Shown here in pieces: positions 1-64,000 of a stretch of DNA of 64,000 nucleotides. Below the pieces are notes generated by a model, which was given only the letters and a program-made list of their open reading frames with translations, had not been told where the DNA came from and did not search any database. A program made the translations under genes and the position numbers. The stretch's first letter is position 1; each line of letters starts with the position of its first letter. The DNA is taken from positions 2,108,001 to 2,172,000 of the forward strand of contig NZ_CP107254.1 in NCBI RefSeq assembly GCF_029229925.1. Reading direction: 5' to 3'. This DNA comes from Halorhabdus sp. BNX81. Its GTDB lineage: Archaea; Halobacteriota; Halobacteria; Halobacteriales; Haloarculaceae.

Positions 1-234
1 GGCGACGAATTGATCGACGTGATCGACACGCTGGTCGGGGACGCCCTCGACGACCTCGAACCCGTCGAGGCCGGGATGGCCAGCGAAAAAGCCAAAGTGA
101 CGGTCTTCGGGACGGATCGAACCGAAACGCTTGCAAGCACCGCCAACGCCGTCGTCTCGATGGGCGGCGCGCTCGCCGGCATGTTCACCTTTGCGGTCGT
201 CACGATCAGTCTCCTGCTGTTCCTCCTGACGTGA
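1..234 (+). CDS. C-terminal end of a membrane-anchored protein (partial)
   Basis: The reading frame is open from the first base, so only the last 77 residues are seen and the true start lies outside the window. The visible part is acidic and soluble-looking for about 50 residues and ends in one hydrophobic segment (roughly the last 25 residues, ALAGMFTFAVVTISLLLFLL) followed directly by the stop. That suggests a tail-anchored protein or the last helix of a larger membrane protein. I do not recognise the family. The tRNA-Ser gene follows on the opposite strand. Confidence 0.6.
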   Translation, partial: GDELIDVIDTLVGDALDDLEPVEAGMASEKAKVTVFGTDRTETLASTANAVVSMGGALAGMFTFAVVTISLLLFLLT

Positions 235-275
235 GCGACGGAGCGCTTCGCTCGGCAGGTTGTGGCGAGAAAAAC

Positions 276-359
276 GCCGAGGGAGCGATTTGAACGCTCG
301 AGTCCGTGAGGACACCTGCTCTCGAGGCAGGCGCCTTGGCCAGGCTAGGCTACCTCGGC
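276..359 (-). tRNA. tRNA-Ser (anticodon CGA)
   Basis: Read on the minus strand this is an 84-nt cloverleaf. The acceptor strands GCCGAGG and CCTCGGC pair at the two ends, the anticodon stem CCTGC/GCAGG encloses the loop CTCGAGA (anticodon CGA), and the T-arm contains GTTCAAATC. A long variable arm (GTCCTCACGGAC region) is typical of serine tRNAs. CCA is not encoded. Confidence 0.93.
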
Positions 360-485
360 TTACCCTCCGGTAGTTCGGGTCCGTGTTTATCGGTTTCGAT
401 CTGGACGCACCACGGCAGGCCGCCGCCGGCGATCCCGACAGGCCCCACCACGAAAACTAAGGGCGCGTGGAGCGATCATCGGTCC

Positions 486-1433
486 ATGGATGTCTCCGAG
501 GCGAGCGATACGTGTACCCGGCTGCTGGACGAACTCGAATCGGCGATCATCACCGATCAGGAGTTCCTCGAAACGGTCTTTCTCGGCGTGCTCGGTCGCG
601 GGCACGTCCTGCTCGAAGACGTGCCCGGCACGGGCAAGACGCTGACTGCCCGAAGTCTCGCGGAGGCGCTCGGCCTCTCCTTTTCGCGCGTCCAGTTCAC
701 CCCGGACCTGCTCCCGACTGACGTCACCGGGACTCACATCTACAACGAGCGCGATCGGACCTTCGAGTTCAGCGAAGGCCCGATCTTCGCCAACGTCGTC
801 CTGGCCGACGAGATCAACCGTGCCCCGCCGAAAACCCAGTCGGCGCTGCTGGAAGCCATGGAGGAGGGACAGGTCACCGCCGGCGGCGACACCTACCAAC
901 TCCCGGATCCGTTCTTCGTCATCGCGACCCAGAACCCCGTCGAGATGGAAGGAACCTTCGAGTTGCCCGAAGCCCAGGTGGACCGCTTTGCGATCAAAGC
1001 GACGATGGGCTACCCCGAACTCGACGGCGAAGTCGAACTCCTCCGACGACGGGCCGGTCGCGACGACCAGAGCCCCTCGGTCGAGACGGTGCTCGACGCC
1101 GAATCGGTAACGGCGCTCCGGCAGGTTCCCGAAACGATCCGGGTCGAGGAGGACTTGCTGGAATACATGGCGGAAATCACGCGGGCGACACGCGAACACC
1201 GCCACGTCGAGGTCGGCGTCTCGCCGCGTGGCACCCAGCGGTTGTTCGAGATCGTGCGGGCGCGAGCGACGATTTCGGGCCGGGAGTACGTCACGCCGGA
1301 CGACGTCAAGCGGGTCGCCCGGCCGGCACTGGCCCACCGGCTAGTACTCACGCCCGACGCCAGAGTCGACGAAGTGCCCAAAACAGCCGTGATCGACCGG
1401 GTTCTCGAAGACGTTCCCGTCCCGACGGTCTGA
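486..1433 (+). CDS. MoxR family AAA+ ATPase
   Basis: A 315-residue AAA+ ATPase of the MoxR/RavA type, a family thought to act as chaperones that remodel or load partner proteins, often ones with VWA/DUF58 domains. Visible motifs: Walker A GTGKT (about residues 48-52), Walker B VLADEI (about 105-110), sensor 1 ATQNP (about 147-151) and SPRG in the lid domain. The frame is open upstream to about 306, but that part crosses the tRNA-Ser gene, so the ATG at 486 is preferred. An AT-richer stretch at about 450-460 could be its promoter. It lies next to, and convergent with, the DUF58/DUF4129 cassette, the classic MoxR neighbourhood. Confidence 0.92.
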   Translation: MDVSEASDTCTRLLDELESAIITDQEFLETVFLGVLGRGHVLLEDVPGTGKTLTARSLAEALGLSFSRVQFTPDLLPTDVTGTHIYNERDRTFEFSEGPIFANVVLADEINRAPPKTQSALLEAMEEGQVTAGGDTYQLPDPFFVIATQNPVEMEGTFELPEAQVDRFAIKATMGYPELDGEVELLRRRAGRDDQSPSVETVLDAESVTALRQVPETIRVEEDLLEYMAEITRATREHRHVEVGVSPRGTQRLFEIVRARATISGREYVTPDDVKRVARPALAHRLVLTPDARVDEVPKTAVIDRVLEDVPVPTV

Positions 1434-1434
1434 C

Positions 1435-1935
1435 TCAGGCACGCATCGCGAGCAACACCAGCCCACCGCCCCCGAGGAAGGCGACGAGCGCGACGAGGGG
1501 CTGACCGCCGGTCGAGACCAGAAACGTCCCGTAGACGAGCACCATGGCGACCGCGCCGACGAACGTCGAGCCAGCCCCATGGATGACGATCGAGCGGACC
1601 ATCGTGGCATCGGATCCGAGTTGGCGGGTCACGTTGATCGATTGCTCGCCGATATCCCACCCCAGGACGGCCCCGAGAATCCCGACGAGCAACAGCCCCG
1701 GCGAGAGCGAGGCCGCGCCGGCGAATACGACCGCGGCGAACTGCAAGAGGGCACCGAGCCCGAGTACGCGCTGGGAGCCGCGTGCGGTCCCGACGACGGC
1801 GATCAGGCCACCGGCGAACGCAAGCAGACCGGCAGACGGAACGAGGGACAGGGCCAGGGCGGCGATTGTGACCGCCCCGCCGGTCAACAGAAGGGCAAAC
1901 CGGGGTGGGCGGATCGCTTCATCCATCACGACCAC
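1435..1935 (-). CDS. Small multi-pass membrane protein of the MoxR/DUF58 locus (copy 1)
   Basis: A 166-residue hydrophobic protein with about five predicted helices and hardly any soluble part (for example FALLLTGGAVTIAALALSLV near the N-terminus). It resembles the small membrane protein that haloarchaea often encode downstream of DUF58 genes (I think DUF7519, but this is from memory). Its start overlaps the end of the DUF58 gene; an ATG at 1926 (TGATG overlap) is an equally good start. A paralogue of identical length lies at 5151-5651. It ends 1 bp from the convergent MoxR gene. The function is unknown; it probably works with DUF58 and DUF4129 in one membrane complex. Confidence 0.8.
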   Translation of the reverse strand: MVVMDEAIRPPRFALLLTGGAVTIAALALSLVPSAGLLAFAGGLIAVVGTARGSQRVLGLGALLQFAAVVFAGAASLSPGLLLVGILGAVLGWDIGEQSINVTRQLGSDATMVRSIVIHGAGSTFVGAVAMVLVYGTFLVSTGGQPLVALVAFLGGGGLVLLAMRA

Positions 1936-3848
1936 CGCCGTCCAGCGTTCGTCAGCGCAAGCGCGAGCGATTCGTCGCGGTCCCAGTCGACCACGCGAAC
2001 GTTGGCACCGCGAAGCTCCGAGAGCCGCTTGCGACGTTCGAGACGTGCGAGCGTCCGTCCCGGGGTCCCGCTGCCGGAGGAATCCGGACTGATGATCGTT
2101 ACCGGGTGCCCGCTCGCCTGGAGCTGTCGAACGACCCCGACGACCTCGTCGTCGACCAGCGGCGAAAACACGAGCAGCTGACTGTCAGACGGCAGTCGCT
2201 TTCGGAGCGCGGGCAGATTGATACGCTGGTAATACGGGAGCGTCGGCGGCGACGGGGCGAAGGCCTCGTCGGTCGCGAGTATGTCATGGAGGCGCGCGAG
2301 GTGCGTGTGACCGGCCCCCGGTGAGAGCCAGCACTGCCGGGGCGACAGGGCGGCAAGTCCGACCCGGTCGTCGGCAGCCAGCAGCGCCGACGCGAGTTTC
2401 GCAGCGGCGAGGACGCTCCGGTCGACAGCCGACGGCGAATCGTCGTCGCTGGCGACGTAGGCCTCCCGACGGGCATCGATAACCAACACGACCGTCGCCG
2501 CACGCTCCTCGTGGAACTGCAGCGTCGCCAGGCCCTCGCCACGGGCGGCCCGGCTCCAGTCGATGCGTGTCAGTGGATCGCCGCTGCGGTACTCCCGGAC
2601 CGAGTGAAACTCCAGACCGCTCCCGGCAGAGTCAGTCAGGACGCGGCCGACGTGCATCGAGGCGTGCTTGCGAAGCGGGACCGACAGATCCAGCGCCGAG
2701 GCGACGTCGTACGTAACCGATTGATCGCCGTCGACGTCGGTTTCCGCGACCCGTTCGAGCGTGCCCGGGAGGTTGCGCGAGACGAGAAACGCATCCTCGA
2801 AGGTGTGGTTCCCACGCACGCCACTGAGCGTGTAGGTGTATTCCATCGTCGCGCCGGGCCGGAGTGCGGTCCCGTGGCGGGGACTGTTGTCCTCGACAGT
2901 GAGGTCGGCGGGCACACCATCGACAATCCGAAGATCGGGGATGAGTTGCTCGCCGACGTTCTCGACTTCGACGGTGACGGACACGGAATCGCCGGGATGG
3001 GGATCGGTCGGCTGGATATCCCGGTCGATCCGAACCTCCGTCGAGGGCGACGAGCCGGCGACTGCATAGGCACCGAGGCCCGACAGGACAGCCCCACACA
3101 GGACCAGTCCGGGCTGGCTGAGGAGCACACCGAAGCCGACCGTCGTCAACGCCAGTGCCGTCAGTCCGTGCCACCGATCGGTCGCATGATCGCCCGGCTC
3201 CGTCGGCTCCCGGTCTTCGGATCTGTCCGGAATCTCGCCCCAGGAGACCTCCTCGCCGGCGAGACCCGCGAGTTGCTCGATCGCACTGACGATCCGACGC
3301 TGGAGCACCGGCGTCCCACTGACGAACGACGACACGCGATCGCGAACGCTGGTTCGTTGCCCCGAAAACAGCGCGACTGCGTCGGCGTCGTCGCTCCACG
3401 TGCCGGCCTGGAGTTGTTCGTCGACGTCCGCCCCATCCCCCTCGAACACAGCCTCGGCAACCGCCCGAATACGATCCTTGGAGGTACTCTTGACCTGCAG
3501 TCGGCCCATGGCGTTCTCCGCATTCTTGATGAGCATCTCGTCGAAGTCATCCCCCGGCACCGAGACCGTCGTCCGGCGTTCGACAGGCGGGGTCTCGGCG
3601 GTATCAACCGACGAAAGTGCGCGCTTGAACCACCGACGGGCAGCGAAGAACAGCAACGCCGCCCCGATGGCCATCACGACGAGATACTCCATCGAGAGCC
3701 CGCTCCCGACCCCCGGTGCGATCAACACCACGAAGCCGGCGGCAACCGCGAACACGCCGAAGACGCTCAGAAACCGCCGCAGCCCGACCGCCGAGGCCTC
3801 GTCAGTCTCGTCGTCGGGACGGCGGGACCGGGCGCGCATCCGGCTCAC
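1926..3848 (-). CDS. DUF58 domain membrane protein (copy 1)
   Basis: A 640-residue protein. It has two N-terminal membrane helices (about residues 22-75), a second helix pair (about 225-265), a DUF11/CARDB-like segment (about 275-380, with VSVTVEVENVG), and then the DUF58 domain with its hallmark GDPLTRIDWSRAARG followed by a VWA-like fold (VVLVIDARREAYV). DUF58 proteins are usual MoxR partners, probably at the cell envelope; the exact role is unknown. Translation probably begins at GTG (3848), whose GTGA overlaps the stop of the upstream DUF4129 gene; ATG at 3839 is the alternative. The equal-length paralogue is at 5642-7564. Confidence 0.88.
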   Translation of the reverse strand: MSRMRARSRRPDDETDEASAVGLRRFLSVFGVFAVAAGFVVLIAPGVGSGLSMEYLVVMAIGAALLFFAARRWFKRALSSVDTAETPPVERRTTVSVPGDDFDEMLIKNAENAMGRLQVKSTSKDRIRAVAEAVFEGDGADVDEQLQAGTWSDDADAVALFSGQRTSVRDRVSSFVSGTPVLQRRIVSAIEQLAGLAGEEVSWGEIPDRSEDREPTEPGDHATDRWHGLTALALTTVGFGVLLSQPGLVLCGAVLSGLGAYAVAGSSPSTEVRIDRDIQPTDPHPGDSVSVTVEVENVGEQLIPDLRIVDGVPADLTVEDNSPRHGTALRPGATMEYTYTLSGVRGNHTFEDAFLVSRNLPGTLERVAETDVDGDQSVTYDVASALDLSVPLRKHASMHVGRVLTDSAGSGLEFHSVREYRSGDPLTRIDWSRAARGEGLATLQFHEERAATVVLVIDARREAYVASDDDSPSAVDRSVLAAAKLASALLAADDRVGLAALSPRQCWLSPGAGHTHLARLHDILATDEAFAPSPPTLPYYQRINLPALRKRLPSDSQLLVFSPLVDDEVVGVVRQLQASGHPVTIISPDSSGSGTPGRTLARLERRKRLSELRGANVRVVDWDRDESLALALTNAGRRWS

Positions 3849-4750
3849 GTCTCATCACCAGCATAGGTCGACTCGATCCGCCGCAAGGCTTCGGTCGCCT
3901 GGCGTTCACGCTCCTCGGAGACGGACGCGTCGCCGTATCGAACGTCCTCGAACAGCCGTGTGAGTTCCTCGACGTCCCGGGGTTTCATCCCGGCCTCGAT
4001 CGCCGCCTCGGCGAACTCGCCGGGCGTCGTGGACTGCCGGTTCGGGACCGCAAGCGCCGCAGTCATATCCACCCAGGCGCGGTAGACCACATTCGAAGTC
4101 GACGCTGTCCCGTCGGCGAGTTGGTCGGCCGCACGGCCGGCCGCGGCACCGACAGGCGTCAGTGTCTCCGGCGTGACGTCGTCGTCTTCGGATTCGGCTT
4201 CCGGTTCGGCGGGAGTCTCATCGGTCGACAGTCCGAACAGAACGACGAGCGCGAGCAACGCGACAAGCCCGATTGACCCCAACAGGAACGGCGACGGCGG
4301 CGCGGACTCGATAGCTTGGGGCCCAAACCCGCCAGCGCCACCCGGGATGCCAATACCAGTGTCCTCTGCGAACCCGAAATCGCCGCCCTCGCCACTCAGC
4401 GCCGAAATCACCTCCATGAACAGCCAGAAGGCGAGACCGGCCAGGACGACGGCAGAGACGATCGTGATGAGATCACGAACGCTGAGAACGTAGACGGCCA
4501 CGGCCGTAGTGAGCACGAACAGTCCCAGGAACAGGATCTGCACGACCGGACCCACATCGGGGAGCGGCGACGAATCGATATCCTGCGGGTCGTCGGCCTG
4601 AAACAGGGTCGTGGAGTTCCCCTCGATGGAAAGCAGACTTCCCCCACCCTGCGCGGCAGGGCTGGTCAGCGTCCCGGCGGCGAACGCGAGCGCGAGCGCG
4701 CCAACGACGCCCACCATTACGACACCTACCGTCCGACGATCGACTTGCAC
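3845..4750 (-). CDS. DUF4129 domain membrane protein (copy 1)
   Basis: A 301-residue protein with an N-terminal hydrophobic segment, about three further helices in the first 180 residues, an acidic linker, and a C-terminal DUF4129 domain (about residues 225-295; AWVDMTAALAVPNRQSTTPG and EELTRLFEDVRYGDASVSE). DUF4129 is common in MoxR-DUF58-transglutaminase loci. It is the first gene of the minus-strand cassette and overlaps the DUF58 gene by 4 bp, so the two are translationally coupled. The start appears to be GTG. No transglutaminase-like gene, often present in such loci, is seen here. Confidence 0.85.
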   Translation of the reverse strand: MQVDRRTVGVVMVGVVGALALAFAAGTLTSPAAQGGGSLLSIEGNSTTLFQADDPQDIDSSPLPDVGPVVQILFLGLFVLTTAVAVYVLSVRDLITIVSAVVLAGLAFWLFMEVISALSGEGGDFGFAEDTGIGIPGGAGGFGPQAIESAPPSPFLLGSIGLVALLALVVLFGLSTDETPAEPEAESEDDDVTPETLTPVGAAAGRAADQLADGTASTSNVVYRAWVDMTAALAVPNRQSTTPGEFAEAAIEAGMKPRDVEELTRLFEDVRYGDASVSEERERQATEALRRIESTYAGDET

Positions 4751-4896
4751 TATCGGGGGCTAATCGATCGATCAATGTGAGTGTTGTCCCCATGCGAATA
4801 GCGCCCGCTATCGAAGCCACCCCACCAGCCACGCGGAAGGAACGACTGGGCTGGTACGCCACAAGAGAATAAATACGATCACGCCGAAAGACACGT

Positions 4897-5133
4897 ATGA
4901 GTGAATCAGGACGCGAAACAGAATATACCGTCGAGGCGGTGACGGACATCTTCAGCGACCGGAGAGATTACGCCGAACCGCTGACGGCAAGCGAGGTCGC
5001 CGACACGCTGGGCTGTTCGCGCCGGACAGCACTGAACAAATTACACGAACTAGAGGAGACGACGGATCTGACGTCGAAGAAAGTCGGCGGGCGCTCTCGC
5101 GTATGGTGGATTCCCGTCCACGTCGACGGGTGA
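4897..5133 (+). CDS. Small winged-helix/HTH protein
   Basis: A 78-residue acidic protein with a clear HTH (about residues 27-55: LTASEVADTLGCSRRTALNKL) and a short basic wing (VGGRSRVWWI). It has the size of a stand-alone DNA-binding domain. An AT-rich promoter-like stretch (GAATAAATACG, about 4868-4878) lies just upstream, giving a short leader. It sits between the two copies of the DUF58 cassette, divergent from copy 1 and convergent with copy 2, so it may regulate one or both; that role is inferred from position only. Confidence 0.75.
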   Translation: MSESGRETEYTVEAVTDIFSDRRDYAEPLTASEVADTLGCSRRTALNKLHELEETTDLTSKKVGGRSRVWWIPVHVDG

Positions 5134-5150
5134 GATCACTGCGTCGCGTC

Positions 5151-5651
5151 TCAGAGGCGCGTCCCCGCCAGGACGGCCACGCCACCCCCCAACAGGAGGA
5201 CGAGCGCGAGCAGGGGGCGACCGCCACCGGCCAGTTGATAGAGGCTGGAGATGCCGCCAAAGAGGAGGGTTCCGACGAGTACTGTCCCGGCTGCATGGAC
5301 CACCAGCGGACGCGTCCCGCTGGCTGTCGTCCGTAACTGTTCGGCGACGGTGATCGCCTGTTCGCCGAAATCCCAGCTGAGAACGACCGCGAGCGACGCG
5401 GCGAGGACGAGTGCGATCCCAAGCCCGCCGAGGGCAGCCACGATCACAGCGCCGAACTGGACGGCGACGCCGATCCCGAGGGTGGCCCGTGATCCCCGCC
5501 GGACCCCCACGATCACCCCCACGCTACCGACGACGGCCGCCAGTCCCGCGACCGGGACGGGACTCGTGGTCACGACGACGAGGATCCCAGCCGCGACGGC
5601 CGGGACGCTCAGCCGCCGGGTCGGCGTGGCCGGCCCCGCCATCACGACCAC
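5151..5651 (-). CDS. Small multi-pass membrane protein of the MoxR/DUF58 locus (copy 2)
   Basis: A 166-residue hydrophobic protein, the same length as the copy at 1435-1935 and with the same pattern: an N-terminal MVVM, about five helices, and a motif VLSWDFGEQAI that matches VLGWDIGEQSI of copy 1. It overlaps the end of the DUF58 gene and closes the second cassette. The function is unknown; it is probably a membrane partner of DUF58/DUF4129. Confidence 0.8.
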   Translation of the reverse strand: MVVMAGPATPTRRLSVPAVAAGILVVVTTSPVPVAGLAAVVGSVGVIVGVRRGSRATLGIGVAVQFGAVIVAALGGLGIALVLAASLAVVLSWDFGEQAITVAEQLRTTASGTRPLVVHAAGTVLVGTLLFGGISSLYQLAGGGRPLLALVLLLGGGVAVLAGTRL

Positions 5652-7564
5652 CTCCGGCCGGCCGCCGTCAGGGCCAGCGCGAGCGGTTCGGACTCATTCC
5701 AGTCGACGACGCGAACGTCGGCCTCGCGCAGACGCGAGAGGCGCAAGCCGCGTTCGATCCGGGCCAGCGTCCCGCCCGGCGTTCGCCCGCCCGTCGGGTT
5801 CGGGCTGATCACCGTCGTCGGATGGCCGCTCGCCTGGAGTCGACGCACGATATCGACGAGTTCGTCATCACAGACCGGCGAGAACACCAGCAGCTGGGCG
5901 ACGCTCGGGAGTCGCTTCCGGATCGATTGCAGCCGGATCGCCGGCTTGAACGACTGGTCCGGCGGCCGCGGGCCGAACGCCTCCGCGTTCGCGAGCACCT
6001 CATGAATCCGTGTCCGGTGGGTGTGCCCGGAACTCGGTGCCACCCAGCACTGGCGGGGGGACAGCGCCCCCAGACCAACCCGGTCGTCGGCATCGAGCAA
6101 CGCCGACGCGACTTCCGCCGCCGCGAGAACGCTCCGATCGACGGCTGACGGGGCGTCCGCGTCCGAAGCGACGTAGGCTTCCGCCCGAGTATCGACCAGC
6201 ATGACGACTGTCGCCGATCGCTCCTCACGGAACAGTAGCGTCGCCAGTTCCTCACCGCGGGCCGCCCGACTCCAGTCGATCCGGTTGAGCGGATCGCCGG
6301 TCCGGTACTCCCGCACCGAGTGGAGTTCGATACCGCTGCCGCCGACGTCGGTGAGTACCCGCCCGACGCTTCGGGAGGTCTGTTTGCGCAACGGAACCGA
6401 GCGATCCATGGCCGCCGTCACGTCGTAGGTGACGGACGCGTCGCCCGCGGCAGTGACGTCCGCGACGCGTTCGAAGGTCCCCGAGAGGTTCCGGGTGACG
6501 AGAGACACGGCACCGAACTCGTAATGCCCCCGAACCGCCTCGACCCGGTAGGCGTACGTCGCCGTCGCGCCCGGTCGGAGCGCAGTCCCGTGGCGCGGCG
6601 AGCCGTCCGTGACGGAAAGGCCGTCCGGGACGCGATCGATAACCCGGAGGTCGGGCACGAACTGATCGCTCTCGTTTTCGACCTCCACGGTCACCCGGAC
6701 AGTCTCACCCGGCGTCGGCTCGACGGGTTCGATCGAACGGGAGAGCCGAATCGAAGCCGTCGGTGGCGATCCCGCCGCGGCATAGACGCCAACGCCGCCG
6801 AACAGTGCGCCCGCGAGCAGCAGGGCCGCCGAGCCGAACACGACGCCCACGCCGACGGCCGTCAGCGCCATCGGCTTGAGTATTCGAAAGCGGGCGGTCG
6901 GCCCCAAGCCGGGTTCCGAGGGGATGATCGTCGATGTCTCCGCCGGTTCGTCGAGTTCGACCGACGCGCTCTCGCCATCGTAACGCGCCGCGAGTTCCGC
7001 GACGGCGGCGTTGACGCGACGCTGAAACGTCGTCTGTCCGGTTCTGGCGGCTGCCAGCCGGTCCGTTAGGCCCGCCGCAGTCTCGCTGTCGCCGTCCGCC
7101 AGCAGCGCCCCAGCCGCGTCGTCGCTCCAGAAGCTGTCGACCGACTCCGTCTCGGAGTTGCCACGCTCGCGGTCGCGGATCCGCTCAGCGACCGATTGCA
7201 GGCGATCGACGACCGCCTGTCTGGCTCGCAACCGCGTGATCGAAGCGACACGCCGATCGGCGATCGTCCGATCGAACGCCCCGCCCGGAATGGAGATCGG
7301 CGTGCGATCCTCGACTGCCGGTGGCGTCGCCGATTCGATCGGCGTGAGCACGAGTCCGATCCAGTACCGCAGACTGGCCGCCAGGATGACGACGCCCAGT
7401 AGCGTCACGAACCCGTATCCGAGTCCCGTCTCCGACGCGAGCGACGGTCGGACGATCGTCACGACACCGCCGAGGACCGCAAGCAGGCCGATCACACCCA
7501 GAACGCGCCCGATGCCCGGAGCGTGTCCGGTGTTTTCGACACCCGCCCCGTCGGCAGCGGTCAC
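5642..7564 (-). CDS. DUF58 domain membrane protein (copy 2)
   Basis: A 640-residue paralogue of the protein at 1926-3848, same length and layout: an N-terminal helix pair, a second helix pair at about 225-265, a CARDB-like region (VRVTVEVENESDQFVPDLRV) and DUF58 with GDPLNRIDWSRAARG followed by a VWA-like core (VVMLVDTRAEAYV). The start is GTG at 7564, overlapping the stop of the DUF4129 gene as GTGA, exactly as in copy 1. Retention of all motifs argues that both copies work. Confidence 0.88.
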   Translation of the reverse strand: MTAADGAGVENTGHAPGIGRVLGVIGLLAVLGGVVTIVRPSLASETGLGYGFVTLLGVVILAASLRYWIGLVLTPIESATPPAVEDRTPISIPGGAFDRTIADRRVASITRLRARQAVVDRLQSVAERIRDRERGNSETESVDSFWSDDAAGALLADGDSETAAGLTDRLAAARTGQTTFQRRVNAAVAELAARYDGESASVELDEPAETSTIIPSEPGLGPTARFRILKPMALTAVGVGVVFGSAALLLAGALFGGVGVYAAAGSPPTASIRLSRSIEPVEPTPGETVRVTVEVENESDQFVPDLRVIDRVPDGLSVTDGSPRHGTALRPGATATYAYRVEAVRGHYEFGAVSLVTRNLSGTFERVADVTAAGDASVTYDVTAAMDRSVPLRKQTSRSVGRVLTDVGGSGIELHSVREYRTGDPLNRIDWSRAARGEELATLLFREERSATVVMLVDTRAEAYVASDADAPSAVDRSVLAAAEVASALLDADDRVGLGALSPRQCWVAPSSGHTHRTRIHEVLANAEAFGPRPPDQSFKPAIRLQSIRKRLPSVAQLLVFSPVCDDELVDIVRRLQASGHPTTVISPNPTGGRTPGGTLARIERGLRLSRLREADVRVVDWNESEPLALALTAAGRRWS

Positions 7565-8466
7565 GACTGCTCACCCGCGTAGGTCGCCTCGATACGTTCC
7601 AATGCCGCCCGAGCGCGTTCGGCCCGCGCTTGAGAGACCGACGCGTCGCCGTAGCGCACGTCCTCGAACAGCCGGGTGAGTTCACGAACGTGCTCGGGAT
7701 CCATGCCCGCATCGACGGCCGCATCGGCGAACTCACCGGACGTCGTCGTTTCCGGATCCGCGACCGCGAGGGCGTCGGTCATCTCGATCCAGGCCTCGTA
7801 GACGGCATTGTCCGCTGTACTCTCCGAGGCCGCGATGCCGGCGGCGGCACGACCGGCTGCCTCACCCAGCGAAACAAGTCGCTGCTCGCCCGCTGATTCG
7901 TCCGCATCGTCCGCCGGGATATCGATGGCCGTCTCGTCGCCCGAGCGTGCGAACAGGACGCCGACCGTGACCAGTATCACGAGTATCCCCGCACCGAGCA
8001 AATACGGTGAGAGGCCGCCGCTTCCCGGTGGCGCTGATTCGCCGGTCGACAGCGACATCCCGGTCTCGTTAGCGACGGTTCCGTTCATCGAAAAGATCGT
8101 GCCACCCATCCCGACGTTGCCCATGAGCAATCCGATGACCGCGCCGGGTATCACCACTGCCAGAGCCCCCAATACGATACGGACGAGTTCCTCCGTATCG
8201 AGGAGTAGCAAGCTGGCCAACAAAAACACCACCGCTGAGACAGCCAACGCGGTCCAGAGCACGTCGAGATACAGCGACGGGATCGGTAGATCGAGTGTCC
8301 CGCTGAAGAGTTCACCTTGCGGGTGCTCCCCCGACCCGAGATTGATCCACCCCGCCGAAGCTTCCTCCCCTGCCGGATCCGTCAGCATCGCTGCCGAAAC
8401 CACCAGCGCAAGGACGCCGATCAATCCGACGACGAAGACGGCAACCGTGCGGCGATCAGCCCGCAT
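7561..8466 (-). CDS. DUF4129 domain membrane protein (copy 2)
   Basis: Starting at ATG 8466 gives 301 residues, the same length as copy 1, and aligns MRADRRTVAVF with MQVDRRTVGVV; an in-frame upstream ATG (8481) would add five residues. It has an N-terminal hydrophobic segment, three more helices, and a C-terminal DUF4129 domain containing EAWIEMTDALAVADPETTTSG and the block LTRLFEDVRYGDASVS, which is identical in both paralogues. It overlaps the downstream DUF58 gene by 4 bp. Confidence 0.85.
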   Translation of the reverse strand: MRADRRTVAVFVVGLIGVLALVVSAAMLTDPAGEEASAGWINLGSGEHPQGELFSGTLDLPIPSLYLDVLWTALAVSAVVFLLASLLLLDTEELVRIVLGALAVVIPGAVIGLLMGNVGMGGTIFSMNGTVANETGMSLSTGESAPPGSGGLSPYLLGAGILVILVTVGVLFARSGDETAIDIPADDADESAGEQRLVSLGEAAGRAAAGIAASESTADNAVYEAWIEMTDALAVADPETTTSGEFADAAVDAGMDPEHVRELTRLFEDVRYGDASVSQARAERARAALERIEATYAGEQS

Positions 8467-8499
8467 TGTACGGATGTTCAAATCGGACGGCCATGAGTG

Positions 8500-10119
8500 T
8501 TATCCATTCTCAGAGTCGTCCACGTCGGTTGCGCCCCTGACTACGGCACCGTAGCCACCGCCACCCGGTGTCAAAACGGTCACGACGGTGCCGGCCCCAA
8601 CCTCGCGAGTGACCTTGGCCTCGACCGCCGCGCCGTCGATCAGGTTCCGACCGGTCGCCCCGTCACCGCCGCCCGCTCGGCCCGCCGGCGCGTGTCGCCG
8701 TCGCTCGGTCAGCAGCGACACCGTCGCCGCCGTCTCGACGCGGATCGACCGCCGGAGACCGTCACCGCCCGCGCACTCGCCCTCGCCGCCGCTCCCCCGC
8801 CGGATCGAGTACGCCTCGACCCGAAGGGGGTAGGCCGCTTCGAGGGCCTCGACGGGCGTGTTCTCCGTGTTGGTCATGCCGACCTGCACGCCGTCGGCCC
8901 CGTCGGCGTCGGCTGTCGCGCCCCCTCCCCCACCGATCGTCTCGTAGTAGGTGAAGGTGGGCGAGCCGATCACGAGGTTGTTCATCGTCCCCTGGCCCGC
9001 CGCCGGGACGCGCTCGGGGGCAGCCTCGCCGATGGCCGCAAAGACAACGTCCGCGACGCGCTGGCTCGTCTCGACGTTGCCGCCCACGACCGCCGCCGGC
9101 GGGTCTGGGTTCAACAGCGAGCCCGCCGGCGCACTGACCGAGACTGGATCGTAACAGCCCTGGTTCGGCGGGACGTCCGGGTCGGTCACACACCGGACGA
9201 CGAAGTAGACCGCGCTCTTCGCGACAGCGAGCGGCGCGTTGACGTTGCCCGCGACCTGCTCCGCGGTGCCGGCGAAGTCCACATCCAGCCGTTCGCCGTC
9301 GATCGTCACGGTCACCTCGATCGGGATGTCCGCGTCGGTGATCCCGTCCCCCTCGAGGACGTCGCTCGCCCCGTAGCGGCCGTCCGGCAGGGCCGCGATC
9401 TCGCGCTCGACGCGCTCGCGTGAGTACTCGATGACGGCGTCGAAAGCGTCCCTGAGTCGGTCGCCATGCTCGGCGAGCAGGTCGCCGATCCGTTCGGCAC
9501 CGCGGTCGTTGGCCGCCCGCTGGGCGCGCAGGTCCGCCCGGCGCTCGTCGGGATTGCGGACGTTCGCGAGCAGCAGGTCCTCGACCTCCGCCCGCAGATC
9601 CCCGCGCGCCACGAGGCGCGTCGGGGGGATCACCAGTCCCTCCTGATAGACGTCCCGCGCGCCGGCGGGCATGCTGCCGGGGGCCATCCCGCCCACGTCG
9701 GCGTGGTGGGCCCGGGAGGCGGCGTAGGCCACGATCTCGCCTCCGTCTCGCGGGCGCGGCCCGCTCGAACGCTCCGCGGCGTCGGCCCCCTCGCGGGTGA
9801 TCGGCGAGACCATCGTCACGTCCGGAAGGTGGGTCCCGCCGGTGTAGGGGTCGTTCAAGACGAACACGTCGCCGGGGTCGGGATCGCGCTCGCGGACTGC
9901 GTCGACGGCGTCGGGCATCGCCCCGAGGTGGACCGGGATGTGCTCGGCCTGGGCGAGCAGGCGACCGTCGGCGTCGAAGACCGCCGTCGAGCAGTCCCGG
10001 CGCTCGGCGATGTTCGGCGAATAGGCCCCGCGGATCAGGACGTCGCCCATCTCCTCGGCGACGCCCGCAAGCTGGTTGCGGACGATCTCGAGTTCGATCG
10101 CGTCGAGTCGTTCGCTCAC
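8500..10119 (-). CDS. hyuB: Hydantoinase B / 5-oxoprolinase family protein (HyuB)
   Basis: A 539-residue protein of the hydantoinase_B family, the partner of HyuA in ATP-dependent opening of hydantoins, 5-oxoproline or similar cyclic amides. Supporting blocks: [20 protein letters not shown] near the N-terminus, [20 protein letters not shown], the glycine-rich [10 protein letters not shown], and a C-terminal GGGGYG. The start is GTG and overlaps hyuA by 4 bp (GTGA), so the two are co-translated. The real substrate cannot be told from sequence. Confidence 0.9.
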
Positions 10120-12110
10120 GCCGACCCACCTCCATCGAGGACGAGCGTCCCACGATCGTCCACCGAGCCCGTCCAGCCCGGCGGTACGACGACCGTGCTC
10201 TCGCCACCCGCGACGACGGCCGGTCCATCCACGGACGCACCGGCGGAAAGCCCCTCGCGATCATACACCCGCGTCTCCCGATAGCGACCCTCGAAGGAAA
10301 CCCGCCGCGTCGTCCGGTGTGGATCGTCAGTGCCCGCGCTCGACAGCGGCGGCTCCTCTCCAGGGATGGTCGCAGTCGTCCGGAGGGTGACGAGTTCGAC
10401 CGGCTCGTCGGGGAGTCGATAGCCCCGGACGCGCTTGTGGGCGGCGTGGAAGCGATCCCGCATCGCCGTCGGATCGAACGGGTCTGTCGCGGGGACAGTC
10501 ACCTCGTAGCTCTGGCCGGCGTACCGGAGGTCGGCCTCGCGCTCGATCGTCGCGCGGTCGGGGTCGCTCGCGTCCCCGAGAACGCTCGCCTCGAGGTCAT
10601 CGTAGCGCGCTTCGATCGTCGCCACGTCGGCCGCCGCAAGCCGGGTCCGGTGGGTGCGGGCGGCGTCGTGGGTCTCGTCGGCGGCGAGCAGCCCGTACGC
10701 CGAGAGGACGCCGCTGGCCCCCGGGACGATGACGCGCTCGATCCCGAGGCGATCGGCCAGCGCGGCGGCGTGCATCGGTCCCGCACCGCCGAAGGCGACG
10801 AGCGAGAACGATCGGGGGTCCTGGCCGCGCTCGACCGTCACCGACCGGATCGTCCGCGTCATCGTCGCGTTCGCGACGCGGTAGATCCCCCGGGCCGCCG
10901 CCACCGGCCCGTCCAGGTCGGCCTCGCTTGCGAGATCGGCCAGCGCCGCCTCCGCGGCGTCGGCGTCGAGGTCAAGAGCGCCCAGCGATTCCCCGCCGAG
11001 ATAGCCCAGCTGGAGCGCGGCGTCCGTGACCGTCGGCTCGGTCCCGCCGCGGCCGTAGCAGGCCGGGCCGGGCTCGGCACCCGCAGAGCGGGGACCGACC
11101 CGGAGCGCCCCGCCCGCGTCCACCCAGCCGACGCTGCCGCCGCCGGCCCCGACCGTCTCGACGTCGACCATCGGCACGCCGACCGGGCGCTCGGCGATCG
11201 TCGCGTCGGTGGTTCTGGCCGCCGTGCCGTCGGTCACCAGGCCCACGTCCGCGGAGGTCCCGCCCATGTCGAAGGTGACCAGCCGATCGGCGTCCGCGAC
11301 GGTCGACGCGCCGACGACGCCCGCCGCCGGGCCCGACAAAAGCGTCGTCACCGCGTGCTCGCGGACGGTCGCCGCCGGGGCGATCCCGCCGTTGGATTGC
11401 ATGACCCGCGGAGCGGGCAGTCCCCGCTCGCGTGCCCGCTCGGTCAGCCGACCCATGTACGCGTCGATGACCGGCGTCACATAGGCGTCCGCGACAGTCG
11501 TGGCGGTCCGCTCGTACTCCCGGAACGTCCCGAGCACCTCGTGACTCGTCGAGACCGACCACTCGCCCGCCGCTTCCAGGGCGTCGGCGACCGCCCGCTC
11601 GTTCTCGGGATGGGCGTAGGCGTGCAGGAGAGAGACCGCCACGCTCTGGACGTCTTCGGGGATCGAATCGGCGAGTGCCCGGACGGCGTCGGGATCGACC
11701 GCGCGCTCGACGCCCTCGGGCGTGGTACGCTCGTCGATCTCGAAGCGTCGGGCAGGCGGGACCAACGGCTCTGGCCTGCTCGCATCGAGGTCGTACGGCG
11801 CGGGCCGATCCTGGCGGCCGATCGCGAGGACGTCCGCGAACCCCTCGGTCGTGACCAGCGCCGTCGTCGCTCCCGCCCCCTCGAGCATCGCGTTGACCGC
11901 CGCCGTCGTCGCGTGGCGGAACCGATCGACGGCCGCGACGTCGATCCCGGCCGATTCACACGCCGTTTCGATCCCCGCGAGGACACCTTCGCTCTGCTCG
12001 CCCGTCGTCGGGACCTTGGCCGTCATGAGCGTCCCGTCGGCGATCAGTACAACGTCGGTGAACGTCCCCCCGACGTCGACGCCCAGCCAGGTCACCTCGC
12101 CCGCGTTCAT
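10116..12110 (-). CDS. hyuA: Hydantoinase A / 5-oxoprolinase family protein (HyuA)
   Basis: A 664-residue ATP-binding subunit of the hydantoinase/oxoprolinase family, with an actin-like ATPase fold. The N-terminus has the phosphate-binding motif GVDVGGTFTDVVLI; further marks are VTFDMGGTSADVGLV, ETVGAGGGSVGWVDAGGALR and AFGGAGPMHAAALADRLG. The frame is open upstream to 12374, but the family begins just before GVDVGGTF, so ATG 12110 (MNAGEVTWLG) is chosen. It lies directly upstream of hyuB and 37 bp after the ThiR-like gene on the same strand. Confidence 0.9.
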   Translation of the reverse strand: MNAGEVTWLGVDVGGTFTDVVLIADGTLMTAKVPTTGEQSEGVLAGIETACESAGIDVAAVDRFRHATTAAVNAMLEGAGATTALVTTEGFADVLAIGRQDRPAPYDLDASRPEPLVPPARRFEIDERTTPEGVERAVDPDAVRALADSIPEDVQSVAVSLLHAYAHPENERAVADALEAAGEWSVSTSHEVLGTFREYERTATTVADAYVTPVIDAYMGRLTERARERGLPAPRVMQSNGGIAPAATVREHAVTTLLSGPAAGVVGASTVADADRLVTFDMGGTSADVGLVTDGTAARTTDATIAERPVGVPMVDVETVGAGGGSVGWVDAGGALRVGPRSAGAEPGPACYGRGGTEPTVTDAALQLGYLGGESLGALDLDADAAEAALADLASEADLDGPVAAARGIYRVANATMTRTIRSVTVERGQDPRSFSLVAFGGAGPMHAAALADRLGIERVIVPGASGVLSAYGLLAADETHDAARTHRTRLAAADVATIEARYDDLEASVLGDASDPDRATIEREADLRYAGQSYEVTVPATDPFDPTAMRDRFHAAHKRVRGYRLPDEPVELVTLRTTATIPGEEPPLSSAGTDDPHRTTRRVSFEGRYRETRVYDREGLSAGASVDGPAVVAGGESTVVVPPGWTGSVDDRGTLVLDGGGSA

Positions 12111-12147
12111 GGCTCCAGGTCGGGGCAGCGACGGGGTAAACCCTCGG

Positions 12148-13071
12148 TCACGACCCGTCCTCGGCGTCGGCCACCAGCTCGATGGCCAGCCGGGTCGCCG
12201 CGACGGCGTCAGTGCCGAAGACGTAAGTGATCGGCTCGATCCCGAACGCCCCCTCGTGGTAGATGACCGGTGGAACCGCTCCTCGTTCGCGGAATGCGCT
12301 TTCGAGGCGCTCCGGGCGGTCGTCGTAGCCGGCGTCGAACGCGAGGGGGTCGATCCCGCGATCGCGGGCAGCATCGAGAACGGCCTCGTCAGTCGAGAGA
12401 TTCAGGGCTGCCCGGACCGAAGCGTCGACACTGTTGGCTGCCAGGATCGTCCGGGCGACGTGCTCCGAGCCCCCGAACTCCGGGTTCGCGGGCACGTCGA
12501 TCCGGCCGCGCATCGCATGGACCCGACCCGGGACGGCCGCCACGTCGAGTTCGTCGTCAGGCTCGGGCAGCGCCATCCCGACGTTCGTCCCGACGTTGGG
12601 GACGTACCCGACCATCACACTTGCATCGGCCAGGAGTCGCGTCGCCTTCCGGACGGCCGAGAGGACGGCCCGCTCGTCGGCGACCGACTCGTCGTAACCG
12701 CGCACGCAGAGATCACATCCGAGTCCCGCAAGCGCAGGGACCTCTTCCTCGTGGATCTCACAGATCGGTCCGCGATCCTCGAACGCCCGGATTACCGCGA
12801 GCAACTCCCCGAGCGCCTCGTAGGCATCCATCGACTCCTCGGTGAATCCAGTCGCAATACGGTCGACCGCGGACTGCATGCGCGGCTCCTCGCTGAATCG
12901 CTTCTCAGTCGTAACCTCGCCGCCGACGTACTTGCTGACCGCCGCCTGCGTGACCCCGAGGTGGTCGGCGATCTCCTGTTGAGTGAGGCCGCGATCGGCC
13001 AGTTCTGTGGCAAGCATCGCCCGGGCCGTCGGGAGAAACCGATCGACGACGATCTCGCTCGGCAATCGCAT
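12148..13071 (-). CDS. thiR: HTH-ThiN transcriptional regulator (ThiR-like)
   Basis: A 307-residue protein: an N-terminal HTH (about residues 20-50, LTQQEIADHLGVTQAAVSKY), a middle region with paired cysteines (PICEIHE and GCDLCVRGYD), and a C-terminal ThiN-type thiamine-phosphate synthase domain (NVGTNVGMALPEP through PVIYHEGAFGIEPITYVFG). HTH-ThiN fusions (ThiR) are known in archaea as thiamine-pathway repressors. The longer frame (to 13152) is rejected because MRLPSEIVVDRFLP is the conserved N-terminus and a TATA-like box sits 25-30 bp before it. No thi gene is in the window, so targets lie elsewhere. Confidence 0.83.
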   Translation of the reverse strand: MRLPSEIVVDRFLPTARAMLATELADRGLTQQEIADHLGVTQAAVSKYVGGEVTTEKRFSEEPRMQSAVDRIATGFTEESMDAYEALGELLAVIRAFEDRGPICEIHEEEVPALAGLGCDLCVRGYDESVADERAVLSAVRKATRLLADASVMVGYVPNVGTNVGMALPEPDDELDVAAVPGRVHAMRGRIDVPANPEFGGSEHVARTILAANSVDASVRAALNLSTDEAVLDAARDRGIDPLAFDAGYDDRPERLESAFRERGAVPPVIYHEGAFGIEPITYVFGTDAVAATRLAIELVADAEDGS

Positions 13072-13093
13072 GCCCGGGGTTTCGATATCCCCC

Positions 13094-13103
13094 GATATAA
13101 GCG
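13094..13103 (-). promoter_or_regulatory. TATA box of the ThiR-like gene
   Basis: On the minus strand CGCTTATATC lies about 25-30 bp before the ATG at 13071. That spacing puts the transcription start at or next to the start codon, so the mRNA is probably leaderless, as is common in haloarchaea. Confidence 0.5.
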
Positions 13104-13236
13104 ACCGCCTTGCGAGTCTCGTGTGCACACTCGGCATGGTACGCGAACCCATCCCTTCTGTATCGCAACATACAATTCATATCTGCGTTATAACACGTCA
13201 CGCTACCGGCCAATTGGACAAAGATTTGTTAGAAAC

Positions 13237-14232
13237 TCACCAGCGATGGTGAACGTCGTCGGAGACGAACTCCTCGTAGATGTCTCGAACCGCGCCGTGG
13301 GTCTCGTGGCTCAGCGGTTCCATCTCGGCGGCTGCGACGTTGTCCCGGATGTGTTCGGGCGAAGTCGAGCCCGGGATCACCGTGGAGACGGCGTCGTGAT
13401 CGAGGATCCACCGCAGCGCCATCTGGGCCAGGGTCATGTTCTCGGGGACGTGCTTTTCGACAGCCTCGACAGCATCGAGGCCCCGCTCGAAGGGCAGGCC
13501 CGCGAACGTCTCGCCGCGGTCGAAAGCTTCGCCCTCGCGGTTGAAGTTCCGGTGGTCGTTCTCGGGGAACTCGGTCTCGCGGTCGATCGCTCCGGTCAAC
13601 AGCCCCGACGCCAGGGGGACGCGGACGATCACGCCCACGTTCCGGCGCTTGGCTTCCTCGAAGAACAGTTCCGCAGGGCGCTGGCGGAACATGTTGAAGA
13701 TGATCTGGACGGTCTCGACGCCCGGGTACTCGATGGCTTTCAGCGCCTGTTCGACTTTCTCGACGCTGACGCCGTAGTGAGCGATCTTCCCGCGCGCTTT
13801 GAGGTCGTCCAGCGCGTCGAAGACATCAGGTTGGTAGTAGACCTCGTTGGGCGGACAGTGCAACTGGAGTAGATCCAGCGTCTCCGTGCCGAGGTTCTCG
13901 CGGCTTCGATCGACGAACCGCTCGAGGTTCTCGGCGTTGTACCCCTCGGCAGTGTGGGGATCGAGACGCCGACCGGCTTTCGTCGCGACCACGACGTTCT
14001 CGCGGTCGTAGTCAGATTCGTCCAGAACGGCCCCGATGTGTTGCTCGCTCGTTCCATCGCCGTAAACGTCAGCCGTGTCGAGGAAATCGACGCCCGAATC
14101 GAGGGCTGTCCGGACGACCTCGCGGCCGGCCTCGTCCTCGACATCACCCCAGGCCGCGCCACCGATGTTCCAGGTGCCGAGTCCGATCTCCGTGACCTCG
14201 TAGCCGGTCTGGCCGAGTGGTCTCGTCTGCAT
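13237..14232 (-). CDS. Aldo/keto reductase
   Basis: A 331-residue NAD(P)H-dependent oxidoreductase of the aldo/keto reductase superfamily (TIM barrel). The catalytic tetrad can be placed: Asp and Tyr in FLDTADVYGDGTSEQHIG, Lys in VVVATKAGRR and His in LLQLHCPPNEV. The coenzyme-binding end is seen as STVIPGSTSPEHIRDNV. The substrate is unknown; relatives reduce aldehydes or sugars. It is probably monocistronic, between the ThiR gene and a small zinc ribbon on the same strand. Confidence 0.92.
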   Translation of the reverse strand: MQTRPLGQTGYEVTEIGLGTWNIGGAAWGDVEDEAGREVVRTALDSGVDFLDTADVYGDGTSEQHIGAVLDESDYDRENVVVATKAGRRLDPHTAEGYNAENLERFVDRSRENLGTETLDLLQLHCPPNEVYYQPDVFDALDDLKARGKIAHYGVSVEKVEQALKAIEYPGVETVQIIFNMFRQRPAELFFEEAKRRNVGVIVRVPLASGLLTGAIDRETEFPENDHRNFNREGEAFDRGETFAGLPFERGLDAVEAVEKHVPENMTLAQMALRWILDHDAVSTVIPGSTSPEHIRDNVAAAEMEPLSHETHGAVRDIYEEFVSDDVHHRW

Positions 14233-14352
14233 AGTTCGAGGCGATGTTGGGTCTCAGCCCACTTGTAGCGACCGCTCCAGGTCGCCCGCGTCTGATCGGA
14301 CAAACCGCTAGAAACCACACACTCGGCCGGCAACTGTCGAGAACGACCCGCC

Positions 14353-14502
14353 TCAGGCCTCGACCCACTTCACGTGACGAACGTCGTAACTCCCACATTC
14401 CGGGCACGCGTGGTACTGGACTGAAAACCGCGTCTCACAGGACAGACAGATGTAGGGATCGACGGCTGCCTGCTCCTCCCGATCCCTGCTGAAGACACCC
14501 AT
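14353..14502 (-). CDS. Small zinc-ribbon protein
   Basis: A 49-residue protein starting MGVFSRDREEQ. It carries two CxxC knuckles, ICLSCETRF and ACPECGSYDV, 15-20 residues apart, which together would bind one zinc ion, and it ends VRHVKWVEA. Such mini zinc ribbons are common in haloarchaea; roles are mostly unknown. The upstream extension to 14652 lacks the codon pattern of the core, so the ATG at 14502 is chosen. Confidence 0.75.
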   Translation of the reverse strand: MGVFSRDREEQAAVDPYICLSCETRFSVQYHACPECGSYDVRHVKWVEA

Positions 14503-15172
14503 TGGGACCACGGCTAATCTAGCGTGACCGGCCACCAAAAAACGATGCGATCGTTCATCCGGGTGGATCACCACTCCGTCTGTCGGTCGGGCCGCGGCGG
14601 CCAACCGGCTACTCACCCCCGGTATATATTGGATCAAATGGTCATATATCAAATGATATTTTTCGCTGAATTGGAGAGACAGGTCCCTCCCTGTGGTCCG
14701 TCAGAGCCGCGAGGATCGGCCCGGATCGCCGACGGTGTCGCGCTCGACCAGCCACAATCGGGCAACCGACACCACAGCGTGTCAATACGTCCCAGATAGC
14801 AAGCCTTGGGTCGGTGATCGGTGGGGAGAGTGGAAAAGAGACAAAGCAACAGTCGATGGCCGGAGTTATTACCAGATTACTCAGAAACGACGTGGCGCTC
14901 TCGCCGGCGATCGCCCCGATGACCTGCAACTCAGTGACGAGCAGGAACCGTCCGCCGCTCGTGCACACATCGCCGTAAGTCAGGAATTCTTCGGTGAGAC
15001 AACACTTCTCATATTTAAATCCCGGCCGAGTTTCCGGCCAGATCACGCCGGACGCCCACCCCGACCAGCTCGGCAGCCGCGAACTGTGCACACGCTCACG
15101 AGCAACTCGTGTGCATATCGAGAGGAGCGTATTTCTCTACGTGTGAACCCTGGGGGTTCCCCGGAGAGAAGA
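14503..15172. other. Intergenic region at the left edge of the island
   Basis: About 670 bp with no gene I can support. Base composition falls at about 14,630-14,660 (repeated TCAAATG and ATATATC). A TATA-like ATATTTAAAT is at about 15,011-15,020. A 7-bp stem (GCACACG ... CGTGTGC, about 15,085-15,115) lies between it and the next gene. The open frames here show no family resemblance. Confidence 0.5.
15011..15020 (+). promoter_or_regulatory. Possible TATA box upstream of the pentapeptide/channel gene
   Basis: ATATTTAAAT stands out in a GC-rich stretch. If used, it would give a leader of about 130 nt containing a GCACACG/CGTGTGC stem-loop before the ATG at 15173. Confidence 0.35.
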
Positions 15173-17071
15173 ATGACTAAATTGGACCCAAAAGTCATTG
15201 GTGCTCTATACAAAAAATCGATCATGAATACCGAACGATGTAGACATGTTGTCACACCGAGCGATGTGGGCTCAAATATGCAGGAAGAAAATTTTTGGGA
15301 ATATTACGGAATAGGAACCTGTTGGAGGGAAACCTGGGAAAATGGAAAATGCATCTGGCATGCTGACGAACAAGATAAACCCTCAAACGAAATTATCGAA
15401 AGACAACTCGCCGAATGGAATGATGAAAACCCCCTTTCTGACTCAGATTTAGAGCCATGGGAAGATCTTGACGGTGCTATTCTCGATAGCGTGATTTTTG
15501 ATCGTAAACCAAATTTTTCAAAGTGTTCTCTCCAATTCAGTTCTTTTGATTCGGTAAAGTGCGAAGGTATTGATCTAAGAGAAGCAATATTACTTGGATC
15601 AGATTTCACAAATTCTTACCTCCAAGGTGCGAGACTCGAAGAAGCCAATATGAGAAAAACGAAATTTGAGAATGCATATCTTGGAAGTGCAAGCCTAGAA
15701 AATGCTAATATTGAACATTCGAACTTCAAGAGTGGGATTTTTGCGAATTCTCTGTTCAGTAACGCACGCCTCACAAACACCACGTTTGATGATTCAAACC
15801 TCCAAAATGCTAAACTAAACCACACTATGGCAACCAAAACAAGTTTTAAAAAATCCAATTTGACAGGGGTAGAGCTTGTTGATGGAGTATTTAGAGAAGG
15901 GGATTTTGAGAAGGCTGTATTAAGGGATGCAGATGCTTCAAAATCTGATTTGCGGTTTACAACTTTTGAACAAGCTAATCTTCGAGATGCCAACCTTAAT
16001 GAGGCAAATCTATTCCGTTCGAACCTCAAGAATGCGAAACTTCCCTTTGCATCTTTAGAAAGAGCCCTACTTCGGCGAGCTAACCTCAATGAAGCGAATC
16101 TGTCTGATGCTAAGTTGGTTGATGCGAGTGCTAATGACAGCGATCTAGAAAACGCGAATCTCTCTGAGTCCACTCTCAAAAATTCGTCTTTCACAGATGC
16201 TTCTCTCAAAAAGACTAATATCAATTTGGCAGAGCTAGATGATGCTAACTTCCAAAGAGCAGACCTTGAGCAATCAGACTTGTCGATGTCTTCTTGTTCT
16301 GGTACAAATTTCGAAAGTTCAAATCTCAATTACGTAGATGCGGATGGGACAAACTTTACTGATGCTCGACTATACAAAGCTCGCTTACAAGACATATACA
16401 TAACTGGCTCTACCGACTTTGGGGATCGATGTTTCTACGATAAAGAGGCCGGACCGATAGAATACCATTCAAGTTTATATAAGAGATTAATCAACTCATT
16501 CAATCGTTTCCGATATTGGATGAAGATCACTCCTAATAAGACGGAAGAGCCTGTTGAAGATCTCTCCCGGGCCCAACATATCTATCGGATATATGAAAGG
16601 CTACATCGAGAAAACTCTCTAATTGACGGAATCTCCTCAAACTTTGTCAAAGCGAAATACGCTCAGCAACGTCTCAAACTAGCAAAGAATCAATGGCTTG
16701 GCTGGCTAGATCTATCTGCCCGTCGTTGGACCATGCAATATGGGGAGAGTCCTTGGCGAATAATTGGTACTTCCTTATTCATTATAGGACTGTTTGCTTT
16801 ACTGTACCCTCTTTCAGGTGGAGTCATAACATCAGGAGATGGTATAGCCCATGAGATTATATCTCCATTTGATATATCATTGTATGATGCCCCAGTTGGG
16901 GGTTGGCTCTTAAGTGTATATTTCAGTACAGTCACATTCACCACTTTAGGATTTGGAGATGTGAGTCCAAACGGAGCCTTAGCTCAAACACTTGCGGCAG
17001 CTGAGTCCTTCATGGGAGCGATCTTGCTTGCGTTATTCGTCGCAGTTGTCGCCAGACGGAAAATGCGCTGA
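15173..17071 (+). CDS. Pentapeptide-repeat protein fused to a two-helix ion channel domain
   Basis: A 632-residue protein in an AT-rich gene. The N-terminus has scattered Cys/Trp (ERCRH, GTCWRETWENGKC). About residues 95-420 are pentapeptide repeats of the A(N/D)Lxx kind (SFENANLEN, DANLNEANLFRSNLKNAKL), expected to form a right-handed beta-helix. After a charged linker, two C-terminal membrane helices flank a pore loop with TFTTLGFGDVSP, a potassium-channel-like selectivity filter. Family knowledge predicts a 2-TM cation channel with a large soluble domain, probably cytoplasmic. The frame is open to 14693, but composition changes just before ATG 15173; ATG 15224 is another option. Foreign base composition and the island setting suggest transfer. 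Confidence 0.85.
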   Translation: MTKLDPKVIGALYKKSIMNTERCRHVVTPSDVGSNMQEENFWEYYGIGTCWRETWENGKCIWHADEQDKPSNEIIERQLAEWNDENPLSDSDLEPWEDLDGAILDSVIFDRKPNFSKCSLQFSSFDSVKCEGIDLREAILLGSDFTNSYLQGARLEEANMRKTKFENAYLGSASLENANIEHSNFKSGIFANSLFSNARLTNTTFDDSNLQNAKLNHTMATKTSFKKSNLTGVELVDGVFREGDFEKAVLRDADASKSDLRFTTFEQANLRDANLNEANLFRSNLKNAKLPFASLERALLRRANLNEANLSDAKLVDASANDSDLENANLSESTLKNSSFTDASLKKTNINLAELDDANFQRADLEQSDLSMSSCSGTNFESSNLNYVDADGTNFTDARLYKARLQDIYITGSTDFGDRCFYDKEAGPIEYHSSLYKRLINSFNRFRYWMKITPNKTEEPVEDLSRAQHIYRIYERLHRENSLIDGISSNFVKAKYAQQRLKLAKNQWLGWLDLSARRWTMQYGESPWRIIGTSLFIIGLFALLYPLSGGVITSGDGIAHEIISPFDISLYDAPVGGWLLSVYFSTVTFTTLGFGDVSPNGALAQTLAAAESFMGAILLALFVAVVARRKMR

Positions 17072-17178
17072 ATCCAGATCAATTTTTGAGAAGGCATCAA
17101 GACTAAATAAATATAAAAATATAATATAGAAAAGGATTGTAGCATCCAACAGACTGGATAAATGTCGTGGACAAGATA

Positions 17179-17382
17179 ATGGGACTCAGTAAAAGACGGC
17201 AGGGCGATCGTGCTTTGTCCATGACCATGACCCCCCAGGTGTACGAAGGGATGGACGTGTATGACCGAGCGGGAGGAGACGATATATATGACGCACGTGC
17301 CGATCGAGTCCGTGAGTGGCGGCGCAGTGAGTATCGAAACCTGCTCGATGCCCCGGTCCCAGACGAGCGCGTAACCGCGTGA
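17179..17382 (+). CDS. Small hypothetical protein
   Basis: A 67-residue, charged, possible product (MGLSKRRQGDR ... DAPVPDERVTA). The second half is helical-looking and acidic/basic (DIYDARADRVREWRRSEYRNLL). A strong AT-rich promoter-like run (about 17,104-17,135) precedes it. No family is recognised; size and composition would fit a small DNA-binding or antitoxin protein, but nothing proves it. It lies in the island downstream of the channel gene. Confidence 0.4.
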   Translation: MGLSKRRQGDRALSMTMTPQVYEGMDVYDRAGGDDIYDARADRVREWRRSEYRNLLDAPVPDERVTA

Positions 17383-17479
17383 GGGCGCAGTACCGCGCCC
17401 GTCCCCGCCGCCGCGTACCCCCGTCGTGCAGGATATATCTATACAACAAGAGGCGTTCAACGAGGGTTATCCCAGTCTC

Positions 17480-17830
17480 TAATCTCGGCCGGGGTGGGTC
17501 GTCGACGTGATCCTAGTCAACTGGTAGAATTTTTCGCGCGACCCGCAAGGGGTGCGTTTCGGCTCGATTTGCGCAACCGCCTGCGGTGTGTTTTAGAGAA
17601 GTGGCCTTAGCCACACCCCTAAGCGAGAACCGAACCCCTGGGGTGGTGTTCTCGCGGCGGTGATCGTCCCGATCTCCCGACCGGCGCACTCGAGGAAGTC
17701 AACTCAGGTTGTGCTCCACAGCTGGGTAAGCACAATCTGAGTTGCATAACTCCCCGAAAAGAGGAACGAACGCGAGCGTCGCCACTACCCGCGGACCGGG
17801 ACTTTCCCGGCCCGCGAGAGCTACCTACTA
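17480..17830 (+). ncRNA. Highly structured non-coding region (candidate RNA, possibly a transposon right-end RNA)
   Basis: No open frame is credible here, but strong inverted repeats are packed together: GTGG/CCAC at 17,601-17,614, GCGAGAAC/GTTCTCGC at 17,623-17,655, a 16-bp stem CAACTCAGGTTGTGCT with one wobble at 17,700-17,744, and a GC stem at about 17,790-17,818. The run ending GAGGAAGTCA at 17,692-17,701 recalls the right ends of IS200/IS605-type elements, whose ends encode tnpB guide RNAs, but no tnpB remains. Strand and identity are uncertain. Confidence 0.3.
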
Positions 17831-17864
17831 CCCTGGGGTGAGCCAGCGCCAGGCGTCACCGCGG

Positions 17865-18296
17865 CTCCCGTCCTGAACACCGATTAGCCGACTATCTCCC
17901 CGAACGGCAGAGGTTTACCTTCACAGGCCAGCAGAAGCCTGTGAGTAAACAGGAGTTTGACTGAGGGGAGACGGATGCGACTCCCGAACAGGTGCGCCGA
18001 ACCATCTGAGCCTGCGTCAAGCACAGTGAGTGGGACGTTGACCAAGAGGTACTCTGCCTCTGGCGAGTGAGCGACGAGGGTCGACCGTCTGCATCGGAGG
18101 CAGATATGTCCTTGGTGAAGCAACTGTACTACTGGTGTCAGGGTGACCAGCAGTTTATCGATAAGTGTTTCCGAGCCTCCGTCGAATGCGTCCGAAGTGG
18201 GACGAGTATCGGGGTGGCCAGACCCATGGTGAGATGACCATACGGAAGGTGTATCGAACCAATAGAGACACCTTCGGAGGGAGGGACATGGAGTGA
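17865..18296 (+). pseudogene. Decayed primase-like plasmid/virus gene
   Basis: Several protein-like blocks run along one frame interrupted by two TGA codons: LADYLPERQRFTFTGQQ, then EQVRRTI, then LWRVSDEGRPSASEADMSLV and KQLYYWCQGDQQFIDKCFRAS. After a frame change, RMRPKWDEYRGGQTHGEMTI and TNRDTFGGRDME follow, ending at a stop. From memory, haloarchaeal phage/plasmid primase-type proteins share the order D(M/A)SL ... WCQGD ... (L/M)DR.FR.S ... MR.KWDE ... TYGE.TI. The breaks mean it cannot make a full protein. The left edge is approximate. It is evidence for a past integrated plasmid or virus. Confidence 0.55.
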
Positions 18297-18438
18297 GAGT
18301 AGATGTTCAAGAGTGGGGTCAATTCATACCTACAACCCCAGTGTTATCTCGTCGGTCATCAACTGAGGTACACGGTGTATTTCTTATATACGCCATCACT
18401 CTCTCAACCCCTTCATACAATCCCATGACAATCGGAGT

Positions 18439-19476
18439 TCAGAATTTATATCCAAGCGCTTTTAATAAATCCTCTGAAGACTGCGACGATGTCTTTTCAC
18501 TTTTTTCAGGAGGTTTGGTTTCGGGTATGTACTCGCCAGAATCAGTAGCAGAGGTAGTTATCCACGGTACATACCTTACTTTGGGATGGATACTGCCTAT
18601 CGAATGCAACCCCCTCCACACATCTAATGCTTCTCCGTGATCTGCCGAAATTACTAAACGTTCTGCATCTAAATTCTTAATCAAAATTTCTACATCATCT
18701 AATACATATCGTAATTCATCAAGATACCTCTCCCAAACAGTCTGAAAGTCGCCTGTTTTGCTTATATATTTTATTGGATTTTCTTCATAGTCGTACAACT
18801 CTCGGTTTTCTTTTATTGCATTAGCAATATAGGGCGTGTGCGGTTGATGATAATGTATAATAAGACGCTCATAGTCATAATTCCTACTCACATCTATCGC
18901 TCTCTCTGTCACAAATCGTGGTGGGGTAGCTGTATTTTGACTATTACCACCATCTGTTTCTATCTTACCCTTGTATTTCCATATGTTTTCGTGCCTTCCT
19001 AAATTTTCTAAATCCACAGTATTGTGTTTCGCTAATAACTTATACGCAGTATGCGACTCATCCAGCGTCCGATTAGCAGGCGATTTTTTGGCTAATATTT
19101 CATTAGAGGAACCATTTGCGGATAGATATGCCGTGTTCTGTATAGTATCACTATACTTTTCAACAAATGTCGCTGCAATCCATTCCGGTGATGCACCGCC
19201 TACTGACTTTACCTTATCAACATTTTCGATAAAATTGTATTCTGATGATACCGCTTCAAGCGCGTCAACGCGACCAGTATCCAATAAGATGAGAACGTCC
19301 CAATCTTTAGAAAAAACATTTGTTCCTATCGTAGAATGAGTCGAGATATATGTCAGAGGAACTCGATAAAGATTTTGTCGCAATATATTATTATATGCGA
19401 ATCGGAGTGCCATCTTCGGATTGCTAATTCCGTTTTTAATTTCATCAAAGCCGATGTCCCCTTTCATTCCTCTCAT
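18439..19476 (-). CDS. Sulfatase-like (alkaline phosphatase superfamily) protein
   Basis: A 345-residue protein in an AT-rich gene. Motifs of the sulfatase/alkaline phosphatase fold: DWDVLILLDTGRVDALE near residue 60 (metal-binding Asp; the usual nucleophile position reads Thr-Gly-Arg), HYHQPHTPYI in the middle and ERLVISADHGEALD near the end (metal-binding Asp-His). Relatives in haloarchaea sit in surface-polysaccharide loci. No signal peptide is seen, so it is probably cytoplasmic. Either of two ATGs (19476, 19467) may be the start. Its ATG overlaps the stop of the out-of-frame rnhA tail. It is probably acquired with the island. Confidence 0.7.
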   Translation of the reverse strand: MRGMKGDIGFDEIKNGISNPKMALRFAYNNILRQNLYRVPLTYISTHSTIGTNVFSKDWDVLILLDTGRVDALEAVSSEYNFIENVDKVKSVGGASPEWIAATFVEKYSDTIQNTAYLSANGSSNEILAKKSPANRTLDESHTAYKLLAKHNTVDLENLGRHENIWKYKGKIETDGGNSQNTATPPRFVTERAIDVSRNYDYERLIIHYHQPHTPYIANAIKENRELYDYEENPIKYISKTGDFQTVWERYLDELRYVLDDVEILIKNLDAERLVISADHGEALDVWRGLHSIGSIHPKVRYVPWITTSATDSGEYIPETKPPEKSEKTSSQSSEDLLKALGYKF

Positions 19477-19948
19477 ATGCTACTATCCTGGATGGAGAGA
19501 TATATGGATAACTGACCTCCACAGGGAGATTCTGAGATAGCACCTTTGGCGAAGTCAGTCGGGAAGGCTTGGTTCACCAACTCGTCTGCCTCCCAGATCC
19601 CCTCTTGCGGAATGTAGTGTATCTCGAACTCGTCAGCAGTTCCTGTACGCGCTTACGCAGTGGACTGAGTTCTGGCTGGTTCACCCCATACTCACCACGA
19701 ACCTGTTTCACGATTACCTCGGAGTCACCCCTCGCCTCAACCTCGATACATCCCTTCTCGGAAACCAGTTCTAACCCTTGGATGAGAGCGCGAAACTCGG
19801 TTCGGTTGTTGGCTGATTCCCCGATATATCCGCTCCACTCATCGGTCCAGTCGTAGGTCTCTACGATGTAACCGATTGCCGAGGGTCCGGGATTATCTGG
19901 CCGAGTTCCACCGTCGAATTTCACGACAGCAGATGTGGTCATCTTCAC
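19473..19948 (-). pseudogene. rnhA: Ribonuclease HI-like gene split by a frameshift
   Basis: The N-terminal 107 or so residues match archaeal RNase HI: VVKFDGGTRPDNPGPSAIGY, NNRTEFRALIQGLEL, EVEARGDSEVIVKQVRGEYG. In that frame the protein then ends in the unrelated SRYTTFRKRGSGRQTSW (stop at 19574). The expected C-terminus, DEFEIHYIPQEGIWEADELV followed by NQAF, is present in another frame from about 19,634 down. A single-base deletion in CTGCTGACGAG explains this. The catalytic Asp in ADELV is lost from the in-frame product, so the gene is probably inactive unless ribosomes shift frame or the base is a sequencing error. Confidence 0.75.
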
Positions 19949-20410
19949 CCACCACCTGTGTTATCTCCCTGTCGTTCGCTCAATACGTGACTCTCTACGT
20001 TTCTGATTGCATCATCATCTCCCCTCAGATAATTCTATGACAATCGGGCGACCTCCACGGGGTTTCCATATAGAGCAACTGGTCAATTCTGGATACTCGA
20101 ACCACCCTGTTCGCATATGACTGGACGCATATCTGAGATATTTCCAGAGTCGGGGTGGCCTCTTTCTATGGAGCGAGTTCTGCGCACTCTGAAAAAGAAA
20201 ACACGTCGATCAGGTCTTGTACGCATGACTAACAGCAGTGCGATATCTCGGGCCGAGAGGTTCTAATTTCCCCGAGACGTTCGTCTATGCGCGAACGCAC
20301 GATGGCAGGCACCCGAGTTAGGTGACCTGTTCAACCTAAACACGTCGAGATGGAATCGCACGATAGCGTGGCTCCTCTCGGCTACAAACCGACTGGAAAG
20401 GAAGTCGACT

Positions 20411-20494
20411 CTCCCCGATTTGAATAGATGAGAGACGGTCCTGCTCGCTTCCTTCGGTCGCTGCGCGGGGCTGTGACTCGTCTGCTCAAATCGG
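20411..20494. repeat. tRNA-Tyr-derived inverted unit A
   Basis: It begins CTCCCCGATTTGAATAGATG and ends TCAAATCGG, so its ends form an inverted repeat. The first bases copy the T-arm of the tRNA-Tyr gene at 20,680-20,753. Unit B (20,544-20,629) is a diverged tandem relative; both share AGATG.GAGAC-like and GGGGCTG.GACT segments. Confidence 0.55.
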
Positions 20495-20538
20495 CTCAGG
20501 ATTGACTTTTGACTGCTCACGTTGTTCGCAGCAAAAGT

Positions 20539-20629
20539 CCGCCCTCCCCGATTTGAACAGATGCCAGACGTTCCGGGTCTGCGGCGCTACGCGCCGTTCC
20601 GGGGCTGCGACTGGCGTGTTCAAATCGGG
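20539..20629. repeat. tRNA-Tyr 3'-end copy and inverted unit B (candidate att remnant)
   Basis: The 20-bp run CCGCCCTCCCCGATTTGAAC at 20,539-20,558 is identical to the 3' end of tRNA-Tyr on the same strand (20,681-20,700). It then runs into an inverted repeat, CCCGATTTGAACA ... TGTTCAAATCGGG (13 bp each side). A duplicated tRNA 3' end is the usual scar of an element integrated at a tRNA gene. Confidence 0.6.
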
Positions 20630-20679
20630 TCGTGTGTGAATATACACGCGGCGCTCGCGAGTGAGCGCCGCGAGAAGTA

Positions 20680-20753
20680 TCCGCCCTCCCCGATTTGAAC
20701 GGGGGGCAAGTCGATCTACAGTCGACTGCTCTACCAGTCTGAGCTAAGGGCGG
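20680..20753 (-). tRNA. tRNA-Tyr (anticodon GTA)
   Basis: On the minus strand this is a 74-nt cloverleaf: acceptor CCGCCCT/AGGGCGG plus discriminator A, D-arm TAGCTCAGACTGGTAGAGC, anticodon stem GTCGA/TCGAC with loop CTGTAGA (anticodon GTA), and T-arm CCCCG-TTCAAAT-CGGGG. It marks the right edge of the AT-rich island. Confidence 0.92.
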
Positions 20754-20891
20754 GCGTATCAGGACATTGGTCGGGTGTCGGACTTAACGGTTGCCATTCG
20801 GAACGAAATCCGGGCCCGACAGCCGCGTCCGATCGCGGCAAACGCACGTCAGACAGTCACGAAGATTGAAGTAGGCTGGCTGTCAACGAGT

Positions 20892-21440
20892 ATGACAGGC
20901 CGTATGAGCAAGATCACGTTCCGCGCTGACGACGACCTCGTCGCGCAACTGGAAGCGTTCGACGCCTCCAAGAGCGAGGTCATGCGCGAGGCGCTCCGGA
21001 CGTACCTCGAAGATGGGGACCGACAGCCGTCCGACTCCGAGCCGGAGCCCGAACCGGCGAGCGCCGAGGAGAGCCTCGACGACCTCATCGTGGAACGTGT
21101 CGACGCGGTACTCGCGGACCGACTCGGGGAGCGAAGGCAACCCCAGCCACAGGACGTCAACGTGAACATCTCCCTGGAGGACGCCGTCGCGTCCCAGTCG
21201 GCAACGCCGACAACGTCGGACGCCGAAGAGTCGACGGACACCGTCACCGAACGAGGCACCGAGCGGACGTGCTCCCAATGTGGCGAAACGGTGTCTGACG
21301 ACCACGTCTACTGTCCCAACTGCGGCGAGAAAGCTGCCCGGCGTGTGTTCTGTGAGTGTGGCGACGAACTCCGCTCGGACTGGTCGTTCTGTCCGAGCTG
21401 TGGCAGGCGGACGGCGGCGGCTGACGTGCTCGATCCGTGA
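20892..21440 (+). CDS. cdrL: RHH/zinc-ribbon cell-division regulator, CdrL-like
   Basis: A 182-residue protein. The N-terminal ribbon-helix-helix DNA-binding domain (about residues 5-45: SKITFRADDDLVAQLEAFDA, SKSEVMREALRTYLEDG) is followed by an acidic linker and two C-terminal zinc ribbons with four Cys pairs (CSQCGE, CPNCGE, CECGDEL, CPSCGRR). It lies upstream of a short RHH gene and ftsZ2, the known haloarchaeal cdrL/cdrS/ftsZ2 neighbourhood, where these RHH proteins control cell division. The frame is open to 20775, but ATG 20892 (MTGRMSKITF) fits the domain; 20904 is also possible. Confidence 0.82.
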   Translation: MTGRMSKITFRADDDLVAQLEAFDASKSEVMREALRTYLEDGDRQPSDSEPEPEPASAEESLDDLIVERVDAVLADRLGERRQPQPQDVNVNISLEDAVASQSATPTTSDAEESTDTVTERGTERTCSQCGETVSDDHVYCPNCGEKAARRVFCECGDELRSDWSFCPSCGRRTAAADVLDP

Positions 21441-21491
21441 ACGCGACGTAAACGCTGTTTAACCAGCGTTTTCGAGCGTTTACATCCAAAC

Positions 21492-21498
21492 GTCTTAC
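21492..21498 (+). promoter_or_regulatory. GTCTTAC box 1
   Basis: GTCTTAC lies between cdrL and cdrS, just before a TATA-like TTTTATAATG (21,511-21,520). The same heptamer recurs four more times, in both orientations, in the next 150 bp. Confidence 0.5.
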
Positions 21499-21510
21499 AC
21501 TCGGGGAAAC

Positions 21511-21520
21511 TTTTATAATG
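21511..21520 (+). promoter_or_regulatory. TATA box for the cdrS-ftsZ2 transcript
   Basis: TTTTATAATG is the only strongly AT-rich run between cdrL and cdrS. Usual spacing puts the transcription start near 21,540, at the palindromic GTCTTAC site. The implied leader before cdrS is about 120 nt. Confidence 0.55.
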
Positions 21521-21543
21521 ATTCAGTCTGTGGTACGGTATGC

Positions 21544-21562
21544 GTAAGACGAGTCGTCTTAC
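21544..21562. promoter_or_regulatory. Palindromic GTAAGAC/GTCTTAC operator candidate
   Basis: A 19-bp near-perfect palindrome, GTAAGACGAGTCGTCTTAC, sits at the predicted transcription start of the cdrS-ftsZ2 unit. RHH dimers bind short palindromes like this, so CdrS and/or CdrL are plausible ligands. Confidence 0.5.
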
Positions 21563-21610
21563 ACCGCGACGCTCCGTGCGTCACCGGCCGCCCTCTGGCG
21601 GTTTAATGGT

Positions 21611-21645
21611 GTAAGACAGGCGGACGTGCCATACCCTCGTCTTAC
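21611..21645. promoter_or_regulatory. Second GTAAGAC ... GTCTTAC pair
   Basis: GTAAGAC (21,611-21,617) and GTCTTAC (21,639-21,645) face each other across 21 bp, ending about 20 bp before the cdrS ATG. The pair could form a stem in the leader RNA or bind a regulator. Confidence 0.45.
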
Positions 21646-21665
21646 CCAAAGGGGAACGATAACAT

Positions 21666-21854
21666 ATGGAGCGTGTGACACTACGGATTCCGAAGCAACA
21701 GATCGAGGAGGTCGAACGAATGGTCGAGACGGGGGAGTACCCCAACCGGAGTGAGGCGATCCGGTCGGCCGTTCGAGATATGCTCGCCGAGCAAGATACG
21801 GCAAAGGAACGTCCGTCCGAGAAGCGCAAGCGTCGGACGTGGGCAAAGGTGTAG
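21666..21854 (+). CDS. cdrS: Short ribbon-helix-helix regulator, CdrS
   Basis: A 62-residue RHH protein: beta strand [11 protein letters not shown], then two helices ([31 protein letters not shown]) and a basic tail ([10 protein letters not shown]). Known haloarchaeal CdrS is this size, lies directly before ftsZ2 and controls its expression and cell division. The stop is only 3 bp before the ftsZ2 ATG, so the two are co-transcribed. Confidence 0.85.
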
Positions 21855-21857
21855 ACG

Positions 21858-23072
21858 ATGCAGGACATCGTCAACTCCGCCCTGAAACACGAGGAGGAAG
21901 AACAGCGCGAGATGGACGCCGAGGGCGACGAGTTCGGCGATCCGCGGATCGTGATCGTCGGCTGTGGCGGCGCGGGTAACAACACCGTCAATCGCCTGTA
22001 CAACATCGGCGTCGACGGCGCGGATACGATCGCGCTGAACACCGACAAACAGCACCTCAAGATGATCGAGGCCGACACGAAGATCCTCGTCGGCAAGTCC
22101 CTGACCAACGGGCTCGGGGCCGGCGGCGACCCCTCGATGGGCGAGCGCGCCACGGAGATGGCCCAGGGCACGATCAAGGAAGTGCTGGGCGACGCCGACC
22201 TCGTGTTCGTGACGGCGGGCATGGGCGGCGGGACCGGCACCGGCGCGGCCCCCGTCGTCTCGAAGATTGCCAAAGAGCAGGGCGCGATCGTCGTCGGCAT
22301 GGTCTCGACGCCGTTCAACGTCGAGCGCGCACGGACGGTCAAGGCCGAGGAGGGTCTCGAAAACCTCCGCAACGAGGCTGACTCGATCATCGTCCTGGAC
22401 AACAACCGGCTGCTCGATTACGTCCCGAACCTCCCGATCGGCAAGGCCTTCTCGGTGATGGACCAGATCATCGCCGAGACGGTCAAGGGCATCTCCGAGA
22501 CGATCACCCAGCCGAGCCTGATCAACCTGGACTACGCGGACATGTCCGCGATCATGAACCAGGGTGGCGTCGCGGTGATGCTCGTCGGCGAGACCCAGGA
22601 CAAGAACAAGACCCAGGAAGTGGTCTCAGACGCGATGAACCACCCACTGCTCGATGTCGACTACCGCGGAGCGAGCGGCGGACTGGTCCACATCACCGGG
22701 GGACCGGATCTCACCCTCGACGAGGCAGAGGGGATCGCGAGCAACATCACGGATCGCCTGGAGGCCAACGCGAACGTCATCTGGGGAGCCCGCATCGAGG
22801 ACGACTACAAGGGCAAGGTGCGAGTCATGGCGATCATGACCGGCGTCCAGTCCGCACAGGTCCTCGGGCCGACGACCCAGAAACAGGCCAACAAGTCCCG
22901 CGCCGCGATCGAAGATGTCGACGTGAGCGAGGAGACCTTCGACGCGAGCGCGAACGTGGACACTGACTTCGGCGGCGGATCGGACGCTGGTGGCCGGAGT
23001 TTCGGTGAGACTGACGGCGGCCGCAACGAAGTCGAGAAGAACAACGGACTCGACGTCATCCGGACCGACTGA
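21858..23072 (+). CDS. ftsZ2: Cell division protein FtsZ, type 2
   Basis: A 404-residue tubulin-fold GTPase. Visible: the nucleotide-binding [15 protein letters not shown] near residue 35, the tubulin signature [15 protein letters not shown], and the T7 loop/synergy region [15 protein letters not shown]. It has a long acidic N-terminal extension before the core and a disordered glycine/aspartate-rich tail. In haloarchaea FtsZ2 drives ring constriction while FtsZ1 organises the ring; placement after cdrS supports type 2. Confidence 0.95.
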
Positions 23073-23096
23073 GTCCAGCGACTTTCTGCGTTTCTC

Positions 23097-24056
23097 TCAG
23101 GCCTCCAGAGCCGTGAGTAACTGGCACTTCCGGCAGCGACCGCCGGTCGTCGGCGCACCGCAGGTGTCACACGCGTCGTACGCACTGTCATCGGCGTCGA
23201 CGCGTTCGGCCGCGTATCGCGCCAGTTGTTCGTAGCCAGCCATGATCGAGTGACGCGTCCCTGGATGGGTTTCCTCCATCGAGTACAGCAGTTTCTGGAT
23301 CTCACCGCGGAACGATTCCGATGCGTGTGGACATTCGGTGATGTGTGCCGGCAGGTCGGCGAGGCGGGCGTACAGCGCCACTTCCTTCTCCGGAACGTCC
23401 CGCAGCGGCTTGGCACGCGGGACGTGCTTGTCAGTCAGCGATCGTTCGGGCATCGGTCCCAGGCTGGCGTCGAAGTGCTTGGCCATCTGGTCGACGTCAC
23501 CTTCGAAGAAGTTCATCAACGCCGTCTCGGCCTCGTCGTCGAGGTTGTGGCCAGTCAACAGGAGGTCGGCGTCGTACTCGTCAGCATACCGCGAGAGGAG
23601 GTCCCGGCGGAACACGCCACAATAGGCACAGGCAGCCATGTTCTCGGGGTCGTTCTCGACGACCTCGTCCATCCGGACGCCGAACTCCTCGCTGTAGCTG
23701 ACGGTCTCGTGGCGGAGGGCGAGGTCCTTAGTAAGCGCCTCGGCGGCGTCGAGGCTCTCGTCACGATACCCTTCGATTCCTTCGTGGATAGAAAGGGCAA
23801 CGAGTTCGATACGCGGGTCCTCGGCGAAGGTTTCGGCCAGGAGTTGGGTGAGGACCACGCTGTCTTTCCCGCCGGAAAGGCCGATCAGCCACGTCACCGG
23901 ATCGTCTGGCGTCGCATCCCGAGGGACGAGACCGTCCTCGCGGATCCGCCGGCGGAGTCGTTTTTCGACCGAGCGCCGGAAGTGGTCCTCACAAAGGTGA
24001 GCTCCCGAGTAGGCGGCATGCATGACGGCGTCGCCACCGCATCTGTCGCAATCCAT
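23097..24056 (-). CDS. ncsA: tRNA 2-thiolation protein NcsA/Ctu1-like
   Basis: A 319-residue adenylating thiolase. It has an N-terminal zinc knuckle CDRCGGDA and nearby CEDH, the PP-loop ATP motif LIGLSGGKDSVVL (about residue 73), a middle CAYCGVFRRDLL, TGHNLDDEAET, and a C-terminal zinc ribbon CDTCGAPTTGGRCRKC. This is the TIGR00269/Ncs6/TtuA layout; haloarchaeal NcsA works with the ubiquitin-like SAMP2 to thiolate the wobble uridine of tRNA-Lys. It is convergent with ftsZ2. Confidence 0.9.
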   Translation of the reverse strand: MDCDRCGGDAVMHAAYSGAHLCEDHFRRSVEKRLRRRIREDGLVPRDATPDDPVTWLIGLSGGKDSVVLTQLLAETFAEDPRIELVALSIHEGIEGYRDESLDAAEALTKDLALRHETVSYSEEFGVRMDEVVENDPENMAACAYCGVFRRDLLSRYADEYDADLLLTGHNLDDEAETALMNFFEGDVDQMAKHFDASLGPMPERSLTDKHVPRAKPLRDVPEKEVALYARLADLPAHITECPHASESFRGEIQKLLYSMEETHPGTRHSIMAGYEQLARYAAERVDADDSAYDACDTCGAPTTGGRCRKCQLLTALEA

Positions 24057-24090
24057 TCGCTCCGGGGTAGCGGAGGGGCACGGTTGACCG

Positions 24091-24783
24091 TTACGGCTCT
24101 AACGCGGTGGCCCCGGACTCGATGGCGTCCAGGACGAGTGGAAGGTACTCCTCGCGCACCGTCGAGGAGAACAGTTCGTGCCCGCCGTCGTAGGGGACGC
24201 GATTGGCCGCCGGCGCGCGTTCCTGTATCGCGGCCGAGCTGACAACCTGGTCGTCGGGAGAAAAGAAGACGACGGCGTCGGATGGGAACGACGGCAACGC
24301 CGCCTGTGCCCGTCTGATTTCCCGGAGAAACGTCGGCGCGACGGCGTCGGGGGCGTCGGCCAGTTGGTCCCCGGAAGCGAGCGTACCGATGGCCTCGGCG
24401 TCGATCCCCGTCGGGAAGAGCGGACGGGCGATCGGGAGGCGGGCGAACACCCTCGCGAGGAGCCCGTCCTGGTCCTCGTGGATCCCCCACCAGGGACTGA
24501 GATAGACGCGGGTGTCCGGCCCGGTGAGGAACGCGCCGATGAGCCCGCCCGTGCTGTGGGTGAGCAGCCGATACGACGACAGCGTCGCGACGTACTCGGC
24601 GACCGGCTGGAGGTACTCGGCGTCGAAGTCGGTGATCGTCGTCGGGATCTCGATCGCGTGGACGCGATACCCAGCCTCGACGAGGTGATCGATCAGCCAG
24701 CGGACGGTCCCGTGTTCGGGCTTGTTCCCCCACCCGAGGACGAACACGAGGTCAGGCCCTGTCCCGTAGACCGCTGTGTTCAT
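24091..24783 (-). CDS. Alpha/beta hydrolase
   Basis: A 230-residue single-domain hydrolase with no signal peptide. The catalytic triad can be suggested: nucleophile Ser in LLTHSTGGLIGAF, Asp in FFSPDDQVV, His in YDGGHELF. The substrate is unknown. It is followed on the same strand by ncsA after 34 bp and is divergent from the next gene, with 76 bp between starts. Confidence 0.85.
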   Translation of the reverse strand: MNTAVYGTGPDLVFVLGWGNKPEHGTVRWLIDHLVEAGYRVHAIEIPTTITDFDAEYLQPVAEYVATLSSYRLLTHSTGGLIGAFLTGPDTRVYLSPWWGIHEDQDGLLARVFARLPIARPLFPTGIDAEAIGTLASGDQLADAPDAVAPTFLREIRRAQAALPSFPSDAVVFFSPDDQVVSSAAIQERAPAANRVPYDGGHELFSSTVREEYLPLVLDAIESGATALEP

Positions 24784-24859
24784 AGTTCACAATCGGGGAG
24801 TGTCGGCAAAAAGCCTACGCGGGATAACCGTTTTCGCGCCGCGAGCGGTAGCCCCGACG

Positions 24860-25513
24860 ATGACTGAACTCGACCGTGCGGCTGCGGTCGATCGTCTCGA
24901 AACGCTGCTGGAGACGATCGAAGACGAGACGATGCCAGTCCCGGTCACAGAAGTGTGGGTGTACGGCGATCTCGCGCTCGGCGTCGATCCGGTCGAGCGC
25001 CTCGACGTCTATCTCACGAAAGACCTCCTCTTTGGCCAGGCCGACGAACGCGCGGCCGAATTGAACGACCGCTTCGGCGTCGACGGGATCGGCGAGACGG
25101 TCCGGGCCGAGTGGGCACGCGAGTACCCGGAGGCCGTGCGGGCAAACCCCAGCGGCCACGTCGCCCCGGAGAAGTGTCTCGGGGCTCACCTCTTGAGCGA
25201 GGACGAACCGGTCCATCTCGAAGTCTGTAACGCCTCCTTCGAGGACAACGTCACCCAGCGACTCGAGGGCGCACTCGCCCGGGAGTCCTACGAACACATT
25301 CTCGACCCGCGGGGCGTCTGCCTGTGGATCGACGGCGAACGGTCGGCCGACGCCTTCGAGAAGCTCCGGGACGGAGAGTACGCTTTCCCGCCGCTTTCGG
25401 GCGCACTCGAGATGCTCGGTGCCGAGCCAACGGTCGCCAAAGAGGCAGCCAACGCCGTCGAAACGTACCGCGAACGCCAGGACGGAGTTAGCGTCCGTGG
25501 CGACGTGGTCTGA
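24860..25513 (+). CDS. Conserved haloarchaeal protein of unknown function
   Basis: A 217-residue soluble acidic protein (MTELDRAAAVDRLETLLETI ...). It contains VWVYGDLALGVDPVERLDVY, which recalls a nucleotidyltransferase-like strand-turn but without a clear GS...D.D motif, and DEPVHLEVCNASFEDNV. I believe haloarchaea keep this as a conserved DUF family (possibly DUF7095), but that is from memory. The frame is open to 24776; ATG 24860 is chosen because the preceding residues look unlike coding. Confidence 0.75.
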   Translation: MTELDRAAAVDRLETLLETIEDETMPVPVTEVWVYGDLALGVDPVERLDVYLTKDLLFGQADERAAELNDRFGVDGIGETVRAEWAREYPEAVRANPSGHVAPEKCLGAHLLSEDEPVHLEVCNASFEDNVTQRLEGALARESYEHILDPRGVCLWIDGERSADAFEKLRDGEYAFPPLSGALEMLGAEPTVAKEAANAVETYRERQDGVSVRGDVV

Positions 25514-25534
25514 TGGACTGTCGGCGTCCCACAC

Positions 25535-26323
25535 TCAGATCTGACCCACCGCGACGTAGAAGGGGACGGTCTCCGTCCGCTCGTAGGCCCGATCAGCCAT
25601 CTGTTCGATGACGTCGCGGCCCATCTGGCGCCACCGCTGTCGGAGACGGTCGTACGCTTCCGTCGAGAGCCCGCCGTCGAGCAACGTCTCTCGGTCCGTG
25701 GCGATCCCCGAACCGCCGGCTTTTCGACGGGCTGATTCGACATCGGACTCGTCATACGGCGGCGAGATCGTGCGGGCGTGATCGTAGCGGGTGATCTCGA
25801 CCGACGCCAGGCCGGCTTCCGTAAGGATCGACTCCGCATCCGACCCGAGCGTGACGTCGGTGTCGACGCCGGCGAGATACCGATCGCGAGCCTCACCGGC
25901 GAGCGCCGATTCGCCGTCGACGGTCGACTCGACCGTCACGCTCCCGTTGTCCGGTTCGATCACCGCAACGCCGTCCCGGGAGACACGAGCGAACTCCCGA
26001 ACGGCGTCGACTGGTTCGGGGAGATTGATCAGGAGTGCCTGACAGACCACCAGATCGAAGGTGTCGTCGGGAAAGGGGAGTCGGAACGCGTCACCGACGA
26101 CTGCCGGTCCCTCCACGTGGTCGAGGAGTTGCGGATCCGCATCGACGCCGACGACATCGCCCGGCGTTTCCTCGCGGAGAACCCTGGTGAGCGCGCCAGT
26201 GCCGCTGCCCACGTCCAGCACCCGCTCGCGGGTCGACAGATCCAGGGCGGAAAGCGCTTCACGCGAGTCTTCCCACATACCGCGGCGGGTGTGCGTGAGG
26301 TACTCGGCGTCGAACCTGCGCAT
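25535..26323 (-). CDS. Class I SAM-dependent methyltransferase
   Basis: A 262-residue methyltransferase of the Methyltransf_11/25 type. Motif I VLDVGSGTGALTRVL, acidic loop VVGVDADPQLL, motif II DTFDLVVCQALLINLPEP and motif III are present in order. The substrate cannot be told. It is convergent with the preceding plus-strand gene and followed at 48 bp by nfo on the same strand. Confidence 0.88.
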   Translation of the reverse strand: MRRFDAEYLTHTRRGMWEDSREALSALDLSTRERVLDVGSGTGALTRVLREETPGDVVGVDADPQLLDHVEGPAVVGDAFRLPFPDDTFDLVVCQALLINLPEPVDAVREFARVSRDGVAVIEPDNGSVTVESTVDGESALAGEARDRYLAGVDTDVTLGSDAESILTEAGLASVEITRYDHARTISPPYDESDVESARRKAGGSGIATDRETLLDGGLSTEAYDRLRQRWRQMGRDVIEQMADRAYERTETVPFYVAVGQI

Positions 26324-26371
26324 ACCGGTGATATCCCACGGGCGTCAAAAAGGTGCTCGAAACGTCCCGTG

Positions 26372-27202
26372 TCAGGCCTCGCGAAGCTCGCGGGCACGCT
26401 CGACGTTCCAGGCGAAGCCCCGGCCGTCCTCGGTCGGCGTCTCCAGGACGAACGGCAACTCCCGCAACGCGTCGTGGTTGACGACGGCTGCGATGCCCGC
26501 CTCGCCGATCTCACCCTCGCCGAGGTGGGCGTGTTCGTCCTTGTTCGTCCCGCAGGCGTGCTTGGAGTCGTTGAGGTGGAGACATTCGAGCGTGTCAAGA
26601 CCCACCTCCTCGTCGAATTCGGCGACGGTCTCCTCGACGGCCTCGGGTGTCGAGAGATCGTACCCGGCGGCGAAGAGATGGGCCGTGTCGAGACAGATGC
26701 CGAGGTCCTGCTCGCTCGCCTCCAGGACCGTCGCGAGGTGCTCGAAGTCGTCGCCAAGCTTCGTCCCGCTGCCGGCGTCCGATTCGACGAGGACAGTCAC
26801 ATCCTCGGGAACGTCGAGTTCGTCGAGTGCGCTGGCGGCGTTCGCCAGTCCCTGCTCGACGCCCGCGCCCGTGTGGGCACCAAGATGGACGTTGACGTAC
26901 TCGATGTCGAGTGTCGCCGCGGCGTCGACCTCCTCTTGGAGACTCGCGATCGACTTCTCCCGGAGGTCGTCTTTGGGCGTACAGAGGTTGACCAGATAGG
27001 ACGCGTGGATCACCCACGGTCCGACGTCGGCTTCGATCGATCGATCCCGAAATGCCTCGGCCTCGCTGTCTTCGATCGACGGCTCCTGCCAGACCTGCGG
27101 TGAGTGTGAGAAGATCTGGCCGCAGTTGCCGTCGTATTCGAGCTGTTCCTCGACGGCGTTGGAAACGCCGCCAGCGATAGAAGTGTGAGCGCCGATTTGC
27201 AT
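26372..27202 (-). CDS. nfo: Endonuclease IV (deoxyribonuclease IV)
   Basis: A 276-residue AP endonuclease of the TIM-barrel Nfo family, which cleaves 5' of abasic sites in base-excision repair. Signatures: [20 protein letters not shown] at the N-terminus, [29 protein letters not shown] and [18 protein letters not shown] with AHLGEGEIG, which hold the metal-binding His/Asp/Glu set. The frame is open to 27229 but MQIGAHTS is the family N-terminus. It is divergent from rio2 over 156 bp. Confidence 0.93.
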
Positions 27203-27358
27203 ATCTCGACCCTCGGCCCTGCCGGACATAGGCGCTTCGGCGGTGACATTCCGGCGGTTGCCGCGCTAACTGGACTTCGTATAGCGAAATGGGATTTAAT
27301 TCCGGGTGAACGCAACGACACGTCGGGCTTTTGCCGGACAAACCCCTACCGGACTCTA

Positions 27359-28267
27359 ATGGTCTCGAACGTCGCCCCGGTGATAGCCGAGCTCGAGCCG
27401 GAGGACTTTCATCTTCTCTCGGGGATCGAGCAGGGAATGCGGTTCTCGGAGTGGGTTTCCCGAGAAAAGATACCCGAATTCGCGAGAATGACCGTCGAGG
27501 ACGTCGATTACCGACTCGACCGGTGTGAGGACCAGGGGTTAATCGAGCGCAAGACGATCCAGTACCAGGGATTTTCACTGACGTTCGAGGGCTATGACGC
27601 ACTGGCACTCCACACCTTTGCCGAGCGCGAGTCGATCCAGGGGGTTGGTTCGAGCCTCGGCGTCGGCAAGGAGAGTGACGTCTACGAAGTCCAATCCTAC
27701 AAGCCCCTGGCACTGAAGTATCACCGTGAGGGCTATACGAACTTCCGGGAAGTGATGCGCGAACGCGAGTACACCGCCGATCGCGAGCACGTCTCCTGGC
27801 TGTACACCGCCCGGAAGGCCGCCGAGCGCGAGTATACCGCGCTCGAAGAGCTATACCCCGGGGTGAGCGTGCCGAGACCGGTCGATCACAACCGTCACGC
27901 GATCGTGATGGAGCGCATGGACGGCGTCGAACTCTCACGGACGAAACTCGAAGACGAACAGGTACGCCCGGTCCTGGATCTGATTCTCGACGAAGTCCAG
28001 AACGCCTACGAGGCGGGGTACGTCCACGCCGACATGAGTGAATACAATATTTTCGTCGGGGAGAGCGGCGTCACCGTCTTCGATTGGCCACAGGCCGTCC
28101 CGACAGAGCACGAAAACGCCCGCGAGCTGCTCGAACGCGACGTCACGAATATTCTTGGGTACTTCACCCGGAAATACCCCCACGCGATCGAGGACGTGGA
28201 GGACACGACAGTCGCCGCTGCCATCGCCGAAGGGCGCTTCGACTCGATCGATTCGGACGAAACCTGA
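27359..28267 (+). CDS. rio2: RIO2 family serine/threonine protein kinase
   Basis: A 302-residue atypical kinase. The N-terminal winged helix (about residues 1-85, DVDYRLDRCEDQGLIERKT) is the mark of RIO2. The kinase part shows GVGKESDVYEVQ, ALKYHREG (ATP Lys), VHADMSEYNIFV (catalytic loop) and VFDWPQAV (metal-binding Asp). RIO2 acts in maturation of the small ribosomal subunit. The frame is open to 27185; ATG 27359 (MVSNVAPVIAEL) fits, with a TATA-like GGATTTAATT about 65 bp upstream. Confidence 0.93.
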   Translation: MVSNVAPVIAELEPEDFHLLSGIEQGMRFSEWVSREKIPEFARMTVEDVDYRLDRCEDQGLIERKTIQYQGFSLTFEGYDALALHTFAERESIQGVGSSLGVGKESDVYEVQSYKPLALKYHREGYTNFREVMREREYTADREHVSWLYTARKAAEREYTALEELYPGVSVPRPVDHNRHAIVMERMDGVELSRTKLEDEQVRPVLDLILDEVQNAYEAGYVHADMSEYNIFVGESGVTVFDWPQAVPTEHENARELLERDVTNILGYFTRKYPHAIEDVEDTTVAAAIAEGRFDSIDSDET

Positions 28268-28359
28268 GAATTCGCCTATTGCTGCCGTCGAGCAGCAGTT
28301 ACCACGGAGAAGCGTCCGACCCGCGCCACACGCATAAATCATTATTGGCTATATCAAAT

Positions 28360-28563
28360 ATGTCGCCTGTCGTTGCGCATCCCTCTCAAACGCTCACGGA
28401 TACACCCAGTTTCGACGGCCTACCCCCGGAGTCTCACCACGATCTCCCCACCGAAACCTATCAGAAAGCGCGACTACCAGCAAGGAACCAAGAAATCACC
28501 CGAAAAATAGCTGCGCTGCCTACTAATGGCTCTCCCGAAGCGCGAACCCGGAATGAGGATTAA
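28360..28563 (+). CDS. Possible small protein (67 aa)
   Basis: The ATG at 28360 follows an AT-rich promoter-like stretch (CATAAATCATTATTGGCTATATCAAAT), the only such run after rio2. The product (MSPVVAHPSQTLTDTPSFDG ...) is polar and proline-rich with no family resemblance. It ends at the 3' end of the convergent transposase remnant. It may equally be a chance frame. Confidence 0.25.
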   Translation: MSPVVAHPSQTLTDTPSFDGLPPESHHDLPTETYQKARLPARNQEITRKIAALPTNGSPEARTRNED

Positions 28564-28850
28564 ACGAGTGTGACCAGCTCCTTCTTCAGCCAGTCAAGGA
28601 ACCGGGATAGAGAGATGCGCGGTTCGCTCAGCGTTTCAATTACTCCGATGCGGTCCTGGATCAAGAAGTCCACCAGGAGCCACATATTGTAAACGAGACA
28701 GCCGAACGCGAAGTGGAACCACCGCACCTCGAACTCCTTCGATGCCGTCCAAGCGGCGGCCTCCTTGATTGACGAGTACGAATCCCAGCGCCGCTCGTGC
28801 GGGAGTTTGCTGTGTTCCGCAGCAACCTTTCCGTGAGCATTTAAATCCAC
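28560..28850 (-). pseudogene. Transposase remnant (C-terminal piece)
   Basis: A 96-residue frame whose second half, TASKEFEVRWFHFAFGCLVY followed by NMWLLVDFLIQD, matches the C-terminal end of haloarchaeal IS4/ISH3-type DDE transposases (there: RVRFLYF..G...YN.WRL.NFL). The DDE catalytic core is absent. The preceding RRWDSYSSIKEAAAWT looks like a worn form of the WEIEN.YKSIK motif. It is an inactive fragment; terminal repeats were not found. Confidence 0.65.
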
Positions 28851-28868
28851 TGGGTTAAGATGGTTTGA

Positions 28869-28907
28869 GCTAACTTAGTTGAGGCTAACTTAGGTAGGAC
28901 TATCTTA
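28869..28907 (+). promoter_or_regulatory. Three phased repeats upstream of the ATPase gene
   Basis: GCTAACTTAG occurs at 28,869-28,878 and 28,884-28,893, with a degenerate GACTATCTTA at 28,898-28,907. Spacing is 14-15 bp, and the last repeat is about 40 bp before the ATG. This could be an operator and/or contain the TATA element. Confidence 0.45.
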
Positions 28908-28944
28908 CAGAACCCCTTTAGAGGTGGCGCTATACGGAACACTC

Positions 28945-30354
28945 ATGGTCGAATTTGTGAACCGGGACCGTGAATTAGACCGCCTTCAAGACCTCTACGA
29001 GTCTGATTCTGCGGCATTGGCTGTAATGTATGGCCGGCGGCGCATGGGGAAGACGACACTCGCGCTTGAGTCGATCCGAGACCGCGACGACGCTGTCTAT
29101 TACCAAGCAACGCGGGGGACAGCCGAACAGCAACGGTCCGCCTTCGTCAGTGATGCCGCTGAAGCGTACTCCGGTATCACACGGATTCGAGACGAGTGGG
29201 AGCCGCTCTTCGAATATCTCGCTGAACAGGACGCAGTCGTGATTCTTGACGAATTCCCGTACCTCGTCGAGCAGACTGAAGCATTGCCGTCAATCCTCCA
29301 GCGCGTCTGGGATCACACCGCTACGGAGACAGCGGCCACCTTCGTGCTGACCGGCTCGGCCATCGGGATGATGTACGAGTACGCACTCGAGGGAACCGCA
29401 CCACTGTACGGACGCGTTGCCAAAACTCCGAACGGAGAAATCGAAGTTAGCCCACTCCACTTCGCCGCAGCAATGGAATTCTTCCCCGAGTACCCGCCTG
29501 CCGAGCAGGTGATGACGTACGGGATCTTCGGCGGGACACCAGAATATCTCCGCGCAGTCAATAACGACGAATCACTAGAAGAGAACGTTACGCGAACACT
29601 CCTGGGCCGCGATGGCGGACTCCACGAAGAACCTGAAAACGTGCTTCAGCGAGAACTCGCTGAGGTTGACCGGTATTTTGCAGTCCTGAAGTCGATGGCT
29701 GAGGGGAACCGTGTCCAAAACGAGATTGCACAGGCCGCTGGCATCACTGATAGTAGCGTGGGGTACTATCTCGACCGGCTGAGCGAACTCCGGGTCATCA
29801 ATCGGGACTATCCGGTGACGGTTGATCCCTCTCGCAGTCGGAAAGGCCGATACACGATCTCGGATCCCCTGTTCAGATTCTGGTTTCGGTTTGTCTACGG
29901 ACGAACTGCTCGATACGAAGTCTACGGGGACGATGCGTATGCGGATCTGATTGACCCAGCATTGCCAGACTTCGTGAGCCGGACGTTCGAACAGTTGTGC
30001 CAGCGTGCTGTCCTGTATGCATACGGCGATGAGTACCGATTTGTGGAGGAGCCGGGGAATTGGTGGGATGGGAGTGGGCACGAGATTGATGTTGTTGCGC
30101 CGACGAACAGTCAGACGCTCTTGCTGGGCGAAGCCAAGTTCCGACAGTCCGAAGTTGGATATGAGGTGTTGAGTCAGCTTCGAGATGAGGCGCAGCTGGT
30201 TGACTGGACTCCCGACGACGGTGGGGAGCGTGAATATGAGTTTGCTCTGTTCAGCCGATCCGGGTTTAGTCAGTCCGTTGAAGAAGCAGCGACAAAACTA
30301 GATAACCTCCGGCTGTTCACTGTTGAGGAGGTCGTACGGTTGGTGACTGCATGA
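28945..30354 (+). CDS. Archaeal ATPase with C-terminal DUF234/nuclease-like domain
   Basis: A 469-residue protein. The N-terminal archaeal ATPase domain has Walker A YGRRRMGKTTLA (about residue 30), Walker B AVVILDEFPYL and sensor-like FVLTGSAIGMM. A winged-helix linker (QAAGITDSSVGYYLDRLSEL) precedes the DUF234 region (ISDPLFRFWFRFVYG), and a PD-(D/E)xK-like pattern, GHEIDVVAP ... LLLGEAKF, closes the protein. Such DEXX-box ATPases are frequent and mobile in archaea; roles in defence or element maintenance are suggested but unproven. ATG 28945 is chosen over the frame start at 28924 because MVEFVNRDREL is the usual N-terminus. Confidence 0.85.
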   Translation: MVEFVNRDRELDRLQDLYESDSAALAVMYGRRRMGKTTLALESIRDRDDAVYYQATRGTAEQQRSAFVSDAAEAYSGITRIRDEWEPLFEYLAEQDAVVILDEFPYLVEQTEALPSILQRVWDHTATETAATFVLTGSAIGMMYEYALEGTAPLYGRVAKTPNGEIEVSPLHFAAAMEFFPEYPPAEQVMTYGIFGGTPEYLRAVNNDESLEENVTRTLLGRDGGLHEEPENVLQRELAEVDRYFAVLKSMAEGNRVQNEIAQAAGITDSSVGYYLDRLSELRVINRDYPVTVDPSRSRKGRYTISDPLFRFWFRFVYGRTARYEVYGDDAYADLIDPALPDFVSRTFEQLCQRAVLYAYGDEYRFVEEPGNWWDGSGHEIDVVAPTNSQTLLLGEAKFRQSEVGYEVLSQLRDEAQLVDWTPDDGGEREYEFALFSRSGFSQSVEEAATKLDNLRLFTVEEVVRLVTA

Positions 30355-30512
30355 GGAGAACGGAGGGGTAGTTTTCAATTATCTGTATGCAGAAATATCC
30401 CGTGAACGTTTCGTGTCGTTCGCAACTCAACTGCCGCCGTCCCTGAGGCAGGGGAGGAAAACTGTGCGAAAAGTGGAAGCTGTTTGCTGGGCGCGGTATG
30501 ACCCGTCGACGA

Positions 30513-32351
30513 TCAGTTCGGGACCCGATATTTCAGGTCGATGGCGTCGATGAGCCGGTCGTTCCGGCTGAGGTTGGTCTCCAGTTCGACGTGCAACGAG
30601 TCCAGCATCGTGTCGACCAGGTCCTGGCGCGCCGAGGACGAGGACCACTGCTCGGGGTTCGCGGGCGTCCCGATCTCCATGGCGACCTGCTGGTTCGGGT
30701 AGATCGTCCGCATGTGGTAGGGCTCGTCGTGATTTGCACACCGGACGGCGTAGGCCGACATGCCCTCGTAGTCGGGGTGGATGACTTCGATCACGTCGCG
30801 CTGGGGGTGGCCCAGCGACTGACTCGGGCGGTGGGGGTTGTTCCAGTGGCCGTCCGCGAGGTTCGCGGCGTCGCCCGACGGCCCGAGCCACGTGATGACC
30901 ATGCCGTCCTGGAAGTACGGCACCTCGCCCGTGTTCTTCAGGACGATGTACTGGTTCCAGTAGCCGCCGCCGTTCTCGTGGATCTCGACGGACGCTTCCA
31001 TCGGCGCGTTGGCGGTGAAGCCGTCGCCGCCAAGCGACTCGCCGGTCCGCGGGTCGACCTTGTCGGCCACCATCTCGTGGATGGGGTTGTCCGGGTTGTT
31101 GACGACGTCCTCTGGCAGGTCAGCCGAACTCCCCCACTCGCGGCTGTCGTCGTACTCCGGCTGGTCGTGGACGCGATCACGCACGCGGACCTCGTCAGGC
31201 TGGTACGTTCGGGCGTCCGTCGGCCAGCGGTCCTGGATGAACTGGTCAGGACCGTTCGTCGCTTGGGTCGGGCCGGCGGTCTCGTCCCAGACGTTGTCGG
31301 GGTCGTCGTGCGTGCCGGGATCTTCGGTCTCGTCCGGCAACAGCGCGAGCCGCGGGAGGAGTTTCACGGTCGCATGGGCGGGGAAGTCGTTGTCGGCGAG
31401 TTGCTGGACGTAGGGCAGCGCCTGCGTGCCGAGTTGATCGAGGGTCAGCGACCCGTCGCTGATGTTGTTCTGGACGGCCTCGACGTCGTAGTTGAACTCC
31501 TCGGCCTTCTCGGCGTCCGTCCACGCCTGGCCGGTCGAGGACGTCTCGCCGGGTAGGTAGTCCGTGAAGTCCCGTGGGACGTAGTACGGATCATCGAAGT
31601 GTTCGTAGAGTTCGGCGACCGTCGTGCTACCGGTGATGTCAGACGGCAGGGTATCAGGCTCCGGCGGCCGGTCCGGGAACGGGACATCCCAGGTCGGTTC
31701 CCCGTCATCATCGTCGGGTTCCGTCTCCGTCGGCGTGTCGTCTGGCGTCTCCGTCGGCGTGTCTTCGGGCGTTTCAGTCGGCGTGTCTTCGGGCGTCTCC
31801 GTCGGTGTCTCCGAACCGTCGTCGTCCGGGTCGGTCGTCACCGCGATCCGATCGATCTCGACGGCCCCTGAGGCCCCCTGCCAGAAGTTGAACCTGACTG
31901 CCTGTGGACTCGCCAGGTCAGCACCGACCGATTCGAGATCGATCGAGACGGTCGAGTAGTCGGTGCCGATCGAGTCATCCGTCAGGTTTTCCAGCAGATC
32001 CGAGGCGCCGCCGATCTTGAGCATGAAATCCGACTGCTCGCCGCCCTCGTCCCCGCGGATTCGAAGCGTGAGATACTGGTAGTCGTCGATCGACTGGGAG
32101 ACGTTGCTCCCGAACCAGCCGGCGTTGTCATACTCCAGACGGAGCGCGCCGTCCTCGACCTCGCCCGACCCGCTCCCGTTGGCGAAACTCCCCGCGTCCG
32201 CCCAGTTGCCGAGGTCGTTGGAGCCCGGATAGGTCCCCCCGTCGAACGAATGGACGACCAGCGGCGAATGTTCCTGGCCCAGGACTGACGTCGCCAGACC
32301 CAGGCTTCCGAGTGCGATGCTCCCTTTCAATACAGTCCTTCGTTTGACCAT
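30513..32351 (-). CDS. Secreted modular protein of unknown function in the hydrolase cluster
   Basis: A 612-residue protein. A Tat signal (KRRTVLKGSIALGSLGLA) is followed by a cysteine-free copy of the cluster's recurring beta-rich module (about residues 28-175: VVHSFDGG..., DLGNWADAGSFANG), a Thr/Pro/Glu linker of PTETPEDT repeats, and a ~375-residue C-terminal domain I cannot place. That domain has many aromatic residues and His (WNQYIVLKNTGEVPYFQDGM, HWNNPHRPSQSLGHPQRDVI, CANHDEPYHMRTIYP). It is the last gene of the cluster but has its own AT-rich promoter. By location it may be a new polysaccharide-acting or binding protein; nothing in the sequence proves an enzyme. Confidence 0.8.
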   Translation of the reverse strand: MVKRRTVLKGSIALGSLGLATSVLGQEHSPLVVHSFDGGTYPGSNDLGNWADAGSFANGSGSGEVEDGALRLEYDNAGWFGSNVSQSIDDYQYLTLRIRGDEGGEQSDFMLKIGGASDLLENLTDDSIGTDYSTVSIDLESVGADLASPQAVRFNFWQGASGAVEIDRIAVTTDPDDDGSETPTETPEDTPTETPEDTPTETPDDTPTETEPDDDDGEPTWDVPFPDRPPEPDTLPSDITGSTTVAELYEHFDDPYYVPRDFTDYLPGETSSTGQAWTDAEKAEEFNYDVEAVQNNISDGSLTLDQLGTQALPYVQQLADNDFPAHATVKLLPRLALLPDETEDPGTHDDPDNVWDETAGPTQATNGPDQFIQDRWPTDARTYQPDEVRVRDRVHDQPEYDDSREWGSSADLPEDVVNNPDNPIHEMVADKVDPRTGESLGGDGFTANAPMEASVEIHENGGGYWNQYIVLKNTGEVPYFQDGMVITWLGPSGDAANLADGHWNNPHRPSQSLGHPQRDVIEVIHPDYEGMSAYAVRCANHDEPYHMRTIYPNQQVAMEIGTPANPEQWSSSSARQDLVDTMLDSLHVELETNLSRNDRLIDAIDLKYRVPN

Positions 32352-32369
32352 ACCAGATGATAATAACCT

Positions 32370-32392
32370 TCTATTATTAAATAAACATCACG
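32370..32392 (-). promoter_or_regulatory. Promoter of the secreted unknown protein
   Basis: On the minus strand GATGTTTATTTAATAATAG lies 20-40 bp before the ATG at 32351. It is far more AT-rich than the other intergenic gaps in the cluster, so this gene is probably transcribed separately from the GH9 gene upstream. Confidence 0.5.
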
Positions 32393-32483
32393 AACGAGGA
32401 GAATTTCCACCATAAATTAATAGACTGGTCGAATCCGAGACACCGAAACCCTGGGTTTACGCTATAGAGCGGTCAAGACACGC

Positions 32484-35426
32484 CTACTCGAAGCGCACCG
32501 CCTCGATTTCGAGCGTGCTATTGCCTCCTTGCCAGAAGTTGAGCCGGACCGCAAGCCCCTCGGCGGTGGGGTCGATACCGGCCGACTCCATGTCGATCGC
32601 AACGTCGGTAACGCTCGTTCCGATCGAATCGTCAGTCAGGTCGGACAGATATCCGCGCGTGCCGCCGACATCGACGATGAACTCCTCGCCCTCGCCACCG
32701 TTGGCACCGCGTACGCGCAAGACAAGTGTCTCGTACTCCTCGACACGCCGGTTGATCTGCTCCTGATACCACCCGCCGTTGTCGTACTCAAGCACCAGGG
32801 CACCGTCTTCGACATCGCCGCTCCCGTTCTCGAAGGAGCCGGCCCCACACCACTGGCCGAGGTCGTTGCGATTGCTCGACCACGCCGGGTCGCCGTCGTA
32901 GTCGTTGACGACCAGCGCCTCAGCGGGTTGGTCCTCGTTCCCGCTGTCGTCTGCGTCGTCGGTCGTCACCTCGACGGACACGGTATCGGACTCGTTGCCG
33001 GCACCGTCGACCGCCGAGACGCCGATCTCGTAGGTCGTCTCGGCGGCGAGTTCTTCGACAGTCGCCCTTGTCGTCCCGGCCTCGACCTGCTGGTCGAAGT
33101 CGCTCGCAACGGAGACAGTGTAGTGATCGAGGCCGGACCCACCCTCGTCGGTGGCGGCGTCCCACTCGATCTCGGCCGAGGACGCGGTCGTCTCGACCAC
33201 CGAGAGGTTCGATGGGGCCGTCGGGGCGGTCGTATCGTCGGGCTCGGACTCGGACTCACCCGGAAGCTGGCCGTAAACCAGTTCGCCGTCGAGGTAGACG
33301 GGGATCGCCTCGGTGACGGTCGCCTCCTCGCCGATGTCCTGGAAGCTCGGATCGTTCGATGGATCCCAGTTGCTCTCCCAGTTGTCGTCCTGTTCGGCGA
33401 TCATCGAGATCTGAATCTCCCGTGCGCCATAGATCTGGTTGCCCGACCAGTCGAGTTCGATGTAGTAGATGCCGGCATCCTCGTCCCAGGCGATCGGCCC
33501 CGAGACGTCGGCCGACCCATCGCCCATGGTTGATTGCTGGTCGTACTGGACCTCGACCGAGACGGCGTCGATCGACTGGCCGGCGTCGCGCAACTCGCTG
33601 ACGTCGATGAAATAGCGGGCGCTGAGGCCGTCCTCACGATGGGGCGGGTGGATCGATTCGTTGTGGATCGTGACTCGAACCTGTGTCCGGTCGGCGTTCT
33701 CCTGGAGGACCTCCCCCTCGGCGTAGTAGGCGTCGATCGGCTCCTCACCCGGCGGGAACTCGGCGACTGGCTCGCCGGTATCGTCGTAGAAGGTGTTGAA
33801 CCCCGCGAGCGCACCGACCAGTCCCGCGTTGAAGTCGATCGCGACCTCGTTGTAGACGTAATCGGAGGTCTCGTCGACGTGGGTGTCGTCCTCGTCGGGC
33901 CCGCCGACCAGGGCACCCCACAGCGTGTGGCGATGCTCTTCGGGTTCCTCCATGCTGTTTGTCTTCGAACCGTGGGCCGCCCGGTGGTGGGGATGCTCGG
34001 CGTGATCGTCGGTGAACCCGACGATCAGCGAGTAGCCGAAGGGATTGTCACCCATGATGTAGTTCATCTGGGTCGCCGCCCAGTCGGTGAACGCGACCGC
34101 CTTCTCGGTGTCGCGGTACTTCCGGTAGACCATCGCCTGGAACTGCGCGGCGGCGTTGTACCGGGCCGACCCCCACGTGTTGAGCACGGTGAACCCAGCA
34201 TCCGACGTCGAGGCGTAGTTCGTGTCATTGGCGTCGTCATGCTCGACCGAACCGCCGGAGAGATACTCCAGGTTCCAGCGGGCGATCTGCCAGTGTTCGG
34301 GGTCGTCGGTGATCGGCGCGAGTTTGAGGAAGACGCCGCCCCAGACCGTGTCCCAGGAGTGGACCCAGATGTTCTGCCAGTCGTCGTCGGTCGAGTCGAT
34401 GATCTCGCCGAAATACCCAGTGTAGGTGCCCGAATCGTCGGTCGCGAGGATGTCATCCAGATACGCGTCGTCCTCAGTCGCGATGTGCAACCAGACCGCC
34501 GCCCAGGAGAGTTCGTCCTCGTCGTAACTCGAATCGTAGAAGCCGCCGTCATACCCCAGTCCGCGGTTCTCGACAGCGAAGTCATACAGCGCTTGTGCGG
34601 TGTCGAGACACTCCGCCGCGTACGCCGAATCCTCGGACTCCAGGACGAGCGAGGTAATCGTCAGCGCCGCGGCCGCCCCGGCGCACTGGTCGCTGGCCGG
34701 ATCCTCCGGCGTGGCGAAGTAGGCTGGCCGGGGGTACTCCTCGGACGACTGGAGTTCCGGCGGCCCCCAGTAGTTGTGGTCGATACTCCCCTCGCCGACG
34801 TGATAGCAGAAGGCGACGACGTTGCCTTCGTCATCCCGGAACGTCGACTTCAGGAAGTAATCGGCGAAGTGCCGCAGGATGTCGACCATGTGGTCGTAGA
34901 CCCCCACGTCCCGGAAGGCGTCCTCGAACTCGTAGAGCGCCCAGGAAAGCGTCGAGGCGCTGTAGGACTGGGGGAGCCCGAACTTCATGTGGTCGCCGGC
35001 GTCGTGGAACCCGCCGCTGACGTCGACCGTCCCGGTGCCGTCGGGGTCGAGTACGTCGCTGTACTCCTCGATGAAGCTCCCAGAGAGGTTGGTCCCGCCG
35101 TCTTCGGTCGCCGCATCGAGCGGAATCTCAGTGTCCGAAGGGTGGCACTCGCCGCGCCACTGGAGGCGATCGCCCATCGTCGTCGCACCACAGCGATTGG
35201 CGTCATAGAAGTACAGTGACTGCTGGAGCGCGTGGGCGTAGTCGAAGCCCAACTCAGTCTGTGCGGCTGCTCGGGAGACCACGCTCGGCGTGGCCACGTC
35301 CGTCCCGAGCGCGACCGATCCCGCGCCCAGTCCCATCGCCGCAAGCAGGTCCCGACGGAACAGATCGGTGTCCCGGTCAGTTTTCGTCCGCCCCATTCCC
35401 CGTGAGTTCGCGTCGTGTTCTGTCAT
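32484..35426 (-). CDS. Secreted GH9 endoglucanase with CBM3c-like, Fn3 and recurring C-terminal module
   Basis: A 980-residue Tat-exported protein (FRRDLLAAMGLGAG). GH9 catalytic domain, about residues 58-560: FDYAHALQQSLYFYDANRCG at the start, catalytic Asp pair in GGFHDAGDHMKFGLP (about 142-145), HHRAAHG (about 480-486) and the acid Glu in YNEVAIDFNAG (about 527). A CBM3c-like module (about 563-720) follows at once, as in processive GH9 endoglucanases, then one Fn3 (about 738-828) and the recurring module with DLGQWCGAGSF (about 837-980). It should cut beta-1,4-glucan inside the chain, outside the cell. Confidence 0.93.
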   Translation of the reverse strand: MTEHDANSRGMGRTKTDRDTDLFRRDLLAAMGLGAGSVALGTDVATPSVVSRAAAQTELGFDYAHALQQSLYFYDANRCGATTMGDRLQWRGECHPSDTEIPLDAATEDGGTNLSGSFIEEYSDVLDPDGTGTVDVSGGFHDAGDHMKFGLPQSYSASTLSWALYEFEDAFRDVGVYDHMVDILRHFADYFLKSTFRDDEGNVVAFCYHVGEGSIDHNYWGPPELQSSEEYPRPAYFATPEDPASDQCAGAAAALTITSLVLESEDSAYAAECLDTAQALYDFAVENRGLGYDGGFYDSSYDEDELSWAAVWLHIATEDDAYLDDILATDDSGTYTGYFGEIIDSTDDDWQNIWVHSWDTVWGGVFLKLAPITDDPEHWQIARWNLEYLSGGSVEHDDANDTNYASTSDAGFTVLNTWGSARYNAAAQFQAMVYRKYRDTEKAVAFTDWAATQMNYIMGDNPFGYSLIVGFTDDHAEHPHHRAAHGSKTNSMEEPEEHRHTLWGALVGGPDEDDTHVDETSDYVYNEVAIDFNAGLVGALAGFNTFYDDTGEPVAEFPPGEEPIDAYYAEGEVLQENADRTQVRVTIHNESIHPPHREDGLSARYFIDVSELRDAGQSIDAVSVEVQYDQQSTMGDGSADVSGPIAWDEDAGIYYIELDWSGNQIYGAREIQISMIAEQDDNWESNWDPSNDPSFQDIGEEATVTEAIPVYLDGELVYGQLPGESESEPDDTTAPTAPSNLSVVETTASSAEIEWDAATDEGGSGLDHYTVSVASDFDQQVEAGTTRATVEELAAETTYEIGVSAVDGAGNESDTVSVEVTTDDADDSGNEDQPAEALVVNDYDGDPAWSSNRNDLGQWCGAGSFENGSGDVEDGALVLEYDNGGWYQEQINRRVEEYETLVLRVRGANGGEGEEFIVDVGGTRGYLSDLTDDSIGTSVTDVAIDMESAGIDPTAEGLAVRLNFWQGGNSTLEIEAVRFE

Positions 35427-35447
35427 GGATATCGTGTCGTTGGTTGT

Positions 35448-35502
35448 GCCACCGGACCCTGGGCCGTCATCACCCCATCCCTAACGGGCCCGGTCCGGTG
35501 GC
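35448..35502. terminator. Intergenic stem-loop between GH5 and GH9 genes
   Basis: GCCACCGGACC (35,448-35,458) and GGTCCGGTGGC (35,492-35,502) form a perfect 11-bp stem in the 98-bp gap upstream of the GH9 gene. It could end or slow transcription, or be an RNA-processing site that sets the GH9 mRNA apart from the upstream genes. There is no T-run. Confidence 0.45.
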
Positions 35503-35524
35503 GTCTGATCGAACGGTTCGATGC

Positions 35525-38500
35525 CTATTCGAGTCGGATCTCTTCGATTTCGAGCGTGCTCGCACCTCCTTGCCAGAAGTTCAGGCGGATCGAGAGTCCC
35601 CCGCCCGACGGGTCGATCCCGGCCGCGTCCATGTCGATCGCGACGTCAGTGACACTCGTCGTGATCGAGTCGTCGGTCAGATTCGCGAGCAAGTCGCGCG
35701 CACCGCCCATGTCGAAGAGGAACTCGCTCTCCTCGCCGCCGTTCGCCCCGCTGACCCGCAACACGACCGTCGAGTAGTCGCTGACGTCTTGCTGGACCTG
35801 TTCGACGAACCACCCGGCATTGTCGTATTCGAGGACCAGCTCGCCGTCCTCGACCGCACCGCCTCCGGCAGTGCCATTCTGGAACGACCCGGCGCCGCAC
35901 CACTTGCCGAGGTCGTTGCGATTGCTCGACCACGACGGATCGCCGTCGTAATCGTTGACGACCAGGGCGTCTGCCGGTGATTCGTCGTCCTCATCGCCTT
36001 CGCCGTCGTCGGCCTCGTCGGTGGTAGCCTCGACGGTCGCCGTCGCCGACTCGTTGCCGGCCGTGTCGATCGCCGAAACCCCGACCTCGTAGGTCGTCGC
36101 GGCGGTGAGGCCGTCGATCGTCGCCGTCGTCGTCCCTGCCTCAACCGCCAGATCTCGGCTCCCGTCGACGTAGACGGCGTAGGCGTCGACACCCGTGCCG
36201 GCGTCCGAAGCCCCACTCCAGGCGAGGTCAATCGAGGACTCACTCGTGCCCTCGACCGAGAGGTCCCCGGGGACAGTCGGCGGGGTCGTGTCGTCGCCGG
36301 CGTCGGTCGTCACGTCGACAGTCACCGTCGCCGACTCGTTGCCGGCCGCGTCGACGGCCGAGACGCCGATCTCGTAGCTCGTCTTGGCCGCGAGATCGGC
36401 GATCGTCGCCGACGTGGTCCCGGCTGGGACCTGCTGATCGAGACTGCCGTCGACGGAAATTGCGTAATGGTCGAGTCCCGAGCCTCCGTCGTCGCTCGAA
36501 GCGCTCCACTCGATCTCGGCGGATGACGGCGTCGTCGTGGTCACTGAGAGGTTCGAGGGAGCAGTCGGCGGGGTCACGTCCTCGCCGCCGCCGTCGCCGC
36601 CCGTGAACTCGACCCAGTCGAAGTTCCAGCCGCTGGTCTCGACGACGATCCGGATGACGTGCTCGCCCTCGGGGAGGTCGACCTCGCCGACCCGGATCTC
36701 CTCGAAGTTCTCCCAGCCACCGGTCGGCCAGACGTTCTGGGTCGCCACCTCGGCGCGGTCGACCTCGATCCGGAGGTCGCCACCCGAATCAGCGCCGTTG
36801 GCAACCCGAACGGTGGCCTCGTAGCTACCACCGGATTCGACGGTGACGGTGTACTCCAGCCACTCGCCGGTCTCGGTGTACCCGACGTTGTACCCCGACT
36901 CGACGGCCGTCCCGATGTCGACGCCCGTCTCGCGGTAGTCGGCCCCGGCCTCGTTCGTGGATCCCGTATCGTAATAGGCGATTCCCTGGCCACCCTCGTC
37001 AAAGTCCTCGGCCTGGATGCGGCCCGGGAGTTCGTGCTCGACGAACGCCGACTGGCCGGCGTCGGTGGCGATCGTTTCGGCGACCGTCGTCGTCTGATTG
37101 GACTCGTTGCCCGCACTGTCGACGGCAGAAACACCGACCTCGTAGGTCGAAGCCGGTTCCAGGCCGTCGACCGTCGTCGCCGTCCCGTCGATCACCTGCC
37201 CGCGGCGCTCGCCGTCGACGTAGACGTTGTAATGGGAAAAGCCGGCCTCGCCCTCGTCGGTGACGGCGCTCCAGGCGATCTCGACGCTGATCTCGGTCGA
37301 ACGAGTTACCTCGAGCCCCGAGGGTGCCGGCGGTGCGACGTCGTCATCGATCGTACTCTCCGGGATGCCCTGGTCTTTGGTCGCCTCGAGCCAGGTCTTG
37401 ATGTACCCGCCCATCTGGTCGGGGTCGTCCTTGAGCGTCCAGGGCTCGTTCGCTCCCGAGTCCGGCGACTCGAAGAAGGCCGGCTCCCAGGAGTCGTCGA
37501 AACACCACGAGATCCACCCCATGTTCTCGTAACCCTCGACCCACTCGCGGAACGGCTCGCCCCACCCGGAGGTGGTGCCCTGATCGACGGATCCCCCGGT
37601 GGGTTCCCAGCCGAACTCCGTGACGACGACCGGGACGTCGTTTGCCGGTTCGCCGTACCACTGGTCGAAGTCCGCGGGCGGTCCGTTGTCGGGGTAGATG
37701 TGCGCCGCGTAGATCAGGTTCTCCCCATCGAAGGGATACTCCGGCGCCATGTGGGTCACCGACGTCCAGCGCGGCGAGCCGATGATGATCGGCGTCTCCG
37801 GGGCGTGCTCGCGGACGAGGTCGACCCACGGCTGGGCGGCGTCACGCCAGGCCTGAAAGGCACCGGCGTCGTCGCCGTACATCGCCGGCTGGGTCGGCTC
37901 GTTGAACAGCTCGTAGATGACGTGTTCGTCCTCGGCGAACTCCGGGGCGACCCGATCCCAGAAGGTCGTCATCACGTCGTCGATCGGTGCGAGGTCGTCG
38001 TCGTTCTCCTCGTTGTAGGTCTCAGTTGCTTCCTGCGTATAGGGTCTGATGAGGTGGAAGTCCACCAGCGCGTAGACGTCCCGGGCCGCCAGCAGGTCGA
38101 CCGCGGGGCGGAGTACCTCGGTGACGTACGTCTCCAGGCCCAGCGCGTCGATCGAGTCCTGCGTGCAGGGCAACCGGACGGTGTTTGGATGCCAGCCGCG
38201 CTCCGTGTCCGTCGCCCACTCCAGGACTTCCTCGAAGCTCTTGGGGTGGTACTGCCGGTAGAAACCGGGGTCAGCGGGTGCCATCCCCCGGAGCGTCACG
38301 TCGTTGCCCGCCGGGTCGCGGATCCACCGCCCCTCGGTGTGCAGGCGTGGTGTCGGAACCCCGGCGGCTCCGGTCCCAGTGGCGGCCGAAAGCCCGGCAC
38401 CGATCGTCCCAGCACTCGCCATCGCCCCGAGGAACGTCCGGCGTGACGGCGTGAGGCCGGGGTCCTCTCGGGCCGCCTCGTCAGTGTGATCAGTCGCCGA

Positions 38501-38533
38501 TGCGTCAGTCGATTCGGTCAGTTCGTTCGTCAT
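35525..38533 (-). CDS. Secreted GH5 glycoside hydrolase with CBM6-like, three Fn3 and recurring C-terminal module
   Basis: A 1002-residue protein with a Tat signal (SRRTFLGAMASAGTIG). GH5 domain, about residues 60-400: acid/base Glu in YELFNEPTQP (about 212) and nucleophile Glu in VVVTEFGWE (about 306). Then Fn3 (about 410-500), a CBM6/35-like module (about 508-645; RIQAEDFDEGGQGIAYYD, GEWLEYTVTV, WNFDWVEF), two more Fn3 (about 655-840) and the recurring module (DLGKWCGAGSF, about 857-1002). It is probably a beta-1,4-glucanase; GH5 subfamily and true substrate are not settled by sequence. Confidence 0.9.
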   Translation of the reverse strand: MTNELTESTDASATDHTDEAAREDPGLTPSRRTFLGAMASAGTIGAGLSAATGTGAAGVPTPRLHTEGRWIRDPAGNDVTLRGMAPADPGFYRQYHPKSFEEVLEWATDTERGWHPNTVRLPCTQDSIDALGLETYVTEVLRPAVDLLAARDVYALVDFHLIRPYTQEATETYNEENDDDLAPIDDVMTTFWDRVAPEFAEDEHVIYELFNEPTQPAMYGDDAGAFQAWRDAAQPWVDLVREHAPETPIIIGSPRWTSVTHMAPEYPFDGENLIYAAHIYPDNGPPADFDQWYGEPANDVPVVVTEFGWEPTGGSVDQGTTSGWGEPFREWVEGYENMGWISWCFDDSWEPAFFESPDSGANEPWTLKDDPDQMGGYIKTWLEATKDQGIPESTIDDDVAPPAPSGLEVTRSTEISVEIAWSAVTDEGEAGFSHYNVYVDGERRGQVIDGTATTVDGLEPASTYEVGVSAVDSAGNESNQTTTVAETIATDAGQSAFVEHELPGRIQAEDFDEGGQGIAYYDTGSTNEAGADYRETGVDIGTAVESGYNVGYTETGEWLEYTVTVESGGSYEATVRVANGADSGGDLRIEVDRAEVATQNVWPTGGWENFEEIRVGEVDLPEGEHVIRIVVETSGWNFDWVEFTGGDGGGEDVTPPTAPSNLSVTTTTPSSAEIEWSASSDDGGSGLDHYAISVDGSLDQQVPAGTTSATIADLAAKTSYEIGVSAVDAAGNESATVTVDVTTDAGDDTTPPTVPGDLSVEGTSESSIDLAWSGASDAGTGVDAYAVYVDGSRDLAVEAGTTTATIDGLTAATTYEVGVSAIDTAGNESATATVEATTDEADDGEGDEDDESPADALVVNDYDGDPSWSSNRNDLGKWCGAGSFQNGTAGGGAVEDGELVLEYDNAGWFVEQVQQDVSDYSTVVLRVSGANGGEESEFLFDMGGARDLLANLTDDSITTSVTDVAIDMDAAGIDPSGGGLSIRLNFWQGGASTLEIEEIRLE

Positions 38534-38681
38534 CTGTCGTCATGTGTTCGCGATCGTTCATCCCCCGATACAGTCGAAACAGCGACGCGCCCCCGGCCGG
38601 GACGCCGGCGACAGTCCGGGCCGGCGGCCGCCCGCCGCCCCCGCGTGCAATCGCTCTCCGTGAGTTACGTCCCATGCCTGT
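38534..38681. other. GC-rich gap between two GH5 genes
   Basis: 148 bp with no TATA-like element on the minus strand. It is rich in self-complementary GC blocks (around 38,595-38,645, GGCCGGGACGCCGGC and CCGGGCCGGCGG), so the RNA would fold tightly. Confidence 0.35.
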
Positions 38682-41600
38682 TCACTCGAATCGTATCGCC
38701 TCGATCCGGAGCGTTCCGCTCCCGGCGCCGCCCTCCCAGAAGTTCAGGCGGAGTTCGCCCGGCGACGTGGCGTCGATGCCCGCCGATTCCAGATCGATAG
38801 AGATCGGTTCCGGCGTGGTCCCGATCGAGCCGTCGGCAACGGTACTGAACGTCGCTCGATCACCGCCGAGCGAGACAACGAAGTGATCGCCTTCGCCGCC
38901 GCTTTCCCCGCTGAGGACGACCACCAGCTCCGCGTAGTCCGAGACGTCCTGCTGGACCTGCTCGACGAACCACCCGGCGTTGTCGTACTCGAGGACCAGC
39001 GCGCCGTCCTCGACGTCGCCGCCGCCGTTCTCGAAGGAGCCGGCGCCACACCAGTTCCCGAGGTCGTTCCGGTTGTCCGCCCACGCCGGATCGCCGTCGT
39101 AGTCGTTGACGACCAGGGCATTTTCTGGCGGTTCTTCCCCGCCGTCGTCGCTCTCGGCGGTCGTCACCTCGATGACGGCCGGGTCGGACTCGTTGCCGGC
39201 ACCGTCGATCGCCGAGACGCCGACCTCGTAGGTCGTCCCGGCGTCCAGTTCCTCGACGGTCGTACTCGTCGTGCCGGCCTCGACGGAGTGGACCGTTTCG
39301 CCGTCGACGGCAACGACGTACTGCTCGACCCCAGACCCGCCCGAATCCGTCGAGGCGTCCCACGAGAGCGAGACCGAGGAGCTCGTGGTTTCGGTCGCCG
39401 TCAGGTCGGCGGGCGCCGTCGGTGCCTCGTCGTCGCCGTCCCCGGTCGTCGCCGTCACCGTCACGGTCCCGGATTCGTTGCCCGCGCTATCGACGGCCGA
39501 GACACCGATCTCGTACTCGGTAGCGGGATCGAGTCCGTCGACCGTCGCGGTCGTCGTGCCAGCGGGGACCTGCTGGTCGAGCGCGCCGTCGACGGAGACA
39601 TCGTAGTGGGCAAGGCCCGACCCACCGTCGTCAGTGGCGGCGTCCCACGAGAGCGAAATCGAGGAATCCGTCGTCCCGGTCACTGCCAGATCGCCGGGCG
39701 CCGTCGGCGGCGTCGTGTCCTCGTCGCCATCACCGTCGTCCGTGGTGCCGTCGCCGGCGGTCGTCGCGCCGGCCACCGAAACGGGGCCGACGTCGGACGC
39801 CGTCCAGTCCTCTAGCCAATCGACTTCGTCGAAGCGGGCGGCGGCGAGTTCGCCCGCGCTGTTGGCGCTGACGAACAGCCCGACGTGGACGTCCTCGGGG
39901 AGATCGACGTCGCCGGACCCGATCTCCGTCCAGTCCGAGCCGTCCGGCGAGACTGACGCCGACACCGACGACCCCGACCGCTTGACGCGCAACCAGATCG
40001 GCGGCGTGCGATCGTCGCCGGCACGCTCGCGCCACACCGTCGAGTCGTAAGCCCGCGTCAGTTCGCTCCCCTCGCCGGGCGTGATCGTGGCGGCACCGAG
40101 CGCGCCGGGCGCGGCCGGATCGTCGGCCACCAGCACACCGGCCTGGGTCTGGGGATCGACTGGTTCGAGATCCGCGACGCGGGCCGTGACCGCCACGTCG
40201 CCCGAGGCGGGCATCGACGCGAAGTGACACTGCTTGGTGTCGCGGTGGAACGTCTCGCCCGCGCCCTCGACGAGAAACGAGTCTTCCGGGATGCCTTCGA
40301 CGGAAACTGACTCGGTATCGGCGTCAGTCGCGCCGCTATCGTCGGTGACAGTCAGTTCAGCCTCGTGGGAGCCGGCTTCAGCGAAACGGTGGGCCACCCG
40401 CTCGCCGGTGGCCGTCGCGCCGTCATCGAAGTCCCAGTCGTAGGCGGCGATCGAGCCGTCCGGGTCGAAGGAGTAGGTGCCGCTGAAATCGCCGGACTCG
40501 CCGATTCGGAGCGAAGAGGGTGCCGTCGCGTCGGCCGTCGGCGTGCCGTCGGTACTCCCGGACTTTTCGCGGATCGTCGATGCGTACCCCGAGAGGATGT
40601 CACCGGACTCGCTCCGGTAGACCTGGAAGCCGTCGTGGTCCTCGGTGTCCTCGAGCACCAGTTGCCAGATCGCCGCTGCGCCCGCGTCCTGGCTGTCGAG
40701 GGCGTCGTACCACGCCCGCAACCGATCGTTTCGCGTCGCCAGGTCGTGTTCCTGGACGTTGACGTTGAACTCCCCCAGCAACGCGGGCTTTTCGAGCGTC
40801 TCGCGGGCGTCGGCGGCGTGTTCGCGGATCCACTCGACGGCACTGACGACGTCGTCCTCGGCGAGTTGGCCCGCCAGCCCCATGCCGGGCCAGTGGTACG
40901 GATAGAGGTGGAACGAACACACGTCGATCGTGTCGATCTCGTGATGGGCGATGAAGTTCTGGCCGGTCCAGTCACCGTACATCCAGTTTGGCCCGTCCGG
41001 GCGTGTGTAGAAGCCCTCCAACCCGGTCGTCACCAGGTGGTTGTCGTCGAGATCCTTGATGAACCCGGACATGTCGGCGAACCACTCGGTGAGGGCGGCC
41101 TCCCGGTCGTCGATGGTTTCCGTGTCGTCGTCCTCCAGTCGGGGTTCGTTGGCGAGTTCCCACATCGCGATCGCGGGGTCATTGCGGTACTCGACGCCGG
41201 TGATCGAATTCTTTCGCGTGAGAAGCGTCTCGACGTGGGTGCGATACAGTTCACGACACGCCTCGTTGACGTAGAAGTCGCCGTGCTCGCTCGCGCCGTC
41301 CGCCCACTCGACGTACTGGGCGATGCCGCCGTAGTCGTCCCAGTTATTGACCAGCGAGAGGATGAGTCGCACCCCGTGTTCGCCGGCTTTCGCGACGAGA
41401 TAGTCGAGGTGCTGCAGCGCTGCCTCGTTGAACACCCCCGGTTCGGGCTGGAGACACTGGCCGCCCTCGCCCGCACAGAACGCCCAGGTCCGCAGCAAAT
41501 TCTGATCCAGGTCCGCACACAGCGCGAGGACGTCGTCGATCCGCGAGCGATCGCTGTAGGGATCGGTCACCCAGAAGTTGTTCGTCCCGCTGAAGTAGAC

Positions 41601-41843
41601 GGGGTCGCCGCCGACGGTGAACTCCGGGCCGTCGGTGTCGACGAACTCGCGGTCCCCGGGTGCTGCCTGAACGCTCGCCGTCCCGATCGAGCCCAGCAGC
41701 GCCCCCGCACCGATGGTGCGGAGGACGTCCCGTCGCGACGCCGCGAGTGCCGACCGTCGGTCGTCCGGACGATACGTCCGTCCGTCGGGACGGTCTGCAC
41801 CGCCGCCGGCGTCAGTATGGTTGTCTCGTGCCATCGGAATCAC
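38682..41843 (-). CDS. Secreted GH5 mannanase-like enzyme with PKD, ConA-like, two Fn3 and recurring C-terminal module
   Basis: A 1053-residue protein from GTG 41843 (GTGA overlap with the upstream gene's stop; ATG 41834 is the alternative). It has a Tat signal (SRRDVLRTIGAGALLG). The GH5 domain (about 65-435) looks like the GH5_7 beta-mannanase group: FSGTNNFWVTDPYSDRS, LRTWAFCAGEG, acid/base Glu in MWELANEPRL (about 233) and nucleophile Glu in ALLGEFNVN (about 358). PKD (about 442-525), a ConA/DUF1349-like domain (about 525-695; PIWLRVKRSG), two Fn3 and the recurring module (DLGNWCGAGSF) follow. The probable substrate is mannan. Confidence 0.88.
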   Translation of the reverse strand: MIPMARDNHTDAGGGADRPDGRTYRPDDRRSALAASRRDVLRTIGAGALLGSIGTASVQAAPGDREFVDTDGPEFTVGGDPVYFSGTNNFWVTDPYSDRSRIDDVLALCADLDQNLLRTWAFCAGEGGQCLQPEPGVFNEAALQHLDYLVAKAGEHGVRLILSLVNNWDDYGGIAQYVEWADGASEHGDFYVNEACRELYRTHVETLLTRKNSITGVEYRNDPAIAMWELANEPRLEDDDTETIDDREAALTEWFADMSGFIKDLDDNHLVTTGLEGFYTRPDGPNWMYGDWTGQNFIAHHEIDTIDVCSFHLYPYHWPGMGLAGQLAEDDVVSAVEWIREHAADARETLEKPALLGEFNVNVQEHDLATRNDRLRAWYDALDSQDAGAAAIWQLVLEDTEDHDGFQVYRSESGDILSGYASTIREKSGSTDGTPTADATAPSSLRIGESGDFSGTYSFDPDGSIAAYDWDFDDGATATGERVAHRFAEAGSHEAELTVTDDSGATDADTESVSVEGIPEDSFLVEGAGETFHRDTKQCHFASMPASGDVAVTARVADLEPVDPQTQAGVLVADDPAAPGALGAATITPGEGSELTRAYDSTVWRERAGDDRTPPIWLRVKRSGSSVSASVSPDGSDWTEIGSGDVDLPEDVHVGLFVSANSAGELAAARFDEVDWLEDWTASDVGPVSVAGATTAGDGTTDDGDGDEDTTPPTAPGDLAVTGTTDSSISLSWDAATDDGGSGLAHYDVSVDGALDQQVPAGTTTATVDGLDPATEYEIGVSAVDSAGNESGTVTVTATTGDGDDEAPTAPADLTATETTSSSVSLSWDASTDSGGSGVEQYVVAVDGETVHSVEAGTTSTTVEELDAGTTYEVGVSAIDGAGNESDPAVIEVTTAESDDGGEEPPENALVVNDYDGDPAWADNRNDLGNWCGAGSFENGGGDVEDGALVLEYDNAGWFVEQVQQDVSDYAELVVVLSGESGGEGDHFVVSLGGDRATFSTVADGSIGTTPEPISIDLESAGIDATSPGELRLNFWEGGAGSGTLRIEAIRFE

Positions 41844-44800
41844 TCCAGTCGGATCTCCTCGATCCGAAGTGTCCCGCTCCCGGAGCCGGCCTGCCAGAAG
41901 TTCAGGCGGAGTTCACCCAGTGATCCGGCGTCGATGCCGGCCGATTCCATGTCGATCGCGACGTCGGCGACCGAGGTCCCGATCGAGCCGTCCGCGACGT
42001 CGCTGAACGTCGAGCGATTCCCGCCGACGCCGACGACGAAGTGATCGCCCTCGCCGCCGCTCTCGCCGGCGATCGAGAAGACGATCGAGGAGTACTCGCT
42101 GACATCCTGCTGGACCTGCTCGACGAACCATCCGGCGTTGTCGTATTCGAGGACGAGTGCGCCATCTTCGACGTCGCCGCCGCCGTTTGCGAAGGAGCCC
42201 GCACCACACCAGTTGCCGAGATCGTTGCGGTGGTTCGCCCACGCGGGATCCCCGTCGTAGTCGTTGACGACCAGGGCGTCTTCGGGCGGTTCTTCCCCGC
42301 CTTCGTCGGTCGTCGCTTCGACGGTCGTCGTCTCGGACTCGTTGCCCGCGCCGTCGGCGGCCGAAACCCCGATCTCGTAGGTCGTCGCCGGGTCGAGACC
42401 GGTGACAGTCGCCTCCGTCGTGCCGGCCTCGATCTGCTGGTCCTGGCTCCCGTCGAGGAAGATGGTGTAGTGGTCCAGCCCGGACCCACCGCTGTCCGTC
42501 GAGGCGTCCCAGGAGACGGCGATGGATTGGGCGGTCGATCCGGTGACCGAGAGGTTCCCGGGCATCGTGGGCGCTTGCTCGTCGTCGCCGTCGGTCGTCG
42601 CCACCGTCAGCGTCGCCGGACTGGACTCGTTGCCGGCAGCGTCGACCGCCGTGACGGCGATGTCGTAGCTCGTTCCTGGCGAGAGCTCCGAAACCGTCGC
42701 GGTGGTCGTCCCCGCGTCAACCTGCTGGACCTGTTCACTGTCGACGCTGACGGCGTAGTGATCCAGGCCGGACCCGCCCTCGTCGGTCGAGGCGTCCCAC
42801 GTGAGGTCGATGGTCGTGGCGGTCCGGTCCGTCGAGGTGAGGTTCGCCGGCGCACTCGGTGCCTCATCGTCGCCACCGGCCGTCGAGACCGTCACCGTCG
42901 TCTGGCTGGACTCGTTGCCAGCGCCGTCGACGGCCGAGACACCGATTTCGTAGCTCGACCCGGCGTCGAGCCCCTCGATCGTCGCGGCGGTCGTCCCAGC
43001 CGGCACCTGCTGATCGATGCTTCCGTCGACGGAGACGTTGTAGTGATCGAGTCCCGAGCCTCCGTCGTCGCTCGAAGCGCTCCACTCGATCTCGACGGCC
43101 GTCTCCGACTGGGTCGGCGACTCGACGCTCGCGGGTGCCGTCGGGGCGATCGAGTCGCCGCCCTGGGCCGGTTCGTCGCTGTCCAGCCAGAGTTCGTCGA
43201 TCGAGATCGAGCTATCGCCGGCATCGTAGAACCGGAGGGTGAGTTGACCGGGCGACTCCAGGTCAGCACCGGCCGCCTCGAGGTCGACGGAGACGATCGA
43301 CTCGGTGGTCCCGATCGTGCCGTCTGTGACCTCCGAGAGCAATGGGTCGATGCCCGCGAACTGCAACTCGATGCCGCGGTGCTCGCCGCCGTTCTCGCCG
43401 GTCACCTTCATCCGCAGCGTCGGGTAGTCGGTGATGTCCTGGGAGACGCCAGTGCCGTACCAGCCACTGGCGTTGTAGTCGATTTCGAGGCGGCCGTCGA
43501 CGACCTCTGCGCTCTCGAAGCCGCCGGTGCCGACCCAGTTGCCGAGGTCGTTCGAATCCGGCCAGGCCGGGTCGCCGTCGTAGTCGTTGATCAGCAGGTC
43601 GTTCGGCCCGGCGCGGGCGAGGTCCGTCGTGACGTCGATGGTCGCGATGTCGGACTCGTTGTCGGCACGGTCGACCGCGCTCACGCCGAACTCGTAGGTG
43701 CTGTCCGAATCCAGGCCGCCGATCTGGACTTGCGTCGTCTCGGCAGCGACTTCGCGTTCGAGTTCGCCATCGACGTAGACGACGTAGCCATCGAGTCCCG
43801 CGGTCTCGGCGTCACCTTCGTCGGTGGAGTCGTCCCACGAGATAGTCACCGACTGCCAGGTGTTCTCCGGCGACGACAGATTCGCCGGCACGGACGGCGG
43901 CGTCGAGTCCTCGAAGGCGTCGGTCGTCACCTCGACCGTGACCGTCTCGGATTCGTTGCGCGCGCGATCGACCGCGCTCACGCCGATCGTGACTGTCGTA
44001 TCGGATTCCAGTCCCTCGACGGTCGTGGCCGTGGTCGCTTCGGGCACCTGTGTGATCTTTTGGCCGTCGACGGTGACGTTGTAATGGGAGAGACCGGCCT
44101 CGCCCTGGTCGGTCGAGCCGTCCCAGGAGAGCTCGACCGTCGTCTCGGTGACGTTTTCGGCGGTGAGGTTCGACGGGGTGGTCGGCGGTTGCTCGTCGTA
44201 GGGCACCGTCGGCGGGTTGGCGTCCTGATAGTCGATCAGGGCGTTCTTGACGGTCTCGCCCATGTAGCTGTCGCCCCCGAGCAACGTCCAATCGCAGGGC
44301 AGGTCGGCACAGTCCTCGGGCACGTCCTCCGCGTAGGGGTTGCCGATGTTGTCCTCGAAACTCTCTTCGGTGAACGCCCGGTCGAACATGACCGGCCGCC
44401 AGACGGGGTCGGCACACCAGGCCGTCCAGTGGATGGCGTCACTCTTCTCCAAAAATTCGAGGAACGGCTCGCCATAGCCGGAGGTCGTCCCGCCGATGTA
44501 CTGGCCGCCGTTCTCCTCCCAGCCCCACTCGGTGACGAACAGGGGATACTCCTCGTAGACGCCGGCGACGCCCTCGCCGTTGTTCGTGGCGTCCTCCCAG
44601 TCGTTGTCCTGACTGGAGTTGTGACCGGGATAGATGTGGAAGGTATAGGCCAAGTTCTCGCCGTCGAAAGGCTCGACTAAGGCCCCCTCGGGGCTCTGTG
44701 ACCAGCTGGGCGACCCGATCAGGATCAGGTTGTCGGGCGCGTGCTCGCGGATGGTGTCGACCCACGGCTGGGCCGTCGCCTTCCAGTCGCGCCAGACGTC

Positions 44801-45511
44801 CGCCCAATTCTGGCTCTGGGTCGGATCGCCCCACATCCCCGGCTCGGTCGGCTCGTTGTACAGTTCGTACATGACGTGGGGCTGGTCGGCGTACCGCGGC
44901 GCGACGGTGTCCCAGAACATCTCGACTTCCTCGCCCAGCGTGTCGTCGTTCCACTGGACGTCGCGGTGGCGATGATAGTCGATGATGGCGTATGCGCCGC
45001 GCTGAAGACACCGCTCGATGACGGGATCGAGGTGTTCTTCGAGGTACGTCTCGAGTTGGCCCTCGTCGAAGGCGACCGGCGGTGGCCCTTCACCGGGTTC
45101 GTGCTCGCCGATATCGACCGGCTGGACCGGGATCCGGATGACCCGTGAATGCCAGTCGTCGTCCGTGTTCGTCAGCAGGTCGACCACGTCCGTCGCGGTC
45201 TTGCCCCTGGCCGGCGCGGTGACGTTGATCCGCTTGGGGTCGGCCATGTTGACCCCCCGGAGGTTGACCGTCGCGCCGTCGGGGTCCTTGATGAGGTTGC
45301 CATCGACGTGCAGCGGCGGCGTCGGGATGACGTCCGCGGCCGCACTCCCGACGAGGCCACCGCCGAAGCCGGTCGCGAGCGCGCCGCCTGCCGCTGCTGC
45401 TTTCAGGAAATCCCGCCGTGACGCGCTCGCGATGCCGGCAGTTGACGGTGACTCCGTCGGCTCGGTCGTTCGTCGGGCTGTACTGTCGTCGTCTGGATTG
45501 TTGTGTGTCAT
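41840..45511 (-). CDS. Secreted GH5 endoglucanase with five Fn3 and two copies of the recurring module
   Basis: At 1223 residues the largest protein here. Tat signal SRRDFLKAAAAGGALA. GH5 domain (about 60-450): acid/base Glu in MYELYNEPTEPG (about 220), nucleophile Glu in LFVTEWGWEENGG (about 328), with AYTFHIYPGHNSS before it; this matches the GH5 at 60228-62339 closely and resembles GH5_2-type endoglucanases. Then two Fn3 (about 458-640), an internal, cysteine-free copy of the recurring module (DLGNWVGTGGF, about 650-790), three Fn3 (about 805-1070) and the terminal copy with Cys (DLGNWCGAGSF). It is 6 bp downstream of another GH5 gene, so probably co-transcribed. Confidence 0.9.
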   Translation of the reverse strand: MTHNNPDDDSTARRTTEPTESPSTAGIASASRRDFLKAAAAGGALATGFGGGLVGSAAADVIPTPPLHVDGNLIKDPDGATVNLRGVNMADPKRINVTAPARGKTATDVVDLLTNTDDDWHSRVIRIPVQPVDIGEHEPGEGPPPVAFDEGQLETYLEEHLDPVIERCLQRGAYAIIDYHRHRDVQWNDDTLGEEVEMFWDTVAPRYADQPHVMYELYNEPTEPGMWGDPTQSQNWADVWRDWKATAQPWVDTIREHAPDNLILIGSPSWSQSPEGALVEPFDGENLAYTFHIYPGHNSSQDNDWEDATNNGEGVAGVYEEYPLFVTEWGWEENGGQYIGGTTSGYGEPFLEFLEKSDAIHWTAWCADPVWRPVMFDRAFTEESFEDNIGNPYAEDVPEDCADLPCDWTLLGGDSYMGETVKNALIDYQDANPPTVPYDEQPPTTPSNLTAENVTETTVELSWDGSTDQGEAGLSHYNVTVDGQKITQVPEATTATTVEGLESDTTVTIGVSAVDRARNESETVTVEVTTDAFEDSTPPSVPANLSSPENTWQSVTISWDDSTDEGDAETAGLDGYVVYVDGELEREVAAETTQVQIGGLDSDSTYEFGVSAVDRADNESDIATIDVTTDLARAGPNDLLINDYDGDPAWPDSNDLGNWVGTGGFESAEVVDGRLEIDYNASGWYGTGVSQDITDYPTLRMKVTGENGGEHRGIELQFAGIDPLLSEVTDGTIGTTESIVSVDLEAAGADLESPGQLTLRFYDAGDSSISIDELWLDSDEPAQGGDSIAPTAPASVESPTQSETAVEIEWSASSDDGGSGLDHYNVSVDGSIDQQVPAGTTAATIEGLDAGSSYEIGVSAVDGAGNESSQTTVTVSTAGGDDEAPSAPANLTSTDRTATTIDLTWDASTDEGGSGLDHYAVSVDSEQVQQVDAGTTTATVSELSPGTSYDIAVTAVDAAGNESSPATLTVATTDGDDEQAPTMPGNLSVTGSTAQSIAVSWDASTDSGGSGLDHYTIFLDGSQDQQIEAGTTEATVTGLDPATTYEIGVSAADGAGNESETTTVEATTDEGGEEPPEDALVVNDYDGDPAWANHRNDLGNWCGAGSFANGGGDVEDGALVLEYDNAGWFVEQVQQDVSEYSSIVFSIAGESGGEGDHFVVGVGGNRSTFSDVADGSIGTSVADVAIDMESAGIDAGSLGELRLNFWQAGSGSGTLRIEEIRLE

Positions 45512-45517
45512 GGGTTG

Positions 45518-47476
45518 CTATTCGAACCAGATTTCGTCGATCTCGATCGTTCCACTCGTTCCATCACCCGACCAGAAGTCCAGATAGACTGCACCGGGAC
45601 TCGCCGCGTCCATCCCGGCGGCGGCCATGTCGATCGACACTGTCGAGAACGACGTGTCGATCGTGTCGTCAGTGATCTCGGCGAGGACGCCGCCCCCGCC
45701 GCCGAGATCCACTGAAAAGGCCGACTGCTCGCCACCATCGGCACCGCGAATCTGCAGGTTCAGCGTCGAAAACGACGAGACATCCTGGCGAACGTACGAC
45801 TGCAGCCAGCCGCCGTCGTATTCCAGGACGAGTGCGCCGTCCGCGACCTCGCCGTCGTCGTTTGCGAAGGAACCGGCGCCACACCAGTTTCCGAGTTCGT
45901 TGCGACTGTCCGCCCACGCCGGGTCGCCGTCGAAATCGTTGAGGACCAGGCGCTCGCTCGCCGGCGGGTTGGTCGTCGCGGTGACGGCCCCGCTCCTGTC
46001 GGACTCGTTGCCCGCGCCGTCGACGGCGCTGACCGCGAACTCGTAGGTCGTCTCCGGCAGCAGGCCGCTGACTTCTGTAGCGGTCGTCCCGGCAGTGACC
46101 CGATGATCCAGCGCGCCGTCGAGGTAGACGGCATAAGTGGCGAGGCCGGAGCCGCCGGAATCACTCGCAGCGTCCCACGTCAGACCGACGCTCTCGCTTC
46201 CCGTCTCGGTCACGGCGAGGTTCGACGGGGCCGAGGGCGGCGTCTCGTCGCCACCGCCGGCGCTCGCCGGCAGGTCGTCGTTGCGCTTCTCGCGGAGTCG
46301 CTCCTTGAACAGCCGACCGTGGGGACTGTCGACCTCGTAGTCGCGATTCAACATCCCGGGCGACCAGGTGTGGTCGAAACACCAGACCTGCCAGTGGATG
46401 TCGTGGGCGTCGAAGAGGTCGAGGAACTGCTGGCCCTCGACCTCGTTGGTCCCGACGAGGTAGGGCGAGCCCTCGGTGCCGTACCCGAACTCGCTCATGA
46501 ACACCGGAACCTCCTCTGAGGGCTCGCCGAAATACGTCGACAGCGGCCGGAGGTTCTCGTGGGCGTAGACGTGGCCCGCATATGCGAGGTTGTCGCCCTC
46601 GAACTCGTGTTCGCCCGCCCAGTAGGTGAACTGGCTCCAGCGCGGCGACCCGATGACGATCAGATTCCGGGAAGCGTGCTCCCGAATGAGGTCGACCCAC
46701 GGTTGGGCCGTCTCACGCCAGTACAGGTAGTTCTCCTCGGCACGGGGGTCGGTGACGCCGACGTCGTCAGTCGGATCGCCGGCCCCCGGATAGGGCGTGT
46801 TGGGTTCGTTGTAGAGTTCGTAGATGACGTGTGAGCGATCGCTGTAGCGTGGTGCGACCTCGTTCCAGAACAGCCGGATCTCCTCGTCGAGTTCCGGCGA
46901 GTCCCAGTCGGGGCCCTCCGGATAGTGGCGGTGATAGTCCAGCATGATGTACGCGCCGACCTCCTCGGCAGCGTCGACCGCCGGATCGACGTACTCCGCG
47001 AGATAATTCTGGAGTTCGTCCTGCGTGAATCCCGGCGTCGGGGCCGCCGTGCCCGGACCGTGATCGCCGATGTCCTGAGGCTGCATCGGCAGCCGAATGA
47101 CGTGGGCGTGCCAGCCCTCGCCCGGATCGGTCGCCAGCTCGATCAGCGGCTCGATGTTCTTGCGCCACTCCTCGGCGGCCCGCGCGGGGTCGATAACGTT
47201 CACACCCCGCAGTATCACCTTGTTGCCGTGGGGATCCCGCAGGAGGTTGCCATCGACTTCGAGCCACGGCGTTGGAATACCGGCTGCAGCCGCTGAGCCG
47301 ACGGCACCGCTCCCGACGCCCAGGCCGGCCAGTCCCGCAACCGCCGTCGTCTGCAAAAACGACCGTCTGGACGTACTGGACTGTCGGTGTGTCTCGGACT
47401 CCTCGTCCGGAAGTTCGTCTCGGTCAGTCGTCGATTCGTCCGTCTCGGTTGGCTGTGTCGGCTGATCTGTTGTCAT
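45518..47476 (-). CDS. Secreted GH5 glycoside hydrolase with Fn3 and recurring C-terminal module
   Basis: A 652-residue protein with a Tat signal (SRRSFLQTTAVAGLAG). GH5 domain (about 66-420): GNKVILRGVNVIDPAR, acid/base Glu in IYELYNEPNTPY (about 224), nucleophile Glu in VFMSEFGYGTEG (about 329). It is most like the GH5 at 57864-60173 (shared IPTPWLE.DGNLLRDP and HVYAHE/HVYTHE blocks). One Fn3 and the recurring module (ELGNWCGAGSFAND) close it. It is the upstream partner of the 1223-residue GH5, 6 bp away. Probably an endo-beta-1,4-glucanase. Confidence 0.9.
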   Translation of the reverse strand: MTTDQPTQPTETDESTTDRDELPDEESETHRQSSTSRRSFLQTTAVAGLAGLGVGSGAVGSAAAAGIPTPWLEVDGNLLRDPHGNKVILRGVNVIDPARAAEEWRKNIEPLIELATDPGEGWHAHVIRLPMQPQDIGDHGPGTAAPTPGFTQDELQNYLAEYVDPAVDAAEEVGAYIMLDYHRHYPEGPDWDSPELDEEIRLFWNEVAPRYSDRSHVIYELYNEPNTPYPGAGDPTDDVGVTDPRAEENYLYWRETAQPWVDLIREHASRNLIVIGSPRWSQFTYWAGEHEFEGDNLAYAGHVYAHENLRPLSTYFGEPSEEVPVFMSEFGYGTEGSPYLVGTNEVEGQQFLDLFDAHDIHWQVWCFDHTWSPGMLNRDYEVDSPHGRLFKERLREKRNDDLPASAGGGDETPPSAPSNLAVTETGSESVGLTWDAASDSGGSGLATYAVYLDGALDHRVTAGTTATEVSGLLPETTYEFAVSAVDGAGNESDRSGAVTATTNPPASERLVLNDFDGDPAWADSRNELGNWCGAGSFANDDGEVADGALVLEYDGGWLQSYVRQDVSSFSTLNLQIRGADGGEQSAFSVDLGGGGGVLAEITDDTIDTSFSTVSIDMAAAGMDAASPGAVYLDFWSGDGTSGTIEIDEIWFE

Positions 47477-47597
47477 TGTGTATCCTGTGTCGTTGTTCTC
47501 GCGATGGGGAGTAGACCGTCAGGTCCAGGTTTAGCAGGCACCGTCGAACGAGCCGACGGCACCTAGCCCTCGATCTGACCGGAATCGAGCGACCGGC

Positions 47598-49388
47598 TCA
47601 GGAGATGGTAATGGTCACCTCGTGCGTCGTGGACGCCCCCTCGTTGTCGGTCGCGGTCAGGGCAACCGTGTAGGCCCCTGTCGAGTCGTAGGCATGTTCG
47701 GTCCACCAGCCAGTCGCCGTCTCCCCGTCGTCGAAGTCCCACGCAAGCGAGTCGATCCAGCGAGTGCTCCCGGACATGTCCGTCACCGAAAACGTGACGC
47801 GGTCACCAACGCCGGCGTCGGTCGTGCTCGGGTTCATCTCCGCAAGCAGATTCCCGGACGATCCATCGCCATCGTCTTCACCGTCGCTGGCGTCGCCGCC
47901 ATCAGCACCACCGCTGGCGTCTCCATCGCCACTCCCGTCATCGCCATCGGTGCCGCCCTGGTTGTCGCCACCATCGCTTTCACCGTCGCCCGCTCCATCA
48001 CCGACGACGATGTCGACCTCGTGCGTCGTGGACACGCCGTCGTTATCGGTCGCGGTCAGGGCGACCGTGTAGGTCCCCGCTGCCTCGAACGTGTGTTCGG
48101 TCCACCAGCCAGTCGCCGTCTCCCCGTCGTCGAAGTCCCACGCAAGCGAGTCGATCCAGCGAGTGCTCCCGGACATGTCCGTCACCGAAAACGTGACGCG
48201 GTCACCGACGCCGGCGTCGGTCGTGCTCGGATGGATCTCGGCGATGAGATCGTCGGTCGTCCCATCGCTACCGCTTGCACTATCCCCACCATCGCCGCCG
48301 TCATCCCCAATGTCGCTCCCGTCGCCATCCCCATCGCCGCTGTCGCCGGTGCTATCACCAAGTCTGTCGTAAACGACGTCGAAATAGCCACTCGCCGTAT
48401 AGGAGTCGACACCGCACTCGTCACCCCAGTACGGATCGGCCATGTTCATGGGATCGTCCGAGCCGTCGCCGTTCCAGGCCCAGCCGATCACCGGCCAGCC
48501 GAGTTCCTTCGCGTAGTCGATGATCGCCGACCAGTCGGCACCCGTGCTGTCGGCGTAGTTGCCAAACTCCCCGATCAGACACGGATAGCCCGTCTCGTCC
48601 AGCACGTCGAGATCCGCGGGGACGAGGTTCTGGCCGGTCGTCGCGTTCCAGGCGCTGGGGTAGACGTGCGCCGAAAGGATCAAATCATCGTCCTCGATCT
48701 GCTCGACCGCGTCGGCCAGCCGATAGGTGCCCTGTCCCCACCCCGGAGCGTCACAGACGATCGGCCCGGCGTAGCTCGTGCTTGCCCGGACAGTGTTGAT
48801 AGCCTGGTCGTATGCCGCTGCGTATGCCTCAGCAGTAACGTCGTGATCACCCCATTCGTTCATCATGTTGATCGTGAATTCCGTGTCTTGGGAAAGTGTC
48901 TCGTAGTGTTCGACCCAGAAATCCGCAGCATTCTGGAGCGCCGATGCCTCCGGCGACCCGTTGTCCGGATAATGATGATAGGTCGCGATGATATCCTTGC
49001 CGTTCTCGCCGGCCTCGTCGATCCAGCATTTGGCGTCCTCGACCGTCGTCGCCACCTCTGCAAAGGAGAACGGCTCGATCTCGATCCGGACGGTCTGGAT
49101 ATCCGGGTACTGATTCATCAGCTCCCAACCCAGCGCCTGCTCGCCATCACAGAAGTACGACGGCTGGAGATTTACCCCATCGCCGAACGTGGCCGGATCG
49201 GCGCTGGCGCTACCGGTCCCGAGGACACCGATCAGCGCCCCGCTACCGATGGCTTTCAGCACGTCTCTGCGAGCCGGCGACGGGAGCCCGCTCGAAACCG
49301 CCCGTGGCTCCTGGCCCCCCGTATCCCCGCTGGAAGTCGCTCGCTGGCTGTCCGCCGAATCCGTCGATTGTATCGTATTGTCGGTCAT
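47598..49388 (-). CDS. Secreted GH5-type hydrolase with two PKD domains
   Basis: A 596-residue protein with a Tat signal (ARRDVLKAIGSGALIG). The catalytic domain (about 65-345) is a compact GH5-like barrel: GVNLQPSYFCDGEQALGWEL, acid/base Glu in INMMNEWGDHD (about 178), nucleophile Glu in CLIGEFGNYAD (about 274). This form is often found among GH5 mannanases and endoglucanases such as subfamily 8, so the substrate is open. Two PKD domains (about 380-465 and 510-596) follow, parted by Asp/Gly-rich linkers. Part of each PKD is almost identical in DNA. It lacks the recurring module and ends exactly with the second PKD. Confidence 0.82.
   Translation of the reverse strand: MTDNTIQSTDSADSQRATSSGDTGGQEPRAVSSGLPSPARRDVLKAIGSGALIGVLGTGSASADPATFGDGVNLQPSYFCDGEQALGWELMNQYPDIQTVRIEIEPFSFAEVATTVEDAKCWIDEAGENGKDIIATYHHYPDNGSPEASALQNAADFWVEHYETLSQDTEFTINMMNEWGDHDVTAEAYAAAYDQAINTVRASTSYAGPIVCDAPGWGQGTYRLADAVEQIEDDDLILSAHVYPSAWNATTGQNLVPADLDVLDETGYPCLIGEFGNYADSTGADWSAIIDYAKELGWPVIGWAWNGDGSDDPMNMADPYWGDECGVDSYTASGYFDVVYDRLGDSTGDSGDGDGDGSDIGDDGGDGGDSASGSDGTTDDLIAEIHPSTTDAGVGDRVTFSVTDMSGSTRWIDSLAWDFDDGETATGWWTEHTFEAAGTYTVALTATDNDGVSTTHEVDIVVGDGAGDGESDGGDNQGGTDGDDGSGDGDASGGADGGDASDGEDDGDGSSGNLLAEMNPSTTDAGVGDRVTFSVTDMSGSTRWIDSLAWDFDDGETATGWWTEHAYDSTGAYTVALTATDNEGASTTHEVTITIS
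47696..47831. repeat. 136-bp repeat inside PKD domain 2 (copy 1)
   Basis: The run from GTTCGGTCCACC to GTCGTGCTCGG is repeated at 48,095-48,230 with a single difference that I can see (CACCAACGCC versus CACCGACGCC). Such identity between tandem protein domains points to recent duplication or gene conversion. Confidence 0.85.
48095..48230. repeat. 136-bp repeat inside PKD domain 1 (copy 2)
   Basis: Partner of the repeat at 47,696-47,831. Sequence outside the repeat (linkers, flanks) diverges, so homogenisation is limited to the domain core. Confidence 0.85.
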
Positions 49389-49551
49389 TTGTCGTCTTTG
49401 CCTCAGTTTGTTTCAGTCGTCCCCATCGAACTCGTCTCAGTTCACCCCCACATCGTCGCAGTCGTCTCCCCGACAGCGGGAGGCCGGCCGTGATCGGTCC
49501 CTATGAGTGTGCCCGGCCCAGTCCGGTCGCCGGCGGTTCGGCTTTGGCTGA

Positions 49552-52020
49552 TCAGGAGACTGTGATGGTCACCTCGTCCGTAGTTGACTCGTCGTCGTTG
49601 TTGGTGGCGGTCAGCGTCACGGTGTAGGTGCCGGCCGACTCGTAGGTCGTCTCCGCATACCAGCCGCTCGCCGTGGACCCATCGCCCAGTTCCCACTCGG
49701 CGCCAGTGATCCAGTTCGCGGAACCGGATCGGTCAGAAACCCAGAACTGGACCGTCTCGCCGACACTCGCCTCCGTGGTGCTCGGGTTGATCTCAGCGAT
49801 CAGGTCGTCGGTCGTGCCGTCGCCACCGTCGCCATCTCCGTCACCGTCGCCATCTCCATCGCTGTCTCCCTCTCCGTCGCCATCGCCGTCACCACCGCCG
49901 ACGACGATATCGACCTCGTGGGTGGTGGACTCGTCGTCGTTATTCGTCGCCGTCAGCGCCACGGTGTAGGTGCCGGCGGACTCGTAGGTCGTCTCGGTGT
50001 ACCAGCCACTCGCCGTGTCGCCGTTGCCGAGGTCCCACTCCAGGGAGCTGATCCAGTTGCCCGAGTCGGTCGTATCCGTCACCCGGAAGGTGACCCGCTC
50101 GCCGACCGCGGCGTCGGTCGTACTCGGATCCATCTCGGCGATCAGATCACCGTCGCCAGTTTCGTCACCGTCTTCTTCACCATCGCCATCGCCGTTGCCA
50201 TCACCATCGCCATCTCCGTCGCCGTCGCCATCCTCGTCGGTCGTTGCCTGGACGGTCGCCGTCTCGGACTCGTTGCCCGCGCCGTCGACCGCCGAGACGC
50301 CGATCTCGTAGGTCGTGGCGGCATCCAGCCCGTCGATCGTCGCGGTCGTCATCCCGGCACCGACCTGCTGGTCCTCGCTGCCGTCGACGGAGACGACGTA
50401 GACATCCAGACCGGAGGTGCCGTTGTCCGTGACGCCGTCCCAGGAGACGGTGATCGAGGAGCTCGTGGAATCAGTCGCGGTCAGGTTCGTCGGCGTTTCC
50501 GGTGGCTGGGTGTCGCCGTCACTGTCCCCGTCGCCTTCGAGCGTCACTGTCACCGTCGTCGTCCCCGAGGCGTCCGAGACCGAGACTGTCTCAGTCGTCT
50601 CCGCGCTGTCGGTGCTGACGGTGACTTCGTGGTCACCCAGGAACGCCGTCGTGGCGTAGGTTCCACTGGCGTCGGTCGTGCCGGAATCGTCGGTCCACCA
50701 CTCGTCGTACACCAGTCCGGTCCAGACATCGTACGCCGGCTTTGTCGACCAATCATCGTAGAACAGCGGTGCCTCGTTCTCCCAGTGGCGGCCGTCCCAG
50801 AAGCCCCACATGATGAAGTCGTCACACCCGGGATGGCTGAACGCTCCGCGGAGGTAGTTCTCTAAGACCTCCGCGCGCTCCTCGTCGGAATTCCAGTCGT
50901 CGCCGTTGTACGTGTCGAACTCCGTGATCTTCAGGCGCGCACCGAGATCCGCCCACTTGTTCATCTCCTCGGTGACCTGTGCGGCGCTGATCCGGCCGTC
51001 CGGGCTGTCGTTCGAGTTGAACTCGCCCGTCCGGGCACCGGCGTGAGCCTGAAGGCCGACCGTATCGAGCTGGACGGCGTTGGTGTTGATATGTTGAATC
51101 TCGTTGACGTACCGGTTGTCGGTGTAGCCGTACGCGAACTGGTTGAAGTCATTGACCGCGATCCCGAGATCGAGGTCGTTCTCCTCGATCACCGACTCGG
51201 CCTGGTCGTACCAATCGGCCAGCAGTTCGGAGGTCCAGGGCACGACGTCGCCGGTCCAAGGCTCCTCGGTGTCGATCTGGTCGCCGTAGACACCGATCTG
51301 GAGCTGGTAGGCGTGCATCGCCTCGTTGACGATCTCCCACTCGGTGAAGTCCTCGCCGTAGTGGGTGATGATCTCCTCGATGTGAGCCATCGAGCGCTCG
51401 CGAATCGTCTGCTCGTCACCCTCGTCGATCGCCGTCAGGATGTCGTCCGGGATCGCCGCGACGTCCTCCCGGCCCCAGATGCAGACGTGCCCACGCATGT
51501 CCAGGCCCTGATTCAAGATCCACTCGGTCGCCTCATCGGCCAGTTGCTGTTCGTTCTCCCAGAAGTCCCACTTGTGGCGGTTCTCCATCACCGCCTTGTT
51601 GAACAGTTCGGGGATGTACTCCCGATAGTTGTCGCCCTCGCTGGAGCTGTTGATCAACGTGTTGGCGTTGACGGCCGTCCCGAAGCCAAAGTCGTGTTCC
51701 TGCTGGGAAACCGAAACGCTGGCATCCGAGACCGTCGAGCCGTCGGGGTTCTCGACGACGACTTCCAGATCGCCGGTCCGGTGTTCCTCGATGCGCTCGT
51801 CGATATCCAGCGAGGTGTCCGCGGTCTCTGCGGCCGCGCCACCCGTTGTGGCAGCGCCGAGTCCGGCCGCCGCGGCCGCTGCCGCGACGGTCTGGAGATA
51901 GTCTCGCCGGTCCATCGAGCCGACGGGGCCTTCCCCGTCGGTCGTCAATTCGCTCGCGTCGCGGACGTCGTCTGATTCGTGCGCCGATGCGTCGATGTCG
52001 TGTGAATCGTCGGTTGTCAT
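49552..52020 (-). CDS. Secreted GH10 xylanase with Fn3 and two PKD domains
   Basis: An 822-residue protein with a Tat signal (MDRRDYLQTVAAAAAAAGLG). After a short N-terminal beta domain (LEVVVENPDGSTVSDA), the GH10 barrel (about 105-440) shows DMRGHVCIWGRE, acid/base Glu in WEIVNEAMHAY (about 233) and nucleophile Glu in LKITEFDTYNG (about 367), ending FIMWGFWDGRHW. A small carboxypeptidase-regulatory-like piece (GTTDASGTYATTAFLGDHEV), one Fn3 and two PKD domains follow. It should cut beta-1,4-xylan inside the chain. The next gene upstream is a paralogue with a different C-terminus. Confidence 0.94.
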   Translation of the reverse strand: MTTDDSHDIDASAHESDDVRDASELTTDGEGPVGSMDRRDYLQTVAAAAAAAGLGAATTGGAAAETADTSLDIDERIEEHRTGDLEVVVENPDGSTVSDASVSVSQQEHDFGFGTAVNANTLINSSSEGDNYREYIPELFNKAVMENRHKWDFWENEQQLADEATEWILNQGLDMRGHVCIWGREDVAAIPDDILTAIDEGDEQTIRERSMAHIEEIITHYGEDFTEWEIVNEAMHAYQLQIGVYGDQIDTEEPWTGDVVPWTSELLADWYDQAESVIEENDLDLGIAVNDFNQFAYGYTDNRYVNEIQHINTNAVQLDTVGLQAHAGARTGEFNSNDSPDGRISAAQVTEEMNKWADLGARLKITEFDTYNGDDWNSDEERAEVLENYLRGAFSHPGCDDFIMWGFWDGRHWENEAPLFYDDWSTKPAYDVWTGLVYDEWWTDDSGTTDASGTYATTAFLGDHEVTVSTDSAETTETVSVSDASGTTTVTVTLEGDGDSDGDTQPPETPTNLTATDSTSSSITVSWDGVTDNGTSGLDVYVVSVDGSEDQQVGAGMTTATIDGLDAATTYEIGVSAVDGAGNESETATVQATTDEDGDGDGDGDGDGNGDGDGEEDGDETGDGDLIAEMDPSTTDAAVGERVTFRVTDTTDSGNWISSLEWDLGNGDTASGWYTETTYESAGTYTVALTATNNDDESTTHEVDIVVGGGDGDGDGEGDSDGDGDGDGDGDGGDGTTDDLIAEINPSTTEASVGETVQFWVSDRSGSANWITGAEWELGDGSTASGWYAETTYESAGTYTVTLTATNNDDESTTDEVTITVS

Positions 52021-52059
52021 CGTGAGTTGGTATTTCGCCGCGTTTCGAGGGCGAATCCG

Positions 52060-54336
52060 CTACTGGAAGCGGATCTCCTCGATTTCGAGCGTGCCACTGC
52101 CGCCCTGCCAGAAGTTCAGTCGAACCGAGAGCCCCCCGGTCGACGGGTCGATACCTGCCGATTCCATGTCGACGGTGACGGTCGAGGCCGACGTTCCGAT
52201 GGCGTCGTCGGTGAACGCAGAGAGGAGCCCCCGAGCGCCACCCACGTCCAGCAGGAACTCGTCCGCTTGGACGTCGTCACCGGCCAGGACCAACACCAGT
52301 TCCGAGTACTCCGAGACGTCCTGCTGGATCTGCTCGACGAACCAGCCGGCGTTGTCGTATTCGAGGACCAGCGCCCCGTCCTCGACCGCGCCGCCACCGT
52401 TCTCGAACGAGCCGGCCCCGCACCACTGGCCGAGATCGTTGCGATTGGACGCCCACGCCGGATCGCCGTCGTAATCGTTGACGACGAGTGCCTCGACAGG
52501 CGTCTCGCCGTCGTCTTCGCCGTCGTCGATGCCGTCGCCATCCTCGTCTCCATCACCGTCGTCGGTACCATCATCACTGTCCGCGGTCGTCGCCGATACC
52601 GTCGCGGCGTCGGACTCGTTGCCCGCACTGTCGACCGCCGAGACGCCGATCTCGTAGGTCGCCGCCGCGTCGAGCCCCTCGACCGTCGCGGTCGTCATGC
52701 CGGCACCGATCGTCTGGTCCTGCGAGCCGCCCACGGAGACGACGTACTGGTCCAGCCCGGCGGTCCCGTTGTCCGTCACGCCGTCCCAGGAGACGGTGAC
52801 CGTCGAGTCGGTCGTCGTCGACACCGAGAGATTCGTCGGCACCGACGGCGGCTGGGTGTCGTCCGCGGCGCTGCCGTCACCCGCGACGGTGACCGTGACC
52901 GTCGTCGTGCCCGAGGCGTCCGTGACTTCGACTGACTCGGTCGTCTCTGCGCTATCGGTACTGACGGTGACTTCGTGGTCACCCAGGAATGCCGTCGTGG
53001 CGTAGGTTCCACTGGCGTCGGTCGTGCCGGAGTCGTCGGTCCACCACTCGTCGTAGACCAGGCCGGTCCAGACGTCGTAGGCGGGTTTCTGGGACCAGTC
53101 CTCGTAGAACAGCGGCGCTTCGTCTTCCCAGTGGTCGCCGTCCCAGAAGCCCCACATGATGAACGCGTCGACGCCAGGATGGCTGAACGCACCCCGGAGG
53201 TAGTTCTCCGTCACGTCGGCGCGTTCCTCATCTGAGTTCCAGTCGTCGCCGTTGTACGTGTCGAATTCAGTGATCTTCACGCGTGCGCCATGGTCGGCCC
53301 ACGTGTTGATCTCCGAGACGACCTGGTCGGCGTCGATCCGGCCGTCCGGATCGTCGTTGGAATTGAACTCGCCCTCTCGGGCGGCAATGTGTGCCTGGAG
53401 ACCGACCGTGTCCAACTGTGCCCCGTTGGCGTTGATGTGGTCGATCTCCGACTCGTAGCGGTTGTCCGTGTAGGCGTAGGGGAACTGGTTGAAGTCGTTG
53501 ACCGCGATCCCGACGTCGAGGTCGTGCTCCGCGATCACCGACGCGGCCGTCTCGTACCACGCCGCCAGGAGTGGAGAGGTCCACGGGACAACCTCGCCGT
53601 TCCAGGGCTCCTCGGTGTCGATCTGATCGCCGTAGACACCGAGCTGCAGCTGGTAGGCGTGCATCGCCTCGTTGACGACATCCCAGTCGGTGATGTCGTC
53701 ACCGTAGTGGGTGATGATCTCCTCGATGTGGGCCATCGAACGCTCGCGGATCGTCTCGGCGTCGCGTTCCTCGATCGCCGTCAAGATATCGTCCGGGATC
53801 GCCGCGACGTCCTCCCGGCCCCAGAGACAGACGTGCCCGCGCATGTCCAGTCCCTGATCGAGCAGCCAGTTGGTCGCCTCGTCGGCGACCTGCCGGTTGT
53901 TCTCCCAGAACCGCCACTTGTGGTGGTTACCGAGCACCGCCGTGTTGAACAGCTCCGGGACGTACTCGCGGTAGTTGTCGCCGGGGTCGCTCTCGTTGAC
54001 GAGCCTGTCGGCGTTGACGGCGGTGCCGAAGCTGAACGCGTGTTCCTGCTGGGCGATCGAGACCTCGGCGTCCGAGACCGTCGAGCCGTCGGGGTTCTCG
54101 ACGACCACTTCCAGATCGCCGGTCCGGTGTTCTTCGATCCGTTCGTCGATACTCAAGGAAGTGTCAGCCGTCTCGGCGGCTGCGCCACCCGTTGTGGCAG
54201 CGCCGAGTCCGGCCGCCGCGGCCGCTGCCGCGACGGTCTGAAGATAGTCTCGCCGGTCCATCGAGCCGACAGAATCGTCGGCCTCGACGGGGCCGGCCGT
54301 CGATGTGTCGATGTCGTCGTTCGTGTCTGGTGTCAT
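52060..54336 (-). CDS. Secreted GH10 xylanase with Fn3 and recurring C-terminal module
   Basis: A 758-residue tandem paralogue of the GH10 at 49552-52020: same Tat signal, same N-terminal beta domain, GH10 with acid/base Glu in WDVVNEAMHAY (about 223) and nucleophile Glu in VKITEFDTYNG (about 357), and the same GTYATTAFLGDHEV extension. Here the C-terminus is one Fn3 and the recurring module (DLGQWCGAGSF) instead of PKD domains. The two genes are 39 bp apart, so a local duplication followed by a swap of C-terminal modules is likely. Confidence 0.94.
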   Translation of the reverse strand: MTPDTNDDIDTSTAGPVEADDSVGSMDRRDYLQTVAAAAAAAGLGAATTGGAAAETADTSLSIDERIEEHRTGDLEVVVENPDGSTVSDAEVSIAQQEHAFSFGTAVNADRLVNESDPGDNYREYVPELFNTAVLGNHHKWRFWENNRQVADEATNWLLDQGLDMRGHVCLWGREDVAAIPDDILTAIEERDAETIRERSMAHIEEIITHYGDDITDWDVVNEAMHAYQLQLGVYGDQIDTEEPWNGEVVPWTSPLLAAWYETAASVIAEHDLDVGIAVNDFNQFPYAYTDNRYESEIDHINANGAQLDTVGLQAHIAAREGEFNSNDDPDGRIDADQVVSEINTWADHGARVKITEFDTYNGDDWNSDEERADVTENYLRGAFSHPGVDAFIMWGFWDGDHWEDEAPLFYEDWSQKPAYDVWTGLVYDEWWTDDSGTTDASGTYATTAFLGDHEVTVSTDSAETTESVEVTDASGTTTVTVTVAGDGSAADDTQPPSVPTNLSVSTTTDSTVTVSWDGVTDNGTAGLDQYVVSVGGSQDQTIGAGMTTATVEGLDAAATYEIGVSAVDSAGNESDAATVSATTADSDDGTDDGDGDEDGDGIDDGEDDGETPVEALVVNDYDGDPAWASNRNDLGQWCGAGSFENGGGAVEDGALVLEYDNAGWFVEQIQQDVSEYSELVLVLAGDDVQADEFLLDVGGARGLLSAFTDDAIGTSASTVTVDMESAGIDPSTGGLSVRLNFWQGGSGTLEIEEIRFQ

Positions 54337-54375
54337 CTGTATGAGTCAGTTGTGTGTTGGAGCCCGAAACGCAGT

Positions 54376-56007
54376 TTAGGAAACTGTAATCGTCACTTCG
54401 TGCGTGCTCGAATCACCGCCGTCGCTGGTGGCAGTCAGCGCGACCGTGTAGGTACCCGCCGAATCGTAGGTGTGTGCCGCCCACCAGCCAGTCGCTGTCG
54501 ACCCATCGCCGAAGTCGAACGACAAAGACGCGATCCAGTGACCCTCACCACTCGTATCGGTGACCCTGAATGTGACACGCTCACCGACACTGGCCGACGT
54601 CGTACTCGGCTCCACCTCGGCGAGCACGGCATCGCTACCGTCGGTGTCCCCGGCATCGCCACCGGACCCGCTATCATCACTGCCGCCGATGTCGCCTCCA
54701 GCAGTGTCGTCGGTGGTGTCGCCGCTTCCCGCACCGACGTCACTGCCAGCGCTCCCCCCGGTGGAGCTCCCATCGACGGGTTGCCAAACGTAGTAGTCCT
54801 CCTCGCGGGGTTCCTGATCCAGGGTGTACCACTGGGCCTCCCAGACGCGTCCGTCGTGGACGACCCGATCGCCGGTGCGATAAACGGCAGTTGAATCCCA
54901 CGTGGGATACTCGCTGGAACCCCCTGAGTCGCTACCGGCGTCATCGCCCGAATCATCGCCGGAGTCGCCAGTGTCACTGTCCGAGTCATCATCGGAGTCA
55001 CTGCCCGACCCATCGCCATCGTTGCCACCCGAATCATCACCGGAGTTGCCGCCGGATCCGTCGTCGGTCCCGCCGCTGACGTCGACGTGTTCCAGCATCT
55101 CCGCGGCGTAGCGGCGACCGAGTTCCCGATACGCGTCTGACGTGAAGTGCGCGTAATCCTGGCCGGCAAGTCCTTCAGCCGAGACAACGTGGGCGTTCTC
55201 GATGACGTCCGGGAGTTCGTTGACTTCGGTGTTGTGCGAGCCACAACACCCCCCAGCCGAGTCATAGAGCATCTCGCCCGCCAGGAACGGGACGTTGCCG
55301 ATACCGAGGTCGGCGCGGAGATCCTTGACGATACCCTCGACCTGGGCGGTCCACTGCTGATCGTTCGTGTTTGTCTCACCCTGGTGGAACAGGATGCCCT
55401 TGAACGTCCCGACTTGCTGGGCCGTCTCGGCGAGATCGACCATCCACTCGTACCCGCCGTCGAACTGCGGTGGAATGTCGCGGTCGTTCCGCCCGATCGG
55501 TGCCCCCTTTTCGAAGAGGGCAATGTCGGCCCCGCTGACGGCTGCGGGGACGAGCCCGATCGACCGATCGTCCGGCAGCTCCTCGATCAGGGTCTTGGCG
55601 AAGTAATCGCCGGGGCCGAGTTGTCCATAGCATCGGTTGAGCGGCGGTTCGGCCAGATACCACTCGCCATACTCGCGATCGAGGTTCGGACAGGTCTTGT
55701 CAGCGAGGACGTGGATCCGCGGGTTCGTCCCTCGATCCTGCTCTTCGATCGGTCCCTGCCCCTCCATGTTCGACTGGCCAAACAGCAGGTACAGATCGAG
55801 ATTCGACGGGTCAGTCGCCGTGGCCGCCGAGGCCTGCTGGCCCAGGCCGAGCGCAACCGTCCCTGCGCCGACCGCAACACCGCTCTTCAGGAACGCACGT
55901 CGAGACGTGTCCCCCTGGGATCCGGCCGCCTCGTTCGAGCGATGTTGCTCACCCCCACTCCCCGATGCCTCGTCCACGTCGTCAGTGTCGTGCGCGCGTC
56001 GTGTCAT
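54376..56007 (-). CDS. Secreted CE6/SASA-type acetylxylan esterase with CBM5/12-like and PKD domains
   Basis: A 543-residue protein starting at ATG 56007 (MTRRAHDTDD); the longer frame runs into the next gene. Tat signal SRRAFLKSGVAVGAG. The esterase domain (about 65-310) is SGNH/SASA-like: LLFGQSNMEGQG (nucleophile Ser about 79), GILFHQGETNTND and DYAHFTSDAYRELG (catalytic Asp/His region). A long Asp/Gly/Ser linker leads to a CBM5/12-like module (WDSTAVYRTGDRVVHDGRVW, then QAQW-like WEAQWYT) and a final PKD domain. It should remove acetyl groups from xylan, helping the GH10 enzymes next to it. Confidence 0.87.
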   Translation of the reverse strand: MTRRAHDTDDVDEASGSGGEQHRSNEAAGSQGDTSRRAFLKSGVAVGAGTVALGLGQQASAATATDPSNLDLYLLFGQSNMEGQGPIEEQDRGTNPRIHVLADKTCPNLDREYGEWYLAEPPLNRCYGQLGPGDYFAKTLIEELPDDRSIGLVPAAVSGADIALFEKGAPIGRNDRDIPPQFDGGYEWMVDLAETAQQVGTFKGILFHQGETNTNDQQWTAQVEGIVKDLRADLGIGNVPFLAGEMLYDSAGGCCGSHNTEVNELPDVIENAHVVSAEGLAGQDYAHFTSDAYRELGRRYAAEMLEHVDVSGGTDDGSGGNSGDDSGGNDGDGSGSDSDDDSDSDTGDSGDDSGDDAGSDSGGSSEYPTWDSTAVYRTGDRVVHDGRVWEAQWYTLDQEPREEDYYVWQPVDGSSTGGSAGSDVGAGSGDTTDDTAGGDIGGSDDSGSGGDAGDTDGSDAVLAEVEPSTTSASVGERVTFRVTDTSGEGHWIASLSFDFGDGSTATGWWAAHTYDSAGTYTVALTATSDGGDSSTHEVTITVS

Positions 56008-56095
56008 GTATCGCGTCGTATCATATTGCCGTATTTCCTGCCCCCCATCGTCCCCAGTGGGACGCCAACGGCAGGCGAATCGAGCGGTTGCGTCC

Positions 56096-57568
56096 CTATT
56101 CGAACCGGATTTCGTCGATTTCGAGCGTACTGTCACCCCCCTGCCAGAAGTTCAGGCGGACCGAGAGCCCGCCGGCCGACGGGTCGATCCCTGCTTCGTC
56201 CATGTCGACGGTGACCGTCGACGCCGAGGTCCCGATGGTGTCGTCAGTGAACGCCGAGAGGAGCCCACGAACGCCGCCGACATCCAACAGGAACTCGTCC
56301 GCTTCGCCGCCGTTGGCTCCGCTGAGGACGAAGACGAGGTCCGAATACCCCGAAACGTCCTGATTGATCTGTTCCTGGAACCAGCCGGCGTTGTCGTATT
56401 CGAGGACCAGGGTCCCGTCTTCGACCTCGCCGCTCCCGTTCTCGAAGGAACCGGCCCCACACCACTGGCCGAGATCGTTCTGATTCGACGACCACGCCGG
56501 ATCGCCGTCGTAATCGTTCACGACGAGGGCGTCGCCCGACGGCGTGTCGGTCTCCGTGGGCGTCTCCGTCTCGGTTTCGGTGGGCGTCTCGGTCTCTGTC
56601 GGCGTCTCGGTTTCCGTCGGCGTCTCGGTCGGAGTTGGCGTCGGCGTGTCCGTCCCGCTGCCACTGGCGTAGGTCGTCCCGTTGATCGTGACGTCGAAGG
56701 TGTTGTAGGTTGTTTCGCCGGAACTGCCCTCCCAGTACTCGTTGCCGAGTTCGACACCCGAGAGCCAGAGACTCTCGTCGACGCCGTGTTCCGCGGTCAG
56801 ATAGTCGACGATCTCGGTCAGGTCGATCCGGCCGCCGTCGTGACCGCCCTGGATTCGGAAGATGTAGAACGTCGCGTCGGTCCCGCCGCCGGCGTAGGTC
56901 GTCCAATGATCGACGGTGTTGCCGAATCGGTCGGTCCAGACGTTCTCGGCCTCGACCGCGCCGTGACTGTGCTGGTCGTTCCAGTCCAAGAGGAGCATGA
57001 TCTCGTACTGGTGGGTCCCGGTCTCCTGGCTCGGTGGCTGGTCCATCAGCCACCACTCCTCGGCCCAGTCCCACTCGCCGCCGGACTCGGAGTACTCGGC
57101 CTCGACGTCGATGACGAGTTCGTCAACGTCCCGACGCCGGATCGGGAACTCCGCCACCCCGGTGTCAGTCCCCCAGGGTTTCGTCCCACAGATCACCTCG
57201 GGATAGTTGATCCCACTGCCACCCGCGGCGTCGAAGTCATAGCCGTAACTGCCGTCGTCGTTGAGCCAGACACACTGATCGGCGTTTGAGTTCCCCCACT
57301 GGTTGTCCACCAGGGTGAACCCGTCGGCGACGTCGATCGACCCGTAGTCGTCGGAGTTACAGACCTCCTCGACCGTCGCCGCCGAAGCCTGGTCGCTCGC
57401 AGTCAGCGCGAGCCCACCCAACCCGACGCCCGCGCTCGCCAGGAGGAATCGCCGGCGGGTCTGGGTCGCGACGGACGGACGATCGCCGGACCGTTTCGCG
57501 GTGTCGGTGGTCGTGTCACTGGTAGTCGATTCTCCCGTCGATTCGTCCGTGTCGGTGTCGTGTGTCAT
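56096..57568 (-). CDS. Secreted GH12 endoglucanase with recurring C-terminal module
   Basis: A 490-residue protein from ATG 57568. Tat signal TRRRFLLASAGVGLGG. The catalytic domain (about 68-290) is a GH12 beta-jelly roll: FTLVDNQWGNSNADQCVWL at the start, WDWAEEWWLMDQ, nucleophile Glu in YEIMLLLDW (about 189) and acid/base Glu in GVELGNEYWEG (about 277). A Thr/Pro/Glu repeat linker (PTPTETPTETETP) leads straight to the recurring module (DLGQWCGAGSF) with no Fn3. It should act on beta-1,4-glucan or xyloglucan. Confidence 0.92.
   Translation of the reverse strand: MTHDTDTDESTGESTTSDTTTDTAKRSGDRPSVATQTRRRFLLASAGVGLGGLALTASDQASAATVEEVCNSDDYGSIDVADGFTLVDNQWGNSNADQCVWLNDDGSYGYDFDAAGGSGINYPEVICGTKPWGTDTGVAEFPIRRRDVDELVIDVEAEYSESGGEWDWAEEWWLMDQPPSQETGTHQYEIMLLLDWNDQHSHGAVEAENVWTDRFGNTVDHWTTYAGGGTDATFYIFRIQGGHDGGRIDLTEIVDYLTAEHGVDESLWLSGVELGNEYWEGSSGETTYNTFDVTINGTTYASGSGTDTPTPTPTETPTETETPTETETPTETETETPTETDTPSGDALVVNDYDGDPAWSSNQNDLGQWCGAGSFENGSGEVEDGTLVLEYDNAGWFQEQINQDVSGYSDLVFVLSGANGGEADEFLLDVGGVRGLLSAFTDDTIGTSASTVTVDMDEAGIDPSAGGLSVRLNFWQGGDSTLEIDEIRFE
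56451..56533. repeat. 83-bp identical block in recurring module (copy in GH12 gene)
   Basis: CCGGCCCCACACCACTGG through GACGAGGGCGTC is, by eye, identical to 60,583-60,665 in the first GH5 gene. Both encode the start of the recurring module including the conserved Cys. Recent gene conversion or module shuffling is the simplest reading. Confidence 0.8.
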
Positions 57569-57863
57569 GGCTGTGGATCGTGGGCTGTCCAGAACGGTCC
57601 CCAAACTGGGCCGGGCGTCTGTTACCCCCGTAACACGGCCGGCCGCAGGGTCGTTCTGACAGCCAGTGGTGGTTCGGAACGGCTCTCTGGAGCGCGTGGG
57701 GCTGTCTCTCGTTGGTCGCTGGATGGGTGATACGTCGATGCGTACGTGACTTCAGTCGGATTTCGTGTCGTGTCGATGGGTGCCGAACCCGAGGTCGGCG
57801 GGCCGGTCGGACGTGCGATCGTCGCCGGCCGCCGACGCTACGGAATCAGTCCTGACCGACGGC
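57569..57863. other. Gap between GH5 and GH12 genes
   Basis: 295 bp with no gene I can support. A small inverted repeat GTTAC...GTAAC (about 57,621-57,633) is the only structure noted, and no clear TATA box lies close to the GH12 ATG, so GH12 may depend on read-through from the genes upstream. Confidence 0.4.
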
Positions 57864-60173
57864 TCAGGAGATGGTCACCTCGACTTCGTCGGTGGACGTC
57901 TCGCCCTCGTTGTTGGTCGCGGTCAGCGTGACCGTGTAGGTACCCGGCGACTGGTAGCGCTCGTCGGTGTACCAGCCACGGCCGGTGGTGCCGTTGCCGA
58001 GTTCCCATTCGAGGCCGGTGATCCAGGTCTGGTTGCCGGTCTCGTCGGAGATCCAGAACTGGACCAGGTCGCCAGTCGACGCCGAGGTCGTCCCCGGGTC
58101 GATCGACGCGATCAGGTCACCGGTGGTCCCATCGTCGTCATCGTCGGATTCGCTCGTCGTGGCCCCGACGGTCGTCGCGGCGGACTCGTTGCCCGCACCG
58201 TCGACCGCGCTGACCCCGATCTGGTAGGACGTTCCAGCGGAGAGGCCGTCGACCGTCGCACTCGTCGTGCCGGCCGGGACCGTCTGGTCCTGGGAGCCGT
58301 CGACGAAGACGACGTAGCTGTCGAGGCCGGAACCGCCCGAATCCGTCGATGCGCTCCAGGAGACCTCGACCGAGGTTTCCGTCGTCGACTCGACCGAAAC
58401 GTTCGACGGGGCCGACGGCGCTTGCGTGTCACCGTCGTCGCTGCCGGCGTCAGTGTCGGCCGTGATCGTCGTCGTCCCGGACGTGTTACCGGCACCGTCC
58501 TCGGCCGAGACCGCGATCTGGTAGGAGGTGTCGGCAGCCAGCCCGTCGATGGTCGCACTCGTCGTCCCGGCCGAGACCGTCTGCTCCAGCGAGCCGTCGA
58601 CGAGGACGTTGTACTGTGCGAGTCCGGAGGTACCCGAATCGGTCGACGCGGACCACTGGATGGTGATCGACGAGCTCGTCTCGTCGGTCACGGTGAGGTT
58701 CGACGGGATCGACGGTGCCGTCGTGTCATCGTCGTCGCCGCCACTCTCGGGCAGGTCGTTATTGCGGTTCTCATAGAGGTACTCCTGCCACCACTGGGCG
58801 GGACGGGCCTCGTAGTCGTGGATGACCCAGTCGCCGTCCTGACTCTCGTCGTGGACGAAAAAGGAGGGCTCCCAGGTGTGATCGAAGTTCCAGCAGATCG
58901 GGTGGACCGGGTACTCATCGAGGAAGCTCTCGAAGCCGTCGGCGTACTCGGAGGTCGTCCCTTCGAGGAAGCTGAAGCCGTCGCGACCGCCGCCCTCGGC
59001 CCAGCCGAACTCGCTGAAGAACATCGGTACCTCCTCGGCCGCCGTGCCGAAGGAGTCCGACAGGGGTCGCATCCCCTCGTGGGTGTAGACGTGACCGGTG
59101 TAACAGATGTTCTCGCCGTCGAACTCGTTGGTCGGCGCCCAGTAAGTGAGCTGACTCCACCGCGGGGAACCGATCGTGATGAGGTTGTCGGGCGCGTGCT
59201 CGCGAACGGTGTCGACCCACGGCTGGGCACGGTCGACCCACATGTCCCAGTACTCCTGGTTCGCGTCGGCGTCGTATGAGGGGTTGCCCTCGCCCTCCTC
59301 GCCGGTCGCGGGCAGTTCGGTCGGCGAGCCCCAGTCACCGGCGTAGGGACCAGTCGGCTCGTTGTAGATGTCATAGACCACGTGCGAGCGGTCGTTATAC
59401 CGCGGCGCGACGAAGTTCCAGTACATCTGGAGCTCCTGGTTGAGCTCGGCGGCATACTCCTCGGTGTAGCCATCGAGCTGGGAGGCCTGCTCCTCCGAGT
59501 GCCAGAGGACGCCACGTTCGCCACAGAAGCCGATGTCGTTCTCGAAGGACTCGTTCCCGCACTGATAATCTCCGAGATCCTCCTCGTGCTGGGGCTGGTG
59601 GAAGATCGGGAAGTGGCGGTGATAGTCGATCATGACGTAGAGCCCTTCCTCCTCGGCAGCGTCGACGATGGGATCGACGTAGTTCGAGAAGTACGTCTCC
59701 ATGTCGGACTCGTCTATCTGACCGGGCAGCAGCGGGCCCCAGTCGTCTCCATGAGGCATGCTGCCGATGCTCCCGGACCCGGCGTCCCCGATGTCCTGGG
59801 GCTGGGTCGGAACCCGGAGGATGTTGTTGTGCCAGCCGCCGTCGTTTGACTCGTCGGTGTTCGTGGCTTTGTCGAAGACGCCCATCGAATCCTTACTGCG
59901 CCAGGACCGCGCCAGCCGGGCCGGATCGGCCATGTTGACCCCGCGAAGGATGACCTGATTGCCGTCGGGGTCCCGAAGCAGGTTGCCGTCGCGTTCGAGC
60001 CACGGCGTCGGAATGTCGTCTGCCGAAACCGAGCCGACGATGCTACTTGCGAACCCGGCCGTGAGCGCGCTCGCTCCCGCCGCCTTGAGAACGTCCCGCC
60101 GTGAGACGTCGTCGATGATTCGACTGTCGTTCGTCGCCGATTCTACGCTATCGTGTGTGTTGTCGTTCGTCAT
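57864..60173 (-). CDS. Secreted GH5 glycoside hydrolase with two Fn3 and a PKD domain
   Basis: A 769-residue protein with a Tat signal (SRRDVLKAAGASALTAG). GH5 domain (about 54-490, longer than its neighbours because of an insertion around 195-240 with extra Cys): acid/base Glu in VYDIYNEPTGPY (about 272), nucleophile Glu in MFFSEFGWAEGGG (about 388). Two Fn3 (about 505-685) and one PKD domain close the protein; the recurring module is absent. The start is 54 bp from the end of the first GH5 gene without a visible promoter, so they are probably one transcript. Probably an endoglucanase. Confidence 0.9.
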   Translation of the reverse strand: MTNDNTHDSVESATNDSRIIDDVSRRDVLKAAGASALTAGFASSIVGSVSADDIPTPWLERDGNLLRDPDGNQVILRGVNMADPARLARSWRSKDSMGVFDKATNTDESNDGGWHNNILRVPTQPQDIGDAGSGSIGSMPHGDDWGPLLPGQIDESDMETYFSNYVDPIVDAAEEEGLYVMIDYHRHFPIFHQPQHEEDLGDYQCGNESFENDIGFCGERGVLWHSEEQASQLDGYTEEYAAELNQELQMYWNFVAPRYNDRSHVVYDIYNEPTGPYAGDWGSPTELPATGEEGEGNPSYDADANQEYWDMWVDRAQPWVDTVREHAPDNLITIGSPRWSQLTYWAPTNEFDGENICYTGHVYTHEGMRPLSDSFGTAAEEVPMFFSEFGWAEGGGRDGFSFLEGTTSEYADGFESFLDEYPVHPICWNFDHTWEPSFFVHDESQDGDWVIHDYEARPAQWWQEYLYENRNNDLPESGGDDDDTTAPSIPSNLTVTDETSSSITIQWSASTDSGTSGLAQYNVLVDGSLEQTVSAGTTSATIDGLAADTSYQIAVSAEDGAGNTSGTTTITADTDAGSDDGDTQAPSAPSNVSVESTTETSVEVSWSASTDSGGSGLDSYVVFVDGSQDQTVPAGTTSATVDGLSAGTSYQIGVSAVDGAGNESAATTVGATTSESDDDDDGTTGDLIASIDPGTTSASTGDLVQFWISDETGNQTWITGLEWELGNGTTGRGWYTDERYQSPGTYTVTLTATNNEGETSTDEVEVTIS

Positions 60174-60227
60174 CGTTGTGTCCGTGAGTCGTTGTGTTGT
60201 GAGTCGCTGTGATCGAAACGGAGCGGT

Positions 60228-62339
60228 TTATTCGAGCCGTATCTCCTCGATTTCGAGCGTGCTAGACCCACCCTGCCAGAAGTTCAGCCGGACTGAGAGT
60301 CCCCCAGCCGACGGGTCGATACCTGCGGATTCGAAGCCGACCGTGACGTTCGAGGCCGACGTCGAAATCGAATCGTCAGTCAGATTCGCGAGCAAATCAC
60401 GCGTCCCGCCCATATCGAGAAGGAAGTCGTCTTCCTCGCCACCGGTCGTACCGCTGACACGAATGACAAGCGACGAATAGTCCGAAATGTCCTGCTGAAT
60501 CTGCTCGACGAACCAGCCGGCGTTATCGTATTCGAGGACCAGCGCGCCATCGTCGACCTCGCCACTCCCGTTCTCGAAGGAGCCGGCCCCACACCACTGG
60601 CCGAGATCGTTCTGATTCGACGACCACGCCGGATCGCCGTCGTAATCGTTCACGACGAGGGCGTCTGCCGGCGTCGTTTCGTCGTCATCGTCTTCACCGG
60701 TACCGTCGTCGTCGGATTCGCTCGTCGTCGCCGCGACGGTCGTCGCGGCGGACTCGTTGCCCGCTCCGTCGACCGCAGAGACGCCGATCTGATACGATGT
60801 TCCGGCGGAGAGCCCGTCGACCGTCGCCGACGTGGTTCCTGCCGGGACAGTCTGGTCCTCGCTGCCATCGACGGAGACGACGTAGCTGTCGAGGCCGGAA
60901 CCGCCCGAATCCGTCGAGGCGCTCCAGCTCACGTCGACCGAGGTTTCGGTCGTCGACTCGACCGAGAGTGACGTGGGCGCCGTGGGCGGAGTGGTGTCCT
61001 CGTCGTCGCCGTTACCGTCGCCACCGCCGGTCCCCTCGCCGGGGATCCCGTCGTTGCGGTACTGTTCGAGGGCCGCCTTGATGTCGTCGCCCATGGCCCC
61101 GCTGCCGGTCGTGAGTTCCCACTCACAGGGCAACTCCGAACAGGCCTCGGGAACAGTCCCGTTGTAGGGGTCGCCGATCGAGTCGTCGGCGTTCTCGGCG
61201 AACGGCCGGCTGAACATCACCGGTCGCCAGACAGGGTCAGCACACCAGGCCGTCCAGTGGATGGCCTCGCTCTTCTCCAAGAAGTCGAGGAACGCGGTCC
61301 CGAAGTCGTCGGTCCCGCCGATGTACTGCCCGGCATTTTCCTCCCAGCCGAACTCGGTGACGAACAGCGGCGCTTGCTCGTAGACGCCGGCAACGCCTTC
61401 GCCGTTGTTCGAGGCGTCCTCCCAGTTCTGGCTTTGACTGGAGTTGTGACCCGGATAGATGTGGAAAGTGTAGGCGATGTCCTCGCCGTCGAACTCCTCG
61501 ACGAGTGCGCCTTCCGGACTCTGTGACCAGCTGGGCGAGCCCATCAGGATCAGGTTGTCCGCGTGACTGCGGATCGTGTCGACCCACGGCTGAGCCATCT
61601 CGAGCCAGAGCTGCCAGATGTCGGCGACCCACTGGGTGGTCGTGGGGTCCTCCCACATGCCCGGCTCGGTGGGCTCGTTGTACACCTCATAGAGGACGTG
61701 TGATTGGTCGGCGTACCGCGGTGCGACCGTGTCCCAGAACATGTCGACCTCGTCCTGGAGCTCGGTGTTGACGGGGCCGTCCTGGCCCTCCGCCCACTGG
61801 ACGTCCCGGTGGCGGTGGTAATCGATAATACAGTAGACGCCACGGTCGGCACAGCGCTGAACGACCTCGTCGAGGTGATTGCTGAGATACGATTCGAGCT
61901 CGCTCTCGTTGAACGCTGGGACAGGCGGCCCCGACCCGGGTTCGTACTCGCCGATGTCGACCGGCTGGACCGGGACGCGGATCATCCGCGGATACCAGCC
62001 GTTTGACTCGTCGGTGAGCATGTCGATGACCTGCGTCGCCGTCATCCCGCGCGCTTGGGCGGTCTCGTTGATCCGCTTGGGATCGGCGATATTGACGCCC
62101 CGGAGGGTGACAGTGTTGCCGTCGGGATCTTTGATCAGATTCCCGTCACGGTGGAGCGGTGGCGTCGGAATCGCCGCGGATGCCCCCCCAAGCGCACCCG
62201 TCCCGACGCCGAACGCGAGCGCGCCAGTCAGCACGCTGCTCTTGAGGAACGCCCGCCGTGACTGCCCGTCGCCGCTCGTCACACGGTTGGTTAGCGATGC
62301 CACTCTGTCTCCCGTCGGTGGTCTGTCTGGATCTGTCAT
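60228..62339 (-). CDS. Secreted GH5 endoglucanase with Fn3 and recurring C-terminal module (first gene of the cluster)
   Basis: A 703-residue protein with a Tat signal (SRRAFLKSSVLTGALA). GH5 domain (about 57-430): acid/base Glu in LYEVYNEPTEPG (about 222), nucleophile Glu in LFVTEFGWEENAG (about 329), FHIYPGHNSSQSQNW. It is clearly the sister of the GH5 in the 1223-residue protein. One Fn3 and the recurring module (DLGQWCGAGSF) follow. It is the first gene after the TrmB-type regulator and has the clearest promoter of the cluster. Confidence 0.92.
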   Translation of the reverse strand: MTDPDRPPTGDRVASLTNRVTSGDGQSRRAFLKSSVLTGALAFGVGTGALGGASAAIPTPPLHRDGNLIKDPDGNTVTLRGVNIADPKRINETAQARGMTATQVIDMLTDESNGWYPRMIRVPVQPVDIGEYEPGSGPPVPAFNESELESYLSNHLDEVVQRCADRGVYCIIDYHRHRDVQWAEGQDGPVNTELQDEVDMFWDTVAPRYADQSHVLYEVYNEPTEPGMWEDPTTTQWVADIWQLWLEMAQPWVDTIRSHADNLILMGSPSWSQSPEGALVEEFDGEDIAYTFHIYPGHNSSQSQNWEDASNNGEGVAGVYEQAPLFVTEFGWEENAGQYIGGTDDFGTAFLDFLEKSEAIHWTAWCADPVWRPVMFSRPFAENADDSIGDPYNGTVPEACSELPCEWELTTGSGAMGDDIKAALEQYRNDGIPGEGTGGGDGNGDDEDTTPPTAPTSLSVESTTETSVDVSWSASTDSGGSGLDSYVVSVDGSEDQTVPAGTTSATVDGLSAGTSYQIGVSAVDGAGNESAATTVAATTSESDDDGTGEDDDDETTPADALVVNDYDGDPAWSSNQNDLGQWCGAGSFENGSGEVDDGALVLEYDNAGWFVEQIQQDISDYSSLVIRVSGTTGGEEDDFLLDMGGTRDLLANLTDDSISTSASNVTVGFESAGIDPSAGGLSVRLNFWQGGSSTLEIEEIRLE
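60583..60665. repeat. 83-bp identical block in recurring module (copy in first GH5 gene)
   Basis: Partner of 56,451-56,533. Other pairs of modules in the cluster are also close in DNA but carry more differences. Confidence 0.8.
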
Positions 62340-62392
62340 ACTGCCGTTGAACGCGCACTAGTTGGCGCGTGTGAATTTGCAATGCATTGGCA

Positions 62393-62406
62393 CTATATAA
62401 TTGTTT
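62393..62406 (-). promoter_or_regulatory. Promoter of the first GH5 gene
   Basis: On the minus strand AAACAATTATATAG lies about 55-65 bp before the ATG at 62339. AAACAATTATATA is shared exactly with the promoter of the TrmB gene (63,861-63,877), so both genes may answer to the same factors. Confidence 0.55.
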
Positions 62407-62574
62407 CCCTTGCTGAGATGTGTTTCGTTTATCAAAACGTAAAACGGCATAGAAGCCCAGATACACCTATTTTCTGGACTAACTGTCGACGACGACATAG
62501 CATAAAAAATATTATATGATTTGGTTCCCAGGGAGACACATCAGGCGAGACCAGTAATTCAGTCGTGCAGTTAT

Positions 62575-62584
62575 TCCAAACAAT
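62575..62584 (+). promoter_or_regulatory. TCCAAACAAT motif, site 1
   Basis: An exact 10-bp match to the site at 62,675 and, inverted, to the site at 63,868-63,877 in the TrmB promoter. It is a candidate binding site for the TrmB-family protein encoded next to it. Confidence 0.45.
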
Positions 62585-62674
62585 CAGTGGATAACGGCGC
62601 TAATTTGCCATTTCCATTTCCTTTTGAGATAGATCAAAACGAGTTACTGACACATGAGGAATTGCACAGATCGG

Positions 62675-62684
62675 TCCAAACAAT
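62675..62684 (+). promoter_or_regulatory. TCCAAACAAT motif, site 2
   Basis: An exact match, exactly 100 bp from site 1 and in the same orientation. It lies just before the 3' end of the TrmB gene. Confidence 0.45.
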
Positions 62685-62752
62685 CCGGGAGGGTCCACCC
62701 AACAAGGCAGGAAGCGGCCGGGAAATCGTGGCCGCGCCCGTCGGGCCAACAG

Positions 62753-63826
62753 TTACCTGACCCACTCGATGCCGCGTAAGGTAATGCGGCGGGCCTCGAT
62801 GTCCTCGATCAGCGCCCCCCACCCACCGACCGAACAGTGTCCAGCCGACGTCGAGAGAACCATCGACGCTTGCCCGGACAGTTCAGCCAGCGTCGGTTGG
62901 CGATCGTCCATCGTCTGTCCCGAATAGATGACCTCCCGCAGGACGCCGGAGACGGTCCGCTCGTCGCCGGAGTCAGTATCGATCCCTTCGACGGTGACGG
63001 AGATAATCGCCCCGTCCCACCAGAGCGGATAGACGTCACGGATGAATTCTTCGAGACAGACGTAGACCAGTGGATACCGCTGGCGTTTCCCGATCGGTTC
63101 CCAGACGGCCCACAGGCACGTCTGGAAGTACCACTGGAAGATAAACGAGATGATGTCGTCGTTGGCGACGATGCCGTACGGATCGGGCATCCGCGTGGTC
63201 GGAACGAGACACGCGTGGGTCCGATCGACCAACGCCAGAAACGGACTCCGAATGGAACGACGACGCAACTCGGTGACGAAATCGCCGACGGGATGGTCGG
63301 TAAGATCAGGGTCCTCACCAGCGGTTGGAAACACCGAAACACGCACGACCACGTCGTTCTCGAAGGCGGTCGTCAGCACATCTTCGAACTCCAGGAGCTG
63401 GGTGTCCGTGAGTGCAAGGTCGACTGTCGAGTCAGCCTCACGGATCAGGTCCTCGGCGTGATCGATCGTTGTCTCGGCCCGCTTGGTCACGTTCATCTCG
63501 TGTTCGCCCAACGGTGCCCGTTCCCAGCGGTCCTCGATCTCCTCGGCGACCGCCGTGAGACGCTCGCTCGTCACCTCGAGATCGTCGATGAGATCCGCCG
63601 GATCACAGGCGCGTGCGTGTAACGTTTCCCGATCGAGTGTCTCGACGTATCCCATCTGTTCGAGTTCCTTGAGCACGTCGTAGATCCGTGGTGCCGGAAT
63701 CGAACAGTGTCTGGCGATGTCGACAGCCGGCGATACCCCCTGTTCGAGCAACGTGACGTACGCATCCGCCTGGTACGTCGAGAGCCCCGCGTCTGAAAGC
63801 CCCGATAAAAGTGTGTCCCTGTCCAT
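62753..63826 (-). CDS. TrmB family transcriptional regulator
   Basis: A 357-residue protein. The N-terminal winged helix (about residues 5-70: AGLSTYQADAYVTLLEQG, APRIYDVLKELEQMGYVETL) is followed by a coiled segment and a C-terminal TrmB-type sugar-sensing domain (about 110-357). TrmB/TrmBL proteins sense sugars and control sugar and polysaccharide use in archaea. It lies directly upstream of, and on the same strand as, the hydrolase cluster, separated by a 413-bp control region, so it is the obvious candidate regulator; this is inference from position and shared motifs. Confidence 0.88.
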   Translation of the reverse strand: MDRDTLLSGLSDAGLSTYQADAYVTLLEQGVSPAVDIARHCSIPAPRIYDVLKELEQMGYVETLDRETLHARACDPADLIDDLEVTSERLTAVAEEIEDRWERAPLGEHEMNVTKRAETTIDHAEDLIREADSTVDLALTDTQLLEFEDVLTTAFENDVVVRVSVFPTAGEDPDLTDHPVGDFVTELRRRSIRSPFLALVDRTHACLVPTTRMPDPYGIVANDDIISFIFQWYFQTCLWAVWEPIGKRQRYPLVYVCLEEFIRDVYPLWWDGAIISVTVEGIDTDSGDERTVSGVLREVIYSGQTMDDRQPTLAELSGQASMVLSTSAGHCSVGGWGALIEDIEARRITLRGIEWVR

Positions 63827-63839
63827 CGTTCATACTCCA

Positions 63840-64000
63840 CGTTATGTCTGTCCCATTTTGATATATAATTGTTTGGAAGCGGGAAGGCGACCCCGCCAGG
63901 AGACAGTGACGGGTTGTCCCGGCCACGAAGAGTTCGAACTGTTTAAGAGGACGAACGGAGTAGTTTCGATAACTCGCTGGTCGGCGGGCAGCCAGCGGGC
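63840..64000. other. Right edge, upstream of the TrmB gene
   Basis: About 160 bp without a gene beyond the TrmB promoter. A TATA-like CTGTTTAAGAGG (about 63,938-63,949, plus strand) may serve a gene starting outside the window. Confidence 0.35.
63861..63877 (-). promoter_or_regulatory. TrmB gene promoter with overlapping TCCAAACAAT motif
   Basis: Minus strand: TCCAAACAATTATATAT, about 35-50 bp before the ATG at 63826. The motif covers the BRE/TATA region, so a protein bound here would block the promoter; autoregulation would fit. Confidence 0.5.

Follow-up and report, generated by a model that had tools for sequence, protein, structure and literature searches.

A recurrent domain of secreted haloarchaeal glycoside hydrolases as a probable new family of carbohydrate-binding module

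A domain of approximately 144 residues that recurs among the secreted polysaccharide-degrading enzymes of Halorhabdus sp. BNX81 is probably a carbohydrate-binding module (CBM) of a new family, folded as a sandwich resembling those of CBM8, CBM30 and CBM11, and holding its enzymes on the beta-1,4-glucan of plant walls. The haloarchaeal domain family to which the copies belong is real, and the carbohydrate-binding reading is well supported by the predicted fold, by domain swaps among relatives, and by co-occurrence with cellulase genes.

The window analysed, a stretch of 64,000 nucleotides (NZ_CP107254.1, positions 2,108,001 to 2,172,000), contains a minus-strand cluster (30513-62339) whose reading frames were all translated, giving 13 large, Tat-secreted and mostly polysaccharide-degrading proteins, nine of which carry the module. 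Ten copies were located exactly in these nine proteins, and Pfam identified the hosts as a GH9 protein with CBM3 and FN3 domains, five GH5 proteins (one with two copies), one GH10 and one GH12; the module is thus a discrete, non-catalytic domain of carbohydrate-active enzymes, nine of the ten copies lying beside GH5, GH9, GH10 or GH12 catalytic domains. This confirms the inventory made by a sequence-only reading, which had counted ten copies in nine secreted proteins attached to these four enzyme types and to an unknown domain. Eight copies are C-terminal: those of the GH5 protein 60228-62339 (copy at 60231-60662), the GH12 protein 56096-57604 (56099-56530), the GH10 protein 52060-54336 (52063-52491), the GH5 protein 45518-47476 (45521-45955), the GH5 protein 41840-45511 (41843-42277), the GH5 protein 38682-41843, which also has PKD and FN3 domains (38685-39119), the GH5-FN3-CBM6-FN3-FN3 protein 35525-38533 (35528-35968), and the GH9-CBM3-FN3 protein 32484-35426 (32487-32918). 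The most divergent copy (43172-43600) is internal to the GH5 protein 41840-45511, and the remaining one (31830-32270) is N-terminal in protein 30513-32351, which has no Pfam match; there it is followed by a Thr/Pro-rich linker and a conserved partner domain (30516-31736) that is matched by neither Pfam nor NCBIfam. The four other cluster proteins (47598, 49552, 54376 and 57864) lack the module and end in PKD instead. Upstream of the cluster, on the same strand, lies a gene for a TrmB-family sugar-sensing regulator (62753-63826; Pfam Regulator_TrmB, 1.1e-39).

The copies measure 143-147 residues, share 40-83% pairwise identity and have 25 invariant columns, being far more alike than chance would allow. 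When the whole genome (2.83 Mb) was searched with the profile, the same ten copies were returned (E 2e-59 to 2e-73) and none outside the window; an exact DNA motif search gave no match. A twin-arginine motif is present at the start of all nine module proteins.

The copy at 60231-60662 was modelled with AlphaFold2 from a 79-sequence alignment, and the model (pLDDT 96.8), an eleven-strand beta-sandwich, was compared with solved structures by Foldseek and re-aligned by VIA-align. The best solved matches are mainly CBMs, at 12-16% identity: CBM30 was the top Foldseek match (E 6e-5), and re-alignment gave Z scores of 13.9 for CBM8 (7t7y; 129 residues, rmsd 2.3), 12.9 for CBM30, 11.4 for CBM11, 11.1 for CBM4 and 10.6 for CBM29. 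The beta-sandwich is, however, a common fold, and since a complex I assembly factor also matches (Z 11.3), fold alone is no proof of function.

Further indications come from two positions that are aromatic (Trp, Tyr or Phe) in 79/79 homologues, namely 23 (Trp 0.87 by weight) and 50 (Trp 0.83); position 129 is less conserved (Trp 0.65). In a colinear but non-significant hhalign alignment, positions 23 and 50 are paired with Tyr22 and Tyr53 of the CBM11 chain, whose sequence was confirmed against the PDB. These two tyrosines are, we assume, ligand-binding residues of CBM11; a literature search on the binding residues of that family gave no usable paper. The CBM8 of Dictyostelium discoideum (DdCBM8) binds through W572, W574, Y600 and Q686, which match the site of CBM29 (PMC9079177). 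Because the two positions are aromatic in all homologues, and given the CBM11 alignment and the CBM8 site, a stacking site may be placed at W23/W50, with W129/Q130 nearby, the exposure of these residues being suggested by their conservation and by the non-significant alignment. Trp23 and Trp50, possibly with Trp129/Gln130, would stack on a glucan chain in the manner of the Trp/Tyr/Gln set of CBM8 and CBM29.

The module nevertheless differs from each of the families that it resembles. CBM8 of D. discoideum CelA offers the closest fold, the published Trp/Tyr/Gln binding surface, and a C-terminal position on a GH9 enzyme that is found in both; identity is, however, 13%, and under the inferred register the module would have a glycine in place of the second Trp of that site. 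CBM11 of C. thermocellum Lic26A-Cel5E (1v0a) shares the fold and, in the non-significant alignment, places its tyrosines opposite W23/W50, but is longer (~170 residues, vs 144 for the module), and the Pfam scores are far below its 27-bit cut-off. CBM30 of C. thermocellum Cel9D-Cel44B (2c24) is likewise attached to GH9, but at 16-17% identity. With CBM6 the module shares the general beta-sandwich class and attachment to GH5, but no profile alignment.

Clear module copies are limited to haloarchaea. Of the 391 genomes of the class, profile searches found them in 19, the named carriers including Halosimplex and Halocatena and, presumably, Halorhabdus utahensis, H. tiamatea and Halococcoides; one further genome (G178) has a partial match, and outside the class two weak partial matches and no more were found, one of them (G664) at E 2e-4. 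Genome G050, which we take to be that of H. utahensis, has counterparts for 10/10 window copies (78-99% identity), and for nine of these the best match is the copy carried by the same enzyme. Approximately 100 further copies occur in related loci, most adjoining GH5, GH10 or GH12. A strong GH9 match is present in 13/19 module genomes vs 1/372 others, and the module in 13/14 strong-GH9 genomes vs 6/377 others; with kinship handled by genus collapse alone, the association remains (8/10 vs 1/76, p 7e-9). Strong GH9 is missing in six module genomes.

Domain swaps also link the module to carbohydrate binding. In Halosimplex and its relatives, the counterparts of the cluster proteins at 47598 and 57864 end in the module where the window proteins end in PKD. 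The partner domain, found in 39/391 genomes including all 19 with the module, and as a single copy in nearly every carrier, bears the module in 15 of those 19, stands alone in three (Halocatena) and bears CBM5/12 in one, while its relatives elsewhere have Pfam CBM5/12 and PKD in front (7/7 proteins scanned). A CBM5/12 motif is visible in most other partner-domain relatives; three relatives have a plastocyanin-like stretch, which matches Pfam Copper-bind at 5.7e-5 in one and below threshold in another. The partner domain has three invariant histidines (H310, H336 and H382; 40 sequences), and because of these and of the CBM5/12 of its relatives it is a candidate for an enzyme active on insoluble polysaccharide. 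Its model is only fair (pLDDT 78.8, 20 sequences), and a fold search gave no clear match, the best being a chitinase domain (Z 6.7), followed by CBM3-like sandwiches. An LPMO reading of this domain is unsupported: classical LPMO_10 occurs in 7/391 genomes, none module-bearing, an absence that leaves room for such an activity and does nothing more.

In three genomes (G002, G264 and G344) the module is found on proteins with three, five and eight cohesin-like repeats, respectively, in the architectures MOD-COHx3-doc, MOD-COHx5-doc and GH5-COHx8-MOD, two of the three thus having a dockerin-like tail. The best PDB match of the repeat profile is a ScaC scaffoldin cohesin at a weak E of 0.0081, followed by CBM2, and one of 20 repeats matches Pfam Cohesin (3.9e-5). 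Dockerin_1 matches number 64, 13 and 17 in the same three genomes, and G002 has two clear Pfam cohesins as well; the window genome has five dockerin matches and no Pfam cohesin. In several genomes, short Tat-module-dockerin proteins adjoin the partner-domain gene. The arrangement recalls the CBM3a of the bacterial cellulosome scaffoldin CipA, where one CBM accompanies a tandem-cohesin protein; however, CBM3a is of another CBM class, and the haloarchaeal repeats are weakly cohesin by sequence and occur in relatives, being absent from the window. By this analogy, the relatives' proteins may be enzyme-assembly scaffolds new to haloarchaea; a literature search, with subscription papers mostly outside its reach, found no paper on haloarchaeal scaffoldins. 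A broader and tentative proposal, which we consider possible but doubtful as a whole, is that the module is the targeting part of a haloarchaeal cellulose system, which in some relatives resembles a cellulosome, with module-bearing scaffoldins of 3-8 cohesin-like repeats and many dockerin enzymes, and that the partner domain represents a new enzyme family active on polysaccharides, perhaps by metal-dependent oxidation, joined to the module in cellulose degraders and to CBM5/12 in chitin degraders.

The module could instead be a divergent member of an existing family (CBM6, CBM11, CBM30, CBM8 or CBM60), a reading favoured by the closeness of the CBM8 fold and by weak Pfam matches. Pfam and NCBIfam searches with the ten copies, and a Pfam search with the 79 homologues, gave weak matches alone, leaning towards CBM60 (5/79 homologues, best E 0.0017; none of the ten window copies), CBM11 (7/79, best E 0.0082, below the family cut-off of 27 bits) and CBM30 (3/79, best E 0.12, below 27 bits), with CBM_6 matching 2/79 (best E 0.11, below 28.9 bits). 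A label in the literature points the same way: Table 1 of a 2024 paper (PMC10963439) lists MCU4972_2718 and MCU4972_2729 as GH5/CBM6 and MCU4972_2732 as CBM3, and three module proteins of genome G344 have the same lengths (1755, 835 and 578 residues, counted from a methionine near the start), such that module-bearing proteins were probably filed earlier under CBM6, the identity being drawn from lengths and gene order. Against such membership, the Pfam matches are all weak and involve few homologues, and a PDB profile search with the module, run to an E of 10, retrieved not a single CBM. The CBM8 entry was likewise not retrieved; for this family, which had no model in the libraries scanned, the likeness seen is one of fold. 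Comparison by hhalign gave non-significant probabilities for CBM11 (0.6%) and CBM29-2 (1.2%), and a genuine CBM6 of the same loci failed to align with the module (0.8%), which together with the Pfam result speaks against CBM6. Pfam CBM30 and CBM11 searches of the window genome gave no match, but are uninformative, as 14 control genomes also gave none. Membership in an existing family is thus improbable, and the family is new by the sequence models of Pfam, NCBIfam and the PDB, although of a structural kind already known. The sequence-only reading, which had recognised no established CBM family and had guessed at a galactose-binding-like sandwich, agrees with these models on the first count and was right on the second at the level of the predicted fold.

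That the module should be a structural spacer of the FN3/PKD kind, stabilising or spacing enzymes without binding sugar, is suggested by its taking the place of PKD in relatives and by its adjoining FN3 repeats; a spacer, however, would hardly need two positions aromatic in every homologue, nor be retained on scaffoldin-like proteins or on the short Tat-module-dockerin proteins, in which there is no enzyme to be spaced, nor associate with cellulase-rich genomes, and this explanation appears very improbable. Even less credit can be given to an anchor or assembly part with affinity for the S-layer glycan of the cell surface or for some other protein. Its presence on unrelated enzymes, and the dockerin-like tails on module relatives, would fit such a role, but none of the nine proteins was found to have a lipobox, a PGF-CTERM or a membrane segment at the C-terminus, the conserved aromatics and the swap with CBM5/12 speak for sugar binding, and in relatives the likely assembly parts are the separate dockerin-like and cohesin-like domains. 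The shared role proposed earlier, binding either to plant cell wall or to the cell surface, is thus upheld by fold, swaps and co-occurrence in its carbohydrate-binding part, while cell-surface anchoring is disfavoured.

For the carbohydrate-binding module, the predicted ligand is most likely cellulose, and possibly mixed-linkage glucan or glucomannan. Since Halorhabdus utahensis grew on xylan and failed to grow on cellulose (PMC2707008), the ligand could also be xylan or another beta-glucan. One common targeting part would concentrate the GH5, GH9, GH10 and GH12 enzymes, as well as the partner domain, on the same substrate surface.

Haloarchaea would thereby possess a CBM family that is found in nearly all sampled genomes with strong GH9 and that presumably works at high salt. 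The module may serve as a marker for cellulolytic haloarchaea and, in work on biomass, as a binding part that tolerates salt; it also provides leads towards archaeal cellulosome-like complexes and towards a partner domain that is perhaps a new polysaccharide-active enzyme.

The conserved partner domain of the module (window 30516-31736, minus strand), for which no match was found in Pfam or NCBIfam, is present in 39 of the 391 genomes of Halobacteria searched, and three histidines are invariant among the 40 sequences compared. Its relatives occur as fusions with CBM5/12 and PKD domains, in some cases also with a plastocyanin-like stretch; the domain is possibly a new polysaccharide-active enzyme.

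In three related haloarchaeal genomes, the module is part of scaffoldin-like proteins with three (L086:6576-8885, plus strand), five (L070:2105-5224, minus strand) or eight (L074:3-5378, plus strand) cohesin-like repeats; two of these proteins carry dockerin-like ends and the remaining one a GH5 domain. The genome encoding the three-repeat protein (G002, 2.72 Mb; loci L083-L086, L125 and L126) holds 64 Dockerin_1 matches and two clear Pfam cohesins.

Within the cluster, a secreted protein with two PKD domains (window 47598-49388, minus strand) matched no Pfam family over residues 60-345, a region of GH5/mannanase-like appearance by eye. Elsewhere in the window, a pentapeptide-repeat protein (14693-17071, plus strand) ends in a C-terminal ion-channel domain (Ion_trans_2). 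A TrmB-type sugar regulator (window 62753-63826, minus strand) adjoins the cluster on the same strand, and likely controls its cellulase genes.

Follow-up and report, generated by a model that had tools for sequence, protein, structure and literature searches.

Hydrolase cluster and its C-terminal endings

The window, a 64,000-nt stretch of DNA, comes from a haloarchaeal genome of 2.83 Mb in a single contig (labelled G000 in the comparisons below, in which G050 and G079 belong to the same genus). Positions 30513-62339 form a tight cluster of genes on the minus strand, with intergenic gaps of -41 to 259 bases. Within it, at 32484-62339, are 12 hydrolases on this common strand, all exported by the Tat route: one GH9 enzyme, seven of GH5 type, two of GH10, one of GH12 and one SASA-type esterase. 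The enzyme at 47598 was typed as GH5 via PDB matches to beta-mannanases because Pfam named only its PKD domains, and 38682 is called mannanase-like because its architecture matches the GH5_7-PKD-lectin arrangement given in the available text of PMC10963439. The remaining protein of interest, at 30513-32351, has no match in Pfam, NCBIfam or PDB outside its module.

The features considered were as follows (all on the minus strand):

32487-32924, Cys module, C-terminal, of the GH9 enzyme 32484-35426 (aa 835-980)
35528-35974, Cys module, C-terminal, of the GH5-CBM6 enzyme 35525-38533 (aa 854-1002)
38685-39128, Cys module, C-terminal, of the GH5-type enzyme 38682-41843 (aa 906-1053)
40290-40562, internal PKD of the ordinary subtype without the Trp signature, in 38682-41843
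41843-42286, Cys module, C-terminal, of the GH5 enzyme 41840-45511 (aa 1076-1223)
43181-43603, internal module copy of 41840-45511 with Val for Cys and Fn3 domains on either side (aa 637-777)
45521-45958, Cys module, C-terminal, of the GH5 enzyme 45518-47476
47601-48248, two terminal-type PKDs (47601-47849 and 48000-48248) of the mannanase-like enzyme 47598-49388
49555-50145, two terminal-type PKDs (49555-49803 and 49897-50145) of the GH10 enzyme 49552-52020
52063-52497, Cys module, C-terminal, of the GH10 enzyme 52060-54336
54379-54624, terminal PKD of the SASA-type esterase 54376-56136
56099-56533, Cys module, C-terminal, of the GH12 enzyme 56096-57604
57867-58115, terminal PKD of the GH5 enzyme 57864-60173
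60231-60668, Cys module, C-terminal, of the GH5 enzyme 60228-62339; AlphaFold input sequence
31839-32270, N-terminal module with Ala for Cys, right after the Tat signal, of the protein 30513-32351
62753-63826, TrmB-family regulator, upstream of the same-strand cluster

Eight of the 12 hydrolases (32484, 35525, 38682, 41840, 45518, 52060, 56096 and 60228) end exactly with the Cys module and four (47598, 49552, 54376 and 57864) exactly with a PKD domain, as the original prediction had counted them. Its further statement that no protein ends in both holds by definition, because a chain has one C-terminus. Taken to mean that no protein carries both, it has one exception in the window, 38682, with a Pfam PKD_4 domain at aa 434-513 in addition to its C-terminal Cys module. 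Against the profile of terminal PKDs, this internal copy reached only E 2.7e-7, whereas the window's six terminal-type copies all gave E values of 1.8e-41 or lower, and by this sequence comparison it is of a different subtype.

The PKDs of the window scored 39-101 bits with Pfam PKD_4 (cut-off 27), and the terminal copies resemble the known PKD domain (PF18911, PF00801) in scoring above the Pfam cut-offs. They differ from it by a Trp-bearing signature, W[IL]...GW[WY], present in 33 of 34 terminal-type copies and in none of the four internal PKDs (38682 orthologues). Six of the seven strong terminal-subtype copies in the source genome lie within the cluster; the seventh ends a GH11-like protein with a CBM6-like part outside the window (both names from reading the sequence by eye rather than from a family search). 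Two proteins of G050 and G079 that match pectate lyase weakly (E 7e-4 and 8e-4, short of the Pfam cut-off) end in this PKD as well. PKD is listed among the substrate-binding domains of haloarchaeal chitinases in the accessible text of PMC12343721.

The Cys module has a predicted CBM-type fold

The module is about 145 aa long. Its 10 copies in the window share 25 invariant columns, with 43-78% identity to the first copy, and they are all the copies of the source genome. In the window proteins, the module region had no Pfam match at E<=0.001; three single modules searched against NCBIfam gave none at 0.1. A PDB sequence search with the module returned nothing credible, the matches to a spike fragment (E 0.0017) and a tape measure protein (E 0.2) being dismissed as looking like chance. 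The survey of haloarchaeal cellulases in PMC10267330 states, in its available part, that many cellulases hold 'yet undetectable domains', and a description of this module was not found in the parts available of PMC10267330, PMC4081043 or PMC4569967.

The AlphaFold model of the 60228 module was a confident one (pLDDT 96.7, pTM 0.91). Its best solved structural match was CBM8 (Z 14.2, rmsd 2.3 over 132), followed by CBM30 (Z 13.0), CBM11 (Z 11.6) and CBM29 (Z 11.2), and the top Foldseek matches were CBM30 (E 4.3e-5) and CBM8 (E 4.8e-5). The module is thus predicted to be a CBM30/CBM8/CBM11-like beta-sandwich. It resembles these families in predicted fold over nearly its whole length and in its attachment to cellulases, but it is just 10-17% identical to the CBMs among the matches listed and differs by a lone conserved Cys in its C-terminal copies. 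A CBM-type sandwich by itself shows no function. Chains from complex I assembly and phage baseplates were also in the structural match list; such a sandwich is therefore also found in proteins not known as enzyme-borne CBMs, which counts against a binding role.

Of 391 Halobacteria genomes, 20 had the module. Excluding matches under 100 residues, 93 copies were counted in 19 genomes (the twentieth, G178, has one partial match and no counted hydrolase). As expected of a CBM, a non-catalytic domain occurring at varied positions on carbohydrate-active enzymes, 57 copies were C-terminal, 25 N-terminal and 11 internal. The module is therefore not the purely C-terminal feature it had been taken for, and in the window itself it is internal in 41840 and N-terminal in 30513, both times without the Cys.

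The Cys was present in 51 of the 57 C-terminal copies and in none of the other 36. The six exceptions have Asn (G137, G281), Thr (G276, G360, G337) or Arg (G344), and the end-standing Thr copy of G337 is a member of the internal-module clade. Most of the remaining copies have Ala, Val, Ser, Thr or Ile at this site. Among the C-terminal copies, 50 of 57 contain exactly one Cys and one contains two. The Cys state needs only two changes on the module tree and therefore marks essentially one clade, so repeated evolution of the Cys at the C-terminal position is rejected; in terms of this tree, Cys and C-terminal position are not independent repeats.

Endings in other haloarchaeal genomes

Hydrolase families were seeded from this window (the names GH5a-g are our own), and the count covered the regions picked for holding the module, hydrolases elsewhere in the same genomes being uncounted and ORFs open at the 3' end left out. 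Among 126 hydrolases in 19 genomes, 51 ended in the Cys module, 40 in a dockerin-like tail, 25 in a PKD and six in a Cys-less module, and four, including one from a G337 gene region with a broken frame, had no ending. Clusters with dockerin-like tails contained neither Cys modules nor PKD ends; in G344, a single Cys-less module end accompanies 12 dockerin-like tails.

In the 11 genomes without dockerin-tailed clusters, 56 of 84 hydrolases carried the module only, 23 the terminal-type PKD only, two both and three neither (one frame-broken G337 ORF was left out here and from the GH5 tree). The exclusivity of module and terminal-type PKD gave a Fisher p of 2.8e-15, which is nominal because the rows are related. 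The many homologues with both that would have counted against the original prediction were thus not seen. The two found are the GH10 enzymes of G160 and G274, with the module before the PKD; this module has Ala at the Cys site and groups with the 30513-type modules.

The type of ending was not random with respect to the enzyme. Hemicellulase-type families (GH10, esterase, GH5b and GH5e) had 17 PKD and 12 module endings, and cellulase-type families had eight and 44 (Fisher 1.1e-4 over the 11 genomes, likewise nominal; three cellulase-type rows without ending were omitted, and the grouping is our own, by family names).

Orthologues differ in their endings, which probably spread within genera

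Several orthologue groups carried both types of ending: five PKD and three module in the mannanase-like GH5e, five PKD and four module in GH5f, eight module and one PKD in GH5g, nine module and two PKD in GH12 (the latter in G137 and G281), and four PKD and one module in the esterase. The GH5 tree required 16 changes of ending type and the GH10 tree four, and the labels were clustered on these trees, against pure randomness.

The C-terminal modules grouped by genus, whereas the catalytic parts grouped by enzyme. Across the 53 C-terminal copies that have Cys or Asn at the site (the other four were dropped), five genus changes were needed, where the minimum is three and the shuffled mean 26.4. 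Within genera g1 and g11, the module then tracks the enzyme (seven changes, the minimum), and within genus g12 modules group by genome (three changes, the minimum). AU tests rejected module clades for GH12 (p 5e-64), GH5a (9e-8) and GH5g (2e-5). The terminal PKDs behaved similarly, with six genus changes (minimum four, shuffled mean 15.2), and those of the GH5e and GH10 enzymes of G360 are nearly the same.

The tandem GH10 enzymes had been described as having near-identical catalytic halves, which is too strong, since 469 of 587 aligned residues are identical (80%; 81% at the DNA level) and the identity is patchy. One of them, 49552, ends in two PKDs and the other, 52060, in the Cys module. 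A recent duplication with a fresh tail swap is rejected on the GH10 tree, where a supported clade unites the module-ended enzymes of G000, G050, G079 and G274 and leaves out those ending in PKD; the paralogue pair is older than the split from G274. In these four genomes, across two genera, the paralogues keep distinct endings, which together with the nonrandom type versus enzyme suggests some functional difference between the endings. Elsewhere, sister GH10 enzymes are module-ended in G182 and PKD-ended in G360. Given the genus-wise grouping of endings, the GH10 swap fits copying of endings among neighbouring genes, presumably by gene conversion or recombination.

Dockerin-like tails in eight relatives

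In eight relatives, the C-terminal slot holds a tail in which the alignment shows two Asp/Gly-rich, calcium-loop-like motifs. These motifs recall the duplicated loop of type I dockerin (PF00404), with mixed profile scores. Of three typed tails, one scored above the PF00404 cut-off of 22.9 bits (29.4) and two below it (20.4 and 15.9); at the genome level, six of the eight had a match above cut-off, and G062 and G104 had none. The model of the tail reached a pLDDT of 51, too low for fold assignment. Such a domain is absent from every hydrolase of this window. In proteins with a dockerin-like tail, 14 module copies were found, all Cys-less, and eight of these proteins contain hardly anything beyond a signal, the module and the tail.

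Cohesin (PF00963) was matched in all eight dockerin-tailed genomes among the 20 with the module and in none of the 10 with module or PKD endings; G137 had a match below cut-off and G178 none. This contrast is weaker as proof of a dockerin system than it looks, since 153 of 391 Halobacteria have a cohesin match and family f3 is rich in both cohesin and dockerin-like tails. Class-wide, cohesin was present in 18 of 22 genomes with at least six dockerin-like tails and in 135 of 369 others (Fisher 4.5e-5), an association that is confounded by clade. Dockerin-like counts took in at most 15 scored candidates per genome (10 for the other class-wide counts). The source genome has five dockerin-like matches elsewhere and no cohesin. 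In the available text of PMC10963439 and PMC13260240, the dockerin is called substrate-binding and cohesin is not mentioned.

A parallel exists in ruminococci. According to the accessible part of PMC4081043, CBM37 is found on R. albus enzymes whose orthologues in R. flavefaciens have a dockerin in its place, and it attaches to the cell. In both systems, one type of binding domain (a putative one here) occurs on many enzyme families per genome and orthologues in relatives carry dockerin or dockerin-like tails instead; here, GH5a, GH5b, GH5d, GH5f, GH10 and GH12 include both dockerin-like-tailed and module- or PKD-ended members. Moreover, CBM37 is very rarely combined with a dockerin (same part of PMC4081043), and the Cys subtype of the module is never combined with a dockerin-like tail. 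The systems differ in that there are three alternatives for the slot here (CBM-fold, PKD and dockerin-like) and that Cys-less modules do share proteins with dockerin-like tails. In addition, cell attachment is reported for CBM37, whereas the present module is known from its sequence and predicted fold.

A probable exchangeable C-terminal attachment slot

Taken together, these results make it fairly likely that the enzymes share one exchangeable C-terminal attachment slot, with both endings probably holding the enzyme to carbohydrate. Each enzyme would comprise a catalytic part, Fn3 or acidic linkers and a single slot, filled in this genome by the CBM-fold Cys module or by one or two Trp-bearing PKDs. 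Most probably, either ending would keep the enzyme on insoluble polysaccharide after export, and possibly also on glycans of the cell. The endings would be copied between neighbouring genes within a lineage, in consequence of which orthologues would swap types, and in some relatives a dockerin-like domain may fill the slot. The slot itself, the swaps, the predicted fold and the genus-wise clustering of endings are direct observations, as are the common Tat export, the absence of anchors and the Trp-bearing PKD. That the two types bind carbohydrate, with which ligand, and that they do the same kind of job is what we infer. The exchangeable slot accounts for position, fold, swaps and copying, and a binding module is further supported by the range of places it takes (C-terminal, internal, N-terminal, or as the sole companion of a dockerin-like tail). 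Two observations count against the slot: the lone conserved Cys is not explained by carbohydrate binding, and the type of ending is nonrandom versus the enzyme (the family bias and the GH10 paralogues).

Another reading is that the endings divide substrates, the Cys module binding cellulose and the Trp-bearing PKD hemicellulose (mannan, xylan and pectin), so that ligand rather than location differs. We consider this possible but rather unlikely. The bias of hemicellulase-type families towards PKD favours it, as do the PKD ends of the GH11-like protein and of the proteins with weak pectate-lyase matches in G050 and G079. However, its p value is nominal for related rows and its grouping rests on family names. 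In addition, GH10 52060 and the mannanase-like 38682 are module-ended, the cellulase-like GH5 57864 is PKD-ended, and GH12 carries PKD in two genomes.

An unlikely but more far-reaching reading is that haloarchaea have their own version of the dockerin/CBM37 switch of ruminococci. Some cellulose-degrading haloarchaea would tie their enzymes to surface cohesin via dockerin-like tails; on the same enzymes, this genus and its kin would use the new CBM-fold module instead, with a lone Cys, gained by its C-terminal form, that fixes enzymes to the cell or links them together. The Trp-bearing PKD would be a second option, and within each genus the local copy would have been distributed over the entire cluster.

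The original prediction had proposed two sorting or targeting classes, such as surface-bound versus freely secreted enzymes. The pattern behind it is real, although its wording was overstated and the sorting reading is weak. What stands is that the endings may be alternative attachment or targeting elements, which is plausible because a CBM fold is predicted for one and the other, a PKD, shows a conserved Trp motif; surface versus secreted sorting itself is unsupported and appears improbable. It would agree with the mutually exclusive endings and with the two pools of activity in related organisms: for neutrophilic cellulotrophic haloarchaea, the part of PMC4569967 available reports activity on insoluble cellulose that is solely cell-associated, and CMCase in both cells and supernatant. 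On the other hand, all 12 hydrolases have the same kind of Tat signal, lipoboxes and C-terminal hydrophobic anchors are missing from both classes, and no C-terminal hydrophobic segment with a basic end was found (19-residue hydropathy over the last 60 residues peaked at 0.85). The module also occurs internally and N-terminally, the ending type of a given enzyme varies between its orthologues from genome to genome, and the source genome has no match to the T9SS tail PF18962. With 36 of 93 module copies not C-terminal, no anchors and no PF18962 match, a sorting tail of the PGF-CTERM/archaeosortase or T9SS kind is rejected.

A role of the lone C-terminal Cys in an intermolecular disulfide or other covalent link, crosslinking module-ended enzymes or attaching them to a surface protein, is very doubtful. 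The restriction of the Cys to C-terminal copies, nearly always as the only one, would suit such a link, and so would the Ala in the modules that precede a PKD in G160 and G274. However, the two changes on the module tree mean that the link with position may be inheritance, Ala, Val, Ser, Thr and Ile would also suit a buried position, and the total number of Cys in the mature chain gives no pairing signal (of 51 chains, 24 have an odd number and 27 an even one). Finally, copying within genera would equally spread neutral sequence, but mere spacers or solubility domains spread by recombination, with no binding role, are highly unlikely given that so few of the 126 catalytic genes are without an ending, that the diverged window copies keep their invariant columns and that the module has a predicted CBM fold.

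The proposed exchangeable attachment slot provides a testable rule for haloarchaeal cellulases, namely one C-terminal slot, interchangeable fillings and copying within the genus. It adds a family of predicted CBM fold that is unnamed in Pfam and NCBIfam, with its 93 copies in 19 genomes, and the same enzyme with different endings offers matched natural pairs for studying the role of such modules near salt saturation. If the dockerin-like tails bind the cohesins of their genomes, this would amount to a cell-bound cellulase assembly in these archaea.

Conserved protein without the hydrolase endings

The protein next to the hydrolases combines the module with a second, larger part:
30513-32351, protein with a Tat signal, an N-terminal module and a C-terminal part of approximately 390 aa.
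The C-terminal part had no family match in Pfam, NCBIfam or PDB. It was present in the corresponding regions of 17 of the 20 Halobacteria genomes with the module, including Halorhabdus sp. BNX81, and in none of these 17 regions did it carry a Cys-module, PKD or dockerin-like ending. The 578-aa protein of N. mannanivorans, equated with 30513-32351 by length and place, is given as a CBM3, chitin/cellulose-binding protein in Table 1 of PMC10963439.

Gene starts and related loci

The longest ORFs of the SASA-type esterase (54376-56136) and the GH12 enzyme (56096-57604) begin upstream of likelier starts. Their Tat motifs lie at residues 79 and 50, respectively, with internal ATGs nearer to the motif than the ORF start in both. 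The two genes as actually translated are probably free of overlap.

Two loci outside the window were also recorded:
BNX81 genome, about 2525339, reverse strand, GH11-like protein (L101) with a CBM6-like part and, by profile match, a terminal Trp-type PKD.
G337 (matching Halocatena pleomorpha), contig C4, about 6856-8708, GH5-Fn3-PKD gene (L073) divided between two frames.
L101 adjoins another GH11-like protein, whose end is ricin-like, and the two form a further pair with related catalytic parts and different endings (names in this region, PKD aside, were assigned by eye). L073 reflects either a disrupted cellulase gene or a mistake in the assembly.

Dockerin-like domains and cohesins

Cellulases of eight relatives terminate in dockerin-like tails, and cohesin (PF00963) matches were found in the same eight genomes (loci L053-L086 and L087-L094 for tails and cohesins together). 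Two of the cohesin proteins, L088 and L094, read as a signal followed by a single cohesin, with a C-terminal end that is hydrophobic. The BNX81 genome has five dockerin-like matches outside the window, for example:
2106126-2106284, dockerin-like match, 1.7 kb ahead of the window start.
Because these occur in a genome with no cohesin match, the dockerin-like domain there must have a different function or a partner that goes unrecognised.
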